NCBI RefSeq assembly: GCF_004359215.1
Contig: NW_027152021.1
Span: 225,924 to 289,923 of the forward strand
Direction of reading: 5' to 3'
Source of the DNA: Bremia lactucae
Lineage: Eukaryota > Oomycota > Peronosporomycetes > Peronosporales > Peronosporaceae
Length of the DNA stretch: 64,000 nt
Shown: piece by piece, positions 1 to 64,000 of the stretch
How the letters are laid out: every line of letters begins with the position of its first letter
Numbering within the stretch: position 1 is the first letter of the stretch
The notes under the pieces: model-generated
What the model saw: only the letters and a program-made list of their open reading frames with translations
What the model was told of the DNA's origin: nothing
Database searches by the model: none
Position numbers and translations under genes: made by a program

Positions 1-116
1 CGGGAGGTCCTATCAGCCGAGAGATAACGATTCTCCAAACTCAATGGGGTGGAAGTAGCTAGTCTGTTAAGCCTCTTCAAGCAAGTGTTCGTCAAGAAAG
101 CAAGAACCTTTTCAGA

Positions 117-629
117 ATGGGTAAAGCTTGCGACAACGATCACCAAGGAACTACTGATCACAAAATAATCTTTCAAGGAGATCGTTCGCAAGCTATCGAG
201 TCAGTACAAATGAGCGCACACCCAGTCCTGAATCAGTGGACCAAGGTGGTAAAGAAGGGTGTCGGAGCTCCACCGGTGCCATTTATTGGAGCTATCAAGC
301 CGATGTCCGAGGACTACATGTTTAATCCAGCCAAGTTCACTAGCGAGGAGATCGTTCGTCGTAAGGATTTATTTGCAACGTCCAAGTCATTAATCAGTCG
401 TTAATAAGAGCGTAACGGGACGGATGATGAATGTGCAGTGTTAGCAGGCATTGTGGAAGGCAATGTAGCATGCAGGCATCTTTCGGACTTCGTACGACAA
501 GCGCTTAAAGCGCAACCGCTTGCGTTTTACGGTGCCATCCAGGTTCAAGTCGAAGGCGAACTAATTTTGCAATTGGACGGAAGCCGGAGTATCAAGATCA
601 GCAGACAGGGCTCACGGTGGCAATCCTAG
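117..629 (+). pseudogene. LINE ORF1 fragment
   Basis: Two short frames, 117-404 and 438-629, read as neighbouring pieces of one ORF1-like protein. The first contains VPFIGAIKPMSEDY followed by a FTSEEIVRRKDLF stretch; the second contains FYGAIQVQVEGELILQLDG. The change of frame between them shows a frameshift. The call rests on resemblance to oomycete LINE ORF1 proteins and on position upstream of the zinc knuckle and endonuclease; no domain of known structure is visible here. Confidence 0.45.
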
Positions 630-1073
630 AATTGGTGCATGCTACGCAATGCTGGGGCAGACCAAGACGATAAGCTATGACCAGGTTACTAAGTCCACCC
701 ATATCTACTTCTTCACCCGTGATCACCCGTGATATACCGCAACGGCATCAAAGTGTCCAAGTCATGTACAGAGAACGCATCTACAGGCTTCAAATGCGCT
801 CCAAATCGAGAAGGAAACGATCCGGCGAAGGTAACACCAAGGAAACGGAAGCGGCTATGCTAGACGTACGGAGTACACAGTGCAGTTACACAACCTCACG
901 CGGCTCACGGACATTGGACGAATCACAGCGTATCTTAAAGATAAGATATCGGTGGAGTATGATATGGAAGATCTGGATACCAAAACCCCGCATTCACGCA
1001 CATCAATAGCGTGGCAGATTACCTTTAAGCTAGCGAGATGCACAACTTTTTTCGGATAGGATAGTCAGAATAA

Positions 1074-1190
1074 TATGGTTTGGAACGACTGTCGTGGCCA
1101 ACAACCCAATGTAGGGTATCGGATTAAATGTTGCCATTGTTGGAACCTGGGTCACACGATGGCACGATGTAGCTTTAGCGACAGTCTGCT
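1074..1190 (+). pseudogene. LINE ORF1 zinc-knuckle fragment
   Basis: Frame-wise translation gives IKCCHCWNLGHTMARC, a C-x2-C-x4-H-x4-C zinc knuckle of the nucleic-acid-binding type found at the end of ORF1 (or gag) proteins. Stops lie close by on both sides. Gag knuckles of Ty3 elements have the same spacing, but here the endonuclease and LINE-type RT follow on the same strand. Confidence 0.6.
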
Positions 1191-2248
1191 CCGGGGTCCG
1201 GGGCTATCGTAGCTACTGAAAATAAAATCCAAGAGCTGGAAGACATGGCTAGGCCGTTTTCAAGTCTTACGGAAATTTGTAGCACGGCCACGAAGCGTAT
1301 TGAGCTGCGATTGGAGGCAGCGACAGCGACAAAAGCCGTAGAGACCAGAAAGGAGAAATTGTTTCAGGTGGGGCAGAACAGCAGCGAATAATAAAAGTCC
1401 AAGGGGGGCACCTTAAGAGGAGCAAGACACGAAATTCGCGCATGTGTAACCAGAACCCGAGCCCTCAGAGAAACAACCCTGGATCAAGGTTAGTTTAGGA
1501 GGTGGTCTGTTGTTATGGGCTCGTGAGCTCTCGCTACAAGAAAAGAGAAAAGCTAGCTCATGAGCGTATCAGGTTCTTGATTACGAACCGAGTGAACCCG
1601 ATACGCAGCGGACGAGCGGCAAGAGAATCAGTCGGATTTTTTTAGAGGTAGTTGACTTACAGGTGGATGAGTCGATAGCGACTACAGAAAACCGTAAGGT
1701 CGCTGAGGAACCAGATGATAAGAAACGACGGGGTATTGGACTCGCTCCGGGCAAAGCGGTCTAGACAACAAGTCCCGTTCTGCTCACGCACAAAGCGTAA
1801 AGAACGACGCATGTTCCGAAAACTATTGCAAACTTTTGGTCGCAGTGGTAGCGCCCAGCTACCACTGGGAGTGCATTTAGCCCAAAAGCCACGGTCTCAT
1901 CCAAGACGTTAAACATCAGTTAGGCATCCGAGAGGTAAACAACACGGCCACTAGAAACGGCATGGTGATGGTGTCAGCCCAGGCAGCAGTAAAAGCAACT
2001 CTAGCAGGACCCGAAAAAACGCTGGAAAACATGACCGCAAGTCTGAAAAGAGGAATCAAATTTGCGGGACTACTCCATCTGGAAGACCAATTAGCCCACG
2101 AACAACGCGTTAACGCCTTAGCAAACACTCGCCGCGGGTGGGCCAATATGTAGCGTACCGAATCTGCCAATCATATGAAGTTGTTTTTGGAAGATTACGC
2201 CACTGACAGAGCCGTCATCATCAGTGATGATACTGGGGGGGGGGTACG

Positions 2249-2683
2249 ATGAGTATGGCAGTCAATAACCTTCTGCAGACAGTATACGTCTTGCACTTGG
2301 CGGATGTACAGAAGCAGGAGTGGGCATGCAGAAAATTCAAACCATCGGCCATTACACGTTATCGTAAGGTAATCGAACCAGCAAAAAAAAACATCTCGGT
2401 AATGGATCTTATCGATGATAAAATGGTTGAAAGAACTGAGCACCCCGCGCAACTTCCACTTCTAGTTCAATATTGGGGCATGCACTACTCAGCTTTCATC
2501 TACACAGGACGAGTGGACACGCTGCCAGTCTTAGAGGTGGCGGATGAAGACATGCCCAGCAACGATACCGAGGGAGAGTTTCCGGTCGGAACAGTCACCA
2601 ACGCCACCGGGGCACCTGCAACGAATCCAGCCAGCCCAAATTTTCGGGACTCTCAGGAGGATGCAAAAATGGACGAACAGTGA
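2249..2683 (+). pseudogene. Unrecognised 144-codon open stretch within the LINE
   Basis: A 144-codon frame with a basic N-terminal half (around RKFKPSAITRYRKVIEPAKK) and an acidic, Thr/Ala/Pro-rich C-terminal third. I recognise no family. It lies between the ORF1 zinc knuckle and the endonuclease, so it is probably a remnant of the element's coding sequence, but it could be a chance open frame. It starts just after a run of nine G at 2236-2244. Confidence 0.25.
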
Positions 2684-3948
2684 GATCCATTCACATGGAG
2701 CGGAAAGTCGATGAATTGTGGGCCAGACTACAGGGAGGCTCTACGCTTCATGACCTACAACAAGGTGTCCTTACCACTCTTACAAATGTGGCAGCAACAG
2801 ATAGAGGACATTGATCAGGGCGTCAGTCACCGAGTCTAGTCAAGAGGAGGTGCAGGCGTCTCAGAGCAGTGCAACGTTAGAGGTCAGTAGCTATAGCCCC
2901 ATCTAACCATCGCCAGCTGAGTATACAGCGGGGTCAGATCGCCCCCAACCAGACGCGCAGGAGTACCAGTTCCAGTCACTACAGTGGTAGCTCTTCTCAT
3001 TACGCCACCAGTAGAAAACAAGACAAGCATCTTCAGAGTGAAGAAGCGCAGTTACATTCAGACGCCAGATGAAACAACCGGGACGGTACTCAGAAATATC
3101 CATATCGCGGTGATCCTAAAAAAGGTTAAGCAATCAGATACTCAAACAACTAACCTACGAGGGCGAGGACGAGGACAGGGATCGCTCTCAATGGAAAGGT
3201 GCCTCGGTGGTGCTGGATGCTAACTAGCCTTACGCTCAGCAACTACTTTTTCCGACAACTATCAGCTCTACTGCCGAATGGCAGCAGGTTGCCCGAAAGG
3301 TGTCGGACCACCTATTATGGCAAATGAAGCATTTTGTCTTCCTGGGCCAGCTCTTCTTGATTTTGGACGGGAAAGTGCTCGTTCAGTGGACGACAACATG
3401 AGGGAATGTAAGGTCGACGGCCTTTGTAGGCCAAACTCGCGAATTGTGGATAAATTCGCATTAGAGTGGATTGAACACTGGATAGACAACTCCCGCCATT
3501 GAAGTCAACAAACGAGCCTCATTCCTCTCGGGGACAACGCGGGCGACTGGCAAAAGCTCCGAGAAATAGGATACGCTTGAGATGACATACTAAAGTTTTA
3601 TGACCCAAAACGACGGAATAGGATGAGCCAGCACCTCGTTTGTGCCATGTTCTTCGATCACGACGTGCGCTATAAGCAAGCGTACTACAACCAGTCAACT
3701 CTCGCATATTTACCATCTCGTAAGTATTTTTCTTCGCCTCAGAACTGCAACAGTCTGAGGAGAAGAATCTCCTCCCGTATTATGGGCAGCCAGGAACTGT
3801 CCTTAAAGTGTCACAATTGTAGCGCCAACTTATTATGAGCGCAGGTGGCTACGGACGTCACAGAATCCTGGATATTACTGCGGATTCACAGACTCTTCAT
3901 TGCGCCAAGATGCAGCCAGTTGACACAAGAATCGTGAACTTGAACGTA

Positions 3949-4894
3949 TTAGGCTTCAGCAAGAAAAAAGACTTGGGTGGCTATCGGCATGTAACAGGAC
4001 AACGGTCCTAGAAAGGCACCTGGCATGGTGCCTCCAAGAAATTCATGTAGATATAGAAGACGGGGCGGAGGAATTACGAACATTGTGGCAGAAGCTGTGG
4101 GGACTAAGGCTGCAAGACCGACAATCGCTCTTATCGTTCTGGAGTACAGGGTCATCCAATTCAGCAGGGGTAACAATCCTCTTGACACCCTCAGCAGCGC
4201 AGACGACTGTGTGGAATAAGAATCAGTGGAATACACGACAGTTAGGAGCCACCATCAATGGGACGCAGGTGCTCAGCGTCGATGCCATCAACCAGCGCGG
4301 AAACTGAAAAGCTTTATTCTCCACCCTCTAACAGTGGGAGTTTGATTGGTGGATCACGATCCTTCTTGGAGACTTCAACAGTGGGCAGAGTCCTCAATTA
4401 GATCGACTAGGGTAACGTACAGCCAGTCGGCCAGATAACCCAGCTTTAATATGCCTGCTTCTCTCTTTCAAAATCTGACTAACGCTCGACTTCGGCGGGA
4501 ACACGGGATCGATAAAGAGGTAGATGAAGTGGCAGACCATTTCACATACTGGACTGCCGAGCAAGACAGCCGTATTGATCGGTTCTATGTACCTACTGAA
4601 TGGTTACCGCGGGTGATCTGGGTAACAGCACGGAACCCACCACAATACTCTGATCAACAGGAAGTCGTCCTCCACTTAAGAGACCTGTTGACGAAGGAAC
4701 CTCCGAGACACCAAGCCCGCCATACATACCCAATACGTTCCAATAAACCCGAGCGAGTACTTTACCAAATGCTGGTGGATATGGGCAATATGGGTATTCG
4801 CCGCGAAATCACGACAAGGAACTGGGACACCGACAACATCGAATGCGCAAATTTGCATAGAGGCAGTGAATCGGCGCGAAAAGCAACTTCGTAA
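3949..4894 (+). pseudogene. LINE ORF2 endonuclease domain (EEP family), broken
   Basis: Three frame-shifted pieces read as an endonuclease/exonuclease/phosphatase domain. The frame at 4083-4307 has FWSTGSSNSAGVTILL, matching the family's core strand and Gly-rich loop. At about 4360-4410 ILLGDFNS gives the GDFN metal/catalytic motif. The frame at 4451-4894 has HFTYWTAEQDSRIDRFYVP and then YSDQQEVVLHL, where the family has the S/RIDRxY substrate motif and SDHxxV. The catalytic His of SDH is replaced by Gln. This nuclease nicks target DNA for target-primed reverse transcription; this copy is dead. Confidence 0.7.
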
Positions 4895-5135
4895 GCGTTA
4901 CTAAGCCACTGTTACTCGAAGAAATCAACGTCTCCTAATGAGAAGAGACGACAATGGATTACCGCTAATATGGAAGCGATTCGAGAAGGACACATGGCCA
5001 GAGTGAGCGATTGAATGCATCAAATCACTGAGCGGCCGATGGACTTACAAAAAAGTTTCAAACTGGGAGAACTTCCAGAGCCACCAAAATATCGGCACAG
5101 CTTGGAGATCAGCTTGTATTGACGAGAATAAGTCA

Positions 5136-5445
5136 GTGGAACTCAGCCGATGCACTATACTATTAGATATCCGGAAAGCCTACGATATTCTGGACAGGGA
5201 GTTCTTTTACGCAGCCCTACGCCGATTTGTTTTTTCCGAGCGATTCGTTGCCCTTATACGTCAAATGCACACTGTCACCAAGGCATGTTTCTTGTGTACG
5301 GCTGCTGTCCGAGGCGATCCCCGTTCGGTACGGCATTCGACATGGATGCCCTCTCGCGCCATTGTTTTTTTTCTCATTGTTGTTGAACCTCTGGGACTGG
5401 CTTTAAAACAACACCCCACTATGACGGAACTACCCACTATGAGGC
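5136..5445 (+). pseudogene. LINE reverse transcriptase, N-terminal fragment
   Basis: The frame opens with LLDIRKAYDILDREFFYAAL, the non-LTR RT motif A region (LDxxKAYDxxxR) with the first catalytic Asp. It continues through FVALIRQMHT and a degenerate region corresponding to the G-x-RQGCPLSP segment, with a frame jump near 5290-5400, to PLGLALKQHPTM. The sequence then turns into family-B Ty3 gag sequence near 5445. Motifs C (FADD) to E and the thumb are missing. Confidence 0.7.
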
Positions 5446-5599
5446 CTTACCGCGCAGATGCGACATGACGTACGACGCCATCCGGCTGTCGTCCTCGATG
5501 GAACAGCGGCGCACCAGATTGTTCACTGGCTTTTAGCCGTGGAGCAGTGCGGTGTCTCTGAACTTAGGGGTAGCTTCCGAGTCCGCGTCAGTAGAGCAT

Positions 5600-6667
5600 C
5601 CCGCCCCCACTACGCTCCTACATTTCCCGACCCCTCAGTGGTCGATGCAGAACTCATGCGTCTCGCACGCTGGTTCTTGCCATCGCCCTTTGGGAAGGGA
5701 GTCCTCTTGCTGGGCATTTTTGCCCCAGCAGGGACCCTGGCATAGCAGCGAGCCATCATATGGCCGCGCTTGCCGCATTTAAAACAGACTACGTCTGCAT
5801 TGCCCAACTCCATAGAGTGGCATCTGTCCTCTCGGCCGACGGCTTATACCAAGCTGTCGCCGAGGCACTGTTGTAGGATTGCTCTTCAACTAAGGCAATT
5901 TGGATTGCCTCTTCAATCGTCGACGGCACCTTTCTGAAAAGGACCTGTCGCGATGGGCCATGCCGTAGTCCGTTCATAAACGTGGGCACCTTAATGAGCT
6001 CCGGGATCGGACCTACGGTAATGGACGGGGACAGCGAGCCCATCTCTTGCACATATTCTTGCAGGGATCGCTTCGCCTGTCGCGCTCCAAAAAGCGTGCC
6101 TGAAGTAATACTTCGTTATTCGGCGGCTGGTACATGTTGCCAATTTTCGTATGAAAGATTGCCCATGATGGGAAAGCCTTAACGCCAGCCATAAGCGCCG
6201 AGTAAGCTTAATCTGAGGCCTTACCGCGAAGATGCGACATGGTGAACGACACCATCCGGGTTTCGTACTCGATGAGCTGCGCCACACCGCATTGCTCCAC
6301 AGCTAAAGGCAGTGGAAATTATGTGCGCTGCAGTTCCATCGAACTTGGGCGGGTCCATCCGAATGGGCTTCGGCTGATGCGGCCGGGCAGAGAGTATCTC
6401 AAGAGTCCTGGATAGAGCCTCTATCCGAGCCTGCTCGCGCCTCAGTTCATCCTGAGTCTGAGTGACGGACTCCGCCGCAGCATGGCTCTGTGCCTCGGAC
6501 GCGGCTCTCCGCTGTCCGAGCACGAATGTCTCAAACTGCTCCGACTGAGCAACATGTTGCTCAGGAGGACTACCTAAGAGCCTGCCCAGGGCTTGTTCAT
6601 TAAGTCCCTGCGCTAAGTGCTTTGGCACCTCCCGATGCGTCCGAAGAGGTGGGGGAAATGAGCCCAA
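5600..6667 (-). pseudogene. Family-B gag polyprotein, broken
   Basis: Minus-strand frames 6667-6221, 6287-5991, 6052-5789 and 5813-5610 overlap as one gag with frameshifts. The N-terminal part is charged and probably helical (QTQDELRREQARIEALSR). The middle contains PTFMNGLRHGPSRQVLF and VPSTIEEAIQIALVEEQSY, typical of the Ty3 gag capsid end. The end carries a CCHC knuckle, VCFKCGKRGHMMARC. Gag packages the element's RNA; this copy has several frame breaks and no pol. Confidence 0.7.
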
Positions 6668-6741
6668 TCAATATTGAGGCTCATCCTCACGTTCACACTT
6701 AGAGATGCGGGTCATGGGAAGAATTACAAGTGCTACCAAGT

Positions 6742-7272
6742 TGAGGCAGGCACATCTTAATGCGGCCAGACTCTTCTTAAGCACACACCCTAACACAGCG
6801 AGGAAGCGGTTTGACCGACTTATCTCAACCGCAGTCAGGTTGTTGTGGTGGGCGCCTTGGCGACCTAACCCAACGCACTAAGAACTTTAATATTTGTGTC
6901 GTCACGGGAGCGGTAATCCGTCTCCTTGCGCGAACTTATCAAGTAGGAAATAAATTTCAAACTGATTTATATACAATCGCATTATATATAATTACCTTTT
7001 TTTAACCAATCCTAAAATGTCATCTCTGTCGATAACATTAATATGTATTGCGAGCATTCATATCTAGATATCTCGCGTAATGGATGACGCTAGCCGTCAT
7101 CCCCGCTAATGTGAATGCCCTCAGGGCATCACATACACAAGGGTGGGTCACAATGTGAACCACACCCAAGCGGTAGGTCCAACTACATTACTTAAGTAAT
7201 TGACCATCCCCTTAAATTCATTTTGTGTACTTAACGGATTGTACAGTATTAGGGCAACTTTAGACGGTTGCA
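6742..7272 (-). repeat. Family-B LTR (5' LTR of truncated element)
   Basis: It is the reverse complement of the family-B solo LTR at 7550-8076, with which it forms a large imperfect inverted repeat. Diagnostic shared pieces are the TAAAGTTGCCC start region, the GGATGACGCTAG segment, the GGAGC(C)GGATTACCGC segment and the CACAGCGAGGAAGCGG segment (as seen on the plus strand here). Confidence 0.75.
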
Positions 7273-7544
7273 ATAACAGCACTAGTCAACCCACACTGAT
7301 TACAGTTTAGGTGGGGCGCCTCGATTACTTCACGTACACGATGTGCAGAGGAAAGTTTTAAGTAGCTAAGAACTATAAGCTACTAAAAGTAAATTATAAG
7401 TCATTATAGTAGAGAAAAAGTGAAATTGTACGTAACGATCTTCTATCTACTACTGCCTACTTGCGCATCACGCTATCGTGTCTTGTGACGATTGGTAGGG
7501 TTGATTTAAACTTAGATTAAACAATCAAGGGAAGTGATGTCTTA
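7273..7544 (-). repeat. Fragment of family-C LTR
   Basis: The stretch around 7320-7480 is the reverse complement of sequence at about 54990-55110 (shared GTAGATxAGAAGATCGTTACGTA and the AGCTACTTA segment), which I read as a family-C LTR. It separates the two inverted family-B LTRs. The same sequence seems to resume at 8082-8101 after the solo LTR, so the solo LTR was inserted into it. Confidence 0.45.
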
Positions 7545-7549
7545 TTGCG

Positions 7550-8076
7550 TGTAACGGGCTAAAGTTGCATTAATGTTACACAGTTCCCGTCAAGTACACT
7601 TGGTGTACTTAAGGTGATGGTCAATTACTTAAACAAAGTAATTAGACCCACCACTCGGGTCTGGTTTACATTTGTGACCAACCCTTGTGTATCTGATGCA
7701 CATAGGTGCATTCGCATTAGCGGGGATGACGTCTAGCGTCACTCCGTTACGCGAGGTATTTAGAAAATACGCTCGCAATACATAATAGTGTTATCTACAG
7801 AGATGACATTTTAATTAGTAAAAGTAGGTATCGAAATTAAATGCGGTTTAATATAAATCAGTCTGAAAACTACTTCCTACTTAGTAAGTGCGCACGAGGA
7901 GCCGGATTACCGCTGACGACACTTTGCTAGAGTACTTAGCGCGTTAGGTGAAGTCGCTACGGCGCCCACCACAACTACCTCACTGCACGCAAGATAAGAC
8001 GGTCTAATCGCTTCCTCGCTGTGCTAGGGTGTGTGTCTAAGTAGAGCGTGGCCGCATTCAGACGTATCCGCCTACA
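7550..8076 (+). repeat. Family-B solo LTR with perfect target-site duplication
   Basis: A 527-bp LTR that starts TGTAACGGGC and ends CCGCCTACA (TG...CA ends). It is flanked by the identical 5-bp sequence TTGCG at 7545-7549 and 8077-8081. No internal element sequence is attached, so this is a solo LTR left by recombination between the two LTRs of a full element. Confidence 0.85.
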
Positions 8077-8101
8077 TTGCGTCAATATACTTCACATGAA
8101 G

Positions 8102-8580
8102 TGTAATGGGGCACACATCGGTTAAAGAACCGTTGTTGTGGTACATTTACTTTATGGGTAAAATACCCTTTTATCTAATTTAAAACTAGTTAGTTACTTA
8201 AATCCCATTTATTATGGATAACAAATGTGGTCGCCGCCAGATATAAATCTGGCGGCCAAAATCTATTTTAGCTAGGGTAAGGTTTTAGATTAAAAAAATT
8301 AAATAAAGTGCAGTTCTCCTTTTGATCTTTAAGCGTTAAGTGCCTTTCTAAGGCTTGCGCATTGATTTGTAAGAGATAGAAGCCTTCTAAGGTATATCCT
8401 CTTGGGCACTAGTTGCCACTTGGTTCTACGAACGCCTGAACTCCTTGAACTAGGATTCCTTAAGCTTTACTAGCTCGTACGACTCCCTGAGTTGTTAAAC
8501 CCATTAGTTCTATAGAACTAAGTGACTCTCTGAGTCTGAAAGTCTTCCTCTGACTTTAGGAGCGAGGTGGCTCCGCTACT
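8102..8580 (+). repeat. Family-A LTR (5' LTR of first family-A element)
   Basis: It starts TGTAATGGGGCACACATCGG and ends CTCCGCTACT, where sister copies end CTACA. Sister copies are at 34842-35125, 41495-41822 and, inverted, 17836-18297. It contains a perfect hairpin, CGCCAGATATAAATCTGGCG, at about 8233-8252. The 5 bp before it are TGAAG. A TGGTAGCACTCG primer-binding site begins 2 bp after it, at 8583. It shares more private bases with the 3' LTR at 41495-41822 than with the LTR at 34842. Confidence 0.8.
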
Positions 8581-8582
8581 TC

Positions 8583-8599
8583 TGGTAGCACTCGTAGTC
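8583..8599 (+). other. Probable tRNA primer-binding site of family A
   Basis: TGGTAGCACTCGTAGTC lies 2 bp inside the 5' LTR. The leading TGG fits a tRNA 3' CCA end, and the site is kept in the sister copies (about 35128 and, inverted, about 17820-17834). The tRNA species was not identified. Confidence 0.5.
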
Positions 8600-8640
8600 A
8601 ATCTACGCCTGAGTCTTTACATGACCAAACCCTCACGAAA

Positions 8641-9745
8641 ATGGAAGAGGTTCCAGGATTGTCAGAAGCGCAACGCGTCGCTTCTGACAAGCTCAAAGCC
8701 TTATTTGGGCTTAGGCACGTGGAATTTATTATCTCCCAGGGACCAGAGGACCTGCATGCAAGGCTTGAAGCCTTCATGCGGTACGAAGCCTCCCTGATCG
8801 GTCAGGTACAGGACCATTTGGCGGCATCTATGCCAACCCGGTACATCTCTGTACCTGACTCAGTGCCGAGGGCTCGCCCTCTAACTGTAAATGTGAAGAC
8901 ATTTGAGGAAAAAGAGGAAGAAAAATTTCCTTTTCGGATTAGGCAGATGGAAATGTCCATTGATTACGCCTTTTTCTTAACAGAACAAAATAATCTATAG
9001 CCATTTCCAAACTTGGAGGTAGAGCCATGTAGTGGGGACTATCGTGCAGCACGTCCATTAATGACGCTTTTCCCTCATGGGATTCGCTGAAACAGCAAAT
9101 GACCAGCATGTTTGCACCGCCTGATCAGGCTTTTCGCATGCGAGCACGGCTCCTAGCGACTCGACAGGGTAAGAGATCCCTAGGGGACTTTGTCCAGGAG
9201 TTGAGAACTCTCATTGCATCTATGCATCAAGACCCGGTGCAAGAAGCAATTGTAGTGACCATCTTTATGAGGGTCTCAATGAGGGCGTTGCCCGGACGGA
9301 ATTATTCCGATCTCATCCTGCTACTTTCGAAGAGGCAGTTGCCATAGCGCTACGCGTCGAGTTCGACTTTAAGTCTGCTCGCGTTAGCACACCTGTTTAC
9401 CGAACAAGCTCTTCGAGCACATGGGTTCATCTAATAGAGCGGAACTCACGGAATTTAAGCTTCGTTGAGGAAGGAGAAGAGGCTCTTCAAGCTCTGGAAC
9501 AGCATAAGACTTTCCGTAGATGTTATATGTGCGGAAGCACGAAACATTTACGTCCGGCCTGCCCTCTTCGAAATTCGCGTAAAGCTCGAAAGAGCTCCAA
9601 CTCCGACCTATACCAGAGATCTGGTACGGTGCGGGAAAACATATACCCAGTAGGTGCGGGTGCTCTACTGGGGAAGACCTAGGATCTGCTGAACCTCCAG
9701 GAGGTGAGAATAAACAGAACCTAGCCCCAATTAGCTTGGCGCTTA
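8641..9745 (+). pseudogene. Family-A gag, broken
   Basis: Gag starts at the ATG at 8641 (MEEVPGLSEAQR...) and is open to 9000, where TAG ends it. It resumes at 9099-9347 (MTSMFAPPDQAFRMRARLLA...), the capsid core, and ends with a CCHC knuckle, CYMCGSTKHLRPAC, at 9521-9562. Family-A gag in the sister elements (35182-36040 plus; 17775-16890 minus) shows the same order. Stops and frameshifts make it inactive. Confidence 0.75.
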
Positions 9746-9799
9746 ATGACACGGGGCGAAGTACAAGCCTGGCTTGCTAGTCGCTCACGCGACTGTAAA

Positions 9800-10135
9800 G
9801 GGCTTTGATAAGCTGTGGTCAATTTTAATTGACTCAGGAGCGTCTTGCAATTATGCTCGATGCCTTTCCCTTAAAGGAAGTTAACAATACGTTGAGACGC
9901 TTAAAGCGCATGAAGGTGATTAAATCATTGTTCGCTTAGCGACTGGGACTCGATTCACTGTTCCCAAAATTCCATTGAGCTTAAGAATAATGTTTCTGGA
10001 CTTTGAAAGTATGGAACGCTGTCTCGTCCTTGATTTGGATTCGAGATATGATCTCATCCTTGGTGTGGCCTTGTGAGAACACGATGAGCGATGGATCGAT
10101 TGGAGGTCTAAGACCTTAGGCGCCACGCGCAATGT
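9800..10135 (+). pseudogene. Family-A aspartic protease region, broken
   Basis: WSILIDSGASCNYAR is encoded at about 9816-9862, with the retropepsin DSG triad (Asp-Ser-Gly-Ala). Downstream, LATGTRFTVPKIPL-like and LVLDLDSRYDLILG-like strands follow in other frames, as expected for a retropepsin with its closing hydrophobic-G motif. The frame is interrupted. Confidence 0.65.
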
Positions 10136-10389
10136 TCCTAGCAAAGTTTTGGAGAGTCATGAATCCACCTTTGCTAGGCAGCAAAAGCGCTATTGGCGCG
10201 GATCATTGAATGAGTCTGTCAGTGTTTAAGACATTGGCATGTCTGAGGTGATAAACTTTAATGTTAAAAACTTTTATTCTGAGTCCGACTCGGCAGAAAT
10301 AAGTGGAACGGCACGTACTCCGTCGAGTGACGCTCGTTGTAATAACGATTCACTGAATGCTGAAAGCATTGCTGGCCTTAAGCGGAATC

Positions 10390-10627
10390 ATCATGTCCCT
10401 GAGATACGTGGAGTAGCACGTCTAAGTCCACCGAGTACGGTCGGCCGAGGTGGCATCATACTGAGTGTCAGTAGTGACACTTTGGCGGTTCGCCAGGACC
10501 TCAAGGGTGCAATATTCCTGAGATACGTGGAGTGACACGTCTAAGTCCACCGAGTGTGGTCGGCCGAGGTGGCACCATATTGAGTGTCAATAGTGACACT
10601 ATTGGCGGTTCGCCAGGCCATTTTGGG
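10390..10627 (+). repeat. 119-bp tandem duplication in the protease-RT linker
   Basis: CTGAGATACGTGGAGT occurs at about 10400 and again 119 bp later. The copies continue through the same CTAAGTCCACCGAGT, GTCGGCCGAGGTGGCA and GGCGGTTCGCCAGG blocks. The sister elements (about 36765-36870 plus; about 15940-16050 minus) have a single copy, so this is a private duplication. The surrounding linker, 10140-11127, has short open frames with no recognised domain. Confidence 0.75.
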
Positions 10628-10860
10628 TGAAACCCTTCTAATGCATGTGAAGCGACACGTAAATGTTCGCTGGATAAGGAAGTTGAGTTACCTAACTCCT
10701 TGTCAGATGTCAAATTAGACACCATGTTTTGTATAGAACCAATACAGGCTGGGAAACCCGGGGACGTGTATGTCCCGGCCTCTAAGGGGTGTATTATCTC
10801 CACTTCAAGACAGGATGGACACGAAGCGTGTATTCCCTCACAAAGTGATACGAGTGAGCT

Positions 10861-13220
10861 ATTACATACGCTTGTAAATGGTGTAACCGGTAACATTGAG
10901 GGGGAAGTTAGCCTTGCGGCAATCCCTTCGTAACATGCTCTTTAAGAGCTAGACGAAATGTCTATTGATGAGTGCGGCCGAGCCTTAAAGGCTGGCGACT
11001 TATCTGAGATGGTGGTCATTCGACCAACAATTGAGTTGAACTCATCGTCACTTCTAGACGAAGCTATCCTGGATGACACAAAAGCTCACTTAGTGCGCGA
11101 AATAGGTCATCGATCCTTAAAGATCCTATGGATCCCTTTAATTCCTTAATTAAGGAATTCCAAGATGTGGTATGTAATAATTCACCATCTGTTTTACCTC
11201 CGGATAGAGGTGTTCGTCATGAAATTGACTTGGTTCCGGGAACAAAATACTGTGATACAAGACAATGGCCTTTACCAAGGGAGCAGTGTGACGTCATTGA
11301 CGATTTCTTCCGTGCTAAGCACGAGGCTGGAATGGTACGAGAGAGAAAATCTCTCATTGACATCGACATTTTGTGTCAAAAAGCCAAATGGTAAATGGCG
11401 CATCGTACATGCTTTTATAATAAGCTTAATGATGTCACTATACCAGCACAAACCCCCATTCGAGAAAGGATGTTCTTCAGAATAATATGGTGGGATGTAC
11501 AATGCACAGTGCATTGGACTTCGTCGATGGTTACTACCAACTGCTCATGCGAGCTAGCGATATTCCGCTCACAGCGATTAGCACCCCAAGCGGTATGTTA
11601 TGGGAGTGGCTCGTAATGCCACAAGGGCTTTCCAACTCCCCGGCAACATTTAATTGTCTAGTGACGCAACTGTTTCGCCCTCATCGAGGTTATGCACAGA
11701 CTTAATTTGATAACATTTTTGTCCATAGTCGTGCGGAGCAGGGTCGGTCGGATATGGACAACCATTTAGACCATTTGCGAGCAGTGCTTGAGTGTATGCG
11801 CACAAATAAACTGTATGTTAATGCATCTAAATGTATTTTAGCGCAGACAAATTCCTCTTTTGGGATGTTTCATTGAAAAGCGAGGCCTTAGAGCGGATCC
11901 CGCTAAGGTAAAAGCCATAGTAGATTGTCCGGTTCCTAAATCCAAAAATATTTGCGCAAGTGGTTGGGTCTCGCCAATTATTTACACAAATATAGCGAAA
12001 ATTACGCCGATATAGCTAGGCCACTATCTAGTCTCCTTAAAAAGGATACAGAATGGTGCTGGACTAGCACCGAAAATAATGCTGTTCGAGCAATTAAGGA
12101 TAGTCTTATCCATGCTCCGATTCTGGCAATGCCAAATCCAATTGGCCTTTCAGTGTCTTCTGTGACGCATCATATTTTGCCATTGGCAGTGCTCTGTTAC
12201 AAACAGATGTTGATGGGCATGAACGTGTTATTGCATTCGAGTCTAGACAGCTTTAAGCTGCGGAAAAGAACTACCCAGTTCATGACAAAGAGTTACTTGC
12301 TATGAAGTATGCTCTCGTCAAATTCAGAGTTCACCTGCTCGGCTCTAAGCCGTTTGTGATATATACAGATGACGCGTCATTACGCACGGCGACTAAGTCG
12401 AACTTCGAGGTGAAGTATAAGCCCGGCAAGGAGAATGCTTTGGCCGATGCGTTATCACGCAGCCTGGATTATGAGCTTTCTCATTTAACAACTATCTTGT
12501 CGCCTATTCCTGAATTAATCCGTTCGGCTTACGCCAAGGATGAACAGTGTGTAGCTCTGCTACGAGCTTTAAAGAACTCTGATTCAGGTATTAAATTGCT
12601 GGCACGTTTGCGTGCAAGGTTACATCGATTTTCTATCGGTAACGACCTGTTGCTTTATTGCACAGACATCGCGGACCCTCCGCGTGTCGCTGTTCCTCAT
12701 GATGAGGATTTGAAGTACCGAATCCTCTATGAAGCACACGATACTGTCCTTAATGGTCATCTTGGTAGAGAAAATATCAACGGCTCTATAAGCCAGAGTT
12801 ATTGGTGGCCCAAACTTTATAAATGGGTCAGCACATGTGTTCGCACATGCGAAACTTGCCAACGGGTTAAACCCTCGCCGCATGCTGCGGCGCCACTGGC
12901 GAGCCTTCCCGTCCCAATAGGTTGCTGGGAGTCCATTAGTATGGATTTTGTTTTCGTTCTACCGAAAGATTCAGCCGGTAACTCCGGCATAGTGTCTCTG
13001 TTGACCGATTGAGCAAAATGGCTCACTTAGCGGCCGTGCCGGATTCCATTGATGGAGAAGGTACAGCTAAGCTGTTTATCGATCGCGTGTTTCGACAACA
13101 TGGTTTGCCAGTGGCAATTGTCTCTGATCGGGACCGCCGTTTCCCGGGTAAATTCAAAAACTAATTTTCTGAGTGCTTGGCACCAGATTACATATGTCCA
13201 CTGCGGACCATCCGCAGACC
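10861..13220 (+). repeat. Block apparently 100% identical to 37106-39465
   Basis: From ATTACATACGCTTG to the base before 13221, every line compared and every translated frame on both strands matches 37106-39465 at a constant offset of 26,245. The block covers the end of the linker, RT, RNase H and most of integrase, including shared stops and frameshifts. Immediately outside it, at 10860 and from 13221, the two elements differ by many substitutions. Confidence 0.85.
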
Positions 13221-13910
13221 GATGGTCAAACTGAACGTGTCAATTGCGTCATTAAAAACATTTTACGCAGTGTGTGTGTTCCAACACCAAAGCACTGGAG
13301 CTCAATGCTTCCAGTGGGATAATTTGCGTTAAATAACGCTGTCCATGCCTCTACAGGCTACACTCCGCTCTATGTCAACGGCCTCACCCACCCACGCGTT
13401 CCGTTAACGATACCACTGCGTGGCTTAGGGCTGGTAGGGGAGAATAAGCCGATGAGCTTGCTGATATTAGCCCTATTTACCATTTGGAAACAAGTAAGCG
13501 AGTTTATCGCAATACAATTTAGTGTCTTAAGACATGTACGTGACATGATGGCTGATAGCCAAGACAAACAAAAAGAAAAAGCATATGCCAAAAGCAGAAG
13601 CTGTATTAATGCTTATGTGGTCGGAGATTACCTTTAATTAAAAGCTAAGAATTAACCTATTAACTTGGTTTTCGCGATCTTCAAGACCAAATTGCGCCCG
13701 CGCTTTATTGGACAATTTACGGTCATGGCCAAGAAGACCCTAGCTTACACGCTTAACCTTCCTAGCAAGCTGCGTACACACCCAGTGTTCTACGTCGGCT
13801 TGCTTAAGCCATATCGGGATCCTTCCCACATGGACTTAACGCGGTTGCGCCGAGACAGGCGGTTAAGCCGCAGATTTCTGCATCCTCACCAGGATGTCCA
13901 AATGGCCCTC
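11128..13910 (+). pseudogene. Family-A pol: RT, RNase H and integrase, broken
   Basis: RT motifs appear in order across frames: HEIDLVPGTKY, VKKPNGKWRIVHAF, SALDFVDGYYQLL (motif A Asp), MPQGLSNSPATFNCL, then FDNIFVHS where active enzymes have YxDDI. A TAA precedes this and the second Asp is Asn, so the active site is lost. RNase H follows with VIYTDDASLRT and ENALADALSR. Integrase has an HHCC zinc domain (GHLGRENINGSI..., CVRTCETCQRVKPS), the core with SMDFVFVLPK and SDRDRRF, and near 13670-13800 the GPY/F-like module PRFIGQFTV...PVFYVGLLKPY. At least six frame breaks are visible. Confidence 0.8.
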
Positions 13911-14062
13911 TAAACGAGGTTGCTGATGTTCTAGCATCGAAAGAAGGTTTTGAACCGCCTCAAAAGTGCCCTCACCCGAGCAAGGCTCTCACGAAGAAGT
14001 TGCACTTCGTGCTCTTGAGCATCAAATGCTTCCATCCAGATTTCGGCCCCCTCCCGCGATGC

Positions 14063-14730
14063 TTAATGCGCGAGGGTACCTTCAGTTTCACGTGGAGAAA
14101 CTTTTAAAGCGACGTCGTCGTAAGGGCCAATACCAGTATCTGGTGAAGTGGCAGGGGTACCCCTCTTTTGAAAGCTCTTGGGAGTTTGAGGTACCTCTTC
14201 AGCAAGATTGCCCGTACGCCGTTGACGTTTTCGATCGCCAAGCTCAGAGTCAACTTGCGTCAAAGACGCTTTTCACCACTAGAAGTGGGATTAGGTGGAT
14301 CTATAGCCTCAGTGCGGCTTTATCCATGGTTATACGGTCAATCGAAGCACTGAAATATCGGCTAGGCCTTTCCTCGTTTTGTGGCTTAAATGCCGGACGT
14401 AACAGGCCTTTGGTCTTAAGCTTGGCGTAATCAAAGCGAAGCTTCCGTTCCAAACGATTATCAGCCACGTCCAAGACTCTATTATTCCAAATACTGCGGA
14501 GGCGGCGGGCCTGATGGACGCAGTTCTCAAATGAGACCTCGTTTTCGTTTTGACTTTTAATTCGTTTCGAAACAAACGATCGGAATTTCCCTCATTGAAG
14601 TCACCGAAGCCCCACGGGCCTGATCACGCAAATGCGTTAGATTCTTCGCGTCATTTCCTTTGGCGTAAGGTATTGCTCATGAAGAATATCGCGAGCAGCG
14701 AGCTCCTCCGACGTCCTGGCCGTGTGACCA
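14063..14730 (-). pseudogene. Broken copy of the family-A antisense ORF
   Basis: Two minus-strand frames, 14575-14330 and 14263-14063, align with the antisense ORF of the second element (41384-40395). Shared pieces include RKRQRRTGNLAEEVP and TPKSFQKRG. Frameshifts break this copy. It overlaps the sense chromodomain. Unlike the other copy, it reads on past FQKRG through TPATSPDTGI to KVSPRETEG, joining the antisense piece that in the second element lies in a separate frame. Confidence 0.6.
14085..14245 (+). pseudogene. Chromodomain at the integrase C terminus
   Basis: FHVEKLLKRRRRKGQYQYLV continues into KWQGYPSFESSWEFE. This is a chromodomain with its aromatic cage positions (Tyr, Trp, Trp). 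Such domains target chromoviral Ty3 elements to modified histones. It sits in the 154-codon frame 13966-14430. The same nucleotides are open on the other strand, where the element's antisense ORF runs. Confidence 0.8.
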
Positions 14731-14733
14731 AAA

Positions 14734-16640
14734 ATGCATTTAGATGCATTAGCATACAATTTATCTGTGCGCATACACTCGAGCACTACTCGAAATGGTC
14801 TATATAATTTTTCACATCCTACCGACCCTGCCCCGCACGACTATGGACAAAAAATTCATCAAAATAAGTCTGTGCATAACCTCAATGAGGGCGGAACAGT
14901 TGCGTCACTAGACGATTAAATGTCGCCGGGGCGTTGGAAATCCCTTGTTGCATAACCAACCACTCCCATGGCATACTGCCTGAGTTGCGCTGTAAGCGAA
15001 ATATCGCTAGCTCGCATGAGCAGTTGGTAATAACCATCGACTACGTCAAGTGCACTGTACATTGTACATCCCACCACAATGTTCTGGAGAACATCCTTTC
15101 TAGGAATGGGGGTTTGTGCAGGTATAGTGACAGCATAAGAAAAGCTTATTATAAGCAGTACAATGTGCCATTTGCCATTTGGCTTTCTGACTCAAAATGT
15201 CGGTGTCGAACGGGGAGATTTGCTTTGTCGTACCATTCCAGCCTCGTGCCTAGCTCGGAAAAATTGTCAATGTTGTCACACTGTTTCCTTGGTAAAGGCC
15301 ACTGTCGTGTGACAGAGTATTTGTTTCCAGGGATTAAGTCAATTTCATGACGGACACCTCTATCCGGGGGTAAACAGATGGTATATTTGACAGATCACAT
15401 CTTAAAATTCTTAATCAAGGAATAAAATGGATCTGCGGATCTTTAAGGATTGATGATCCACTCCGCGCACTAAGTGCAGCTTCTGTGTCATCCAGGACAA
15501 CTTCGTCCAGAAGTGACGATGAGTTTAACTTAATCGTTGGTCGACTGACCACCGTCTCAAGAAGCCGCCAGCCTTTAAGGCTCGACCGCACTCATCACTA
15601 GACATTTTGTCTTTCTCCAGAAGAGCATGTTACGAAGGGATTGCCGCAAGGCTCAATTCGCCCTCGATTTTACCGGTTACACCATTTACAAGCATATTCT
15701 ATTCCTTACTCGTATCACTTTGTGAGGGTATAGATACTTTGCATCTCGCCTGCCTTGGAGTAGAGACAATACGCCTCTTAGAGGCCGGCACATTCACGTC
15801 TTCAAATTTTCAGCCTGTATAAGATCTATACCAGAGCTGGTGTCTACTTCGACATCCGACAAGGAGTTAGAAAACTCAGCTTCCTTGTCCACATGTCACT
15901 TCACGTGCATTAGAAGAGTTTGACACGAAATGCCCTAGCGAACCGCCAATAGTGTCACTGCTGACACTCAGTATGGTGCCACCTCGGCCGAACAAACTCG
16001 GTGGACTTAGACTTGCCACTCCACGTTTCTCAGGGATATTACACCCTTGATGACTCGGTCTAAGGCCAACAGCTTTCAGCATTCATTGAGGCGTTTTTAC
16101 AACGAGTGTCACTCGACGGAATACGTGCCGTTCCACTTAATTCTGTTGCGGGCTCAAACTTAATGTTTTCAACATTGGGTTTATTAACTTAGACATTCCA
16201 ATGTCTAACCCACTGACAGATTTAGTCAGTCATTCGCACCAATAGCGTTTCTTGTTGCCTAGCAAAGGTGGGCTCATTACTCTTCGAAACTTTGCTAGGA
16301 ACATTGCGTGTGACGCTTAAGGTTTTAGACCTTCAATCGATCCATGGCTCTTGGCGTTCAAGCCAGGCCATACCAAGGATGAGATCATATCTCGAATCCA
16401 ATCAAGGACGAGACCACGTTGCATACTGTCAAAGCCAAGAAACTTTATGCGTAAGTTCAAAGGAACTCTAGGAAGAGTGACACGAGCCCCAGTCGCTACG
16501 CGAACAGTGATTGAATTACTTTCATGCGCTTTAAGTCCTAAACGTATTGTTGACTTCTTACAATCAAAGACGTCGAGCATAATTGCAAGACGCTCCTGAG
16601 CAAATTAAAACTGACCATGGCTTATCAAAGTCCATTCACA
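14734..16640 (-). pseudogene. Protease, linker and partial RT of the inverted element
   Basis: At about 16620-16580 the minus strand reads WSVLICSGASCNYAR: the catalytic Asp of the DSG triad is replaced by Cys (TGC for GAC). The linker follows to about 15430, then RT from its N-terminal strands through the motif-A region (DYVKCTVH... and degraded equivalents) to the truncation at 14734. The frame is broken throughout. Confidence 0.6.
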
Positions 16641-16879
16641 GTCGCTTGAGCGACTAACAAGCCAGGCTTGTACTCACGTCCCGTGCCATTACGCAAAGAG
16701 CTAATTGGGGTTAGGTCATGTCTACTCTCACCTCCGAGAGTTTTAATAGAGCCTAGGTCTTCCCCGGTTACTGGGTACCGACGTTTTTCGCACCGTACCA
16801 GATTTCTGGTATATGTCGGAATTGGTGCTCGTTCGAGCTTAACGAGTATTTAGTTGGGGACAGGCCAGACGTAAATTTT

Positions 16880-17775
16880 TCTTGCTTCCGCACATAAAAC
16901 ATCTAATGATTTCATGCTGTTCCACAGCTTGAAGTGCCTCTTCTCCTTCCTCAACAAGGCTTAGATCCATGGGTTCCGGTCTATTAGATGGTACCCATGT
17001 GCTCGAAGAGCTTGTTTGGTAAATAGGCGTGCTAACGCGAGCAGACTTAAAGTCGAACTCGGTGCGTAGCGCTATGGCAACTGCCTCTTCATAAGTAGCA
17101 GGATGAGATCGGATTAATTCCGTCCGGGCAACGCGCCTTCATTGAGACCCCCCATAAAGATGGTTCCTACAATTGCTTCTTGCACCGGGTCTTGATGCGT
17201 AGATGCAATGAGAAATCTCAACTCCTGGACAAAGTCTCCTAGGGTTCTTTTACCCTGTCGAGTCGCTAGGAGCCGTGCTCGCATGCGAAAAGCCTGATCA
17301 GGCGGTGCAAACATGCTGGTCATTTGCTGTTTCAGCGAATCCCATGAGGGAAAAGCGTCATTTATGGACGTGCTGCACGATAGTGCCCGCTCTACCTCCA
17401 AGTTTGGAAATAACCATAGCCACCTTTTGCCGTTCTGTTAAGAACAAGGCGGAATCAATGGACATTTCCATCTGCTCAATCCAAAAAGGGAGATTTTCTC
17501 CCTCTTTTCCCTCAAATGTCTTCACATTTACATTTAGAGGGCGAGCCCTCGGCTCTGAGTCAGGTACAGAGATATACCGAGTTGGCATAGAAGCCGCAAA
17601 GTGGTCCTACCTGACCGACCAGGGAGGTTTCGTTCCGCATGAAGGCTTCAAGCCTTGCATTTAGGACCTCTGGTTCCTGGGAAATAATAAATTCCACGCG
17701 TTCAAGCTCGAATAAGGTTTTAGGCTTGTCATAAGCGGCGCGTTGCGCTTCTGACAACTCTGGAACCTCTTCCAT
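16880..17775 (-). pseudogene. Family-A gag of the inverted element, broken
   Basis: Frames 17775-17560, 17588-17358 and 17401-17114 read as gag in order: [37 protein letters not shown], then the capsid core SWDSLKQQMTSMFAPPDQAF. A CCHC knuckle region follows near 16890. This copy keeps more of the capsid frame than the plus-strand sister, but frameshifts separate the pieces. Confidence 0.7.
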
Positions 17776-17835
17776 TTTCGTGATGGATTAGTTTTGTAAA
17801 GACTCAGGCGTAGATTGACTACGAGTGCTACCGAG

Positions 17836-18297
17836 TGTAGCGGAGCTACCTCGTCCCTTAAGTCAGAGAAAGAATTTTAGCCTCAGAGAGCCTCTTCGTT
17901 CAATAGAACTATTGGGTTTAACAACTTAGGAATTCGTACAAGCTATTAGAGCTTAATGAATCCTAGTTCAAGGGTTCAGGGGTTCGTAGAACCAATGTAT
18001 CTCAGAAAGGCTTCTATCTGTCACAGATCAATGCGCAAGCCTTAAAAAGACACTAGACGCTTTAAGAACAAAAGGGGAACTCAACTTTTTTAATTAATTA
18101 AATCTTTAGACCTTACCGTACCTAATTTTAAGATAAATTTTGGTCGCCAGATAAAGATCTGGCGGCGACCACATTTGTTACCCATAATACAATGGGATTT
18201 TGATAATCAACTATTTTAAAGTAAAATAAAGGGTATTTTACCCACATAGTAAATGTACCACAACAACGGCTTTCCAACCAATGTGTGCCTCATTACA
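17836..18297 (-). repeat. Family-A LTR (5' LTR of inverted element)
   Basis: Read on the minus strand it starts TGTAATGAGGCACACATTGG and ends GCTCCGCTACA, 462 bp. The primer site CGGTAGCACTCG follows after 2 bp. The AGATCTGGCGGCGACC hairpin arm is retained. Its start plus the sequence outside it also occurs at 34794-34841, so the two loci share one ancestral insertion. Confidence 0.8.
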
Positions 18298-19600
18298 GAG
18301 GCAGTCAAAAACACGTCCATTTGGGCGAGCGCGCGTAGACAGGCACAACCGCGTCCCTGATTGCGCATGAAATGCAACGTCAACATTTGTTGGTATTCCT
18401 TATGTCTAACATTAACACCATTTTGTTCGGTATTGAGGTTTCGACCTCCAAGCGATACGGAGCCTTACATTCGACCAGCACCATTTGTTGGACACATTGC
18501 TGAGCTCTATATGTAGGCGGGCACGTCGTAATGCGGCCACGCTCTACTTAGACACACACCCTAGCACAGCGAGGAAGCGGTTTAACCAGCTTCTCTTGCG
18601 CGCAGTGAGGTAGTTGTGTGGGCGCGCAAGCGACCTCACCCAACGCACTAAGTACTCCGGTTAACTGTCGTCACGGGAGCGGTAATCCGGCTCCTCGTGC
18701 GCACTTACCAAGCAGGATGTAGTTTTCAGACTGGTTTATATTTTTAATCATATTAAATACAAGTACCTATTTTTACCAATCGAAATGTCATCTCTATAGA
18801 TAACAATATGTATTGCGAGCGTATCTTTCTAGATACCTCGCGTAACGGATGACGCTAGGCGTCATCCCTCGTAATGTGAATGCACCGATGTGCATCACAT
18901 ACACAAGGGTTGGTCACAAATGTGCACCACACCCGAGTGCTGGGTCTAGTTACTATAATTTAGTAATTGACCATCCCCTTAAGTACACCAAGTGTACTTA
19001 ACGGGAACTGTGTTACATTCGGGCAACTTTAGCCCGTTACACTCTAGGCACGTTTTTTAAATTGTTATGACATAGGCGGCCAATATACTAATGGCATAAG
19101 GCCTTTCGGTGCGCGTTCTCTTTTAGCAACGCCAAATAGGCAGCCTCCGCATGTATAATTAGCTGTACTCGAAATAGCGGGACCAAGCCGGGCACATTCT
19201 TAGACTCGGCTTTGATATTGTCGATTACCAGATCAGGAGCAAGCTTGGTATGAGCGAGCGTAAATTTTTATGCATACGCCAACAGCTGACGCTTACCTAA
19301 ATGTAGCGATAGTGTGAACGACTATCAGTAGACAGCGAAGGCCTACATGATACCTGCATCTTCCTACGATGTTCCGCTATAAAAATATGCTGCAGCGAGT
19401 GTATGCTCGAGATTTTGCTCGACCTCTAAAATGAAGATTGCGTGGGCTAAAATTGAAGCTTCATTGTAAGGGTGGTCGATTTGGTCATTTTCGCCTCGCG
19501 AACCAGATGCGAAGATTTTCATTGATCTTCCTATCCGACGAATTTAATTAAACCGATGATAGGATTCAATTCAGGCATCAGTAAATCAGCCTGAGCCGGC
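18298..19600 (-). repeat. Repeat R (minus copy), split by a solo LTR
   Basis: Segments 18298-18511 and 19042-19600 are, reverse complemented, the same sequence as about 34594-34793 and 34031-34594. Clear shared landmarks are the GGTGCTGGTCGAATGTA region, GTTACTCGA...CGCACCGAAAGGCC and GATCTGGTAATCGACAATATCAA. The minus frames are too broken to name a product. The two halves flank the solo LTR 18512-19041, so R existed before that insertion. Confidence 0.65.
18512..19041 (-). repeat. Family-B solo LTR inserted in repeat R
   Basis: A 530-bp LTR, read on the minus strand from TGTAACGGGC (19041) to CCGCCTACA (18512). It is flanked by CTATA (18507-18511) and CTCTA (19042-19046), a 5-bp target duplication with one mismatch. 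The uninterrupted site is preserved in the plus copy of R near 34588-34595. Confidence 0.8.
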
Positions 19601-19790
19601 ACGTTGATCTTAGTGTAGGCTTTAATCAAGAGCATTCTCATCGACATGCCTCTAACTGAGCGCTTTTCACTGGGATGCCCTGCGTAAACATGTGACGGAT
19701 TCGCTCAGGAACAACTTACCATGCATCTTACGCAGTACTCATAATAAGTGTATTTTAATCGGGGGGAATTACCTCAAACGTCGCAAATGA

Positions 19791-20271
19791 ATCTCGCGCT
19801 GGAACGGAGATAGTGTGCAGCACAAGGAACACCTGTTTATTTTACTTAGCTAGCTCTACGTCGTAACTAAGTATACTTACTAAACAATGTAGAGCAATAA
19901 GAAACTGTTTCTTGTCGTCATTATTTTTAATATTGATATCCTTCTATGGCTATTATGGCGGTAGGCTCCGAGCCACGTAGACCTTTATCCAAATGTAAAC
20001 TAGAATCGGTTGCCGCACTCGATCTTTACAGCCTTACCAAATATACATCAGCCAAAGGATCATACTTCCCTAAAATTTTACTTAGTTAAATTGTATACCA
20101 ACTGGCATTCTTTCTTAATTTTAATAACGACCTGGCAATAAAATTCAATTTAAATAACTATATAAAATATTCAAAACATAACTACCCTACGTTCTTCCGA
20201 TCACTTTCTTAAAATGGACCCGCAGCAGTCGACAATGTTTACAACGTTATCGGAATGGCGCCGGGACCTCT
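19791..20271 (+). pseudogene. Duplicated promoter and first codons of the TMEM41-like gene
   Basis: This stretch aligns along its whole length with 26159-26627, upstream of and into the TMEM41-like gene. Both begin ATCTCGCGCTGG, both contain the AGCCTTACCAAATATACATCAGCC block, and both reach the codons for SEWRRDL (here) and SDWRRDL (gene). It starts at the base equivalent to the first base outside the right LTR and ends directly at the left LTR of the family-D element. In this copy an ATG at 20213 opens MDPQQSTMFTTLSEWRRDL and then runs into the LTR. It is a promoter plus about 20 codons without a gene body. Confidence 0.85.
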
Positions 20272-20518
20272 TGTGTGGAATGGGGGTAAATTACGACTGA
20301 ATTAATTTAGTTTTACTAACCGATACTTTTGGTTCACTCCTTAAGGTATCGCCTATCCTAAATCTAATTCTTACGAAGTATCATATCTCCTAATTGCGCA
20401 AACCTTATACTTGTTTTAATTATGGCGCATATGTAAATTTGAATTAAAGAAAATGAATGGTTCAATAGATGAATCGAAATGAGTGGCCAAGGGCTTAGCG
20501 AGTTAACTGGTCCTGACA
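20272..20518 (-). repeat. Family-D LTR (3' LTR)
   Basis: 247 bp with TG...CA ends on the plus strand (TGTGTGGAATGG ... GGTCCTGACA). It matches 25909-26158 through TAAATTACGACTGAATTA, CGCCTATCCTAAATCTAATT and ATTATGGCGCATATGTAA. Confidence 0.85.
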
Positions 20519-20534
20519 TCCTCCCCGATTTGAT

Positions 20535-20690
20535 CTCTCGTTGACGCTGATTGAAGTCGGCGACGAGGTCCTTCCAGTGGGAGACATGGCGAATATTTTT
20601 CTCTTTTTCTTAGCTTGCTTCTTCCTTAGTTTCGCCATGCCATTGTACGAGCCAGTATGGTTAGCGATTGAGTTGGCTTTCTTCAACAGA
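20535..20690 (-). pseudogene. Family-D chromodomain remnant
   Basis: In one minus frame the sequence reads PYWLVQWHGETKEEAS, stop, then NIRHVSHWKDLVADFNQR. Trp and Tyr positions and the final helix fit a chromodomain. The frame before it (VIERLLKKANSIANH) is shifted. It follows the integrase C terminus, as in chromoviruses. Confidence 0.6.
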
Positions 20691-20845
20691 CGTTCAATAA
20701 CTTGAAAATGATCCGCTGTGCCATTATCCACGAATTGTGATGCTTTCGGTATCGGGCGACTTCGAAACCTTTCCGGTGTCGGTTCATACTTGATAGAACA
20801 TCAACATTAAAGGTTGGAATAATCCTATTCATAGTTTGTGGTAAC

Positions 20846-23800
20846 TCAAGCTTGCCACATTAGAATTAAACATTTTGATAGTTTCGAATGGTTCCACCTT
20901 TCTTGCCGCAATCTTGGCTCTTGGTGTCCCATATTTTTCGCAGCGTGTTTAAACGATATTTTGCGAGTATCAAGTATAAGTAGATCTCCAACTTTGAATT
21001 CGACCTGATTTATTCGGCGCTTTTGATCGTAATATTGCTTTTGCGAAGCTTGTGCTATCAACAGATTTCTGCGAGCCTGATCGATGATATTTGCTCGTAC
21101 TTCGATAAACTCTTTTGCGTAAACGTCAATATCCTTTGGTTGACTAGTCCAGCCCAGTGACTTTTGCCATGCAGAGCGTTCCCTTCTTCCCGTATCTATT
21201 TCAAAGGAAGAGTATCCAGTAGATGCACGAACCAGTATAGACGCATACTCTATGCTTCCCAAGTGTTCGGTCCTGTCAGTGCCATGGTAAGATGCTATGC
21301 GATTGAGTGCGTCTTCTACCACAAGGTTCTGGCGCTCGGTCTGTCCATCGGCTTAAGCCCGATAAGCGGTTGTAATACTTAGACGAACACCGATGATCGT
21401 CATCAATGACTTCGAAAACATGGACGTGAACTTGCTATCTCGGTCACTGATATTAACTGCGGGAATACCATGGTGTCGAATGACAGCATCAAAAAATACT
21501 TTTGCTGTGGTGCATGCATCGTCCTTATCGTGCACTGCTGCATACTTCGTGCGTTTGGAAAACTTATCGACAACAGTTAGGATGGCAAATCCATTGGAAA
21601 CAGGAAGCCCTCTTATAAAGTCCATTGATACCACTTGCCAGCAAGCATCCGGTATTGGAATTGGCATAAGTAATACGTTGTTTTTTTGTTAATTATCATG
21701 TTTCCGACGTGCGCAGGTTTCCCAAGTTTTGACATATTCCTTGACGTTTCTCTGCAACGATTTCCGGTAATACCACTGAGCAACTCGCAAGAATGTTCTG
21801 CGATTGCCCGGCAGAGCAGCTATTGCCGAATTATCATATTTCGATATTACATTCGTTCGCAAGCGGTTGTTGTTGAGCACGCAAAGACGTTTAATGTGCG
21901 CAAAAACAACAATTTCTCTTGCTTCACAATCAATAAACTTGTTTCGGAGCTTTTCCATGCTTCTTTAGGCAATTCTGGCAAAGCCTTATTGAAGTAGCTT
22001 ACGAACTTCTGTTGACAACTCGCCATACGACACTGTCATTAAGGCAGCAACTTGCAGAGTCTCAGCTTCCTCCCGGGGCAGAGTTGGCACCGAGGGCGAA
22101 CAAAGTAAACGTGTACCTCGTTGTTGGCAACTAGAAAATCGCACTTATGAAAGCGGATATTGTCCACGACAGAATCATCAGGCCGGCGCGAAAGCGCATC
22201 AGCTACAACGTTTAAAGCACCATTAATGTGGTGTATAGTAAACGCGTATTGAGCGAAGGTGGTCAAGTATCGAGCCAACTTCGGCGAGACTGACGGATGA
22301 TGAAGAAGCCAAGAGCAGGCGCTATTGCCCATTTTTCTAACCCCTCTTTTATTGCAAATAGATCCTTCTCACGAGCAGGCCAACTAATCTCACGGATTCC
22401 AAGTTTCTTTGAGTAAAACGCTACTGGATGGTCATGTCTATTGATAAATTGCGATAAGTCGCCACCAATGCACGACCCCGATGCATCCGTAGTGAGAACA
22501 AACGGGCGTGAAGAGTTAGGCAAAGTCAGCACAGGTGCAGCTTGTAAGGCAGACTTCAGCCTTACGAGCAAATCCTCTTGTTCTGCATTCAAGACCCATG
22601 AAAAATCTTTCCTAACGAGATGGCTCAACGGCAGAACTATTTGCGCAAACTGATGAATAAAGCGGCGATAATAACAAGCAAGACCAAGAAAACTTTGCGA
22701 TTCCTTTACAGAGGTAAGTGAAGGCCACTTCGCGATTGCTTCCGCCTTTGTTTTCGATAAATAATCCGTCACCAGAAACAGCGTGCCCCAAAAAGCTGAC
22801 CTCTTGACGCGCGAACTTGCACTTACCAATGTGAGCGAAGAGTATTCACTTGCGTAAGACGTCGAACACGATAGCATGAAATAATTGACCCCAGTATTAC
22901 ATTAAAAGTAATTAATAGCCAATGGTGTCAGGGTTATGAATGTTCAGATAATTTAGAATTTTCAGAAGTACCTTTTTTTGAGACGGAAAAGATGCATGTA
23001 CCATCCAAATATACAACAACGAATGAGAACTTTTCAAAAAGAACACGCATCAAGCGCGACGAAATGCGAGGCATTCCAGCAAGGCCCATCGGCGCAACGC
23101 ACCACTGATATGTCTCATTTGATTTACGAAACGCAGTGTACGTTTTGCTATCCGGATGAATATGCCTCTGATGGTACCCTTGAGCTAAGTCAATGACTGT
23201 GAAGTAGCTCATACCATACATCTTATCGAATAATTTATCGATTCGCGGCAAAGGTATTTTAGGGACGACTGACGTTGAGTTGACGTAACGAAAGCCAATC
23301 ACCCAACTGAGCAAAATGTTCGCGTTTCCGGATCGAATCCATTCCGAACGAGATACACCTCGTACCGATCGTTGGGTCATTTTAAGGAATGCCGAAGATG
23401 TTTGATACCCAAAGCGAGTCTGAAAGCTCGATCTATCCGCATGAAAGGTTCTCATCGACGAACTTCTGTAAAGCCTTTTGTTCAGCTTGTGAAAGTCGAA
23501 ATGGCGAACGATTACTCGGTTGCACACCGGGCTGTATATTGATACCAAACTCCACCGACCGATGAGGAGGCAATGAATTCGGTAACTTTTCTGGGAATAC
23601 ATCTTTATAGGAATCGAGTAAAGCCTTCAATCGTTTTCACGAGGTTTTGTAAATTCCGACTCTTGATAAATTTTGACACGATAGACTTCTTCAAATTGTG
23701 ATGTCTTCAATTTCCTTAAGAAGTCAGCAGAGGAATAATGACCGATTCACAACCTCATCATATGGTATGTCACCACTTTTGAACGAAACTTGATGAGTAC

Positions 23801-24091
23801 GTCAATTAATGATTGGCTCGTGCGCAGCACACCAGGGCTTACCCGGAATTACATCATGGCAATTGCTCATTGGCCACTCAATGACCGGAACGTCAGAAAT
23901 TCGATTATCATCAAATGGGCTATTGGCGACTCCTTTCTTCACTTATTTTTGGTGTTATTAGTGCCTTCGAAACGAGTGACTTGAAAGCCATTTCAGGACA
24001 TGACGCATTGCAGCAAACTCGGCTTCACCCCATTGCATGTGGCGCCAGAATCGAGTATCATATTGACAGCACGATCGTCAAGATGACCCTT
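20846..24091 (-). pseudogene. Family-D pol: protease, RT, RNase H and integrase, broken
   Basis: Protease: VNMILDSGATCNG near 24070-24030. RT: FGINIQPGVQPSNRSPFRLS, YFTVIDLAQGYHQRHIHPD (motif A), VAPMGLAGMP, and VVVYLDGTCIFS, where the second catalytic Asp of YxDD is Gly. RNase H: FVLTTDASGSCIGGDLSQF and ALNVVADALSRRPD. Integrase: SMDFIRGLPVSNG, ISDRDSKFTS, then VVEDALNRIASYHG and KHAAKNMGHQEP. A gap in frame near 21350 removes the segment before the catalytic Glu. Order and spacing fit a complete Ty3 pol. Confidence 0.8.
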
Positions 24092-24744
24092 TTAGATGAT
24101 CAAATCTTTTCCCGTGAAGGAAGCAAAGTCAGCTTCACATAGTGTGGTGATAGCTTCGTTTGACGCAGTCGCGATGGTTTCTTCTTTAACTGACTCATTC
24201 ACGAAATAGTTGGCGTTCGCACGATCGCGACGATATCCGTTGCCGCGATTATTTTGCTGGTTCCTGCGCTTGTAACACTGCTGAATCGTGTGCCCCAGTA
24301 TTTTGCAGTATGCACACTTTCGTTTATTTCGACGTCGATTATGGACGCAAGAAGACCTATTAAATGGCCGAGCATTGCCGATTTCCATCGGCTCTGGCTT
24401 CTTGTTTAATTCTCTGGCCACATTTTGTGGACCAGGACGAGGTTTTGTAGCGTTGTGGTGATGATAAACACCCGAATGTGTGCGTTCAAAATCGAGCGCC
24501 ACAGTAATAGCATCCTACAGTGCGTTTCCCCGTCGATATTGAACTTCTTCTTGAGTTCTTGCTTTAAACCCTCGTTGAAAATAGATGAAATGTCAACTCG
24601 AGTCATGTCCTCAACTTGCGAAATAATGTGTCGAGATTTCGCAATGTAGTCCGTTAAGCCTTTGCAATTGGCTTGTCTCAGCCGATGCAGATCGTCTCGA
24701 AGACGTTGTTGCAGATCCGCAAAGACGAATTGTTTTTTTTTCAC
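24092..24744 (-). pseudogene. Family-D gag with zinc knuckle, broken
   Basis: Frame 24744-24406 carries LQQRLRDDLHRLRQANCKGLTDYIAKSR and IFNEGLKQELKK, a Ty3 gag capsid pattern. The overlapping frame 24502-24092 carries MEIGNARPFNRSS and the knuckle CAYCKILGHTIQQC (C-x2-C-x4-H-x4-C). A frameshift joins the two. A second short minus frame at 25361-25119 lies upstream and may be degraded gag N terminus. Confidence 0.75.
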
Positions 24745-25750
24745 TGCTAGAGAAAACTCATCGGCTGAGTGAATTTCTTTTTTGATGCAGCAAGAGCCAT
24801 TGTGCTGCTGGTCCTCGCAATGAGCTTCCTAGTACGGCAAGTACTTGAGGAGCCTTTGCGTCCTCTTTCCACTTCTTACCGTGCGCAATAAAATATTGCT
24901 GTACTTGCGCGTAATAAAGGCGAACCGACTCTTCGCTTTTTCCGCTTTACGTCGGCATCCTTAGCCCGTCCACCTTAAGCCCACCTATCTTTTAGGAATT
25001 AGCGAATGTTTTGATTAACTCTTGTTGTTGCTGTAGCATGTGCATCATTTGCTGCATTAGCTCGGCGTTTGAGGGTTGCCCATAATGGAAGAAGAATGTG
25101 TTCGGAACTATAAAAAGACTAGGCTCTTAAGTTGAACCGAAGATCCTTAAAAATGGTGCGCTCGGCTTCTTCTAAAAGCGCGTATACCTCGTGTAACGGA
25201 GCTGATAAGGTGGACTCTTGCTTGGGCAGGCATCCTTTCTCCTTGGTGAGTTGCTTTGCTAAGATCTTTGCAATGCGTCGGGCCTTTTGTAATGCGTCGG
25301 GTCTTTTGTAATGACGCAGGCAAATCGTTCGCAGTCTTTGCAGACTTTTCACCGTACTCAAAGAGGAAAGCCTTACTACAGTAGTATGGAATCTGATTAT
25401 TAGCTTTTAGCTTTTTGCTCATAAATCTCAACGACTTTCTTTAGCCATTAAGCGTAATGGGTAAGAGATTCAATCTTATTCCAGATGGATTAACTGTTTC
25501 ACCGTGTTAAGCCGGTCCCAACCTCACACAGACTAAGCGACTATATCTGTCAGGCAGACGCTTAGAGTTACAGTGGATACTGAAGCCACACAATCAAAAC
25601 TGCTACGCAGCGCTTCCAAAGGAATGGAGCAGTTGACTGCGAGCGGAAATTCCCACGCTACAAGCAGTACGTTACTGGCTGCGAGTGGAATCCCTTACGC
25701 TACAAGTAGTGCTGGGCAATCCAACGCAGTGCAATCCAGCGAAGCGCGAA

Positions 25751-25887
25751 CGGACGGCAAAGAAGCGAGCGGACGGCGAAGAAGCGAGCAGACGGCGAAG
25801 AAGCGAGTAGACGGCGAAGAAGCGAGCGGACGGCGAAGAAGCGAGCGGACGGCGAAGAAGCGAGCGGACGGCGAAGAAGCGAGCGGA
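25751..25887 (-). repeat. 19-bp minisatellite, about 7 copies
   Basis: The unit CGGACGGCGAAGAAGCGAG is repeated seven times from 25751 to 25883 with a few substitutions, then partly once more. It lies in the leader just inside the 5' LTR of the family-D element. Because 19 is not a multiple of 3 and the unit lacks stops in all frames read, the array stays open on both strands and its translation has a 19-residue period. Confidence 0.85.
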
Positions 25888-25908
25888 AGACCAACAAGTG
25901 GTACCACT

Positions 25909-26158
25909 TGTGAGGAATGAGGGTAAATTACGACTGAATTATTTTTTTTGCTTTACTAGCCGATACTTTTGGCTCATCCTCTAAGGATCGCCTATCCTAA
26001 ATCTAATTATTACTAAGTATCATCTCTCCTTATTGCGCCAACCTTTTTACTTGTTTTTATTATGGCGCATATGTAATTTGAATCAATAGAAAAGGAATGG
26101 TATAAAAGATAAATCGAAATGAGTGGTCATGGGCTCAGCGAGTTGAATGGTCCTGACA
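25909..26158 (-). repeat. Family-D LTR (5' LTR)
   Basis: 250 bp, TGTGAGGAATGAGGG ... GGTCCTGACA on the plus strand. In element orientation it is followed after 2 bp by TGGTACCACTTGTTGG, a plausible tRNA primer-binding site at about 25891-25906. The host gene promoter copy begins directly at 26159. Confidence 0.85.
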
Positions 26159-26604
26159 ATCTCGCGCTGGGACGGAGATAGTGTGCGGTACAAGGAACAC
26201 CTGTTTATTTTACTTAGCTAGCACTACGTCGTAACGAAGTATACTTACTAAACAGTGTAGAGCAAATTAGAGACTGTTTCTTGTCGTCGTTATTTTTAAT
26301 ATTCATATCCTTCTATGGCTAGTATGAAGGACTTAGACCTTTGTCCATCTGTAAACTAGAATCGGTTGCCGCACTCTATCTCTACAGCCTTACCAAATAT
26401 ACATCAGCCAAAGGATCATGTTTTCCTAAAATTTTACTTAGTTAAACTGTTTGCTAACTGGCATTCTTTTTTTTAATTAATAACGATCTGGCAATAAAAT
26501 CCATTCAAATAACAAAATAAAAATTTCCAAAAAATAACCTACCCCCCGTTCTTCCGAACACTTTCTTGAACAGGATCCGCAGCAGTCGACAAAGTTTAGC
26601 AACG
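26159..26604 (+). promoter_or_regulatory. 5' region of the TMEM41-like gene, duplicated at 19791
   Basis: About 445 bp of AT-rich non-coding sequence directly upstream of the chosen ATG at 26605. The whole stretch plus about 20 bp of coding sequence is duplicated left of the family-D element. Being intact next to the gene, it presumably carries the working promoter. No TATA box was assigned. Confidence 0.6.
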
Positions 26605-27363
26605 ATGTCGGACTGGCGCCGTGATCTTCAGCTCGTGGGCGTCGTTTTCATAGTCACCACGGCGCTATTAGGCGTGATGTTGCACTCGCTGGTAATCTCG
26701 ACGCTCACAGACACCGAGTGGCTCGCGCTTCGACTGCCTACAACGCTCGAGGCAGCTCAAGAGCTAGGCAAGACCCTTCAGAGCTTCTCCGAGCGCCAAC
26801 GAGGTTCACTTTTGCTCGCACACATGGGCTGCTATCTATACCTGCAAACATTTGCGATTCCGGGCACCGTATTTTTCAATCTATTGGGCGGCGCGTTGTT
26901 TGGGATGACGCTGGGATTTCCTCTGTGCTTGGCTAACAACACACTGGGATCGGTCTTTATGTTTCTCCTTTCGCGGCGTTTTGGCTACCGCGTCGTCACG
27001 CACTTTTTTCCGCAAAAACTCGATCGCTTAAGAAGTATATTGGACGCACATCGCGACGAAATGGCGCTGAATATGATATTCCTGCGCGTATTTCCATTCA
27101 CCCCCAATTGGTTTATTAACATGGCGTCGCCCCACTTGGCCATTCCGCTAGGCCAATTTACGTTAGGCCCGCTATTTGGGCTCGTTCCGTACAATTTCCT
27201 GAGCTGCAAAGCTGGGCTTATTCTGCGCGAGCTACGATCGCGTGGAGACATTATTGATAGCGCCACGACGATGCAGCTTATAGTGGTTGCTATCGTAGGT
27301 GGCCTTGTGCTCCCAAGACTAAAGAGGCGTTTTGCCACGACCACTGGTACCAAGCATGATTAA
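26605..27363 (+). CDS. TMEM41-like VTT-domain membrane protein
   Basis: A 252-residue single-exon gene of the VTT/DedA (SNARE-associated Golgi protein) superfamily, closest in pattern to TMEM41A/B. Known family members are ER lipid scramblases needed for lipoprotein and autophagosome lipid supply. Visible: a first hydrophobic segment (about 9-34), then FAIPGTVFFNLLGGALFG (about 92-110), the family's re-entrant IPG loop; a membrane stretch to about 145; then FLRVFPFTPNWFIN with the F-x-R-x-x-P-x-x-P-N-W motif, ASPHLAIPLGQF, and a GLVPYNFLSCKAG loop; a final hydrophobic helix (about 225-243) and a basic tail. I chose the ATG at 26605 (MSDWRRD); the open frame upstream has no ATG. The duplicated 5' fragment at 20213 has an ATG further upstream, so the start may have shifted after the duplication. 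Confidence 0.85.
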   Translation: MSDWRRDLQLVGVVFIVTTALLGVMLHSLVISTLTDTEWLALRLPTTLEAAQELGKTLQSFSERQRGSLLLAHMGCYLYLQTFAIPGTVFFNLLGGALFGMTLGFPLCLANNTLGSVFMFLLSRRFGYRVVTHFFPQKLDRLRSILDAHRDEMALNMIFLRVFPFTPNWFINMASPHLAIPLGQFTLGPLFGLVPYNFLSCKAGLILRELRSRGDIIDSATTMQLIVVAIVGGLVLPRLKRRFATTTGTKHD

Positions 27364-28977
27364 ATTGAGTGTTTAAATTACGTTTGTCTTGTCCAAGTTT
27401 TTGCTGAATTGAGTAAGTTTCAGATAATTAAAAAAATCTAAAAGCTATCATTCAGCGTGTATCAAACGCACTATTTTTTTTTTTGTTCGTCGGGACCAAG
27501 CTAGACAAAATAAATGTCAGAGATACTTCTTATTCATTCGACGCCAGGCCAATTAGGTCTGCAGAGCTCTTATTGGGTTTGACTATCACAAGGTGCGTAA
27601 TTAGATCCCGAATTTTCAGTATTTAAAATGCTAGACACGGGCGGATTTTAATTTTTTTCTGACAGACTGTAATCGTGAAGGTCTTCTTTCGTTGGAATGG
27701 ATATGCAAATCTTTTAGATTATTATTAGAGTATACAATTATACGAGTAGTCTGCGCTGGTGCTCCCTCGCACTGCAGCAGCAATTTTCAATTATTTTGTT
27801 TGGCGGGAGTTGTTATACCTTTTAACGATTACTTTCAAACAGAAAAAAAGTTATCGCGATTACAACTTAAGATTCTGGAATGTGATGCTAAAAATTAATG
27901 GCTAGAACACTGCGATGTAAGAAATAGCTAATTAATTTCAAGGGAAAGCACAATATCGTTCAAGCTAATGCGAGGTTTAAATCAAGCTGTCGACGTCCTA
28001 ACTGCAATAAGCCACGAAAATGCAGGCTGTTTTCCGTATCAAAACAAAAGCAGCCGACCGGCCGTGATGGCAAAAGGTGGTTCTACCAAGAGAATTCAAG
28101 GTGCCTTCCTCTAATATTTTAAGCGCAAATAGGTTTTCATCCGACTTCTATACAAACACGTAAAAACTCGCGGTACTCAAAAGTGATTAGCAAGCAACTT
28201 AACGATTTAGAGGTATGCCAGCGTCGACGTCCTGTCATGTAAAAAGACGCATTCTTCACATTGCCGTATTAAGACGCAATTTTTTTTGCGAAGTCTTCGG
28301 GGCCGTGTAGGAGTCACTTAGCTTGCTCATCACCAAATAAAAAAATGCTCTTCGATCAATCGCTGCAAACTTTCATGTTCCTCGCGAAACAAACTTTTGC
28401 GCAATATTGGACGCATATTCCCAAAAACAGTTTATTATTTGCGACTGAACTTCATTGCAATGTGCGCTCATGAATGTGTTGGAGGTCTCCGCATTGCATA
28501 ATTCAGAGGAGTGCTATTATGTAAGGCACGAAAATATTCTAGATCGTGTTTTTCTGTCACATGCAACAGGCTTTCTAGCTACTGGTAGCGTTAAAGACTT
28601 GCATTGGCCTTGTATGCAAATTGCCTGAGGTCACTTTAGGTTTTCCGACACTATTTAAATAACTCATGTTACAGCTCTCCCGTGACCTCAAGAGCAAACG
28701 GTTGTATCAGACGATGTACTGTATGTACAGTATTATTTACGCTACTTTTTTTTTGCAGTTTCCATTTTGAGGTTGTCAAGGATGTAAGAAACTATTTTAA
28801 ATTTTAAATTTGAGCTATTATGGAGTATTAAGCGGCTAAAAAAGCATCTTCGGCTACTATTGCTTGTCAGCTTGAAAATAAAAAAAGTTTTGAAGCAATA
28901 ATGGACTACGTACCTAATATCACGCTGTACAAGAAATGACTCAAAACCAATAAAAACAACACTCTTCGCCTTGCGTC
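27364..28977. other. Intergenic stretch, 1.6 kb
   Basis: AT-rich sequence between the TMEM41-like gene and the first TCAIM-like gene. It holds several homopolymer runs (T10 around 27473-27485). I see no supported gene, repeat-family match or RNA gene. Confidence 0.5.
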
Positions 28978-29598
28978 ATGGCCTTCATGTCGGTAGCTCG
29001 TCAGGCACGCGCCACTTCTCGATTCCTCTATTCCCGTATGCGCGTTTGTCCTCTTGTAGCTAATGAGCAATTCTTGCAGCGAACGAAGTGGCAGCGCTTG
29101 CCCTGTGCGATGGAGTCTCCGATCCTATCGACTCGAGTAGGCTTTTTGCGAACAAAGGTGAGCGAGCGTGTGGTCCTGCCAGAAGAGAACGAAATTGAAC
29201 CTACGCTAGCATTTGACGACAGTGAAATGACAATTGAAGATGCTTCGATTGAAAACTTGCTGAAAGAGCTCAATGAAGTTTTTGAAATTATTGCTGCTGT
29301 GCCACTGATGGATGAAGAGGAGTATGGGGAAGTGCGCCAACACTTTGAGAGTGGCAGTGGTCTTGATGAGATTGATGAACGTGGGTATAATATTAAAGCT
29401 GGGACGCATAAGATTTGGAAGGGTGAGCGCGACCTTACAAAGATTGTTGAGGGATTGGATACCGATTCGGCCCAGATTCTGCAGCGTATCCTGCTCCACA
29501 CGCTTAATATTGAGAGAAAAGTGCGTGAGATGCTCTCGAATGGTGGAGTTGATCCCGATGACAAAGATGAGTTGCAAGAAGACAATCAGGTCATTTGA
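28978..29598 (+). CDS. Short TCAIM-like mitochondrial protein lacking the DUF4460 domain
   Basis: A 206-residue intact frame from the ATG at 28978. Residues 1-60 are Arg/Ser-rich, poor in acids and look like a mitochondrial targeting peptide. From about 80 (SIENLLKELNEVFEIIAAVP) to 185 (RILLHTLNIERKVREML) it aligns with the C-terminal half of the next gene, including HFESGSGLDEIDERGY for HFEHGSGLDDLDAQGY and KAGTHKIWKGERDL for KAGVIQLWQGERNL. The targeting peptides also match (FLRTKVSER against FVRTKVSER). The central 180 or so residues of the neighbour, including its J-like DUF4460 region, are missing. It is therefore a tandem paralogue with an internal deletion, still open and with conserved charged motifs. 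Function unknown; probably a mitochondrial matrix protein. Confidence 0.75.
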   Translation: MAFMSVARQARATSRFLYSRMRVCPLVANEQFLQRTKWQRLPCAMESPILSTRVGFLRTKVSERVVLPEENEIEPTLAFDDSEMTIEDASIENLLKELNEVFEIIAAVPLMDEEEYGEVRQHFESGSGLDEIDERGYNIKAGTHKIWKGERDLTKIVEGLDTDSAQILQRILLHTLNIERKVREMLSNGGVDPDDKDELQEDNQVI

Positions 29599-29960
29599 GA
29601 TTGTCCGTTAAAAAAGAAGTCATCTCGACACCATCAAGGTATTGCGGAGATCTTGGTCGAGCCCGCGTGCTTTGCTTTTGCTCTTAACTTTTGATTCGAC
29701 ACAGGCAATCAAGACGTCTAAGTCCCGTATAAATGATGTACGTATACTTGCACCATTGATAAATTCTCCTTATCTTATGTTAGAAATAAAGAACGATTGT
29801 AAGAATACCTCGCCGTAAAATGCACAAGAAAATGGGCAACATGTAATTTCAGGCATGACCCGAATTTGTGCTCATTACGAAAAACGCATATTTTGCTCTC
29901 AAAAAAAGTGATAAATAATTTTATTCATTCTTGCCTTCAGGGCTCTGAAAAGCGGTGGTA

Positions 29961-31058
29961 ATGGGCTTCGTCGCACTAGCTCGTCAGACGCTTATCGTTT
30001 CTCGCTTCCAAATGCACGCGTCTACACGCTTAAGCACAGCAATTCCCTGGCAACAAATGCATAAGCACCGCGTGCCTTGCTCTATCGACCCTCCATTCCT
30101 ATCAACCCGAACCAGCAGCATTAGTTTTGTACGAACAAAAGTCAGCGAACGCACGCTCCGTCGGAAGAAATTACGCGTCAACAAGAGCCAAAAAGGAGTC
30201 AAGGTGCCAATTCTTAAAGAAACGTTGCGCAAGCTCTATTTGCGTACGCATCCGGATCTCTTTGGACAGTATCCAACGCAGCAGCGCGCAAATGAGGAAT
30301 CGTACAAAGAGCTCTTGGGCATCCTGGACGCCATTGAGAAACACAATCAATTTCCCCCAGCCAAGACCTTAAAACTTCCATTTTTTTTAAAAACACCTAT
30401 CGAGGGTGAATTTAAAGAAGTCGAGTTGCAACTACGCACGACGGGAGGTGCATGTAATACGTTGGTAGAGGAGGCATTGGGTCAATTTTTCAGCAACTGT
30501 GGGCTCCCTGAGGTCTTTCAATGGGACAAAGGAAGCTGGGGCAAAAGTGTAGGTAAACACGCAGTAGAGAATCCAAATTTAGGCTTTGAAAAGGAAGATG
30601 AAACGCATGAGAACGACCGTCACGAGGCCAAGCGCGAAGAACGGCATTCTTCAGCTCCGGCTTATAATCCCGTGGATCGTAAAGCACCAGAAGATCATTC
30701 GATTGAAAAGGTTCTGAATGAGTTAGACGACACGTTGCAGCTTATTGCTGTCGTGCCATATCTTGACGACGACGACAAGCAACAGCAAGCTATTAAAACT
30801 CATTTTGAACACGGATCAGGTCTCGATGACCTCGATGCTCAAGGGTATTCACTGAAAGCGGGAGTTATTCAATTGTGGCAAGGCGAACGGAATCTACAGG
30901 CACTGATTCCTGGATTAGATGGCGACTCGGCGATTCTAATGCAGCGAATTTTGCTTCATACCGTCGATATTGAAAAGCGTCTCGAGAACGTCATTGCTCA
31001 AAGCTCCTTGGACGTTACGAGATTCACTGCGGAAGCTTGTAATCAACAGAGCGAGTAA
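29961..31058 (+). CDS. TCAIM-like mitochondrial protein (DUF4460 type)
   Basis: A 365-residue frame; ATG at 29961 (MGFVALARQ). It begins with a mitochondrial-type presequence (about 1-60, Arg/Ser-rich). Residues about 75-115 read LRKLYLRTHPDLFGQYPTQQ, the DUF4460 signature of TCAIM-family proteins, a J-domain-like helix pair with HPD. Then comes a region with GGACNTLVEEALGQFF, a charged linker (about 215-255, EKEDETHENDRHEAKREER) and the C-terminal domain shared with the upstream gene (SIEKVLNELDDTLQLIAVVP to HTVDIEKRLENVI). Metazoan TCAIM is mitochondrial and linked to turnover of 2-oxoglutarate dehydrogenase; the role in oomycetes is not established. The two paralogues lie 362 bp apart on the same strand. 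The family assignment rests on the HPDLFG motif and mitochondrial presequence. Confidence 0.75.
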   Translation: MGFVALARQTLIVSRFQMHASTRLSTAIPWQQMHKHRVPCSIDPPFLSTRTSSISFVRTKVSERTLRRKKLRVNKSQKGVKVPILKETLRKLYLRTHPDLFGQYPTQQRANEESYKELLGILDAIEKHNQFPPAKTLKLPFFLKTPIEGEFKEVELQLRTTGGACNTLVEEALGQFFSNCGLPEVFQWDKGSWGKSVGKHAVENPNLGFEKEDETHENDRHEAKREERHSSAPAYNPVDRKAPEDHSIEKVLNELDDTLQLIAVVPYLDDDDKQQQAIKTHFEHGSGLDDLDAQGYSLKAGVIQLWQGERNLQALIPGLDGDSAILMQRILLHTVDIEKRLENVIAQSSLDVTRFTAEACNQQSE

Positions 31059-31429
31059 AGATTCTTGGATGACTTTATCGATAAAAGATTATCGCGTTAT
31101 GTGGGCATTTACAATGAATTAATTGTTAAGCACTGAACTTACATGCCCAAATGCACAAAAGATGACACGGCACTAGGACCTGCACCCAGGATTGGAAAGA
31201 ATAGTGAATTACTTCTTTGAGTCGCTGTCCTAGACAGGAATTAGCTCTTACATAACATCGAGTGACCCGGGGCCGTCAGTTTAGCACGAAATGGAACGGG
31301 GTGTACCGTTAAAACATGAATATTATTTCTGTAAGAGAAAATAATAAAGAAGTATTTACGTTGGAATTGTTATATTCAACTTAAATTCCTAGGTACTTAA
31401 TTGAAGTAATAAAAAAAAAACCTACCACT
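31059..31429. other. Intergenic stretch with possible repeat edge
   Basis: No gene seen. The segment around 31315-31360 (AATATTATTTCTGTAAGAGAAAATAATAAAGAAGT) resembles 54745-54785, so a fragment of the family-C LTR region may be present. Family-B LTR sequence begins near 31430. Confidence 0.4.
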
Positions 31430-31859
31430 TAAGTGTGCTTCATATATATGTGACCCACCCTTATGTATGTGATGCACATTGGTACATCCTAGCGTCATCC
31501 GCTATGCGAAATACCCAAAAACGATACGCTCGCAGCACATATTAGTCTATCTACAAAGACGGCATTTATGCTAGGTAATAACAGAAATTTATATTTAATG
31601 CGATTAAATATAAATCAGTCTTAAACTTACAATATACTTGATAAGTTTGCACGAGGAGCCGGATTACCGCTCCCGTGACGACACTTTTATCAGTGTACTT
31701 CGTGAGTTGGGTGAGGTCGCTAAGGCGCCCACCACAAACCTCACTGCACGTGAGAGAAGGCGGTAAATCGTCGAAGGTGTGTGCGTGCGTAGTACGTGGC
31801 AGCTTTAAGTAGCGCCCGTCTACACTTGGTGGAACTTGAAATCCTTCCCACGACCCGCA

Positions 31860-32920
31860 TCTTTGAGCGTGTACGTGAGGATGAGCCTCAATATCGATTG
31901 GACTCATTTCCCCCCACCTCCGAACATCATCGGGAGTTGGCTGAGCAGACGGCGCAGGGACTTAGGGAACAAGCCATGGCCAGGGTCTTGGGTAGTCTCC
32001 TGAGCAACATGTTACTCAGTTGGAGCAGTTTGACGCACTCATGCTCGGACAGCGAAGGGTCGCGTCCGAGGCACAAAGCCATGCTACGGCGGAGTCTGTC
32101 ACACAGACTCAGGATGAGCTAAGGCGAGAGCAGGCTCGAAGCGAGGCTTTCAACAGGACTGTTAAGATGCTCTCCGCTCTCAGCCGAGGCTTATTCGGAT
32201 GGACCCGCCCAAGTTCGATGGAACTGCAGCGCGCACGATATCCATCGGCTGTTAGCAGTAAAGCAATGCGGTGTGTCGCAGCTAATCGAAGATGACAGCC
32301 CGATGGTGCCGTACTCCATGTCGCACCCGCGCGGTAAAGCCTCAGAGTGGGCTTACTCGGCGGGTATAGCGTATTCAAGGTGTTCCCTTCATGGGCGATT
32401 ATAAGACAAAGACTCGCGCCATGTGCCAGCCACCAAACAACGAGGTGTTGCATAAGGTGCGCGTTTTCGGGGCGTGGCAGGCGAAGCGATCTATGCAAGA
32501 GCATGTGCAGGAGATGCACTAGCTGTCGGGATCAATTACCGTAGGTCCGATTGGGGAGCACATAAAAGTGCCCAAGTTTATGAACGGAATACGTCATGGC
32601 TCATCGTGACAGGCTCTTATTAGAAAGGTGCCGTCAACGATGGAATCCAAATTGCCTTAGTTGAGGAGAAATTTTACAACAGTGCCTCGGCGATAGCTTG
32701 GTATAAGCCGTCGGCCGAGAGAACAGGTGTCACTTCCATGGAGTTGGGCAATGCAGACGTTGTCTGTCACAAATGTGGCAAGCGCAGTCATATGAGCGCT
32801 GCTATGCCTGGGCCCCTGCTGGGGCGAAGACGCCCAGCAAGAGGAATCCCTTTCCGAAGAGCGATGGCAATAACCAGCGTGCGAGACGCATGAGTCCGCA
32901 TCTACCACTGAGGGGTCGAA
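31860..32920 (+). pseudogene. Family-B gag, broken
   Basis: It matches the minus-strand gag at 5600-6667 piece by piece: the N-terminal EHHRELAEQTAQGLREQAM, the helix QTQDELRREQARSEAF, and near 32755-32800 the knuckle CHKCGKRSH followed by an altered end (the last Cys spacing is disturbed by a small deletion). Several frameshifts and stops. Confidence 0.7.
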
Positions 32921-32923
32921 AAA

Positions 32924-33560
32924 ATGCAGGAGAAAGCTGAGGTAAATCGCTTTAGCTTCATCGATGGCCTGTTATGGCATCAGCTGTCACCTTGTGATTC
33001 CTTGGGAATCTATGTGCCTCATGACACAGACCTCAAGCTGATGACCCTTCACGAGCTCCATGATGCGCCATCTAGTGGGCATCTGGGCCGTGAAAAGACA
33101 TTCTTACGAGTGTCAGAGAAATTTTGGTGAACGCACTTATTTAGATGGGTGGCCAACTATATTCGCTCTTGCGAACAGTGTCAGCATAAAGCCTGCACCG
33201 TCCAGCAGTGCGCCACTGAAGCCGCTACCGATTCCAACCAACTGTTGGAAGTCAGTAAGTCTAGACTTCACATTAGGGTCGGACGGGGCTCGTCGTCTTC
33301 GTAAACGGTCTAAGCAAGATGGTTCATTCAGCACCATGTAAGACATCGATCAAAGGCAAGTAGGCAGCTCTCTTGTCCTGGATCGCGTATACCGATTACA
33401 CGAGATGGCCGAGTCCATAGTATTGGACCGGGATCAATGATTTACGTCTGGGTTTTGGCGACAAGTGCTTGGGCTGCTAGGTGGCGAGTTCCCCATGTCG
33501 ACTGCAGACCATCCTCAGATCAATGGCCAAACAGAACGTGCCAATCAGGTCGTGGTGGAT
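32924..33560 (+). pseudogene. Family-B integrase fragment
   Basis: Frames 32924-33130 and 33060-33341 give IYVPHDTDLKLMTLHELHD, SSGHLGREKTF (HH half of the zinc domain) and, in a shifted frame, the CEQCQHKA CxxC half. SVSLDFTLG marks the first catalytic Asp region. Near 33495-33550 MSTADHPQINGQTERAN covers the segment with the last catalytic Glu. Sequence leaves the element near 33560. Confidence 0.7.
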
Positions 33561-33694
33561 AAATAGATATAATGGCCTATACCTATTTATGGATAAGATT
33601 TCTGAACATTACTATGTAAGTAATATTCTCCAAATATTCTCTACCTTTTAGATAATATATTAATAAACTATTTATAAGTGTTAATTTTATGTAA

Positions 33695-33843
33695 CGATAC
33701 ACCCCGTCGTAGCATGCGTGCGGCCCAGAACATCTAAGGGCATCCCAGACCTGTTATTGCCTCCAACTTCCTTTGGTTTGATTACCCAAAAGTCCATCTA
33801 AGAAGTCCACACACCTACCAAAAATGGTAAGCGGAACTATTTA
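33695..33843 (-). pseudogene. 18S rRNA gene fragment (antisense, decayed)
   Basis: Reverse complemented, the stretch contains GGCAATAACAGGTCTGGGATG, then CCCTTAGATGTTCTGGGCCG and CACGCATGCTA. These are the conserved 3'-domain sequence of eukaryotic small-subunit rRNA around the AACAGGTCTGTGATGCCCTTAGATG core, with a few substitutions. Upstream of it GGACTTCTTAGATGGACTTTTG also fits. Only about 150 bp of the gene is present and it is mutated, so it is a pseudogene scrap between an integrase remnant and a family-B LTR fragment. AT-rich sequence of unknown origin lies at 33561-33694. Confidence 0.8.
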
Positions 33844-34030
33844 GCACGAGCCGGATTACCGCTCCCGTGAAGACACTTAATCAAAGTACTTAGTGCGTTA
33901 GGTGAAGTCGCTAACGCGCCCACCGCAACTACCTCACTGCACGCAAAAGAAGCTGGTTAAACCGCCTCCTCGCTGTGCTATGGTGTGTGTATAAGTAGAG
34001 CGTGGCCGCATTACGACGTGCCCGCTTGCA
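33844..34030 (+). repeat. 3' portion of a family-B LTR
   Basis: It matches the last 185 or so bases of the solo LTR at 7550-8076: CGAGCCGGATTACCGC, CGCCCACCGCAACTACCTCACTG, GTGTGTGTATAAGTAGAGCG. The 5' portion is replaced by the 18S rRNA scrap. It could be the damaged 3' LTR of the 31430-33560 remnant. Confidence 0.65.
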
Positions 34031-34793
34031 GTTTACTGATGCCTGAATTGAGTCCTGAGCATTTATCGTTTAATTAAAATTCATCAGATAGGAAGATCAA
34101 TAAAAATCTTGAGTCTGGTTCGCGAGGCGAAAATAGCCAAATCGACCACCCTTACAATGAAGCTTAAATTTTAGCCCACGCAATTTTAATTTTAGAGGTC
34201 GAGCATAATTTCGAGCGTACACTCGCTGCAGCATATATTTACAGCGGAACATCGTAGGAAGATGCAGGTATCATTTAGGCCTTCGCTGTCTACTGAAAGT
34301 CGTTTACGCTATCACTACATTTAGGTTAGCGTCAGCAGTTGGCGTATGCGTAAAATTTTAACGCTCGCTCATACCAGGCTTGCTCCTGATCTGGTAATCG
34401 ACAATATCAAAGCCGGGTCTAAGAATGGGTCTGGCTTGGTCCCGCCTTTTCGAGTACAGCTAATCACACATGCGGAGGCTGCCTATTTGGCGTTACTCGA
34501 AGAGCAGCACGCGCACCGAAAGGCCTTATCAAATTACTATAGTGGCCGCTTATGCCATATACAACTTAAATAACGTTCCTATAAAGCTCAGCAGTGTGTC
34601 CAACAAATGGTGCTGGTCGAATGTACGGTTCCGTACCGCTTGGAGGTCGAAACCTCAATACCGAACAAAATGGAGTTAACGTTAGACATATGGAATATCA
34701 TCAAATGTTGACGTTGCATTTTATGCGCAATCGGAGACGCGGTTGTGCCTGTTCACGCGCGCTCGCCCAAATCGACGTGTTTTTGACTGCCTC
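34031..34793 (+). repeat. Repeat R (plus copy), uninterrupted
   Basis: This is the same sequence as 18298-18511 plus 19042-19600 in inverse orientation, without the solo LTR. A 75-codon frame (34346-34573, starting MRKILTLAHTRLAPDLVIDN) is the longest open stretch and contains AEAAYLALLEEQHAHRKAL. I do not recognise the product. In both copies R abuts the start of a family-A LTR. Confidence 0.6.
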
Positions 34794-34841
34794 TGTAATG
34801 AGGCACACATTGGTTGGAGAACCGTTTTGTGGTACCTTTAT
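34794..34841 (+). repeat. First 48 bp of a family-A LTR, cut by the next element
   Basis: TGTAATGAGGCACACATTGG and on to GGTACCTTTAT matches the start of the inverted family-A LTR at 18297. After 48 bp a second, different family-A LTR begins at 34842, so one family-A LTR interrupts another at this point. Confidence 0.75.
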
Positions 34842-35125
34842 TGTAATGGGGCACACATCGGTTGGAGAACCGTTGTTGTGGTACATTTACTTTATGGGTA
34901 AATACCCTTTTATTCTATTTTAAAATAATTAATTACTTAAATTCCATTTATTATGGGTAACAAATGTAGTCGCCGCCAGATATATATCTGGCGGCCGAAA
35001 TCTATTTTGAATTAGCTACGGTAAGGTTTTGAATTTAAATTAAAATTAAAAATGCTGAGTTTTCCTTTTGATCTTGAAGTCTAAAAGTCTTCCTCTATCT
35101 TTAGCAGCGAAGAAGCTCCGCTACA
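34842..35125 (+). repeat. Family-A LTR (5' LTR of second element)
   Basis: 284 bp, TGTAATGGGG ... CTCCGCTACA, followed by TCTGGTAGCAC. It lacks about 190 bp present near the end of the 8102 LTR and carries private changes (AGATATATATCTGGCGG where 8102 and 41495 have AGATATAAATCTGGCGG). Confidence 0.8.
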
Positions 35126-35181
35126 TCTGGTAGCACTAGTAGTCAATCTCTGAGTCTTTATAAGACTAAGCCTTCACTGAA

Positions 35182-36040
35182 ATGGAAGAGGTCTCAAAAC
35201 TTATAGAAGCGCAGGGCATAGCGTATGACAAGCTCAAAACTTTATTTGGGCTTGAATATGTAAAGTTCAGTATATTCAGGGACCAGAGGTTTTGCATGCA
35301 AGGGTTGAAACCTTCATGCGTACGAATCCTCCCCGATCGGCCAGGTTCAGGATCACCCTTGCGGCATCTATGCCAACTCGGTATATCTCTGTACCTCGAA
35401 GATAGAGCCATGGAGTGGGCACTCTCGTGCAGCGTCCATAGACGACGCTTTTTTTTCTCATGGGATTCGGTAATTCAGCAAATGACCAGCATGTTTGCAC
35501 CGCCTGATTAGGCTTTACGCATACGATCACGGCTCATAGCGACTCGACAGGGTAAACGAGCCCTAGAGGACCATGCCCAGGAGTTGAGAACACTCATTGC
35601 ATCTATGCTTCAAGGCCCGATGCAAGAAGCAACTATCGTAAATTTTTTTGGGGTTTCTCAATGAAGGCGTTGACCGTTCGGAATTATTACGACCCCATCC
35701 AGCTACTTTCGAAGACGCAATTGCCATAGCGCTACGCGCTGAGTTCGTCTTTAAGTCTGCTCGCGTTAGCCCGCCTATTTACCGAACAAGCTCTTCGAGC
35801 ACATTGGTACCGTCTAATAGACCGGAATTCATGGATCTACGCCTCGTTGAGGAGGGAGAAAAGGCACTTCAAGCAGTGGAACAGCATGAAATCATTTGTA
35901 GATGTTGTATGTGCGGAAGCACGAAACATTTACGTCCGGCCTGTCCCCTACAAAATACTCGTAAAGCTCAAAATAGCACCAATTCCGACCTATACCAGAA
36001 ATCTGGTACGGTGCGGAAAACGTCGATACCATGTAGGTGA
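35182..36040 (+). pseudogene. Family-A gag of the second element, broken
   Basis: It starts at the ATG at 35182 (MEEVSKLIEAQG), continues in shifted frames through WDSVIQQMTSMFAPPD and, in 35648-36040, LLRPHPATFEDAIAIALRAEF to the knuckle CCMCGSTKHLRPAC near 35905-35945. About 80% similar by eye to the gag at 8641. Confidence 0.7.
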
Positions 36041-36149
36041 AAACCGCTCTACTGGGGAAGACCTAGGCTCTGTTAAAACTCTAGGAGGTGAGAATAAATA
36101 GAATCTAGCCCCAATTAGATCGGTGAGAGTACAAGCCTGGCTGCTAGTC

Positions 36150-37205
36150 GCTTTAGCGACTGTAAAGGGTTTTGATAAGCCGTGGTCAATTATAATTGAC
36201 TCAGGAGCGTCTTGCACTTATGCTTGACGTCTTTCGCTTGAGGGAAACTAATGCGTTGGGGACTTAAAGCGCATGAAAGTGATACAATCACTGCTCGCTT
36301 AGCGACTGGGACTCGTGTCACTGCTCCTAAAGTTTCTTGAATTTAGGCAAGAAGTTTCTGGACTTTGACAGTATGGAACGCTGCCTCGTCCTTAATCGAA
36401 TTCGAGATATGATCCCATCCTTGGTATGGCCTGGATTAAACGCCATGAGTCACGGATCGATTGGAGGTCTAAGACCTTAGGCACCACGCGCAATGTTCCA
36501 AGCAAATTTCTGAGAAGTCATGAGCCCACCTTTGCTAGGAGACAAAAGCGCTATTGGCGCATATGACTGACTAAATTTATCAGTGTGTTAGACATTGTAA
36601 TATCTGAGTTACTAAATCCAATGTTGAAAACATTTATTTTGGGCTTAACTCAGAAAAAGGAGTTGGAATGGCACGTATTCCGTCGAGTAGCAATTGTTTT
36701 AAAAACGATTCACTAAATGCTAAAAGCATTGTTGGCCTAAGACCGAGTCATCAAGGGTGTTATATCCCTGAGATACGTGGAGTGGCAAGTCTAAGTCCAC
36801 CGTGGTCGGCCGAGGTGGCATCATGCTGAGTGTCAGTAGTGACATAATTGGCGGTTCGCCATGGCATTTCGGGTCAAACCCTTTTAATGCACGTGAAATG
36901 ACACGTAAACGGTCGCTGGACAAGGAAGCTGAGTTACCTAATTCCTTGTCGGATGTCGAAGTAGACACCAGCTCTGGTATAGATCCCATACAGGCTGAAA
37001 ATTTGAAGACGTGAATGTCCCAGCCTCTAAGAGGCGTATTGTCTCTACTCCAAGGCTGGCGAGACGCGAAGGGTCTATACCCTCGCAAAGTGATTTGAGT
37101 AAGGAATTACATACGCTTGTAAATGGTGTAACCGGTAACATTGAGGGGGAAGTTAGCCTTGCGGCAATCCCTTCGTAACATGCTCTTTAAGAGCTAGACG
37201 AAATG
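36150..37205 (+). pseudogene. Protease and linker region of the second family-A element
   Basis: WSIIIDSGASCTYA is encoded near 36183-36225 with the retropepsin DSG triad. It is followed by a degraded core and a linker with a single copy of the CTGAGATACGTGGAGT block. Short open frames occur in the linker but no other domain is recognised. Confidence 0.6.
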
Positions 37206-39465
37206 TCTATTGATGAGTGCGGCCGAGCCTTAAAGGCTGGCGACTTATCTGAGATGGTGGTCATTCGACCAACAATTGAGTTGAACTCATCGTCACTTCT
37301 AGACGAAGCTATCCTGGATGACACAAAAGCTCACTTAGTGCGCGAAATAGGTCATCGATCCTTAAAGATCCTATGGATCCCTTTAATTCCTTAATTAAGG
37401 AATTCCAAGATGTGGTATGTAATAATTCACCATCTGTTTTACCTCCGGATAGAGGTGTTCGTCATGAAATTGACTTGGTTCCGGGAACAAAATACTGTGA
37501 TACAAGACAATGGCCTTTACCAAGGGAGCAGTGTGACGTCATTGACGATTTCTTCCGTGCTAAGCACGAGGCTGGAATGGTACGAGAGAGAAAATCTCTC
37601 ATTGACATCGACATTTTGTGTCAAAAAGCCAAATGGTAAATGGCGCATCGTACATGCTTTTATAATAAGCTTAATGATGTCACTATACCAGCACAAACCC
37701 CCATTCGAGAAAGGATGTTCTTCAGAATAATATGGTGGGATGTACAATGCACAGTGCATTGGACTTCGTCGATGGTTACTACCAACTGCTCATGCGAGCT
37801 AGCGATATTCCGCTCACAGCGATTAGCACCCCAAGCGGTATGTTATGGGAGTGGCTCGTAATGCCACAAGGGCTTTCCAACTCCCCGGCAACATTTAATT
37901 GTCTAGTGACGCAACTGTTTCGCCCTCATCGAGGTTATGCACAGACTTAATTTGATAACATTTTTGTCCATAGTCGTGCGGAGCAGGGTCGGTCGGATAT
38001 GGACAACCATTTAGACCATTTGCGAGCAGTGCTTGAGTGTATGCGCACAAATAAACTGTATGTTAATGCATCTAAATGTATTTTAGCGCAGACAAATTCC
38101 TCTTTTGGGATGTTTCATTGAAAAGCGAGGCCTTAGAGCGGATCCCGCTAAGGTAAAAGCCATAGTAGATTGTCCGGTTCCTAAATCCAAAAATATTTGC
38201 GCAAGTGGTTGGGTCTCGCCAATTATTTACACAAATATAGCGAAAATTACGCCGATATAGCTAGGCCACTATCTAGTCTCCTTAAAAAGGATACAGAATG
38301 GTGCTGGACTAGCACCGAAAATAATGCTGTTCGAGCAATTAAGGATAGTCTTATCCATGCTCCGATTCTGGCAATGCCAAATCCAATTGGCCTTTCAGTG
38401 TCTTCTGTGACGCATCATATTTTGCCATTGGCAGTGCTCTGTTACAAACAGATGTTGATGGGCATGAACGTGTTATTGCATTCGAGTCTAGACAGCTTTA
38501 AGCTGCGGAAAAGAACTACCCAGTTCATGACAAAGAGTTACTTGCTATGAAGTATGCTCTCGTCAAATTCAGAGTTCACCTGCTCGGCTCTAAGCCGTTT
38601 GTGATATATACAGATGACGCGTCATTACGCACGGCGACTAAGTCGAACTTCGAGGTGAAGTATAAGCCCGGCAAGGAGAATGCTTTGGCCGATGCGTTAT
38701 CACGCAGCCTGGATTATGAGCTTTCTCATTTAACAACTATCTTGTCGCCTATTCCTGAATTAATCCGTTCGGCTTACGCCAAGGATGAACAGTGTGTAGC
38801 TCTGCTACGAGCTTTAAAGAACTCTGATTCAGGTATTAAATTGCTGGCACGTTTGCGTGCAAGGTTACATCGATTTTCTATCGGTAACGACCTGTTGCTT
38901 TATTGCACAGACATCGCGGACCCTCCGCGTGTCGCTGTTCCTCATGATGAGGATTTGAAGTACCGAATCCTCTATGAAGCACACGATACTGTCCTTAATG
39001 GTCATCTTGGTAGAGAAAATATCAACGGCTCTATAAGCCAGAGTTATTGGTGGCCCAAACTTTATAAATGGGTCAGCACATGTGTTCGCACATGCGAAAC
39101 TTGCCAACGGGTTAAACCCTCGCCGCATGCTGCGGCGCCACTGGCGAGCCTTCCCGTCCCAATAGGTTGCTGGGAGTCCATTAGTATGGATTTTGTTTTC
39201 GTTCTACCGAAAGATTCAGCCGGTAACTCCGGCATAGTGTCTCTGTTGACCGATTGAGCAAAATGGCTCACTTAGCGGCCGTGCCGGATTCCATTGATGG
39301 AGAAGGTACAGCTAAGCTGTTTATCGATCGCGTGTTTCGACAACATGGTTTGCCAGTGGCAATTGTCTCTGATCGGGACCGCCGTTTCCCGGGTAAATTC
39401 AAAAACTAATTTTCTGAGTGCTTGGCACCAGATTACATATGTCCACTGCGGACCATCCGCAGACC
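37106..39465 (+). repeat. Block apparently 100% identical to 10861-13220
   Basis: A 2,360-bp direct repeat at a constant offset of 26,245. The first mismatch upstream lies in GGA|ATTAC against GCT|ATTAC; the first downstream is CAGACCAATGG against CAGACCGATGG at 39466/13221. Confidence 0.85.
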
Positions 39466-40080
39466 AATGGTCAAACTGAACGTGTCAATCGCGTCGTTGA
39501 AGACTTTTACGCAGCGTGTGTGCTCAGACACCAATGCGCTGGAGCTCAATGCTCCAAGTGGTGGAATTTGCGTTAAATAACGCTGTCCATGCCTCTACAG
39601 GCTATACTCCGTTCTATGTAAACGGTCTTGCCCACCTACGCATTCCATTAACGATACCACTACGTGGTTTAGGGCTTGGTAAGGGAAAATTAGCCGATAG
39701 GCTTGCTGATGTCAGCCCTGTTACCGTTCGGAAACAAGTCAGCGAGTTTCTCGCGACGCGATTTAGTGTCTTAAGACATGTAAGTGATACGATGGCTGAT
39801 AGGCAAGACAAACAAAAAAAACAAGCAGATACCAAAGGCAAAAGCTGTATTAATTATTATTTGGTCGGAGACCGAGTTTTACTAAACGCTTAAATCTACC
39901 TACCAACTTGGTTTCCGCAGTTTTCAAGACCAAATTGCGCCCGCGCTTTATTGGACCATTTACGGTCGTGGCCAAGAAGGGCCTAGCTTATACGCTAAAC
40001 CTTCCTAGCAAGCTGCTCACGCATCCAGTGTTCTACGTTGGCTTGCTTAAGCCTTTCGGGACCCTTCCCACGTAGACTTG
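37373..40080 (+). pseudogene. Family-A pol of the second element: RT, RNase H and integrase, broken
   Basis: Through 39465 it is the same sequence, with the same stops and the same FDN for YxDD lesion, as the pol at 11128-13220. After that it differs: the frame 39516-39893 is open through VVEFALNNAVHASTGYTPFYVNG and the integrase helix region, better kept than its counterpart at 13235-13640. The GPY/F-like module (RPRFIGPFTVVAKKG) follows near 39930-40030 in another frame. Confidence 0.8.
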
Positions 40081-40340
40081 AAGGCGCTTGCGCCGAGACA
40101 GGCGGTCGTGCCGCAGATTGCTGCATCCTCACCAGGATGTCCAGCTGGCCCTCTAAACGAGGCTGCTGACGCTCCAGCGTCGAAAGACGGTCCCGAACCG
40201 CCTCAAAAGAGCTCTTAACCCGAGCAAGGACCTCACGAAGAAGTTGCACCTCGTGCCGTAGAACATCAAATGCTTCCGCCGAAAATTCGGACCCCTCCCG
40301 CGCTGCTTGATGCGCGGGGGAACCTTCAGTTTCATGTGGA
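39995..40340 (-). pseudogene. Downstream part of the antisense ORF with coiled coil, frame-separated
   Basis: On the minus strand a frame open from about 40340 to 39995 reads through AFDVLRHEVQLLREVLARV, SSFEAVRDRLSTLERQQPRL and DILVRMQQSAA, with a heptad pattern of a coiled coil. There is no ATG, and it lies directly downstream of the stop of the antisense ORF. In the first element the corresponding sequence links to that ORF in one frame up to KVSPRETEG. I infer that the ancestral antisense protein was about 460-470 residues and ended in this coiled coil. Confidence 0.5.
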
Positions 40341-40500
40341 TAAACTTTAAAGCGACGTCGTCGTGAGGGTCAATACCAGTATCTGGTGAAGTGGCTAGGG
40401 TACCCTCTTCTGAAAACTCTTGGGAGTTCGAGGTACCTCTTCGGCAAGATTGCCCGTACGCCGTTGACGTTTTTGAGCGCCAAGCTCAGGGTCAACTCGC
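40330..40500 (+). pseudogene. Chromodomain of the second family-A element, frame-broken
   Basis: The nucleotides align with the chromodomain at 14085-14245 (GTCAATACCAGTATCTGGTGA, then GGGAGTTCGAGGTACC), but the plus frame is interrupted by stops and shifts. Over 40395-40500 the opposite strand is open, as part of the antisense ORF. Confidence 0.6.
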
Positions 40501-41384
40501 GTCAAACGACGCTTCCCACCACTAAACGTGGGATTAGGTGGATCAATAGCCTCAATGCGGCTTCGATTCATGGTTGTACGGTCAACCGAAGCACTGAAAT
40601 ATCGGCTAGGCCTTTCTTCGTTTTGTGGCATAAATGCCGAACGTAACTGGCCTTTGGCCTTAAGCTTAGCGAAATCGAAGCGAAGCTTCCGTTCCAAATG
40701 AACATCACCTCTATCCGCAGACTCTCTGATACTCCAAAAAATATATATTACGAAGTCGGCGGGCCCGGTGGACCCAGTTCTCAAATGAGACTTCGTTTTC
40801 ATTCCTTGTTTCGTTTGGAGACAGAACGATCGGAATTTCCCCATGGAGGTCACCGAAGCTCCACGGGCTTGATCACGTAAACGCGTCAGATACTGGCATC
40901 GCGTTATTATCTTTGACGTAAGGTATTGCTCATGAAAGGCGTCGCGGGCAGCGATCTCTTCCGGCGTCCTCTCCGGGTCACCGGAGATCCAGGTGCCCAA
41001 GCTGTGACCCGCTATCTCTTTGAGACGCTCGTCCACACTAAGCGGAGTGAATCTATATTCACTATGAGCTTTACCTTTCGCTATCTCGGCAGCCCGACGA
41101 CGACCTTTTTCCTCTATGAGGATTATCCGCTCTTGCTCTTCATGGAGCGGATTCGTAATGATGTTGGACTCAGGGTCCCGTATCCTGCTCAATGCAGTTA
41201 AGACATCAGCGGCACCACGTTCTGGGAGCGGATTCGGGGCCCGCCGATGTTCACCCGGAGGAGAAGGCGTGAGAGAACGACGCTCTTTCTCCTCCTCCTC
41301 TGAAGGAGAGTGACTTTCAAAGTCCACCATTCCCTCATCGTCGAGGAAGGTGCTAAGAGTCTGTGACTCACGCTTGATTGTCAT
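40395..41384 (-). CDS. Antisense ORF of family-A Ty3 element, unknown protein
   Basis: A 329-codon uninterrupted frame on the strand opposite gag-pol, from ATG 41384, starting 110 bp inside the 3' LTR and reaching into the chromodomain. It begins MTIKRESQTLSTFLDDEG, has a Ser/Glu/Pro-rich stretch (about 23-55, SPSEEEEKERRSLTPSPPGE), a long predicted-helical charged middle (HEEQERIILIEEKGRRRAAEI) and a basic C terminus (GAQKRQRRTGNLAEEVP). No family is recognised. The plus strand over the same bases is closed in all three frames except short pieces. A broken homologue lies at 14063-14730. It could be driven by antisense transcription from the 3' LTR. Some plant Ty3 elements (Retand type) also carry an antisense ORF here; homology is not implied. 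Confidence 0.6.
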   Translation of the reverse strand: MTIKRESQTLSTFLDDEGMVDFESHSPSEEEEKERRSLTPSPPGEHRRAPNPLPERGAADVLTALSRIRDPESNIITNPLHEEQERIILIEEKGRRRAAEIAKGKAHSEYRFTPLSVDERLKEIAGHSLGTWISGDPERTPEEIAARDAFHEQYLTSKIITRCQYLTRLRDQARGASVTSMGKFRSFCLQTKQGMKTKSHLRTGSTGPADFVIYIFWSIRESADRGDVHLERKLRFDFAKLKAKGQLRSAFMPQNEERPSRYFSASVDRTTMNRSRIEAIDPPNPTFSGGKRRLTRVDPELGAQKRQRRTGNLAEEVPRTPKSFQKRVP

Positions 41385-41494
41385 GAGACAAAGGAATGAA
41401 AAACACAACCGAACGGTTAGCTGTTAAGGCTCCAACCTCAACGAGGAAATGAAGCGAATGTTGTCACTCGGTGTCAACAGTCTGATGCGGGGGG

Positions 41495-41822
41495 TGTAAT
41501 GGGGCACACATCGGTTGGAGAACCGTTGTTGTGGTACATTTACTTTATGGGTAAAACACCCTTTTATCTAATTTTAAAATAGTTAGTTACTTAAATTCCA
41601 TTTATTATGGGTAACAAATGTGGTCGCCGCCAGATATAAATCTGGCGGCCAAAATCTATTTTAATTTAGCTAGGGTAAGTTTTTTTAGATTTAAATTATT
41701 AAATAAAGTGTATTTCCCCTTTTGATCTTAAAGTTGTTAACACCATTATTTTAATATAACTAAGTGACTCTCCGAGTCTGAAAGTCTTCCTCTGACTTTA
41801 GAAGCGAGGTAGCTCCGCTACA
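41495..41822 (+). repeat. Family-A LTR (3' LTR)
   Basis: 328 bp, TGTAATGGGG ... CTCCGCTACA. Preceded by GATGCGGGGGG, a G-rich run in the polypurine-tract position. Shares AGATATAAATCTGGCGGCCAAA, TAAATAAAGTG and TAACTAAGTGACTCTC with the 8102 LTR, and has lost about 150 bp from its middle. Host 3' sequence starts at 41823. Confidence 0.8.
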
Positions 41823-41873
41823 TGAAGTAATAATTGTCCATCCCAAAACAAATTCACGAGTTTTTCTACAATC

Positions 41874-42617
41874 TCATGACTTCACGGCTGAGAAAGTCTT
41901 TCTTATATTGCGGTAGCGCTTACAATCCTTCTCTAGAAGGTAGTCTGGGTCACTGGCAACACGCTTCCACAACATATCCTTAAACTTTGCCTCAAAGACT
42001 TTCGTCATGTTTGTCTGTGCGAGCTCCGAGACCAACATGTTTCGCAATTCTTGCCAGCGACAAACGTGCTCCAGATTGGCAGAGCGCACTGCTTCACTCA
42101 GCATGGTGGCGAGCATCGTCTCAACGGCCATGTATACACTTGGCATCATCAACGACTTGGTGCGGTAGGAGCAACTGTGAGGCTTAAAAAGAGTTTTGTT
42201 CGTACTGGCTAGGCGCAGCTTTATTATGTCGGCGTCAATAGACCTGAGCCAGTCTTCCTGTTCATTCTCAGGAACGTGGCGCTTAACGAGCTCCTGCCAC
42301 GAGACTGGGGCTTGCTGGTAGGAGTTGGCATTACATCCAAGAAGCGTGTCACTCCCACCATTACCACTAAACATTTGGGACACCATGGGCATCATTTGGG
42401 ACATCATTTGACTCAAATCAGGCATACGGGGCGGGTTTGCCACGTTATTCGACGTGACAACAGTTCCATGGGCCCATGACGCCGGTACTGTCGAATTAGA
42501 GGATAGAGCTGGTTGTGTAGAGTCCCTTTCCGCCATCTCCATCAGCATTTCGCCCGCCAGATCGTCCAGCATCTCGTCGTCCGAGAGGGACATGTTGTCT
42601 AGAATGTCGTCGCTCAT
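41874..42617 (-). CDS. Conserved hypothetical protein with acidic N terminus and Met-rich segment
   Basis: A 247-residue frame from the ATG at 42617 (MSDDILDNMSLSDDEMLDD). The open frame extends four codons further without ATG. Residues 1-35 are acidic with Leu/Met; 75-100 hold a repeated Met/Gln segment (SQMMSQMMPMVSQMF); from about 115 on is a helical domain with Trp at VSWQELVKRHVPENEQEDWL and WKRVASDPDYLLEKDCKRYRN. I do not recognise the family. The helical C-terminal domain with few gaps suggests a real, soluble protein. It lies 87 bp downstream of DENR on the same strand, and its stop codon is only 51 bp from the 3' LTR of a Ty3 element, which therefore sits in or next to its 3' UTR. 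Confidence 0.7.
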   Translation of the reverse strand: MSDDILDNMSLSDDEMLDDLAGEMLMEMAERDSTQPALSSNSTVPASWAHGTVVTSNNVANPPRMPDLSQMMSQMMPMVSQMFSGNGGSDTLLGCNANSYQQAPVSWQELVKRHVPENEQEDWLRSIDADIIKLRLASTNKTLFKPHSCSYRTKSLMMPSVYMAVETMLATMLSEAVRSANLEHVCRWQELRNMLVSELAQTNMTKVFEAKFKDMLWKRVASDPDYLLEKDCKRYRNIRKTFSAVKS

Positions 42618-42704
42618 TTCCAATCTCACGCAATGCCTTCTTTCTTTAAATTTACAAGCAAATATTACAATTAAAGAGTAAATTTTTGCTTTTAATTGGT
42701 ATTG

Positions 42705-43730
42705 CTACTTTTTATTTTTTTTAGCAGCCTTAATGGGTTCATCAACGACAATGATGTGGTCTTCATGCACACCAAATAGCTCCGGGAGCACATCCAATAG
42801 CTCAATTACGCAATCCCCTTGCAGCTGAATTTGTTGCTGGCCCAGATCCGTTTTGGATAACGAGGAGCTGCAGGCAAACTTCTTGCCCATGCTCTTACAC
42901 GCCTCTTTGATGTTCACGCCCTCAAAGTCTTCGAGACCCGTGACGAAAGTAAGCCGCTTGCGACCTTTACGTGAGCTTTTAGAAATAGTCACCATGCAAT
43001 TCTCCTTGCGCTTCGCTGCCTCCTCAATCTTGTTTTTCTTTTTCTTCTTGACGGTCTTGCCCTTTACTTCGAGCGAAATGCCTTCAACGCCGTCGGCAAT
43101 CTGTTGCTCAACTTCCAAGAGCTCAGTCACTGTGCGATTATACTTCGTGAGCATTAAATTGGGGCAGTGTTCAGCCAGCCACGGCTTGCACTCGTTAAAC
43201 ATGGGACCGTACTCGCAGTACTCGGGCGGAAACGTGTCAACTGGGCAGTAGACTACGTGACGTAGCTTCGGCTGGTTGTCGTCCGCATCCACTTCATCGT
43301 GTGATTCATCATCGTCTTGTTTGTCCAAGTCATCAGGTTCTGGTCCGTACTTCTTGACCAATGCGTCAAATAGCTTGGATTCGTTGCCCTTGTACTTAAG
43401 CAGAACTTGGGGGACATCGTCAATCTTCTCGGGGTTGTACTTGCTGTAAAATGCCAGTAGCCTTTGGTAATTAAAATCTTTTTCCTCATTCGATTCGAAA
43501 ACATTGGCAGCAACACCTTTTGCATTGGCCACTTCCGTGTTCTCTTGCGTCTCACTAACAAGATCGAAATTTTCGCCTTCGGTAGGCTCAGCGCCGTACT
43601 TCTTCACCAGTGACGAGAACAGCTGCGCCTCTCGACCTTTGAACCGTTCCAGCACACTGTCAATTTCATGCAGCTTTTCTGGATTATACTTATCGTAGAA
43701 GCGCTGGAGACGTTCCCGGTGCGAAGACAT
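42705..43730 (-). CDS. DENR: Density-regulated protein (DENR/Tma22) with SUI1 domain
   Basis: 341 residues, ATG at 43730. DENR pairs with MCT-1 to eject tRNA and mRNA from post-termination 40S subunits and to support re-initiation. The C-terminal third is the SUI1/eIF1-like domain (about 245-335): CMVTISKSSRKGRKRLTFVTGLEDF, ACKSMGKKFACSSSL and IQLQGDCVIELLDVLPELF. Before it is the DENR N-terminal Cys cluster, VVYCPVDTFPPEYCEYG with CKPW and HCPNL (about 158-195), and a Lys-rich linker (KTVKKKKKNK). Unusual is a further N-terminal extension with two copies of a roughly 45-residue repeat (RLQRFYDKYNPEKL...LVKKYGAEP at about 7-48; RLLAFYSKYNPEKI...LVKKYGPEP at about 88-130), which yeast and human DENR lack. 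It shares a 143-bp intergenic region with the divergent CLC gene. Confidence 0.9.
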   Translation of the reverse strand: MSSHRERLQRFYDKYNPEKLHEIDSVLERFKGREAQLFSSLVKKYGAEPTEGENFDLVSETQENTEVANAKGVAANVFESNEEKDFNYQRLLAFYSKYNPEKIDDVPQVLLKYKGNESKLFDALVKKYGPEPDDLDKQDDDESHDEVDADDNQPKLRHVVYCPVDTFPPEYCEYGPMFNECKPWLAEHCPNLMLTKYNRTVTELLEVEQQIADGVEGISLEVKGKTVKKKKKNKIEEAAKRKENCMVTISKSSRKGRKRLTFVTGLEDFEGVNIKEACKSMGKKFACSSSLSKTDLGQQQIQLQGDCVIELLDVLPELFGVHEDHIIVVDEPIKAAKKNKK

Positions 43731-43873
43731 GGTTGGTAATTTGAGTAAATTGCCTCGTGTTCGTAAAACGGTATGTATACAAAGTATATTTAGTATACAC
43801 TCCTAGCTATGATTGACCAAAATTGGCTACATTGAGATACTCGGGACATTGACGCGAGATGTTGTGGACTAGC
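43731..43873. promoter_or_regulatory. Shared 143-bp region between divergent DENR and CLC genes
   Basis: The start codons of DENR (minus) and the CLC gene (plus) lie 143 bp apart, so the region must hold both promoters. It contains GTATGTATACAAAGTATATTTAGTATACAC, with two GTATAC palindromes about 20 bp apart. No known factor site is claimed. Confidence 0.5.
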
Positions 43874-46832
43874 ATGGACCTCGAGAGTCTTGACTATGGT
43901 ACAATGCCTGCTAGCGCTTATATAATCCTTTGCAATCAATGACACGAAGATTTGTGCTATTTGGTGTCCTTGTTTCATGAATACAGACCTGTTTGAAAGC
44001 GTTGTAAACAAGTCTGGCATGGGCTTCAAGTACCGAGATGGTCAAGAAAAAAATCGGCTGATCTATGCACGCTGGTTCCTAACGCTTCTCACAGGCATTA
44101 TAACGGCACTCGTAGCGGTCTTTATGCTCTTTTTTACGACGCTGCTCTTTTCACTTAAACACCATTTGCTCGAGTACACGATCCATCGCGAATTAACAAA
44201 GCATGTGCTCTTTGGTACGACATTCTGGAGCTTTGTGGCATTTAATCTTGGACTTGTGATGATCTCTGCAACTATGACGGTTTTTGGTGAGCTTGTTGCG
44301 GCGGGATCAGGTACATTTCTATTGGCTACGTGGCAGCAAAGCTCGCGACCAATACTTCATATTAATGCATTGCTCGTAGGCATCTCGGAGGTGAAAACAA
44401 CACTTAATGGCATGAAAATTCCGCACTTGCTACGACTACGAACCTTCTGTTGCAAAGTTATTGGTACGGTATGCTCCGTTGCTGGAGGGTTGCCATTAGG
44501 GAAAGAAGGTCCTATGATACATAGGTGCGCGACAAAGTGTTTCTTACGCGTACCCACTCGAAAATCTCATGAAGCTCCAGTGGTGCCATTGTTGCAGCAG
44601 GTCTTTCACAGGGAAAATCGTCGACTGTTGGCTACGATACCAGGTATTTATTTGAATATTTAAGCGTTACGTGCTCTTAAATTTTAAACGCTGCATCCTA
44701 CTAGCTTTTCCTACTTTGCAGGTTTTCGGAATGATCGAGAAAAGCGCGATTTTGTAGCGTGCGGAGCCGCTGCTGGTGTTGCTTCAGCGTTTGGTGCTCC
44801 TATCGGTGGAGTCTTGTTTGTATTGGAGGAGGGAGCCTCCTTTTGGAACCAGTCACTTACATGGCGGACATTGTTTTGCGCCATGTCAGCAACTTTTACG
44901 CTGGCATTTTTTCTATCTGGCATGAATGATAACTTATCATGGGGAACGCTTGGAAGCCATACAGGCAGCTTCAGTTTTGGACCATTTGCATCCAGCACGT
45001 ACCAGATTTGGGAATTGCCGCTTTTTATTCTCATGGGTATTGGTGGTGGACTCCAAGGAGCTCTATTTAATGGACTAAATACACGTTTAGCGAGAATACG
45101 GTCTCGCTGGATCCGTGCGCCTGGTGTCGCATGGCTCGAGGCTTTGCTAGTGTCCATGTTGGTCTCATCTATTCTTTTCTCGACGCCATTTCTGCTTGGA
45201 AAATGTCATAATCTTCCAAAAACGCATGCTATTGAATTGCTTAATGGTGCCCCTAGCAAAGCTTTTGCATTTGGAATGGAAAAGCTATCAAAGGAAAATT
45301 CAGCTTGCATTTGTGAGAACTGTACGAGCATTTTAATGGATAATGCAGAGTGCTATCAAGCCGACGAGACGATGGCGTATCCATACCGAAAAGAACTCGT
45401 ACGCTTCTACTGCCCTATCGGCCAATACAATGACTTGGCATCGCTCATGCTTACAGGAGGAGAAATTGCCATCAAGCATTTGTTTCATGCCCCGCCTGAT
45501 TCCTTTAGCGTGCGCAATTTGGTCGTCTTTTGGCTCGTAATGCTGGTGCTCGCGTGTATCACGTACGGTTTAAAAATCCCAAGCGGATTATTTGTGCCGG
45601 CTTTGCTGATTGGCGCGGCGTATGGACGACTATGGACTCGAGTCATCAATTTTGTAACCAGTCTTTATAACCTTAAAACGGTTGATCCACGCTTGTACGG
45701 ACTTGTGGGAAGTTTAGCAATGCTCGGTGGCGTAACTCGTATGACCATCTCCCTGACTGTCATTATTCTCGAATGTACGGGAAACGTCGAATTTGGACTT
45801 CCGTTGATTCTCACGTCCTTCTTTGCTCGCTGGGTGGGCAATTACTACAACGAAGGGATCTACGATATTCATATCCACTTGCGCCATGTACCGTTTCTAG
45901 ATTGGAATCCACCCCTTCGTGGCTCCTTTTTGCGTGTCAAACACATCATGACGGCTCACCCTAAAACATTGCGCACGGTTGAACGGGCTGGTGTTATCTT
46001 TGATCTGCTCCTGAGTACCAAACACAATGCATTTCCAGTGATCGTAGAGGACCCTACGTTTGGGAGCCACTTTTTTGCTGGTATCATCCTACGAAAACAG
46101 CTAAATGTACTATTAAGCCACCGAGACTTTAGCTTTGAGAAACCGAAACCATTTCACCGCCAACCCCATCCTGCTTCATGTTACAGTGACAAGAAGCGAT
46201 CCGAGAGTTTTCGTCGTTCCCGATCAAGCGATGTGGAAGCGAGTGGCAGGACGCGCATTGATCAGAAGTTGTTGGAATCGCCTCTAGCTCACAATTACTG
46301 CTTATCGTACCAAGATATGGAAGTCCATTATCCTCGGTATCCAATCCCATCTCGAATGCACAAAGACTTTCGAGCAGCTGTCCATGCTGGAAGAGTTGCT
46401 GGGGATGAATTTTACACATTGCAAGAGGAAGACCGCGCTTTGTGGGTCGATTTGACACCATACATGAACCAGACGCCGTACGTGATTCAAGAGGAGGCGC
46501 CTTTTGTGCGTGCATATCGTATTTTTCGAAGTGCTGGTTTACGCCATCTCGTTGTGGTGAATCGGCACAATAATGTGCGTGGTATTATAACGCGACGTGA
46601 GCTCGAGGAAGAGCATTGCACGCGCTGCTTTCGCCTGGCTAAAAGCATTGAGTCGGACGAAGTTTATCCAATCTCGGGTCCGTCTCCAGTTAGATTTTTC
46701 AGAAAACTTCGTCGCACTGTTTCACGCGCCGAGCAAGTCAAGCGTGCTTTAAGCAACTCAATTTCAATTGTGCGAGAAAACATTGACGACAGGGAGAATG
46801 ACGACGCTGTAAACGCGTTGCTACCCCACTAA
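43874..46832 (+). CDS. CLC-family chloride channel / anion-proton exchanger (CLC-7-like), 5 exons
   Basis: Proposed exons 43874-43898, 43987-44310, 44380-44524, 44581-44643 and 44705-46832 give an 894-residue protein. All introns are GT-AG and short (88, 69, 56, 61 bp). Splicing restores family motifs: MDLESLDYD|LFES at the start, AAGSG|ISEVK (first anion-site loop), GKEGPMIHS|GAIVAAGLSQ (second, about 157, with gating Glu), and GYDT|SF...FRNDREKRDF. CGAAAGVASAFGAPIGG and VLEEGASFW follow, with the second Glu that exchangers use for protons. Then come membrane helices to about 585 and two CBS domains (about 597-640 and 770-820, ending VVNRHNNVRGIITRREL). These features point to an endomembrane exchanger. 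The 69-bp intron is in frame without stop, so unspliced reading gives a plausible but wrong protein. Confidence 0.9.
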
Positions 46833-47208
46833 GCAGTTATGATGGTGTATTTAAAAGGTAACATTGGTCAAGTTTAAGATAGTGAGCCTTTCTTGTCCGA
46901 GCGGAGCACCTTGCAGCTAGATTTTCGCCAATATGGATATGAGTATGATATGACGATTGCCATTTTCGTCTTGAAGAGAAAGGATAATAGAATTGAGTTC
47001 TGTAAAAATATTAAAACATAAAATGCTACAGTTGTAAAAGAGAGCGCAATATAATGCTCCAAATTAAACTATATTCTTATGCATAGCATACGAACACAAT
47101 CTCATTCGGTGTTCTAACAATCGCAAACAAACCAGGCTCGGGATCGATCAGACTTCTTGCGACAGCTAAAAATAATTTTCTCTATTAGATCATAAATTAT
47201 TGCAAATC
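46833..47208. other. Intergenic stretch
   Basis: 376 bp between the CLC gene and PIG-P. AT-rich, no gene or repeat recognised. Confidence 0.5.
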
Positions 47209-47817
47209 ATGGCCGGCAAAAAGACGAAAGCAGTTGATTCTTTAGCTAATGTTGCAAGCTCCATAGAAGCTCCCCAGATTAATACGTACCATGGCGCAAT
47301 AATAGCTCCAACCGGAAAGCCAGCAACAGCCCAAGTATCATTTAAAGAAATGCAGCGGTTGCATGCCATGCGAATGGAGCTTTTCGGTTTTGGAGGTTGG
47401 TTGGCTTCTGCTCTATTTTATGGTATGTTGTTTCTTCCGTTCGAGTTGCATACATTATCTGACTGCAATGCCGGTATAGTGCTTTTTTTAGTTTGGGCTT
47501 ACGTGCCCGAAGCGACATTGGAAGCTTACGGGTTAACCTACTTGCCCTCGAAGCATTGGGCTGTGGCTGTACCGGCAATGATCGTCGTGACTTACGTATT
47601 TTCCTTGGTCATCTACAAGGCTATTAATTTGATTTCCACGCCCGGACTGGAGTCGTTCGATACAATATTTGACACACACACGGTGCCGCTACCGAAAGGG
47701 ACCACGTTCTTCGACAATGATACGCAGGCTACCCCCGGCATCGGAGATATTTCCATTTTTGACGTTAACAGCCACTTTTTCTTAACAAACCCGAACAAGC
47801 CGCTCAAAGAAGCGTGA
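47209..47817 (+). CDS. PIGP: GPI-GlcNAc transferase subunit P (PIG-P)
   Basis: 202 residues from the ATG at 47209 (MAGKKTKAVDS). PIG-P is a small membrane subunit of the complex that starts GPI-anchor synthesis by moving GlcNAc onto phosphatidylinositol at the ER. The signature is clear: a first hydrophobic segment (about 65-85, ELFGFGGWLASALFYGMLFLP), a second (about 92-105), then VWAYVPEATLEAYGLTYLPSKHWAVAVP, where the family has LWAYVPE...GLTYxPxKYWAVA, and a third hydrophobic stretch (VTYVFSLVIYKAINL). The C-terminal 60 residues (FDTIFDTHTVPLP to GDISIFDVNSHFF) extend beyond the shortest homologues, as in plant and oomycete forms. It converges on COQ6, with 160 bp between the stops. Confidence 0.9.
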   Translation: MAGKKTKAVDSLANVASSIEAPQINTYHGAIIAPTGKPATAQVSFKEMQRLHAMRMELFGFGGWLASALFYGMLFLPFELHTLSDCNAGIVLFLVWAYVPEATLEAYGLTYLPSKHWAVAVPAMIVVTYVFSLVIYKAINLISTPGLESFDTIFDTHTVPLPKGTTFFDNDTQATPGIGDISIFDVNSHFFLTNPNKPLKEA

Positions 47818-47977
47818 AAGTCAACATTTCGATAGCAACTTTCTTTAAGCACTAACAATTGACTACATTCGACATGGTAACATCTACAAAATCCGGCCTT
47901 CACCATTGGAGCGATACATTGCAATATTATCGATCGATTTAACGCCAACTTGCTATCGATAAATTGCTTAAATGCAT

Positions 47978-49426
47978 CTACAAGCCCATAGCGTACTTCA
48001 TTATCTGATTCTTGAGTGGTTCTACGGCATTAAGCGTGCCCATGCCAACGTTTCGAGCCACCGAGACAGCGTCGGGGGTAGGCCCAAACATCCGCTTGAA
48101 ACCATCCATAGCCAACTGCATGGTAATGTTTGCCTTCATTCGCTCATCTTCGTACTGCTGAAGAAAATACTCGCTCGAGAGATTTTCTCCACTCTTAACG
48201 CCTCCCACAAGAAGGTTACTTAAAGCGTTGACGTCTCCAAGTCCAAGGTTCAAACCCTGGCCAGCAAGTGGATGAATAGTGTGCGCCGAGTCCCCCACAA
48301 GTGCAATGCCAGGCTTAATGTACTTGGTTGCGTGCTTTAATTTGAGAGGGAACGCAACGCGTGGACCCACTGCAGCAACAGCCTTAGGCGGGGCAACAAA
48401 CGGATCGGTAAGAGAAGCAGCTGACATGATAGTGGCGGCAGCTTGATGCACACCATTCATTAGACTCGAGAGCACTGGAAGACCTGGGAACTCGGGAGGT
48501 ACAGGAGACATTGGTGGGGCAGCGTACGCTTCATTAAGACGCGTGATAAAGGCTTCAGAACTGAGAGCAGTGAGCTCCTTGGCCATCTCCGCAGTACACG
48601 ACCAGACGACTGACGAGTAGCCATCGCGCATGGGCAGCAGCGCCACGGGGCCTGTCGGAAAGAAACGTTGCCAAGCCGTCTCGTTCTTCCCGTCCGTCTT
48701 GACGGTAGTCACGACGGCCTGTTGGTCATAGTCCCAGCCCCATGTACCGAGCGCCGAGAGCGAACGAATGATCGAGTTGCCTCCGTCAGCTGCCACGACG
48801 ACGTCGGCTTTTAAACGCTGACCGTCTTCAAGTCCAATGTCCGAGATACCAGATACAATTGTAGGACGTTGAAAGTGCTTGACTTTGGCGGGGCAGTAAA
48901 GCTTGAGCGGCGCGCTGTCCTGTGGGTCAGCGGCTAACTGATTCATGCGGTCGTGTAGCGCGCGCACGAGCACACGATGCTCGATGACGTGACCGAGTAT
49001 GTCTTTATTGATTTTATTAGCATCAAAGCGAATAAAGCCATCGCCCATGGCATCCCAGACCTGCATGACCCTAAACACGGCCTTGTGGCTGTCGGCAATA
49101 AGGCTCCAGGCGCCAGCGCTCTCAATTAATTTTTGACTGGCTGGCGTGATTGTGTATACACGAAGATCAGGCGTATCGTCCTCGACAGAGGACACGGCAG
49201 CAGGCGTTTCCAATTCAATTACAGCGACTTGCTTGCCCTTAAAAATTGGGTTGCTCTTGATTTGACAAGCCAAGGCGGAGCCCACGAGGCCACCGCCAAC
49301 GACTACGACGTCGTAGTGCGGCACTTTTGAATCAAACGGCAATGAAGTGGAAAGCAAACGAAAGGTTTGACTGCGTATGCCTTGTAGCGAGCGGCTGGAC
49401 ACACGCGCGACGGAGGAAAGCACCAT
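47978..49426 (-). CDS. COQ6: Ubiquinone biosynthesis monooxygenase COQ6
   Basis: 482 residues, no intron, ATG at 49426. COQ6 is the FAD-dependent enzyme that hydroxylates the ring at C5 in coenzyme Q synthesis, at the matrix face of the mitochondrial inner membrane. Residues 1-30 are basic and Ser-rich (VARVSSRSLQGIRSQTFRLL), a mitochondrial presequence. Then: the dinucleotide-binding VVVVGGGLVGSALACQI (about 38-54), VLVRALHDRM after the NAD(P)H/FAD region, VVVAADGGNSIIR (DG motif, about 210-222), and the second FAD motif GIALVGDSAHTIHPLAGQGLNLGLGDV (about 375-400). Length fits the family. It ends 160 bp from the stop of PIG-P on the opposite strand. Confidence 0.95.
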   Translation of the reverse strand: MVLSSVARVSSRSLQGIRSQTFRLLSTSLPFDSKVPHYDVVVVGGGLVGSALACQIKSNPIFKGKQVAVIELETPAAVSSVEDDTPDLRVYTITPASQKLIESAGAWSLIADSHKAVFRVMQVWDAMGDGFIRFDANKINKDILGHVIEHRVLVRALHDRMNQLAADPQDSAPLKLYCPAKVKHFQRPTIVSGISDIGLEDGQRLKADVVVAADGGNSIIRSLSALGTWGWDYDQQAVVTTVKTDGKNETAWQRFFPTGPVALLPMRDGYSSVVWSCTAEMAKELTALSSEAFITRLNEAYAAPPMSPVPPEFPGLPVLSSLMNGVHQAAATIMSAASLTDPFVAPPKAVAAVGPRVAFPLKLKHATKYIKPGIALVGDSAHTIHPLAGQGLNLGLGDVNALSNLLVGGVKSGENLSSEYFLQQYEDERMKANITMQLAMDGFKRMFGPTPDAVSVARNVGMGTLNAVEPLKNQIMKYAMGL

Positions 49427-49823
49427 GACACTAAAGGATGCTGTTGTGACGTTTATATGGCAGGTTCTGCGACTTGTTTGGTAAATCTTTCCAATATGTG
49501 GGAATGGAATTTAAATAATGGGCTCATATTTAGTTGGAATCACATTTTGTAAAAATCAAAATCAATGAAACAACAACAGGGGCTTTTGATAAAATAATAT
49601 CAATACAGTAAATGCTATCCTATCGATACAACTACGTGCAATGATGACATTCGCTGTCAAAGCTACAAACAGCAAAAAGAGGGCAGAGCGTAGTGGCTTC
49701 CATGTCGCGTACTCAATAGTTGAAGAATGTCGTGCGCTTCTTTCGACCCAAGCTTCGAAAGGCGCAGCGCATGCAAATGGCATGCGTAAAAGGACAGACA
49801 GCTAATTTTCACACATAACTTTA
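49427..49823. other. Intergenic stretch
   Basis: 397 bp between COQ6 and the next minus-strand gene; it holds the COQ6 promoter. No other feature recognised. Confidence 0.5.
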
Positions 49824-50928
49824 CTAGGCGACGACTGATGTGGCTTCTACCGCATTGGCAGCCTCTGTTGGACTGCAATTCGCAGATGATTTACTGACGG
49901 ATAGAGCGCAGCTCGCGGGCTTAGCAGCAACATGCGCGCAATCTGATGTGCTTGACACGTCGGTAGGTGACGTACTCATTCTCAAAAAGTCACAACTCAG
50001 GGGCGAGTCAAACGAGTCAATAGAGTACGGAAGCTCAAAGCTCTCGTCGGAGCTCTCACCGTCCCCAAGTATACAGTCCGAGGCGTACACGATACTTAAG
50101 CCGTCGTACGCACGAGCGTTAATGCTGTCATTAGCCTTCATATCTTCCATAATAAAAGAATCCACAACCATGTTTCGGCTACCAATTCCGTAAAGGTATG
50201 CACTAGCGCTGTTATCGTCCACGAGCATACCATCATCACCAAAGTCTTGTTCCGTCATCTCTACATTGCTGTCCACCATCAAAGGTACTTCGCCTAATCC
50301 GTACTGGTACATGAGATCATACTCATTGGATTCAGATCGTTCACGATTGATTCGAACGGTCTCACGCTCAACGTGGCTAATAATTGATATCGAGTGGCCC
50401 GCTTTCTCCAAGATATCCAATCGTTCTTCGGGCTCGAGATATCCCAGTTCCATGAAATCCTGACGCCCTACACGAAACGAGTTGCGCTCGCTTTCATACG
50501 TGTCTAATTGGCGCTTTGTGCGACGGCGAACGTCTACAGACATGCCCAGCTAATAAATAAAATCCAAATCAAATATGACAACTCAAATCTCACTTTACTA
50601 GGATCGACAATAGCACGAAACTTACCGGCACGCCTTCAGAAGAAACAGTAGCTGTCCACATAGTGGGCTCAAACTCAACCACTTCTGCGCAATTAAACCG
50701 CACGCTTTTCTTTAAAGTGCTGTGATCATCCATATTTATCGTGTCTTCCTGTACGGCGATCTCCATAGCGTGATCCATCGCAGCTTCGGCAAGCTCTTTG
50801 ATCTGGGCGTTATTGCACGCATTCTCACTCTCCGGCTCTTGCAACTCACCCACTTTATTCTGCTGTCGCATTGATGTTAATAAAATCGCAGGAGGTGGCA
50901 ATGCGGAGGCTTCAGGTAGTGGTGCCAT
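49824..50928 (-). CDS. Unknown two-exon protein with a stramenopile-type conserved core
   Basis: Exon 1 is 50928-50626 and exon 2 is 50549-49824, with a 76-bp intron (GTAAGT...TATTAG, phase 0); 342 residues. The core around the junction, SVRFNCAEVVEFEPTMW ... VRRRTKRQLDTYESERNSFR ... GYLEPEERLDILEKAGHSI, resembles a widespread but uncharacterised oomycete/diatom pattern (VRFxxVxVREYxxxLGDNPxxSxGPP followed by RRRxxxEL and a helix with GYSxxEI), here degenerate in the LGDNP part. The C-terminal 170 residues are acidic and Ser/Asp-rich, probably disordered (GDDGMLVDDNSA, SESSDESFEL). Function unknown. The splice is supported by frame, consensus donor and continuity of the core. Confidence 0.7.
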
Positions 50929-51308
50929 AGTTTAACGAGTCCTTCTCTTACGCGGGCGGAACGCAAATCGTGTTGTGATGAGAGCGGCTCTCTCCCTGAA
51001 ACTGAATACCCGAGTGAGTTAAAAATTAATATCATGTGCGCAACCTGACGTTGTCAACCATAAGATTTTATTTTTACTACCACTCACAGCAGGCTGAAAT
51101 CAGACGCGACGGGAAGGAAATGCCCTGCTTCAGGGCTTTTGAATCGAATACTATCGAAGAGTCTTAACGGTTTTATTGCTGCTTGTAGTATATTGTCAGT
51201 ACACGCAGCACTCTACACCAGCTGCTTGCACCTTTACACTTTACGCCAGACATGTGGCCGTTTCATAAATCTTGCCACTAACGTGGCTAAACAGCTACTA
51301 TCAACTGC
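50929..51308. other. Intergenic stretch
   Basis: 380 bp between two minus-strand genes, presumably promoter of the unknown two-exon gene and 3' UTR of the METTL9-like gene. Nothing else recognised. Confidence 0.5.
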
Positions 51309-52593
51309 TTAATTTTCTAAGCTTGGCCTGATGTCGAATTGGCTGTCGACTTCGAGCACAAAGATCGCGTCCGACAGGACATAGTAAGGTTGCTGGATGT
51401 CTCCACGACAGAGATAGGGCACGCGACTAAAGTGTCGGAGCTTAAAGCCCGCTGGCAGCAGAACGTTGCGCAGCAGTAAGCTGGCCGCAACTTCGAAGGA
51501 CGCTCCCTCGGCGCAGAGTCCACCTTGCATCGGCAGCTTTTCATTTGGCTCCATGCGGCGGGTACCCTGTTCCACAAAAGCTGAAAACGGCAGTACCACC
51601 GCCAATAAGAAAAGACCCTCCCGCGGGTCTAGCATCTCGCGGATCGCACGAAGCATCGTAAGCGGCTTATCTGCACGATCCAACACATTGAGCATGCTTA
51701 TAGTTGGTATTACGCACAGCAAAACAATCAAATCCGCCACAATAGTGTTGACAATCAAACACATCGCAAGGTTGTAAAATTACGAAAAAGGGACACACCC
51801 AATAGCTCAAGCAAGACACATACGACGACAAACCTGATAATGTTATACGGCTTCCGCGACTGCACAAATTTGTGCTGCAAGTCGCAAGTTTGGACGCTGT
51901 TGTAGCCTCGTGCGTTCAAATGAGCCACCATGGGTGCAGAAGCCTCGGTCGTGGTCACCTGTGACACAAGAGAGGCCAACGACGCCGTAACGTTACCATC
52001 TCCTGCTCCAATGTCAAGCAGAGAGCCACCACCACCAGCCATGGGTTGCTCAAGATAGAGAAGGCGCTGCACTTGAGCTTGGGAAAGCACAAACATCTGA
52101 CCACCTGAATCATGTATCAATACAAACGAGGGCATTAGAACAAAATTATTAGATAGAAAACATATTTTGCTATGCTTTTGTCATTTTTGGCGCCGACCAT
52201 CGCGCTGACGTACGCCCCAAAATTCCGTTCGCGTCTGTGAGCGAAAAAAAGAGTCCGAGCACGGTGGAGCTCAGGGACTCCCACAAACTTCCACCTGTGC
52301 ATGCCTGTCAGCGAAAGATTGCAATGCAATCCGTTAAAAGCCAGACTTATAGTTGATTCAATCCTGCATCGCATTTCATGCACATCAAGGAACGCTTGAG
52401 ACTCGTCGTCACAATTCAACTGCACAAACGCCTCCTGCAAGGCAGAATCACTGCAAGACGATCAAACGCTTGAGTAGGCAATAATAATGAAAAGACAAAC
52501 GCACAGCAATGATAGATTCACTGAGTAGTTGAGTGCAGGTCCAAAGTGTGGCTGCCGCGTGCGCTTCGCCGATTCTCGCACCCATGTCTTCAT
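51309..52593 (-). CDS. METTL9-like protein-histidine N-methyltransferase (DREV), about 4 exons
   Basis: METTL9/DREV enzymes methylate histidine N1 in HxH motifs using SAM. Proposed exons: 52593-52522 (ATG 52593), 52434 to an uncertain donor near 52210-52275, one starting near 52100 and ending at 51834, and 51696-51309. The last junction is secure: YNII|S|MLNVLDRADKPLTML restores the family's DVISxLNxLDRxxxPxxLL across a 137-bp intron. Motif I is SLLDIGAGDGNVTASL; before it MFVLSQAQVQRLL matches the family's MFVFSxxQxxRLL. After it come LLAVVLPFSAFVE, a motif with PYLCRGDIQQPYYVLSDAIFVL as C terminus. Exon 2 contains FVQLNCDDESQAFLD. The donor of exon 2 is not resolved, so the middle of the protein is uncertain. 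Confidence 0.8.
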
Positions 52594-53517
52594 GCAAATT
52601 TGATCTTATTTATGAAATCGATTTTATTTTAACTATACATAAAGGAAATTCCTAATCTGCACATTTCCTAGCAGTCGCCGACGCCGACTTTGTTATCGGC
52701 ATTCGATGTCGTTCATTACTACTATACCACGGACGTCAAGTTTTGGCGGAACTGCACTCTCCAGTACAAGATTAATCTGGAGAAAATTGTCCGAGCCGGT
52801 GCGGTCTTTAAAGTGCCGGTATTCTTTTTGTTTTCAACCTTGTCTAGTATACATTTTGCGCCAAAGTATCGACGCAATATGTTGCATTCGATCATCTTAT
52901 CTGTTGAGATATGCGCCTTGCAACCTCGGTGGCTCGTTGCTCCTAGAGATGCTAAAACCTCAATTCTAAGATGACTGCTTCACGTACAAATTTGTCTCTG
53001 CTCCCGTATGGCGAAGTCCCATCTACTGTAGAAGCAGCCGTAACGCAACCGCTCAGCTTTGCAAGTACAAGGCGGTTAAATATAAAACAAAAACATGATT
53101 TATTCGGTCCATCTTTATTCATTATTAGTAAAAGGGTGCGCACTCGCACCGCAAACTTTGCCATTTAAGCACCTGCACGCCGCAACGATGAGTTCATGAT
53201 TTAATTACGATTGACTTGACCTCAATCAAACAGCCAGAGTCCTAGGCCTAGTACTACCATCACGCCGCTCGCTCGCTCATTCTTTTTTTCGACCTCTTTA
53301 TAGTCCATTGTATCCACTCTCTTATCCGTCGCAAGTTAATTTTTTCTCGTTTTCAGGGGTCCTCGACTGTTGCCGCCAAATCCATGCCCAAGACAACCAT
53401 CAACCTACCCTGGTATTTTTTGTAAAAGCCCGATGGAGCTTGTATTAATCATGAGTACAAAACCACGATCGCTTGTTGCGTTTTCTCTCACTCCGTTGAC
53501 ACATCAAGCATATAGCA
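52594..53517. other. Intergenic stretch with an unsupported short ORF
   Basis: 924 bp between the METTL9-like gene and the PAM2 gene. On the plus strand a 94-codon frame (52690-52974) contains FDVVHYYYTTDVKFWRNCTL, which could be one exon of an unrecognised gene, but I find no partner exons or known motif. Confidence 0.4.
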
Positions 53518-54015
53518 CTACTTCACCGAACGAGGCTGGTGCAATGCTGAGCGCGCATTCCTCTTAAAGTGCAAATTGTTTCTGAAAGGCAAAAAGTTCT
53601 TTGGCTTTGAAGAGAAGCTCTTTGACCGGGAAGTCTTGGACATCAGGCTGTAAATCTCAGCATCCACATCCGAGCTAGAGCGGAGTTCGCGCGTCTTCTC
53701 GCTAAGCTTAAAGTGCAATTCTTGATGACACTCCATTAATTCCAGTTCAGCTAAAATTTCATTTACCTCGTCCACCTGCTCAAGCTCCATTATTTCTGCG
53801 TCCGTCATCGGGTAGTACGCGGAGTCAAACAACTCCTCGTCTGGGATCTCTACCACCGGGTCTACGTGGTCAGCGATAACGAAGCCTAATTCGCCGGGCG
53901 AGTGGCGCCGCTCCATGTAATAGTCATCAGTAATCGTAGGATACCAAGACATCGATGGATAGAACGGAGGAGCGAGGGCGTCGAGTGTTGACGGCGGCAG
54001 AGAAGAAGAGACCAT
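53518..54015 (-). CDS. PAM2-motif protein, probable poly(A)-binding-protein partner
   Basis: 165 residues, single exon, ATG at 54015. Residues 9-21 read STLDALAPPFYPS, which fits the PAM2 consensus (xxLxxxAxxFxP) that binds the MLLE domain of poly(A)-binding protein; the Leu, Ala, Phe and Pro key positions are all present and the spacing equals that of human PAIP1. The rest is strongly acidic in the middle (about 50-110, EIPDEELFDSAYYP, EIMELEQVDEVNEILAELELM) and basic at the C terminus (KTSRSKSFSSKPKNF, HFKRNARS). No other domain is recognised. The order PAM2, acidic helix, basic tail suggests a small regulator of mRNA translation or decay, an inference from the motif only. Confidence 0.75.
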   Translation of the reverse strand: MVSSSLPPSTLDALAPPFYPSMSWYPTITDDYYMERRHSPGELGFVIADHVDPVVEIPDEELFDSAYYPMTDAEIMELEQVDEVNEILAELELMECHQELHFKLSEKTRELRSSSDVDAEIYSLMSKTSRSKSFSSKPKNFLPFRNNLHFKRNARSALHQPRSVK

Positions 54016-54699
54016 TTCTTGTCAGTCTTAAAGTGCGTAGCTTGAAGTAAATTCAGCAATGACGCTTTTTCATTATTGAGGGCGAGAAATTTTACGGGTT
54101 CTCATTTTTCTCTTCTTTAGCAAATCATTTTCATCTCCCTACACCTAAAGAATGCTTACACCTAGCCGCGCGGCTAGTCATCAAATTAATTTGGGTGGAA
54201 AATTTGGCAGGAAACGCTTATTCAATCAATTATTGCAGTGCGTTTCTGTGCTGCTTGATCACATTTCTTGTTACGAGCACACGATAGAATTACGTGACAT
54301 TGGATGTGATAAGTGTCACCTACCAGTTTGAAGGGATTTCATAAAATCACTTTTTGATTGACGACATTTTTGTGAGTGAAGCGCTGTGAGAGTGACTTAG
54401 TAAAACTTAAATCTTTATAAAATGCGCAGATGACTCAAACAGGTAATAGTGTGTGTAACTTCTTCGTCACAATCGTTGAAACTTGTCAAAATCGAAGCCG
54501 CTGCTTAGATTATTCAAGTGAAATCTCGATTTTTAATTTCGGAACGTTAATTACATTAATGGACGCCAGCGGCACAAATTAAAATAACATTCGAAGCTAA
54601 ATGAGGTTTTTGATATTACAATTTGTCATTTAAAAGTTTCCCTTAGTTTTGTATGTCAAGCTACAGAAAGGTCCTTTTCCACAAATGATGGCTCTTATA
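54016..54699. other. Intergenic stretch
   Basis: AT-rich non-coding sequence upstream of the PAM2 gene. No gene, RNA or repeat recognised. Confidence 0.5.
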
Positions 54700-55160
54700 A
54701 CGGGTGTACTTTACGTAAATATTATTTTTATATAGGTAAAATTCATATTATTTCCTATAGAGGAAATAACAAAGAAGTATAATATTATCATTTACTAATT
54801 TTTACCTATTCTTTCTAATATTACCGTATCTGGTAATGTTGATGCAACAAGACAACAGTTCTGCTGATTGGTTGGTTTTAATTCAAATTTACCCCGCCCA
54901 TCGCTGCAAAAATCACGAATCAGCGGTGCGCACGGAGGGAGGCGCTATATATACTTTAATAGTAATTTATTAAAGTCAGTAGATGAGAAGATCGTTACGT
55001 AGGAGCTTAATATATTAATACACTTGTACTTTTCCCTATACTAAGCCTTCAGTATTGACCTTTAGTAGCCAAGACTTCTTAGCTACTTAGGTCCATTCTC
55101 TGCACGTTGTGTACGTCAAGTACCTCACCTTTACTGAAATCTGCCTAGTTACGCCTGGCA
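54700..55160 (+). repeat. Probable family-C LTR region
   Basis: It precedes family-C gag. The part at about 54990-55110 is the reverse complement of 7320-7480, and 54745-54785 resembles 31315-31360. A TATA-like CTATATATAC lies at about 54946, and a TGGCAGCTCTTCG stretch at about 55159 sits where a primer-binding site is expected. Exact ends were not found. Confidence 0.45.
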
Positions 55161-55219
55161 GCTCTTCGTGGTTCGTTAACGGCCAGGTACGTCCATCAAC
55201 ATGAAAATTTTAAATTAAA

Positions 55220-56870
55220 AAGAAAGGAGCTTTTAAGCCCTCAAGAAGGGTATCACGCAACGCGTGGACGATTTACTCACTTGAGTGACCTCGAATGGAA
55301 GCGGTCTAACGAACGAGTTCGGCCGTAAGCGGGCCAGCTGTAGACTCAATGTTGTACGCTGTACAAAAAGACGAACAACATGCGACTATAGCCGAGTTCA
55401 TACAACATGAATTCGACGTGGCTCGAAAAAGATAGCTTGCTTCAGCAGCAAGGCTCTTAGCACGCAGAGGTGTTAAGAAAACAGGGCGCATAACATTTAA
55501 AACTGCTGAGACAGCAGCATTCACATGGTGCTAGCGAGCTGACCCTTTTGCGTCGATCCGAAACCTTAAGAATTGAAATCTCTAAGCTTAAGGCAGCCGA
55601 AAGCAACTCCTTTTAAGATGGTTCGTGATGCCATCGAAGCTCGCCGCATCGATGATGATGCGACAAAATAAAGTTTGGCACGTCAGACTTGGCTGGAAGT
55701 GCCAAATCTTGGGCCTCAAGGCTTAAGCTTCTCAACCCATTCGAATTTGGGTCGTATGAGATATTTAAGATCCAGCTCAGGCAAACCTTTGAGCTGCCAT
55801 GTGCCGAATTCAGGGCTCGAGCAGAGCTACCGAATTTGAAACAGGGCAAGCATGACCTTCGCGCTTGCGCCCGGCGCTCACGATTCCTTGTAAGTTGTAT
55901 CTTGAGTCTACCCATTTATGAACAAACACAGGGTCATGCGGACGGTCCCGTCAAGACTCACGTATTCCGGCTTAAACTTAGACGCTAGATCAAACGATCT
56001 CTGTAGCGAAAAAGGAGGACTTTATCTTGGAACAGGCTTTCGACCACTGTAGTGCTTATCGTTTACCGAGACGACAAGAACATGGAGGCCCAGAATCTAT
56101 ATATTTTGTATGTGTGGAGCGAGAAACCTCGCTCTTCAAGTTACATACGGTTGCAAAGATGCAATCGTTACCAAAAGACAGGGCACTACGACTACAAATA
56201 TAGTGCCCCACCCCAGTGCCGAAAAGCACTGAGCGAAACGATCGACCTCCCGCTAAAATAACTGAAGACGCGGATATGACGCTGTTACTAAATCACAACG
56301 GCGAGGCGGATCATAAAAAATGGTCGGAGTGAGTAAGTACGGAGCACCCAACTGGTCCAGCAACGTCGAGATAATTTCTGGCCTCTTGACAAGAGTTTCT
56401 CCTCACACACAAACATTGTGCGTTACCCTAGTGATGATTTTACCTGAGTCATCTTGTGATGACTCCATTATTAATAACAACTCTGGTGGAATGTTAGCCC
56501 CAGTGCAAACATTAGTTAACGGGAGAAGGACCGGAATACGTTGCGGTTCGCTCCAGAAACATGCCCTGGTTGCCCTCTAAGAGCGACTTAGTTTGTTGGT
56601 CAGCGGACGTATAAGTTCACGTTGTTTGACTCATTCAGGATTCACAAGTCTGAAGAAAACAAAACAACGAATTTTTTCATCAATGCCTTTTTTTCAGCAT
56701 CGATTGTTCGCTTGCAAGCGTGCCGAGTATGTAACTCCCCTGTAACAGGCTTGAAATTATTCGTTCATAATGTGCTTGTTACAGGCCTTGAGGCCTGGCT
56801 TACCAAACTTTACTTTTATGTGACCCGTTTGTTTAGAGAGGCAGGTACCTTGCCCCCATGTCTCTGCTGT
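55220..56870 (+). mobile_element. Ty3/gypsy family C remnant (gag and start of protease)
   Basis: It matches the element at 62100-64000: the TTCATACAACATGAA leader, QQGS-like sequence, the capsid stretch AGSAKSWASRLKLLNPFEFGS (55689-55988), and RLQRCNRYQKTGHYDYKY at about 56149-56202, a zinc knuckle in which the second and third Cys are Tyr. The protease lead-in VGVSKYGAP (56320) matches VGVSKGATP (63030). It ends where minus-strand family-B sequence starts, near 56870. Confidence 0.7.
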
Positions 56871-58652
56871 TGAAAATTGCAGTCCCATACCCCTAGGAGG
56901 CGACCTCCCTTAAAGATCCTCATTGGAGGACGTTTCTCCCATCTGAGATGCGCATAGCTCAAAATTGTGAGTGGGGTTGACTTTAAGGATTGATAACTTA
57001 CAATCATTTCACGCGCAAAGCGTTCGTTTTACGTTGGGCCTCTGAGGTAGAGGATGGGTCTCATCGTACTGTTGGACGAGACCAGGAACGTCGGTCATCG
57101 TTGGGCGCGATTTCAACTATCATGCGAGGGTAGTTATCTCCGCCATCGAACGAGATAATTGTTCGGACCCCCTTTACCTCGCGGTGTGTTAAGAAGTGTT
57201 CAACTAGAAAGCGCTACTCACCACTCGAGGCCTTCAATGGTTGTGCACTAGGCTTCAACCCTTGACAAACTTCGCAAGCACGTATGTAAACTGCGTACAA
57301 ATTATAATGACGAGATCAGTAAAACTAGCGACTTATCGTGAGATATGCCTAACACGTCTACGATGCCCACTAACTGGTGCATATACATGATTACAACTCG
57401 CAAATTATTATGAGTGGGAATGACGACACGGGGTGTTTCGCCAGCAATGGCTGTAAAATACAGGAAACCATTGCATGTTATGTATCAGATGAAGATAAAT
57501 ACAGTTCGACAGTTTTTTATGGACGGTTGTGATGGATTTGTAATGTGATTTATGAGGCCTTTTAACAGCGTCATCTTCTTGATAGACTCTTCTTTCATCG
57601 TCAAGTAATGTTAATCATGGTACACTTTTTGTCCTAATGGTGGGCTCATGTTCACTATTAATTTGCGCAGCCGGCTTCAAACCGAACCGGGGCGATTGGG
57701 CATCAGCGAGACGTTTAGCCGGCCTGGCTTAAAATCCGTCCAGAGAAATTATATTCAGCAAAGAAATACAACCATCTCGCCATTCTTCGCGAGATATGTG
57801 GGCTGCTTACGGCAGTGCGTGAAGACGCATGGTCCGTATAAACAATGAGCGGTATATCTTCCAAAAGATGGACACTAAAGTTAGCCAGTGCATATTTCAT
57901 GGCAATTACTTCCTTGTCATGCGCTGAATAATTGCGTTCTGCTGGTTGTAGCTGACGCGACCTATAGCAAACGACGCGCCCTGCGCCGCCTGTGTCATAT
58001 TGCATTAACGCACAGCTGATTGCAAAATCGCTGGCGTCACAGACCACGTCAAATGGTCTGTCTTGGTCTGCAATCGCCAGGACTTGATATCTACAGGATG
58101 TTACACCGTGTTTACCCACGATGCACCCAAGAAGTGGTATTTCGTTTGTATCGAATATACACTTGAGATTTGCATACGACCTATGCTCACGCATTGTAGG
58201 CAGGCGCTTTTTATGCGACCTCGCACAACAAAGCACCCAACTTCAAGCACAGCGAAGTAGTGGTTTGACCGTTATCTTTCGCGTGCAGTGAGGCAGTTGG
58301 TGGACGGCTAAGCGACTCACCCAACGAACTTGTACCCTAGAACAAGTGTGGTTACGGAAGCTGTTGCCCGACTTCTCGTCCACACTTTATATTTTGAAAG
58401 TAGTGTTGAGACTGATTTGTATTCAATATAACTAAATATAAAACCGTTTTACCTAATCAGTAGTTAACATCCCTGTAGATGAGCATCTCTGCATGGCGCG
58501 CGTATTATTTTGAATACCTCAGCTCGCGGATGATGCAAGACGTCATCTATTCAATGTGAATGCCCTATGTGCATTACACATACGGTGAGTGATTGACCTC
58601 TCTATTAAGAGTCCTTAACGGGTGTGTAGCATAAGGCAGCTAGCCCGTTACA
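56870..58652 (-). mobile_element. Ty3/gypsy family B-like remnant (LTR, end of RT, RNase H, integrase zinc domain)
   Basis: Minus strand: a 458-bp LTR (58652-58195), joined by deletion to the end of RT (LGCIVGKHGV) and RNase H (58236-57715: FDVVCDASDFAIS, CYRSRQLQPAERNYSAHDKE, LIVYTDHASSRTA). Near 57310-57230 the frame reads YIRACEVCQGLKPSAQPL, the CxxC half of the integrase zinc domain. Downstream sequence to 56870 is degraded. The LTR has no matching 5-bp flanks (CGCAT and CCATC). Confidence 0.7.
57715..58194 (-). pseudogene. RNase H domain of the family-B-like remnant
   Basis: One open minus frame carries RNase H1-type motifs: DVVCDASDFAISCALMQ (first Asp strand), YSAHDKEVIAMKYALANF (catalytic Glu helix) and VYTDHASSRT (next Asp). 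The frame ends at WLYFFAEYNF, where related elements continue to the last catalytic His/Asp. Confidence 0.75.
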
Positions 58653-59989
58653 CCATCCCTCTTATAAACGATTTTTCATTTTGAAATCATCGTCAACGGG
58701 AAGAACGAGCACCGAGCCGCCCACGACGTCCTCTCAGCCACTCCTTTAGCGACCAGTGTGATCACCTATTACGGTGACATCACCCGGCGCTTGTTATGCC
58801 ACCTAAAAAGTGCAAAGTTGATGGGTCATCTGTGAAGACACCCACACAACCCAAAACAAAACGTACGAGTGGCGATAATACGCCGCCGTCGCTGTTGCGT
58901 CACCGACAGCTACTGCTGACACCAACTGGACACGATCACATACCATCATTTAAGCTTTATGCTCAGGCTCTTCCGCGTCAGAGTCTCCATAAGGGAAGGT
59001 CTGGACGACAGATGGTGGAATTTTACCCAGCTGAGAAGCAATCGCACGTTTATGGGCAGTGCTCTCATGAATGGCCGCTGCGCTAGATGGCGCAGATGAC
59101 GAGACAGTTGCCTTCGCAACGTAAGGCGTCTTCATGTTAGGAGTAATAGGTGAATTGTGAATGAGCATTATAGCGCCATCGCCCTCCCCCATTAGCTCTT
59201 TTTCATCAATACAATGTGGTGATGGCAAAGGTGTCGACTCTTTGTTGTCATCAATGAGCGACGGATCTACATCATCACTGTGCAAGTGGGATGGATCAAT
59301 GAATCCAGTTGACAGCGCAACAGCCGTATTGAACGCGGCTATGTGACCGGTGGTATACTACCCCTATGCCACCTCCATCTGAATGTCCTCGTTCGGATAA
59401 AACTAGTACGACGCTCCTACAGCGCGCTACTGAAGACGCTCATTATTATTATGGCGTCTAGGATTCGTGAAGGCACAAGAGAAATCACTTGATCGTGTTT
59501 CCCCGATCTCGAGCGTGTTGCGCTCGACAGAAACAGCTGACCAATGACTAGCAGAATTCCTACGCTGTTTTCAGTCACATTCTGATGTGGCGAAACAACG
59601 GTCGCAGCGAAAAAGCTTCGCTCATTTGCGTGTAAGAGAAGTCATGGGCGATACTGTACCCCCTGTTTCTCTTCATCACGCTGCTGCTGCTAGTCTATTT
59701 GGAACTAGTGGAGTGACAACCGATGCGACGTCAAGGCGTAAATTTGGATCTTCACTAGAATGCGGTGCGGATGTCCGCGGATCAATCGTCGCTAAATTTA
59801 TGGAAAGGTTGGTGCGATGTAGTGGAATTGATGCGACTGAGTTGCTTGCGTGAAACAATCTGTTGACCAAGCGCACCCTAATTATCTCTATGAGACTTCT
59901 TACAGCCCACAACAATTTTGGTCTTGCGTCACGACGGTTGGGGCATCTCTGAGCTCTTCACACTAGATTACCAATAATGACGGCACTCG
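58653..59989. other. Unassigned stretch with short ORFs
   Basis: Plus frame 58796-59086 starts MPPKKCKVDGSSVKTP; minus frame 59285-58950 is acidic then Ala/Ser-rich (HSDDVDPSLIDDNKE); plus frame 59587-59853 and minus frame 59915-59676 overlap. Since retroelement sequence lies on both sides, this may be degraded gag or an accessory region of a Ty3 element, but no motif proves it. Confidence 0.35.
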
Positions 59990-60690
59990 CCGCGTTTCGT
60001 TGGGTGGACTACGAAGTGCTACCAGGTGTAACAGGGCACTTTTTACTAGTACTAATATCTATACTAGCGCATTACCATGCCGGGTTTGGCCGACACAAGT
60101 CCCGGTACGTCAACGCGCAGGGCGTCAACCGGTATCCATGAGTCGAAACTCTTTGAATATTCTCTCCATTGGACGAGGATCTGAAGCTTATACTTCACGG
60201 AGAGGTGGGCAAACCTTCCAACAAGGAAGCGTTGGAGTCCAGCAGCATGCGCCAATGCAGGCGGCGCCCGATAGCAGTGGCGACTACGCCTGCATACTCG
60301 CGCCAGTTTGTCCTGCATTTATTGAGGCGCAAAGCGCTGTGAACGAAGCTCAACTCACGGTCGGCGTCACCATCGGTCTCCTTAGACGGATGGGGATATG
60401 TGATCTCTTTTGGATCAACATACCGTATCAGACGACCCACGTAAAAGACGGATTGCATCTTCATGCCGGGAGAATGAGCCTACAATTTCGGCCTCCAACA
60501 TCCTCGAATACCGTAAACGGCCCGATAAAAAGCGGCAGTAATTTCGTAGTAGCTCCAGGTAGTACAGAAATTGTATTAGGTGCGACTATGGCCACAGACG
60601 GTTTGACTATTGCCAGTGACGATTTAATAATTGCCACAGACGTTTTGACTATTGCCACAGACAAAACACCTCGGATTGGCTAATCGGTAA
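59990..60690 (-). pseudogene. Ty3 integrase C terminus (GPF module) and chromodomain
   Basis: Minus frame 60664-60461 ends in KLLPLFIGPFTVFEDVG, the GPY/F module. It continues in 60464-60195 with MQSVFYVGRLIRYVDP, and in 60318-60064 with FLVGRFAHLSVKYKLQILVQW and SWIPVDALRVDVPGLV, a chromodomain with the usual Trp positions. The N terminus of the first frame is a short internal repeat (VAIVKTSVAIIKSSLAIVKPS) matching 12-18 nt repeats at about 60590-60665. Upstream pol is replaced by MULE sequence from about 60700. Confidence 0.7.
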
Positions 60691-60779
60691 ATCACATCTT
60701 TTTGTTATTCTTAAGTATTATAATAATAATATCCTTCTCATTTCCTTGCTTTCCTCCCTACCCTAGCAATTCAACGAGT

Positions 60780-62100
60780 CGCGCAACACAAGCCGTTTTC
60801 AAGCATATAATGGATTTTAATTATTTTGAGGAATCTGAGATCAATGCTCAGAACAAATCGCTGCAGCCACCAATCGGACTTGTTATAATCAGATATTGTT
60901 CTCGCGAAGCCATGGAAAAGGCATTGAATGAATTCGCTGCCACCCAAGGCAATGGGATAGTGACAAAATCATTCTACAAGCAGCGAAGTGGACACTATAC
61001 GGTCCATTTCAAATGCGATCGGGGGGGGGGGTTAACCGCAATCGGCTTGGTCTAACAAAACGAACTAGAACACGAAAACCTCAACAGCATTCGTCAATTG
61101 TTCATTCAGGTCGAAGCAATACAGAATACCTGCATTGGACTTTCCGCGTGGTTGAAGAGGGTCATAACCATTTGCCATCCACCTGTATGAGCGCTCATCC
61201 TGTCCACCTCAGAAATAAAAAGACAATAGCTGGATTGTATTATGCTAGGGTCTCAACAAGGAGCATCTATACTTGTTACGGAATGATCATGGACTTGTTT
61301 TGCCAATAAACAAACTGAACAACGCCCGTCAAGCTTCAATTTAAAGAACTTTAGATGGCCGCACCCCAATGAATGTCCTTGTACAGAAATTTCGCGGATT
61401 ACAATTTGATGTAAAAGCTATAGTGAGCGATTCTGACGGCAAAATATCCCAACTGTACTTTGCCCATCCAAAATCTACGGAGCTGGCTCGGAGTCACAAT
61501 AACATGTTTCTGGTTGATGCTACATACAAGACAAATGCTTTGAAGCTTCCACTGTTGCATCTCGTTGGGTGCTTGTCAATGTATAGAACATTTTCTGACG
61601 CATTTGTTTTCATTGTAAACGAAAATCAATCCTCATACCCTTCCGCAATAAACTTCTTTCGATCGATCTTTAAGGACGCTGCTCCTTTAAAAAAAATTGT
61701 TGATCGCGAGCCGGCACTAATTTTAGGAATTCATGAACAATTCCCAACTTCCGACATTCTCTTGTGTATGGCATATTGAAAAAGTACAGTAAAAAATGCG
61801 AAGCATATTTTTCAAAAAAAGAAGAATGGACAGCCATGAAGGAATGGAGGGCAATCATGTATACAAAAACATAAAGCTCCTTTGATGAACTATGGAATCT
61901 TTTTGAATGGAATGTCGACGGAGCAGTTATAGAATACATTATCGAAACATGGATTCCCTTCACAAAAATGTTTGTGGCTACTTGGACTGACAGTATAACG
62001 AATTTTGGTCATACTACAACCTCACGCGGCGAAAGTGCTCACCACATGCTCAAGCAATACATTCTTACTAGCCTGAATATTATGATACGTGGGTACTTAT
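60780..62100 (+). pseudogene. Mutator-like (MULE) transposase, broken
   Basis: Frame 60702-61055 holds an N-terminal FAR1/WRKY-GCM1-like DNA-binding region (CSREAMEKALNEFAATQGNGI, HYTVHFKCDRGGG). It shifts at a run of 11 G (61020-61030) to 61013-61309 with LHWTFRVVEEGHNHLPS. The catalytic core, 61369-61779, has MFLVDATYKTNALKLPLLHLVG (first Asp), a hydrophobic SDAFVFIVNEN strand and KKIVDREPALILGI (second Asp) ending FPTSDILLCMAY before a frameshift. Continuation in other frames to about 62000 (WNVDGAVIEYIIETWIPF) fits the region with the last Glu and C-terminal helix. Terminal inverted repeats were not found. Confidence 0.75.
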
Positions 62101-62152
62101 TTTCGCCAAGTTCATACAACATGAACTTGACGAGGTGAAATAGAAGGTAGTT

Positions 62153-63118
62153 TTGCTGAATCAGCAAGGCTCTTACCAGGCAGAACTGTTGAGATTACAA
62201 CAGGTACAGACCCCTGTATCTGGGACGACGCATACGCGTCGTCCCGAAACTCTAAAAGTTGATATCTCTAAGTATAGAAGAGTCGAAGGAAACTCCCTCT
62301 TAAGATGGTCTGTCGAGTTGGACGATGCCATAAAGGCACGTCACATCATCGACGAGCAAATGCAAGTCGCATTCGCTCAACCAAATTCGGCAGGTCGTGC
62401 CAAAACTTGGGCATTGGGCCTTAAATTCCGCGACCCTTGTCTTGGGTCGCTAGAGGCTTTTAAAGCCCCGCTCAAACAGACGTTTGAACCGCCTAGGGCT
62501 GAGTTCAGAGCTTCTGAAACTCAAGCAAGGCAAGCGTGATGTACACGCATATGCCCTCAGCACATACGACTCTTAGCGAGTTGTATTACAAATAGCCCAG
62601 TCCACGAACACACGTTGATTACGGTGTTCATGCAAGGTCTTACGGATGGTCCCGTAAAGACCCACCTGTTCCGCTTGGAACTGGATACGCTTGAAGACGC
62701 AATATCCGTTGCGGAACAGGAGGACTTTAGCTTGAGACAGACTCAAGCTAGTTCGTCATCGTATCCTCCTCCAACACGACACAAGCTAGGAGGTCCAGAA
62801 CGCATGGACCTCTTTTACATCGAAAGCGAGAGACCTCCTTTTCGAGCAATAAGCGATCGCAGAAATGCCATCGCTGCGAAAAGTAAGGACACTACGCTCA
62901 TGAGTGCAATGCGCCATGCCCAGTACCGAAAGGTACTGATCGTAATGTTTGACCGAATGCTAAAAAAGGCAACCGTCGCGGGTCCGACGTTGTTGCGTAA
63001 TCGCAACAGCGAGGCGGACCGCCAAAATACGGTCGGGGTCAGTAAGGGCGCAACGCCGCTCAAGAGAATTTGCAAATCTCTTGACAAAAGTTGCTCCAGA
63101 CACACAATCATTTTGTGA
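62153..63118 (+). pseudogene. Family-C gag, broken
   Basis: Frame 62153-62539 covers the capsid N part (LKVDISKYRRVEGNSLLRWS, SAGRAKTWALGLKF, SLEAFKAPLKQTFEPP). After a frameshift 62615-63118 continues with VFMQGLTDGPVKTHLFRLE and LEDAISVAEQEDFSL. The zinc knuckle, at about 62867-62910 in another frame, reads CHRCEK, stop (TAA), GHYAHEC: a CCHC knuckle interrupted by a stop codon. Confidence 0.75.
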
Positions 63119-63551
63119 CTCTTCAACTGGTGATGAGGGATCCCTCATCACCTTGAAGTCAAAAGTGACAAATGATTTGTCACTTAGAGCCCTAGTGGAC
63201 TGCGGAGCGTCGAATAACTTTATTCGTCGCCAGTCACTAGAGGGTCGTAGGCTCAAATATGTTGAGCGCGACATCCCTCCAACGAGGATGACGGTGCGTC
63301 TAGCGACAGGTGCATCGATAACAGTCATGAAACGCGTAGTGAAACTTCACAACACGTCAAAAGATTTACAGTATTATGATGATTTCATCGTACTGGATTT
63401 AATTGACAAATTTGATGTCATCCTAGGTTTATTTTGGCTCAGAAAATATGAGCCAAGAATCAGCTGGCAGCATCGATCCATAAAGATGCCTGCCACTTGT
63501 TCATCAGATGGCCATCTGATGAACGTCTTGGAGCGTCCACAAGCGTGTTGA
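63081..63551 (+). pseudogene. Family-C aspartic protease domain
   Basis: One open 156-codon frame with a retropepsin fold pattern: LRALVDCGASNNFIRRQSL, where the catalytic triad DSG/DTG is DCG; TVRLATGASITVMKRVV; and FIVLDLIDKFDVILGLFWLRKYEPRISW, the family's closing strand with DVILG. The Cys next to the catalytic Asp is unusual but occurs in this element lineage. Part of a gag-pol that is broken upstream, so not expected to be made. Confidence 0.75.
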
Positions 63552-64000
63552 TGTACTACGAGTGAGTGCCATGGTCTCACTTCTGGTACGGTCGTTAGTA
63601 GAACTGCACAGAATCACAGTGTGATTACTAATCACACTGTGGAGTCAGCTGGCGGCGGCTGTACGAATGCAGGCAGCGCCGAAGGCCCACCACTCGAAGA
63701 AGTCGAGTGGATTAAGACATGAATGTACGCCTAGCGGGCGACATTCAAGGAATATACCGGTTTCCCCAACGGAACAACATGATGATCCTAGGTCGAGTAG
63801 AGAGTCGACCGTAGAGTACCCGACTGTGATAGCGCAATTACATTCGGAAGACGTTGAGGGAATAAGTCCCCACGCACTTGAGGAGAAACCTCCTCAAATA
63901 GTTAATGTTGAAGTGACTAGACTTCAAGATCCCGAGGGATTAATCCCTCGGCAGTCTGTGGATAAATCCCAGGAAGAAACCGAGACATTAAATGTCTTGG

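Follow-up and report, generated by a model that had tools for sequence, protein, structure and literature searches.

The copies described here share with the Ty3 (Metaviridae) retrotransposons of oomycetes their LTRs, which start with TGTAATG and mostly end with TACA, their 5-bp target duplications and an integrase zinc-binding domain. In yeast, linearised plasmids are known to integrate ends-in through homologous recombination (gap repair); as at the present locus, the insert comes to lie between direct repeats of the target, and the gap is filled from the target. Repeats can also cause misassembly, and the Celera assembler re-uses repeat contigs.

The sequence analysed here, hereafter the window, is a stretch of 64,000 nucleotides of Bremia lactucae (GCF_004359215.1, contig NW_027152021.1). 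Its likely source, the assembly of B. lactucae SF5, is described as built from Moleculo reads with Celera, SSPACE, AHA, HaploMerger2, GapFiller and Hi-Rise (PMC6570648). The authors of that assembly state that one putative effector gene was "erroneously duplicated multiple times", as judged by read coverage, and give for the repeats a read coverage about twice that of genes (PMC6570648); in addition, 19 of the 21 SF5 scaffolds longer than 1 Mb are reported to be chimeric (PMC8061198). For its Hi-C reads, the latter study names BioProject PRJNA387613. The locus would be comparable to these cases of sequence multiplied without read support and of false joins in repeats, whereas the passages of the two reports that deal with misassembly mention a single putative effector gene, along with scaffold chimerism, and not the ~24-kb stretch of the window (PMC6570648, PMC8061198). 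A title-level, non-exhaustive literature search found no description of an insert like this one.

Results

The 5-bp sequence TGAAG, read directly and without strand, abuts the outer LTR ends on both sides of the locus, at positions 8097–8101 and 41823–41827, as had been proposed. The left copy is followed on the plus strand by a 5′ LTR (8102–8580), defined by alignment with other LTRs, which set its end at 8580, where it carries a T against an A in sister copies. Next to it lies a 5′ internal part (8581–10860, plus strand) with homology of ~80–85% to 34842–37105 and to an inverted element described below. On the other side, the right TGAAG is preceded by a 3′ internal part (39466–41494, plus strand), recognised by homology and position, and by a 3′ LTR with an internal deletion (41495–41822, plus strand), recognised by LTR alignment. 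The LTRs of this family start with TGTAATG and mostly end with TACA. Two LTRs of one insertion, together with a matching 5-bp target duplication, are thus present, as in a Ty3 LTR retrotransposon. The right flank (41829–44700), which includes a gene taken as single-copy (42705–43730), was searched for elsewhere in the genome, and no further copy was found.

The original prediction paired the LTR at 8102 with the one at 41495, against the one at 34842. The distances bear this out, being 24/320 (7.5%) for 8102/41495, compared to 36/275 (13.1%) for 8102/34842 and 33/279 (11.8%) for 41495/34842; moreover, the element with the 34842 LTR lacks TGAAG, its LTR being preceded by TTTAT. The bases taken as private to the 8102 and 41495 LTRs turned out to be shared more widely, AGATATAAATCTGG occurring in 16 and TAAATAAAGTG in 8 of 29 LTR pieces of the family, several of which are partial and seven of which were picked because they resemble the 8102 LTR. 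At another locus, both LTRs are slightly nearer to the 8102 LTR (5.7 and 6.1%) than its own partner at 41495 (7.5%). The Ty3 copies are old, the two LTRs of a pair differing by 4.1, 7.5 and 7.9% at three measured loci, and the element itself is nothing unusual. In conclusion, LTR distances and TGAAG support the earlier proposal that 8102–13220 and 39466–41822 belong together as a single Ty3 element, bordered by its own target duplication.

The predicted exact block of 2,360 bp was likewise found. Its left copy (10861–13220, plus strand) is the split element's own sequence, with a frame at 12302–13012 in which a Pfam scan detected the integrase zinc-binding domain (PF17921); it matches the right copy (37106–39465, plus strand) exactly, while its best match elsewhere in the genome is 90%. 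The edges of the block are sharp, the adjoining 100-column alignment windows showing 76–90 matches (~76–90% identity).

Between the halves lies a ~24-kb stretch (13221–37105) with Ty3 sequence at either end and VTT and DUF4460 host genes inside. Specifically, its left end is a truncated 3′-side Ty3 piece (13221–14717, plus strand), 99% identical in many insert copies, with an edge that differs among copies. An inverted, 3′-truncated Ty3 element (14731–18297, minus strand), whose LTR reaches position 18297, follows as part of the insert. The next repeat (18298–19585, minus strand), interrupted by a 533-bp repeat at 18512–19044, is inverted relative to its right counterpart at 34032–34793 (plus strand; 89–93%), which occurs exactly and at full length 27 times across the genome, the window's copy included. 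Degenerate retrotransposon frames occupy 20495–24828 on the minus strand, one of them with an RVT_1 domain (22934–23602). The cargo comprises, on the plus strand, a gene for a VTT-domain protein (26566–27363; frame of 265 aa, Pfam PF09335) and one for a DUF4460 protein (29955–31058; 367 aa, Pfam PF14687, with oomycete homologues), both of conserved host type according to Pfam and homologues in relatives; a frame of 206 aa (28978–29598, plus strand) resembles, by eye, the C-terminal part of the DUF4460 gene. Further to the right, a 48-bp piece from the start of another LTR, with TTTAT as its last bases (34794–34841, plus strand), is the target of a second Ty3 element, whose 5′ part with its LTR (34842–37105, plus strand; 99% identical in many insert copies) forms the right end of the insert.

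Among the other identities considered, a viral or plasmid genome was rejected, the frames in the subset scanned being genes of host type and degenerate pieces of retrotransposons. We also rejected the idea that the inverted repeats 18298–19585 and 34032–34793 delimit a self-contained transposon: among the sampled copies 100% identity spans 17315–35959 and continues past both repeats, so that the copies do not end at terminal inverted repeats as those of a DNA transposon do, and their edges vary on the left and on the right.

The gene region of the insert (26400–31200, 4,801 bp) was found at 28 full-length places, the window's included, and at 3 partial ones, all 100% identical, in a count based on 38 scored candidates out of 59. 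All 28 full-length places have the self-match score, an identity beyond natural expectation, although it may be partly a product of consensus building. Two further stretches of the insert have 26 and 22 exact full-length places, the latter for 14700–20000, and the insert is also found at other places without the 2,360-bp block. The copy on C2 covers only ~18569–33410, with edges at 99% and 98% and with the Ty3 ends absent, and might represent the place where the insert is native. A native position at the window locus is unlikely, given that DUF4460 and its neighbour DENR sit on different contigs in relatives.

One copy is divided between two scaffolds: on C5 it breaks off at insert position 28476, and on C11 the remainder begins at 28478, so that the halves are one base apart, and both end in N. 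At this copy, which is distinct from the one on C220, later scaffolding contradicts the join. Further N joins lie inside copies at 33058 (C1), at 34060 (C107, with the parts oppositely oriented) and before 29523 (C11). Genuine long repeats of identical sequence may also be split up during scaffold correction. The same mosaic of exact core and diverged edges was observed in another repeat, at 1–5626 of the window.

We tried 15 insert copies for outer LTRs, both of which were readable at 10. The surrounding Ty3 element has its own target duplication at all 10 loci, matching in 5/5 bases at five and in 4/5 at the other five, whereas a cross-locus control gave 2/90 matches at 4/5 and none at 5/5. 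At the 8 loci read on both sides, the Ty3 target sequence is in every case exactly repeated across the insert; the left edges cluster near 12.40–12.66 kb at five of them, and all the gaps take in ~12.27–12.40 kb. The edge tracts measure 3–37 bp, without a strong preference for long identity, and, compared with random positions, lie above the 75th percentile at 4/8 loci and above the 90th at 2/8 (n = 8). Direct target repeats on both sides (8/8 loci) are what ends-in homologous integration leaves, and overlapping contig ends predict the same. The geometry of the insert is that of ends-in homologous integration, though an artefact is likelier; the exact target repeats (8/8) and the clustered left edges (five loci) would be expected just as much from a genuine donor molecule whose ends are fixed.

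As a separate observation, the junction-spanning stretches are without N at 7/7 loci counted and the switches are in register, which counts against an artefact.

Discussion

The sequence comparisons presented above lead us to consider that the ~24-kb stretch was very probably placed here falsely by an assembly error, rather than by new mobile DNA. The two sides of the Ty3 element would have been left as contigs with ends overlapping by 2,360 bp, from which the duplicated block would originate; the stretch 13221–37105, coming from elsewhere, would have been set between both contigs, and the same stretch would have been used ~30 times alike, always within a different Ty3 element. This explanation is the likelier one because the same stretch lies inside many Ty3 copies with zero base differences, in 28 places, and because of the N joins, the split scaffolds, the second mosaic repeat, the host-gene cargo and the known SF5 errors. 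The original prediction offered either a DNA circle or an error that used a collapsed repeat twice: the split by intervening DNA holds at 10/10 readable loci, the evidence favours the error, and this takes a larger form, with a ~24-kb stretch with Ty3 ends in ~30 places. Most likely, the true locus is one old, degenerate Ty3 element of ~7.5 kb with TGAAG on each side, and the arrangement of the insert within Ty3 is probably not a real feature.

It is unlikely that extrachromosomal DNA of ~24 kb, bearing host genes, integrated very recently into ~30 Ty3 elements by ends-in homologous recombination, even though the exact target repeats (8/8 loci), the outer target duplications at all 10 readable copies (15 tried), the junctions without N, and edges that differ by locus while every gap read on both sides takes in ~12.27–12.40 kb would all fit such an event. 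The donor, itself doubtful, might have been a circle opened within the Ty3 segment or a linear molecule with Ty3 ends; the gap would have been filled from each target, with some ~0.8 to >2 kb of target duplicated per integration, again a tentative proposal. The zero base differences among 28 full-length places, the N joins within copies, the halves of one copy on separate scaffolds and the same mosaic in another repeat argue against it, as does the erroneous multiplication documented in the likely source assembly (PMC6570648). Compared to the yeast plasmids, the free donor molecule of the insert is putative; the insert copies are identical, and some are broken by N joins.

Clearly less probable still is a real multicopy segmental duplication with copies made artificially identical by the assembler. 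Assemblers do collapse near-identical copies, and the twofold read coverage of repeats relative to genes in the SF5 assembly (PMC6570648) would be in keeping with it, but duplication alone leaves unexplained that every copy read lies within Ty3 with exact target repeats, and that copy halves sit on different scaffolds. A gene conversion event involving two resident elements, the TGAAG match being fortuitous, would account for an exact block between diverged flanks; we rejected it, as scarcely credible, on the target duplications that the same insert has at 10/10 readable loci and on the LTR distances, and the presence of the insert elsewhere without the block also opposes it. Through homing-type copying, in which a break in an empty Ty3 element is repaired from an insert-bearing one, a single insert could spread through the repeat family; this process, however, puts donor sequence beside the insert and creates no target duplication, whereas the target sequence was observed duplicated on both sides at 8/8 loci, a geometry that makes it extremely improbable and led to its rejection.

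If the copies are false, ~30 placements of the ~24-kb stretch inflate the reference genome by ~0.7 Mb and bring in dozens of spurious gene copies, Ty3 elements appear split although they are naturally intact, and studies of copy number, gene families and retrotransposon dating would be misled. An exact core, an in-register switch to diverged flanks and one outer target duplication together form a signature for which repeat-rich drafts can be screened. If the copies are real, they would represent a striking repeat-guided homologous amplification; and, should the improbable extrachromosomal origin prove true, the Ty3 family would offer landing sites through which genes become amplified with no transposase involved.

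A Ty3 element split around a foreign stretch

The pentamer TGAAG lies directly before the LTR at 8102 and directly after the LTR ending at 41822, and a 2,360-bp block occurs without mismatch at 10861-13220 and again at 37106-39465, the adjoining 100-column windows holding 76-90 matches. The best match to this block off its own contig (C220) reaches 90%; the block thus belongs to the split element itself and flanks the insert on either side. The two pieces of the element, 8102-13220 and 39466-41822, sum to 7,476 bp, and the foreign stretch between them, here termed the insert, covers 13221-37105 (23,885 bp). The LTR at 8102 differs from that at 41495 at 24 of 320 positions and from that at 34842 at 36 of 275, and is thus nearer the former, in agreement with the pairing originally predicted. 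All are old, however, and a different locus has two LTRs that are slightly nearer to the 8102 LTR (5.7 and 6.1%). Immediately before the LTR at 34842 stands TTTAT, with which a 48-bp fragment of another LTR (34794-34841) ends. The motifs previously considered private to the 8102 and 41495 LTRs proved more widespread, being found in 16 and 8 of 29 LTR pieces, several of which are partial and seven of which were picked for similarity to the 8102 LTR.

Outer Ty3 ends were sought at 15 copies of the insert, window locus included, and both were readable in ten. In the other five the fetched stretches held no LTR (C19 and C131 at 2.47 Mb), the left lacked an LTR and the right was N (C4), an LTR on the left was matched by N and no LTR on the right (C107), or N runs occupied both outer ends (C10 at 1.1 Mb). 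The target duplication matched at all five bases in five copies (C220, C1, C16, C129 and C10 at 1.85 Mb) and at four of five in the other five (C7, C131 at 1.57 Mb, C5, C95 and C11); among 90 cross-locus pairs, four bases matched in 2 and five in none. On C16 and C10 the terminal LTR bases are other than TACA and the boundary was set by alignment, and one older Ty3 element or LTR continues from flank to flank across the insertion point on C131 (1.57 Mb) and C10 (1.85 Mb). The proposal of one split Ty3 element with one target duplication is borne out, and the same anatomy recurs at other insert copies.

Exact stretches common to the left and right Ty3 sequence were found at all eight loci read on both sides: 2,360 bp on C220, 768 on C1, 1,777+364 on C7, 1,717+319 on C131, 615 plus shorter ones on C10 (1.1 Mb), and, bounded by the fetched length, 832+100 on C16, 885 on C129 and 964 on C5. 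In window terms, the left edges fall at about 12.40-12.66 kb in five copies (C1, C131, C129, C16, C5), at 13.22 kb on C220, at 14.39 kb on C7 and between about 12.5 and 13.46 kb on C10; those right edges that could be placed range from about 10.0 to 12.27 kb. The edge tracts measure 3-37 bp; against the lengths expected at random positions, 4/8 exceed the 75th percentile and 2/8 the 90th. N is absent across the junctions at 7/7 loci counted (C220, C1, C7, C131, C16, C129, C5).

Copy number and content of the insert

Copy counts include the window locus and are lower bounds, the best candidates having been scored. Exact full-length matches occur at at least 22 places for 14700-20000, with further truncated copies among the matches, at at least 26 for 31000-34100 and at at least 27 for 34032-34793. 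For the gene region (26400-31200, 4,801 bp), at least 28 full-length copies score as high as the self-match, beside three partial ones and seven remaining matches of 228 bp each at 84% (38 of 59 candidates scored); among the 28 there are zero base differences. In the copies sampled, identity extends beyond the inverted repeats into Ty3 sequence. These inverted repeats (18298-19585 and 34032-34793, 89-93%) lie either side of the host-gene region, and one carries an inserted 533-bp repeat also present at 7549-8077. At 14717-14731, two truncated Ty3 elements meet by their tails, the one on the 8102-14717 side running forward and the other (18297-14731) in reverse, neither with a 3' LTR there. A 21-bp unit is repeated 3.8 times in a short tandem array at 60584-60662.

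Several copies are interrupted. The C5 copy ends at insert position 28476 before 100 N and a C11 copy begins at 28478 after N, so that half-copies one base apart lie on different scaffolds; this copy is not the window copy. On C1, 100 N separate 33057 from 33059; the C107 copy ends at 34059 before 100 N and restarts, behind N, at 34061 in reversed orientation; and a second C11 copy begins at 29523, after N.

The cargo is host-type, with VTT and DUF4460 domains, which are joined in a single Peronosclerospora sorghi protein (P0050). The DUF4460 protein and that of DENR, the gene adjoining the insert at the window locus, are closest to Phytophthora and downy mildew proteins among the matches listed (in one case the best 120 of 224), with Bremia absent from the names given there. 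DENR and DUF4460 lie on contigs of differing length in P. oleae, Peronosclerospora sorghi and Hyaloperonospora brassicae, and also, on weaker grounds as several contigs or a poor match are involved, in Plasmopara halstedii and P. infestans. Two adjacent, similar-looking frames occupy 28978-31058, the second being DUF4460; P. infestans has two consecutively numbered DUF4460 proteins (PInf_028201, PInf_028202).

Origin of the split element

The original prediction offered a DNA circle or an assembly error. Gap-repaired integration and assembly error would leave the same target duplications and exact overlaps, but other evidence points to the latter as probably the cause. In that case a pair of contigs sharing one or two kb of overlap within a Ty3 element would have stayed separate, and a further contig, itself ending in Ty3 sequence, would have been placed between them. 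The assembly studied (115,934,607 bases, 220 contigs) is presumably that of B. lactucae SF5, given in one account as 115.9 Mb, re-scaffolded to 19 linkage-group scaffolds and 200 others, with 19 of 21 scaffolds above 1 Mb seemingly chimeric (PMC8061198). Another describes Moleculo reads assembled with Celera, followed by SSPACE, AHA, HaploMerger2, REAPR, GapFiller and Hi-Rise; a single gene that read coverage showed to be 'erroneously duplicated multiple times' was masked (PMC6570648). We prefer an artefact because of this documented false multiplication and chimerism in the likely source, the invariance of the 28 gene-region copies, the host-type cargo with DENR apart from DUF4460 in relatives, and the N breaks inside copies, one with its halves on two scaffolds. 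A control repeat (window 1-5626) shows a like mosaic: its 1-5400 stretch has nine exact places, window locus included, and beyond 5566-5627 three loci compared with the window locus remain in register at about 70-94% per 100 columns, divergence starting at slightly different points in each. The exact-core mosaic is thus not peculiar to the insert.

A recent, homology-guided real spread, by ends-in, gap-repaired integration of DNA opened within its Ty3 segment, seems unlikely, although the observed geometry is the one expected from that route. The N-free junctions count against an artefact, as does the fact that the copy divided between scaffolds is another than the window's; identical repeats, even real ones, may be broken by scaffold correction, and the clustering of left edges suits a donor with fixed ends no less than a contig with fixed ends. 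Assembly error nonetheless remains our preferred explanation. The sole copy of the gene region seen without Ty3 ends, at C2:4661577-4676440, shows 99% and 98% identity at its edges and 100% over 26400-31200, and is a candidate for the native locus of the insert.
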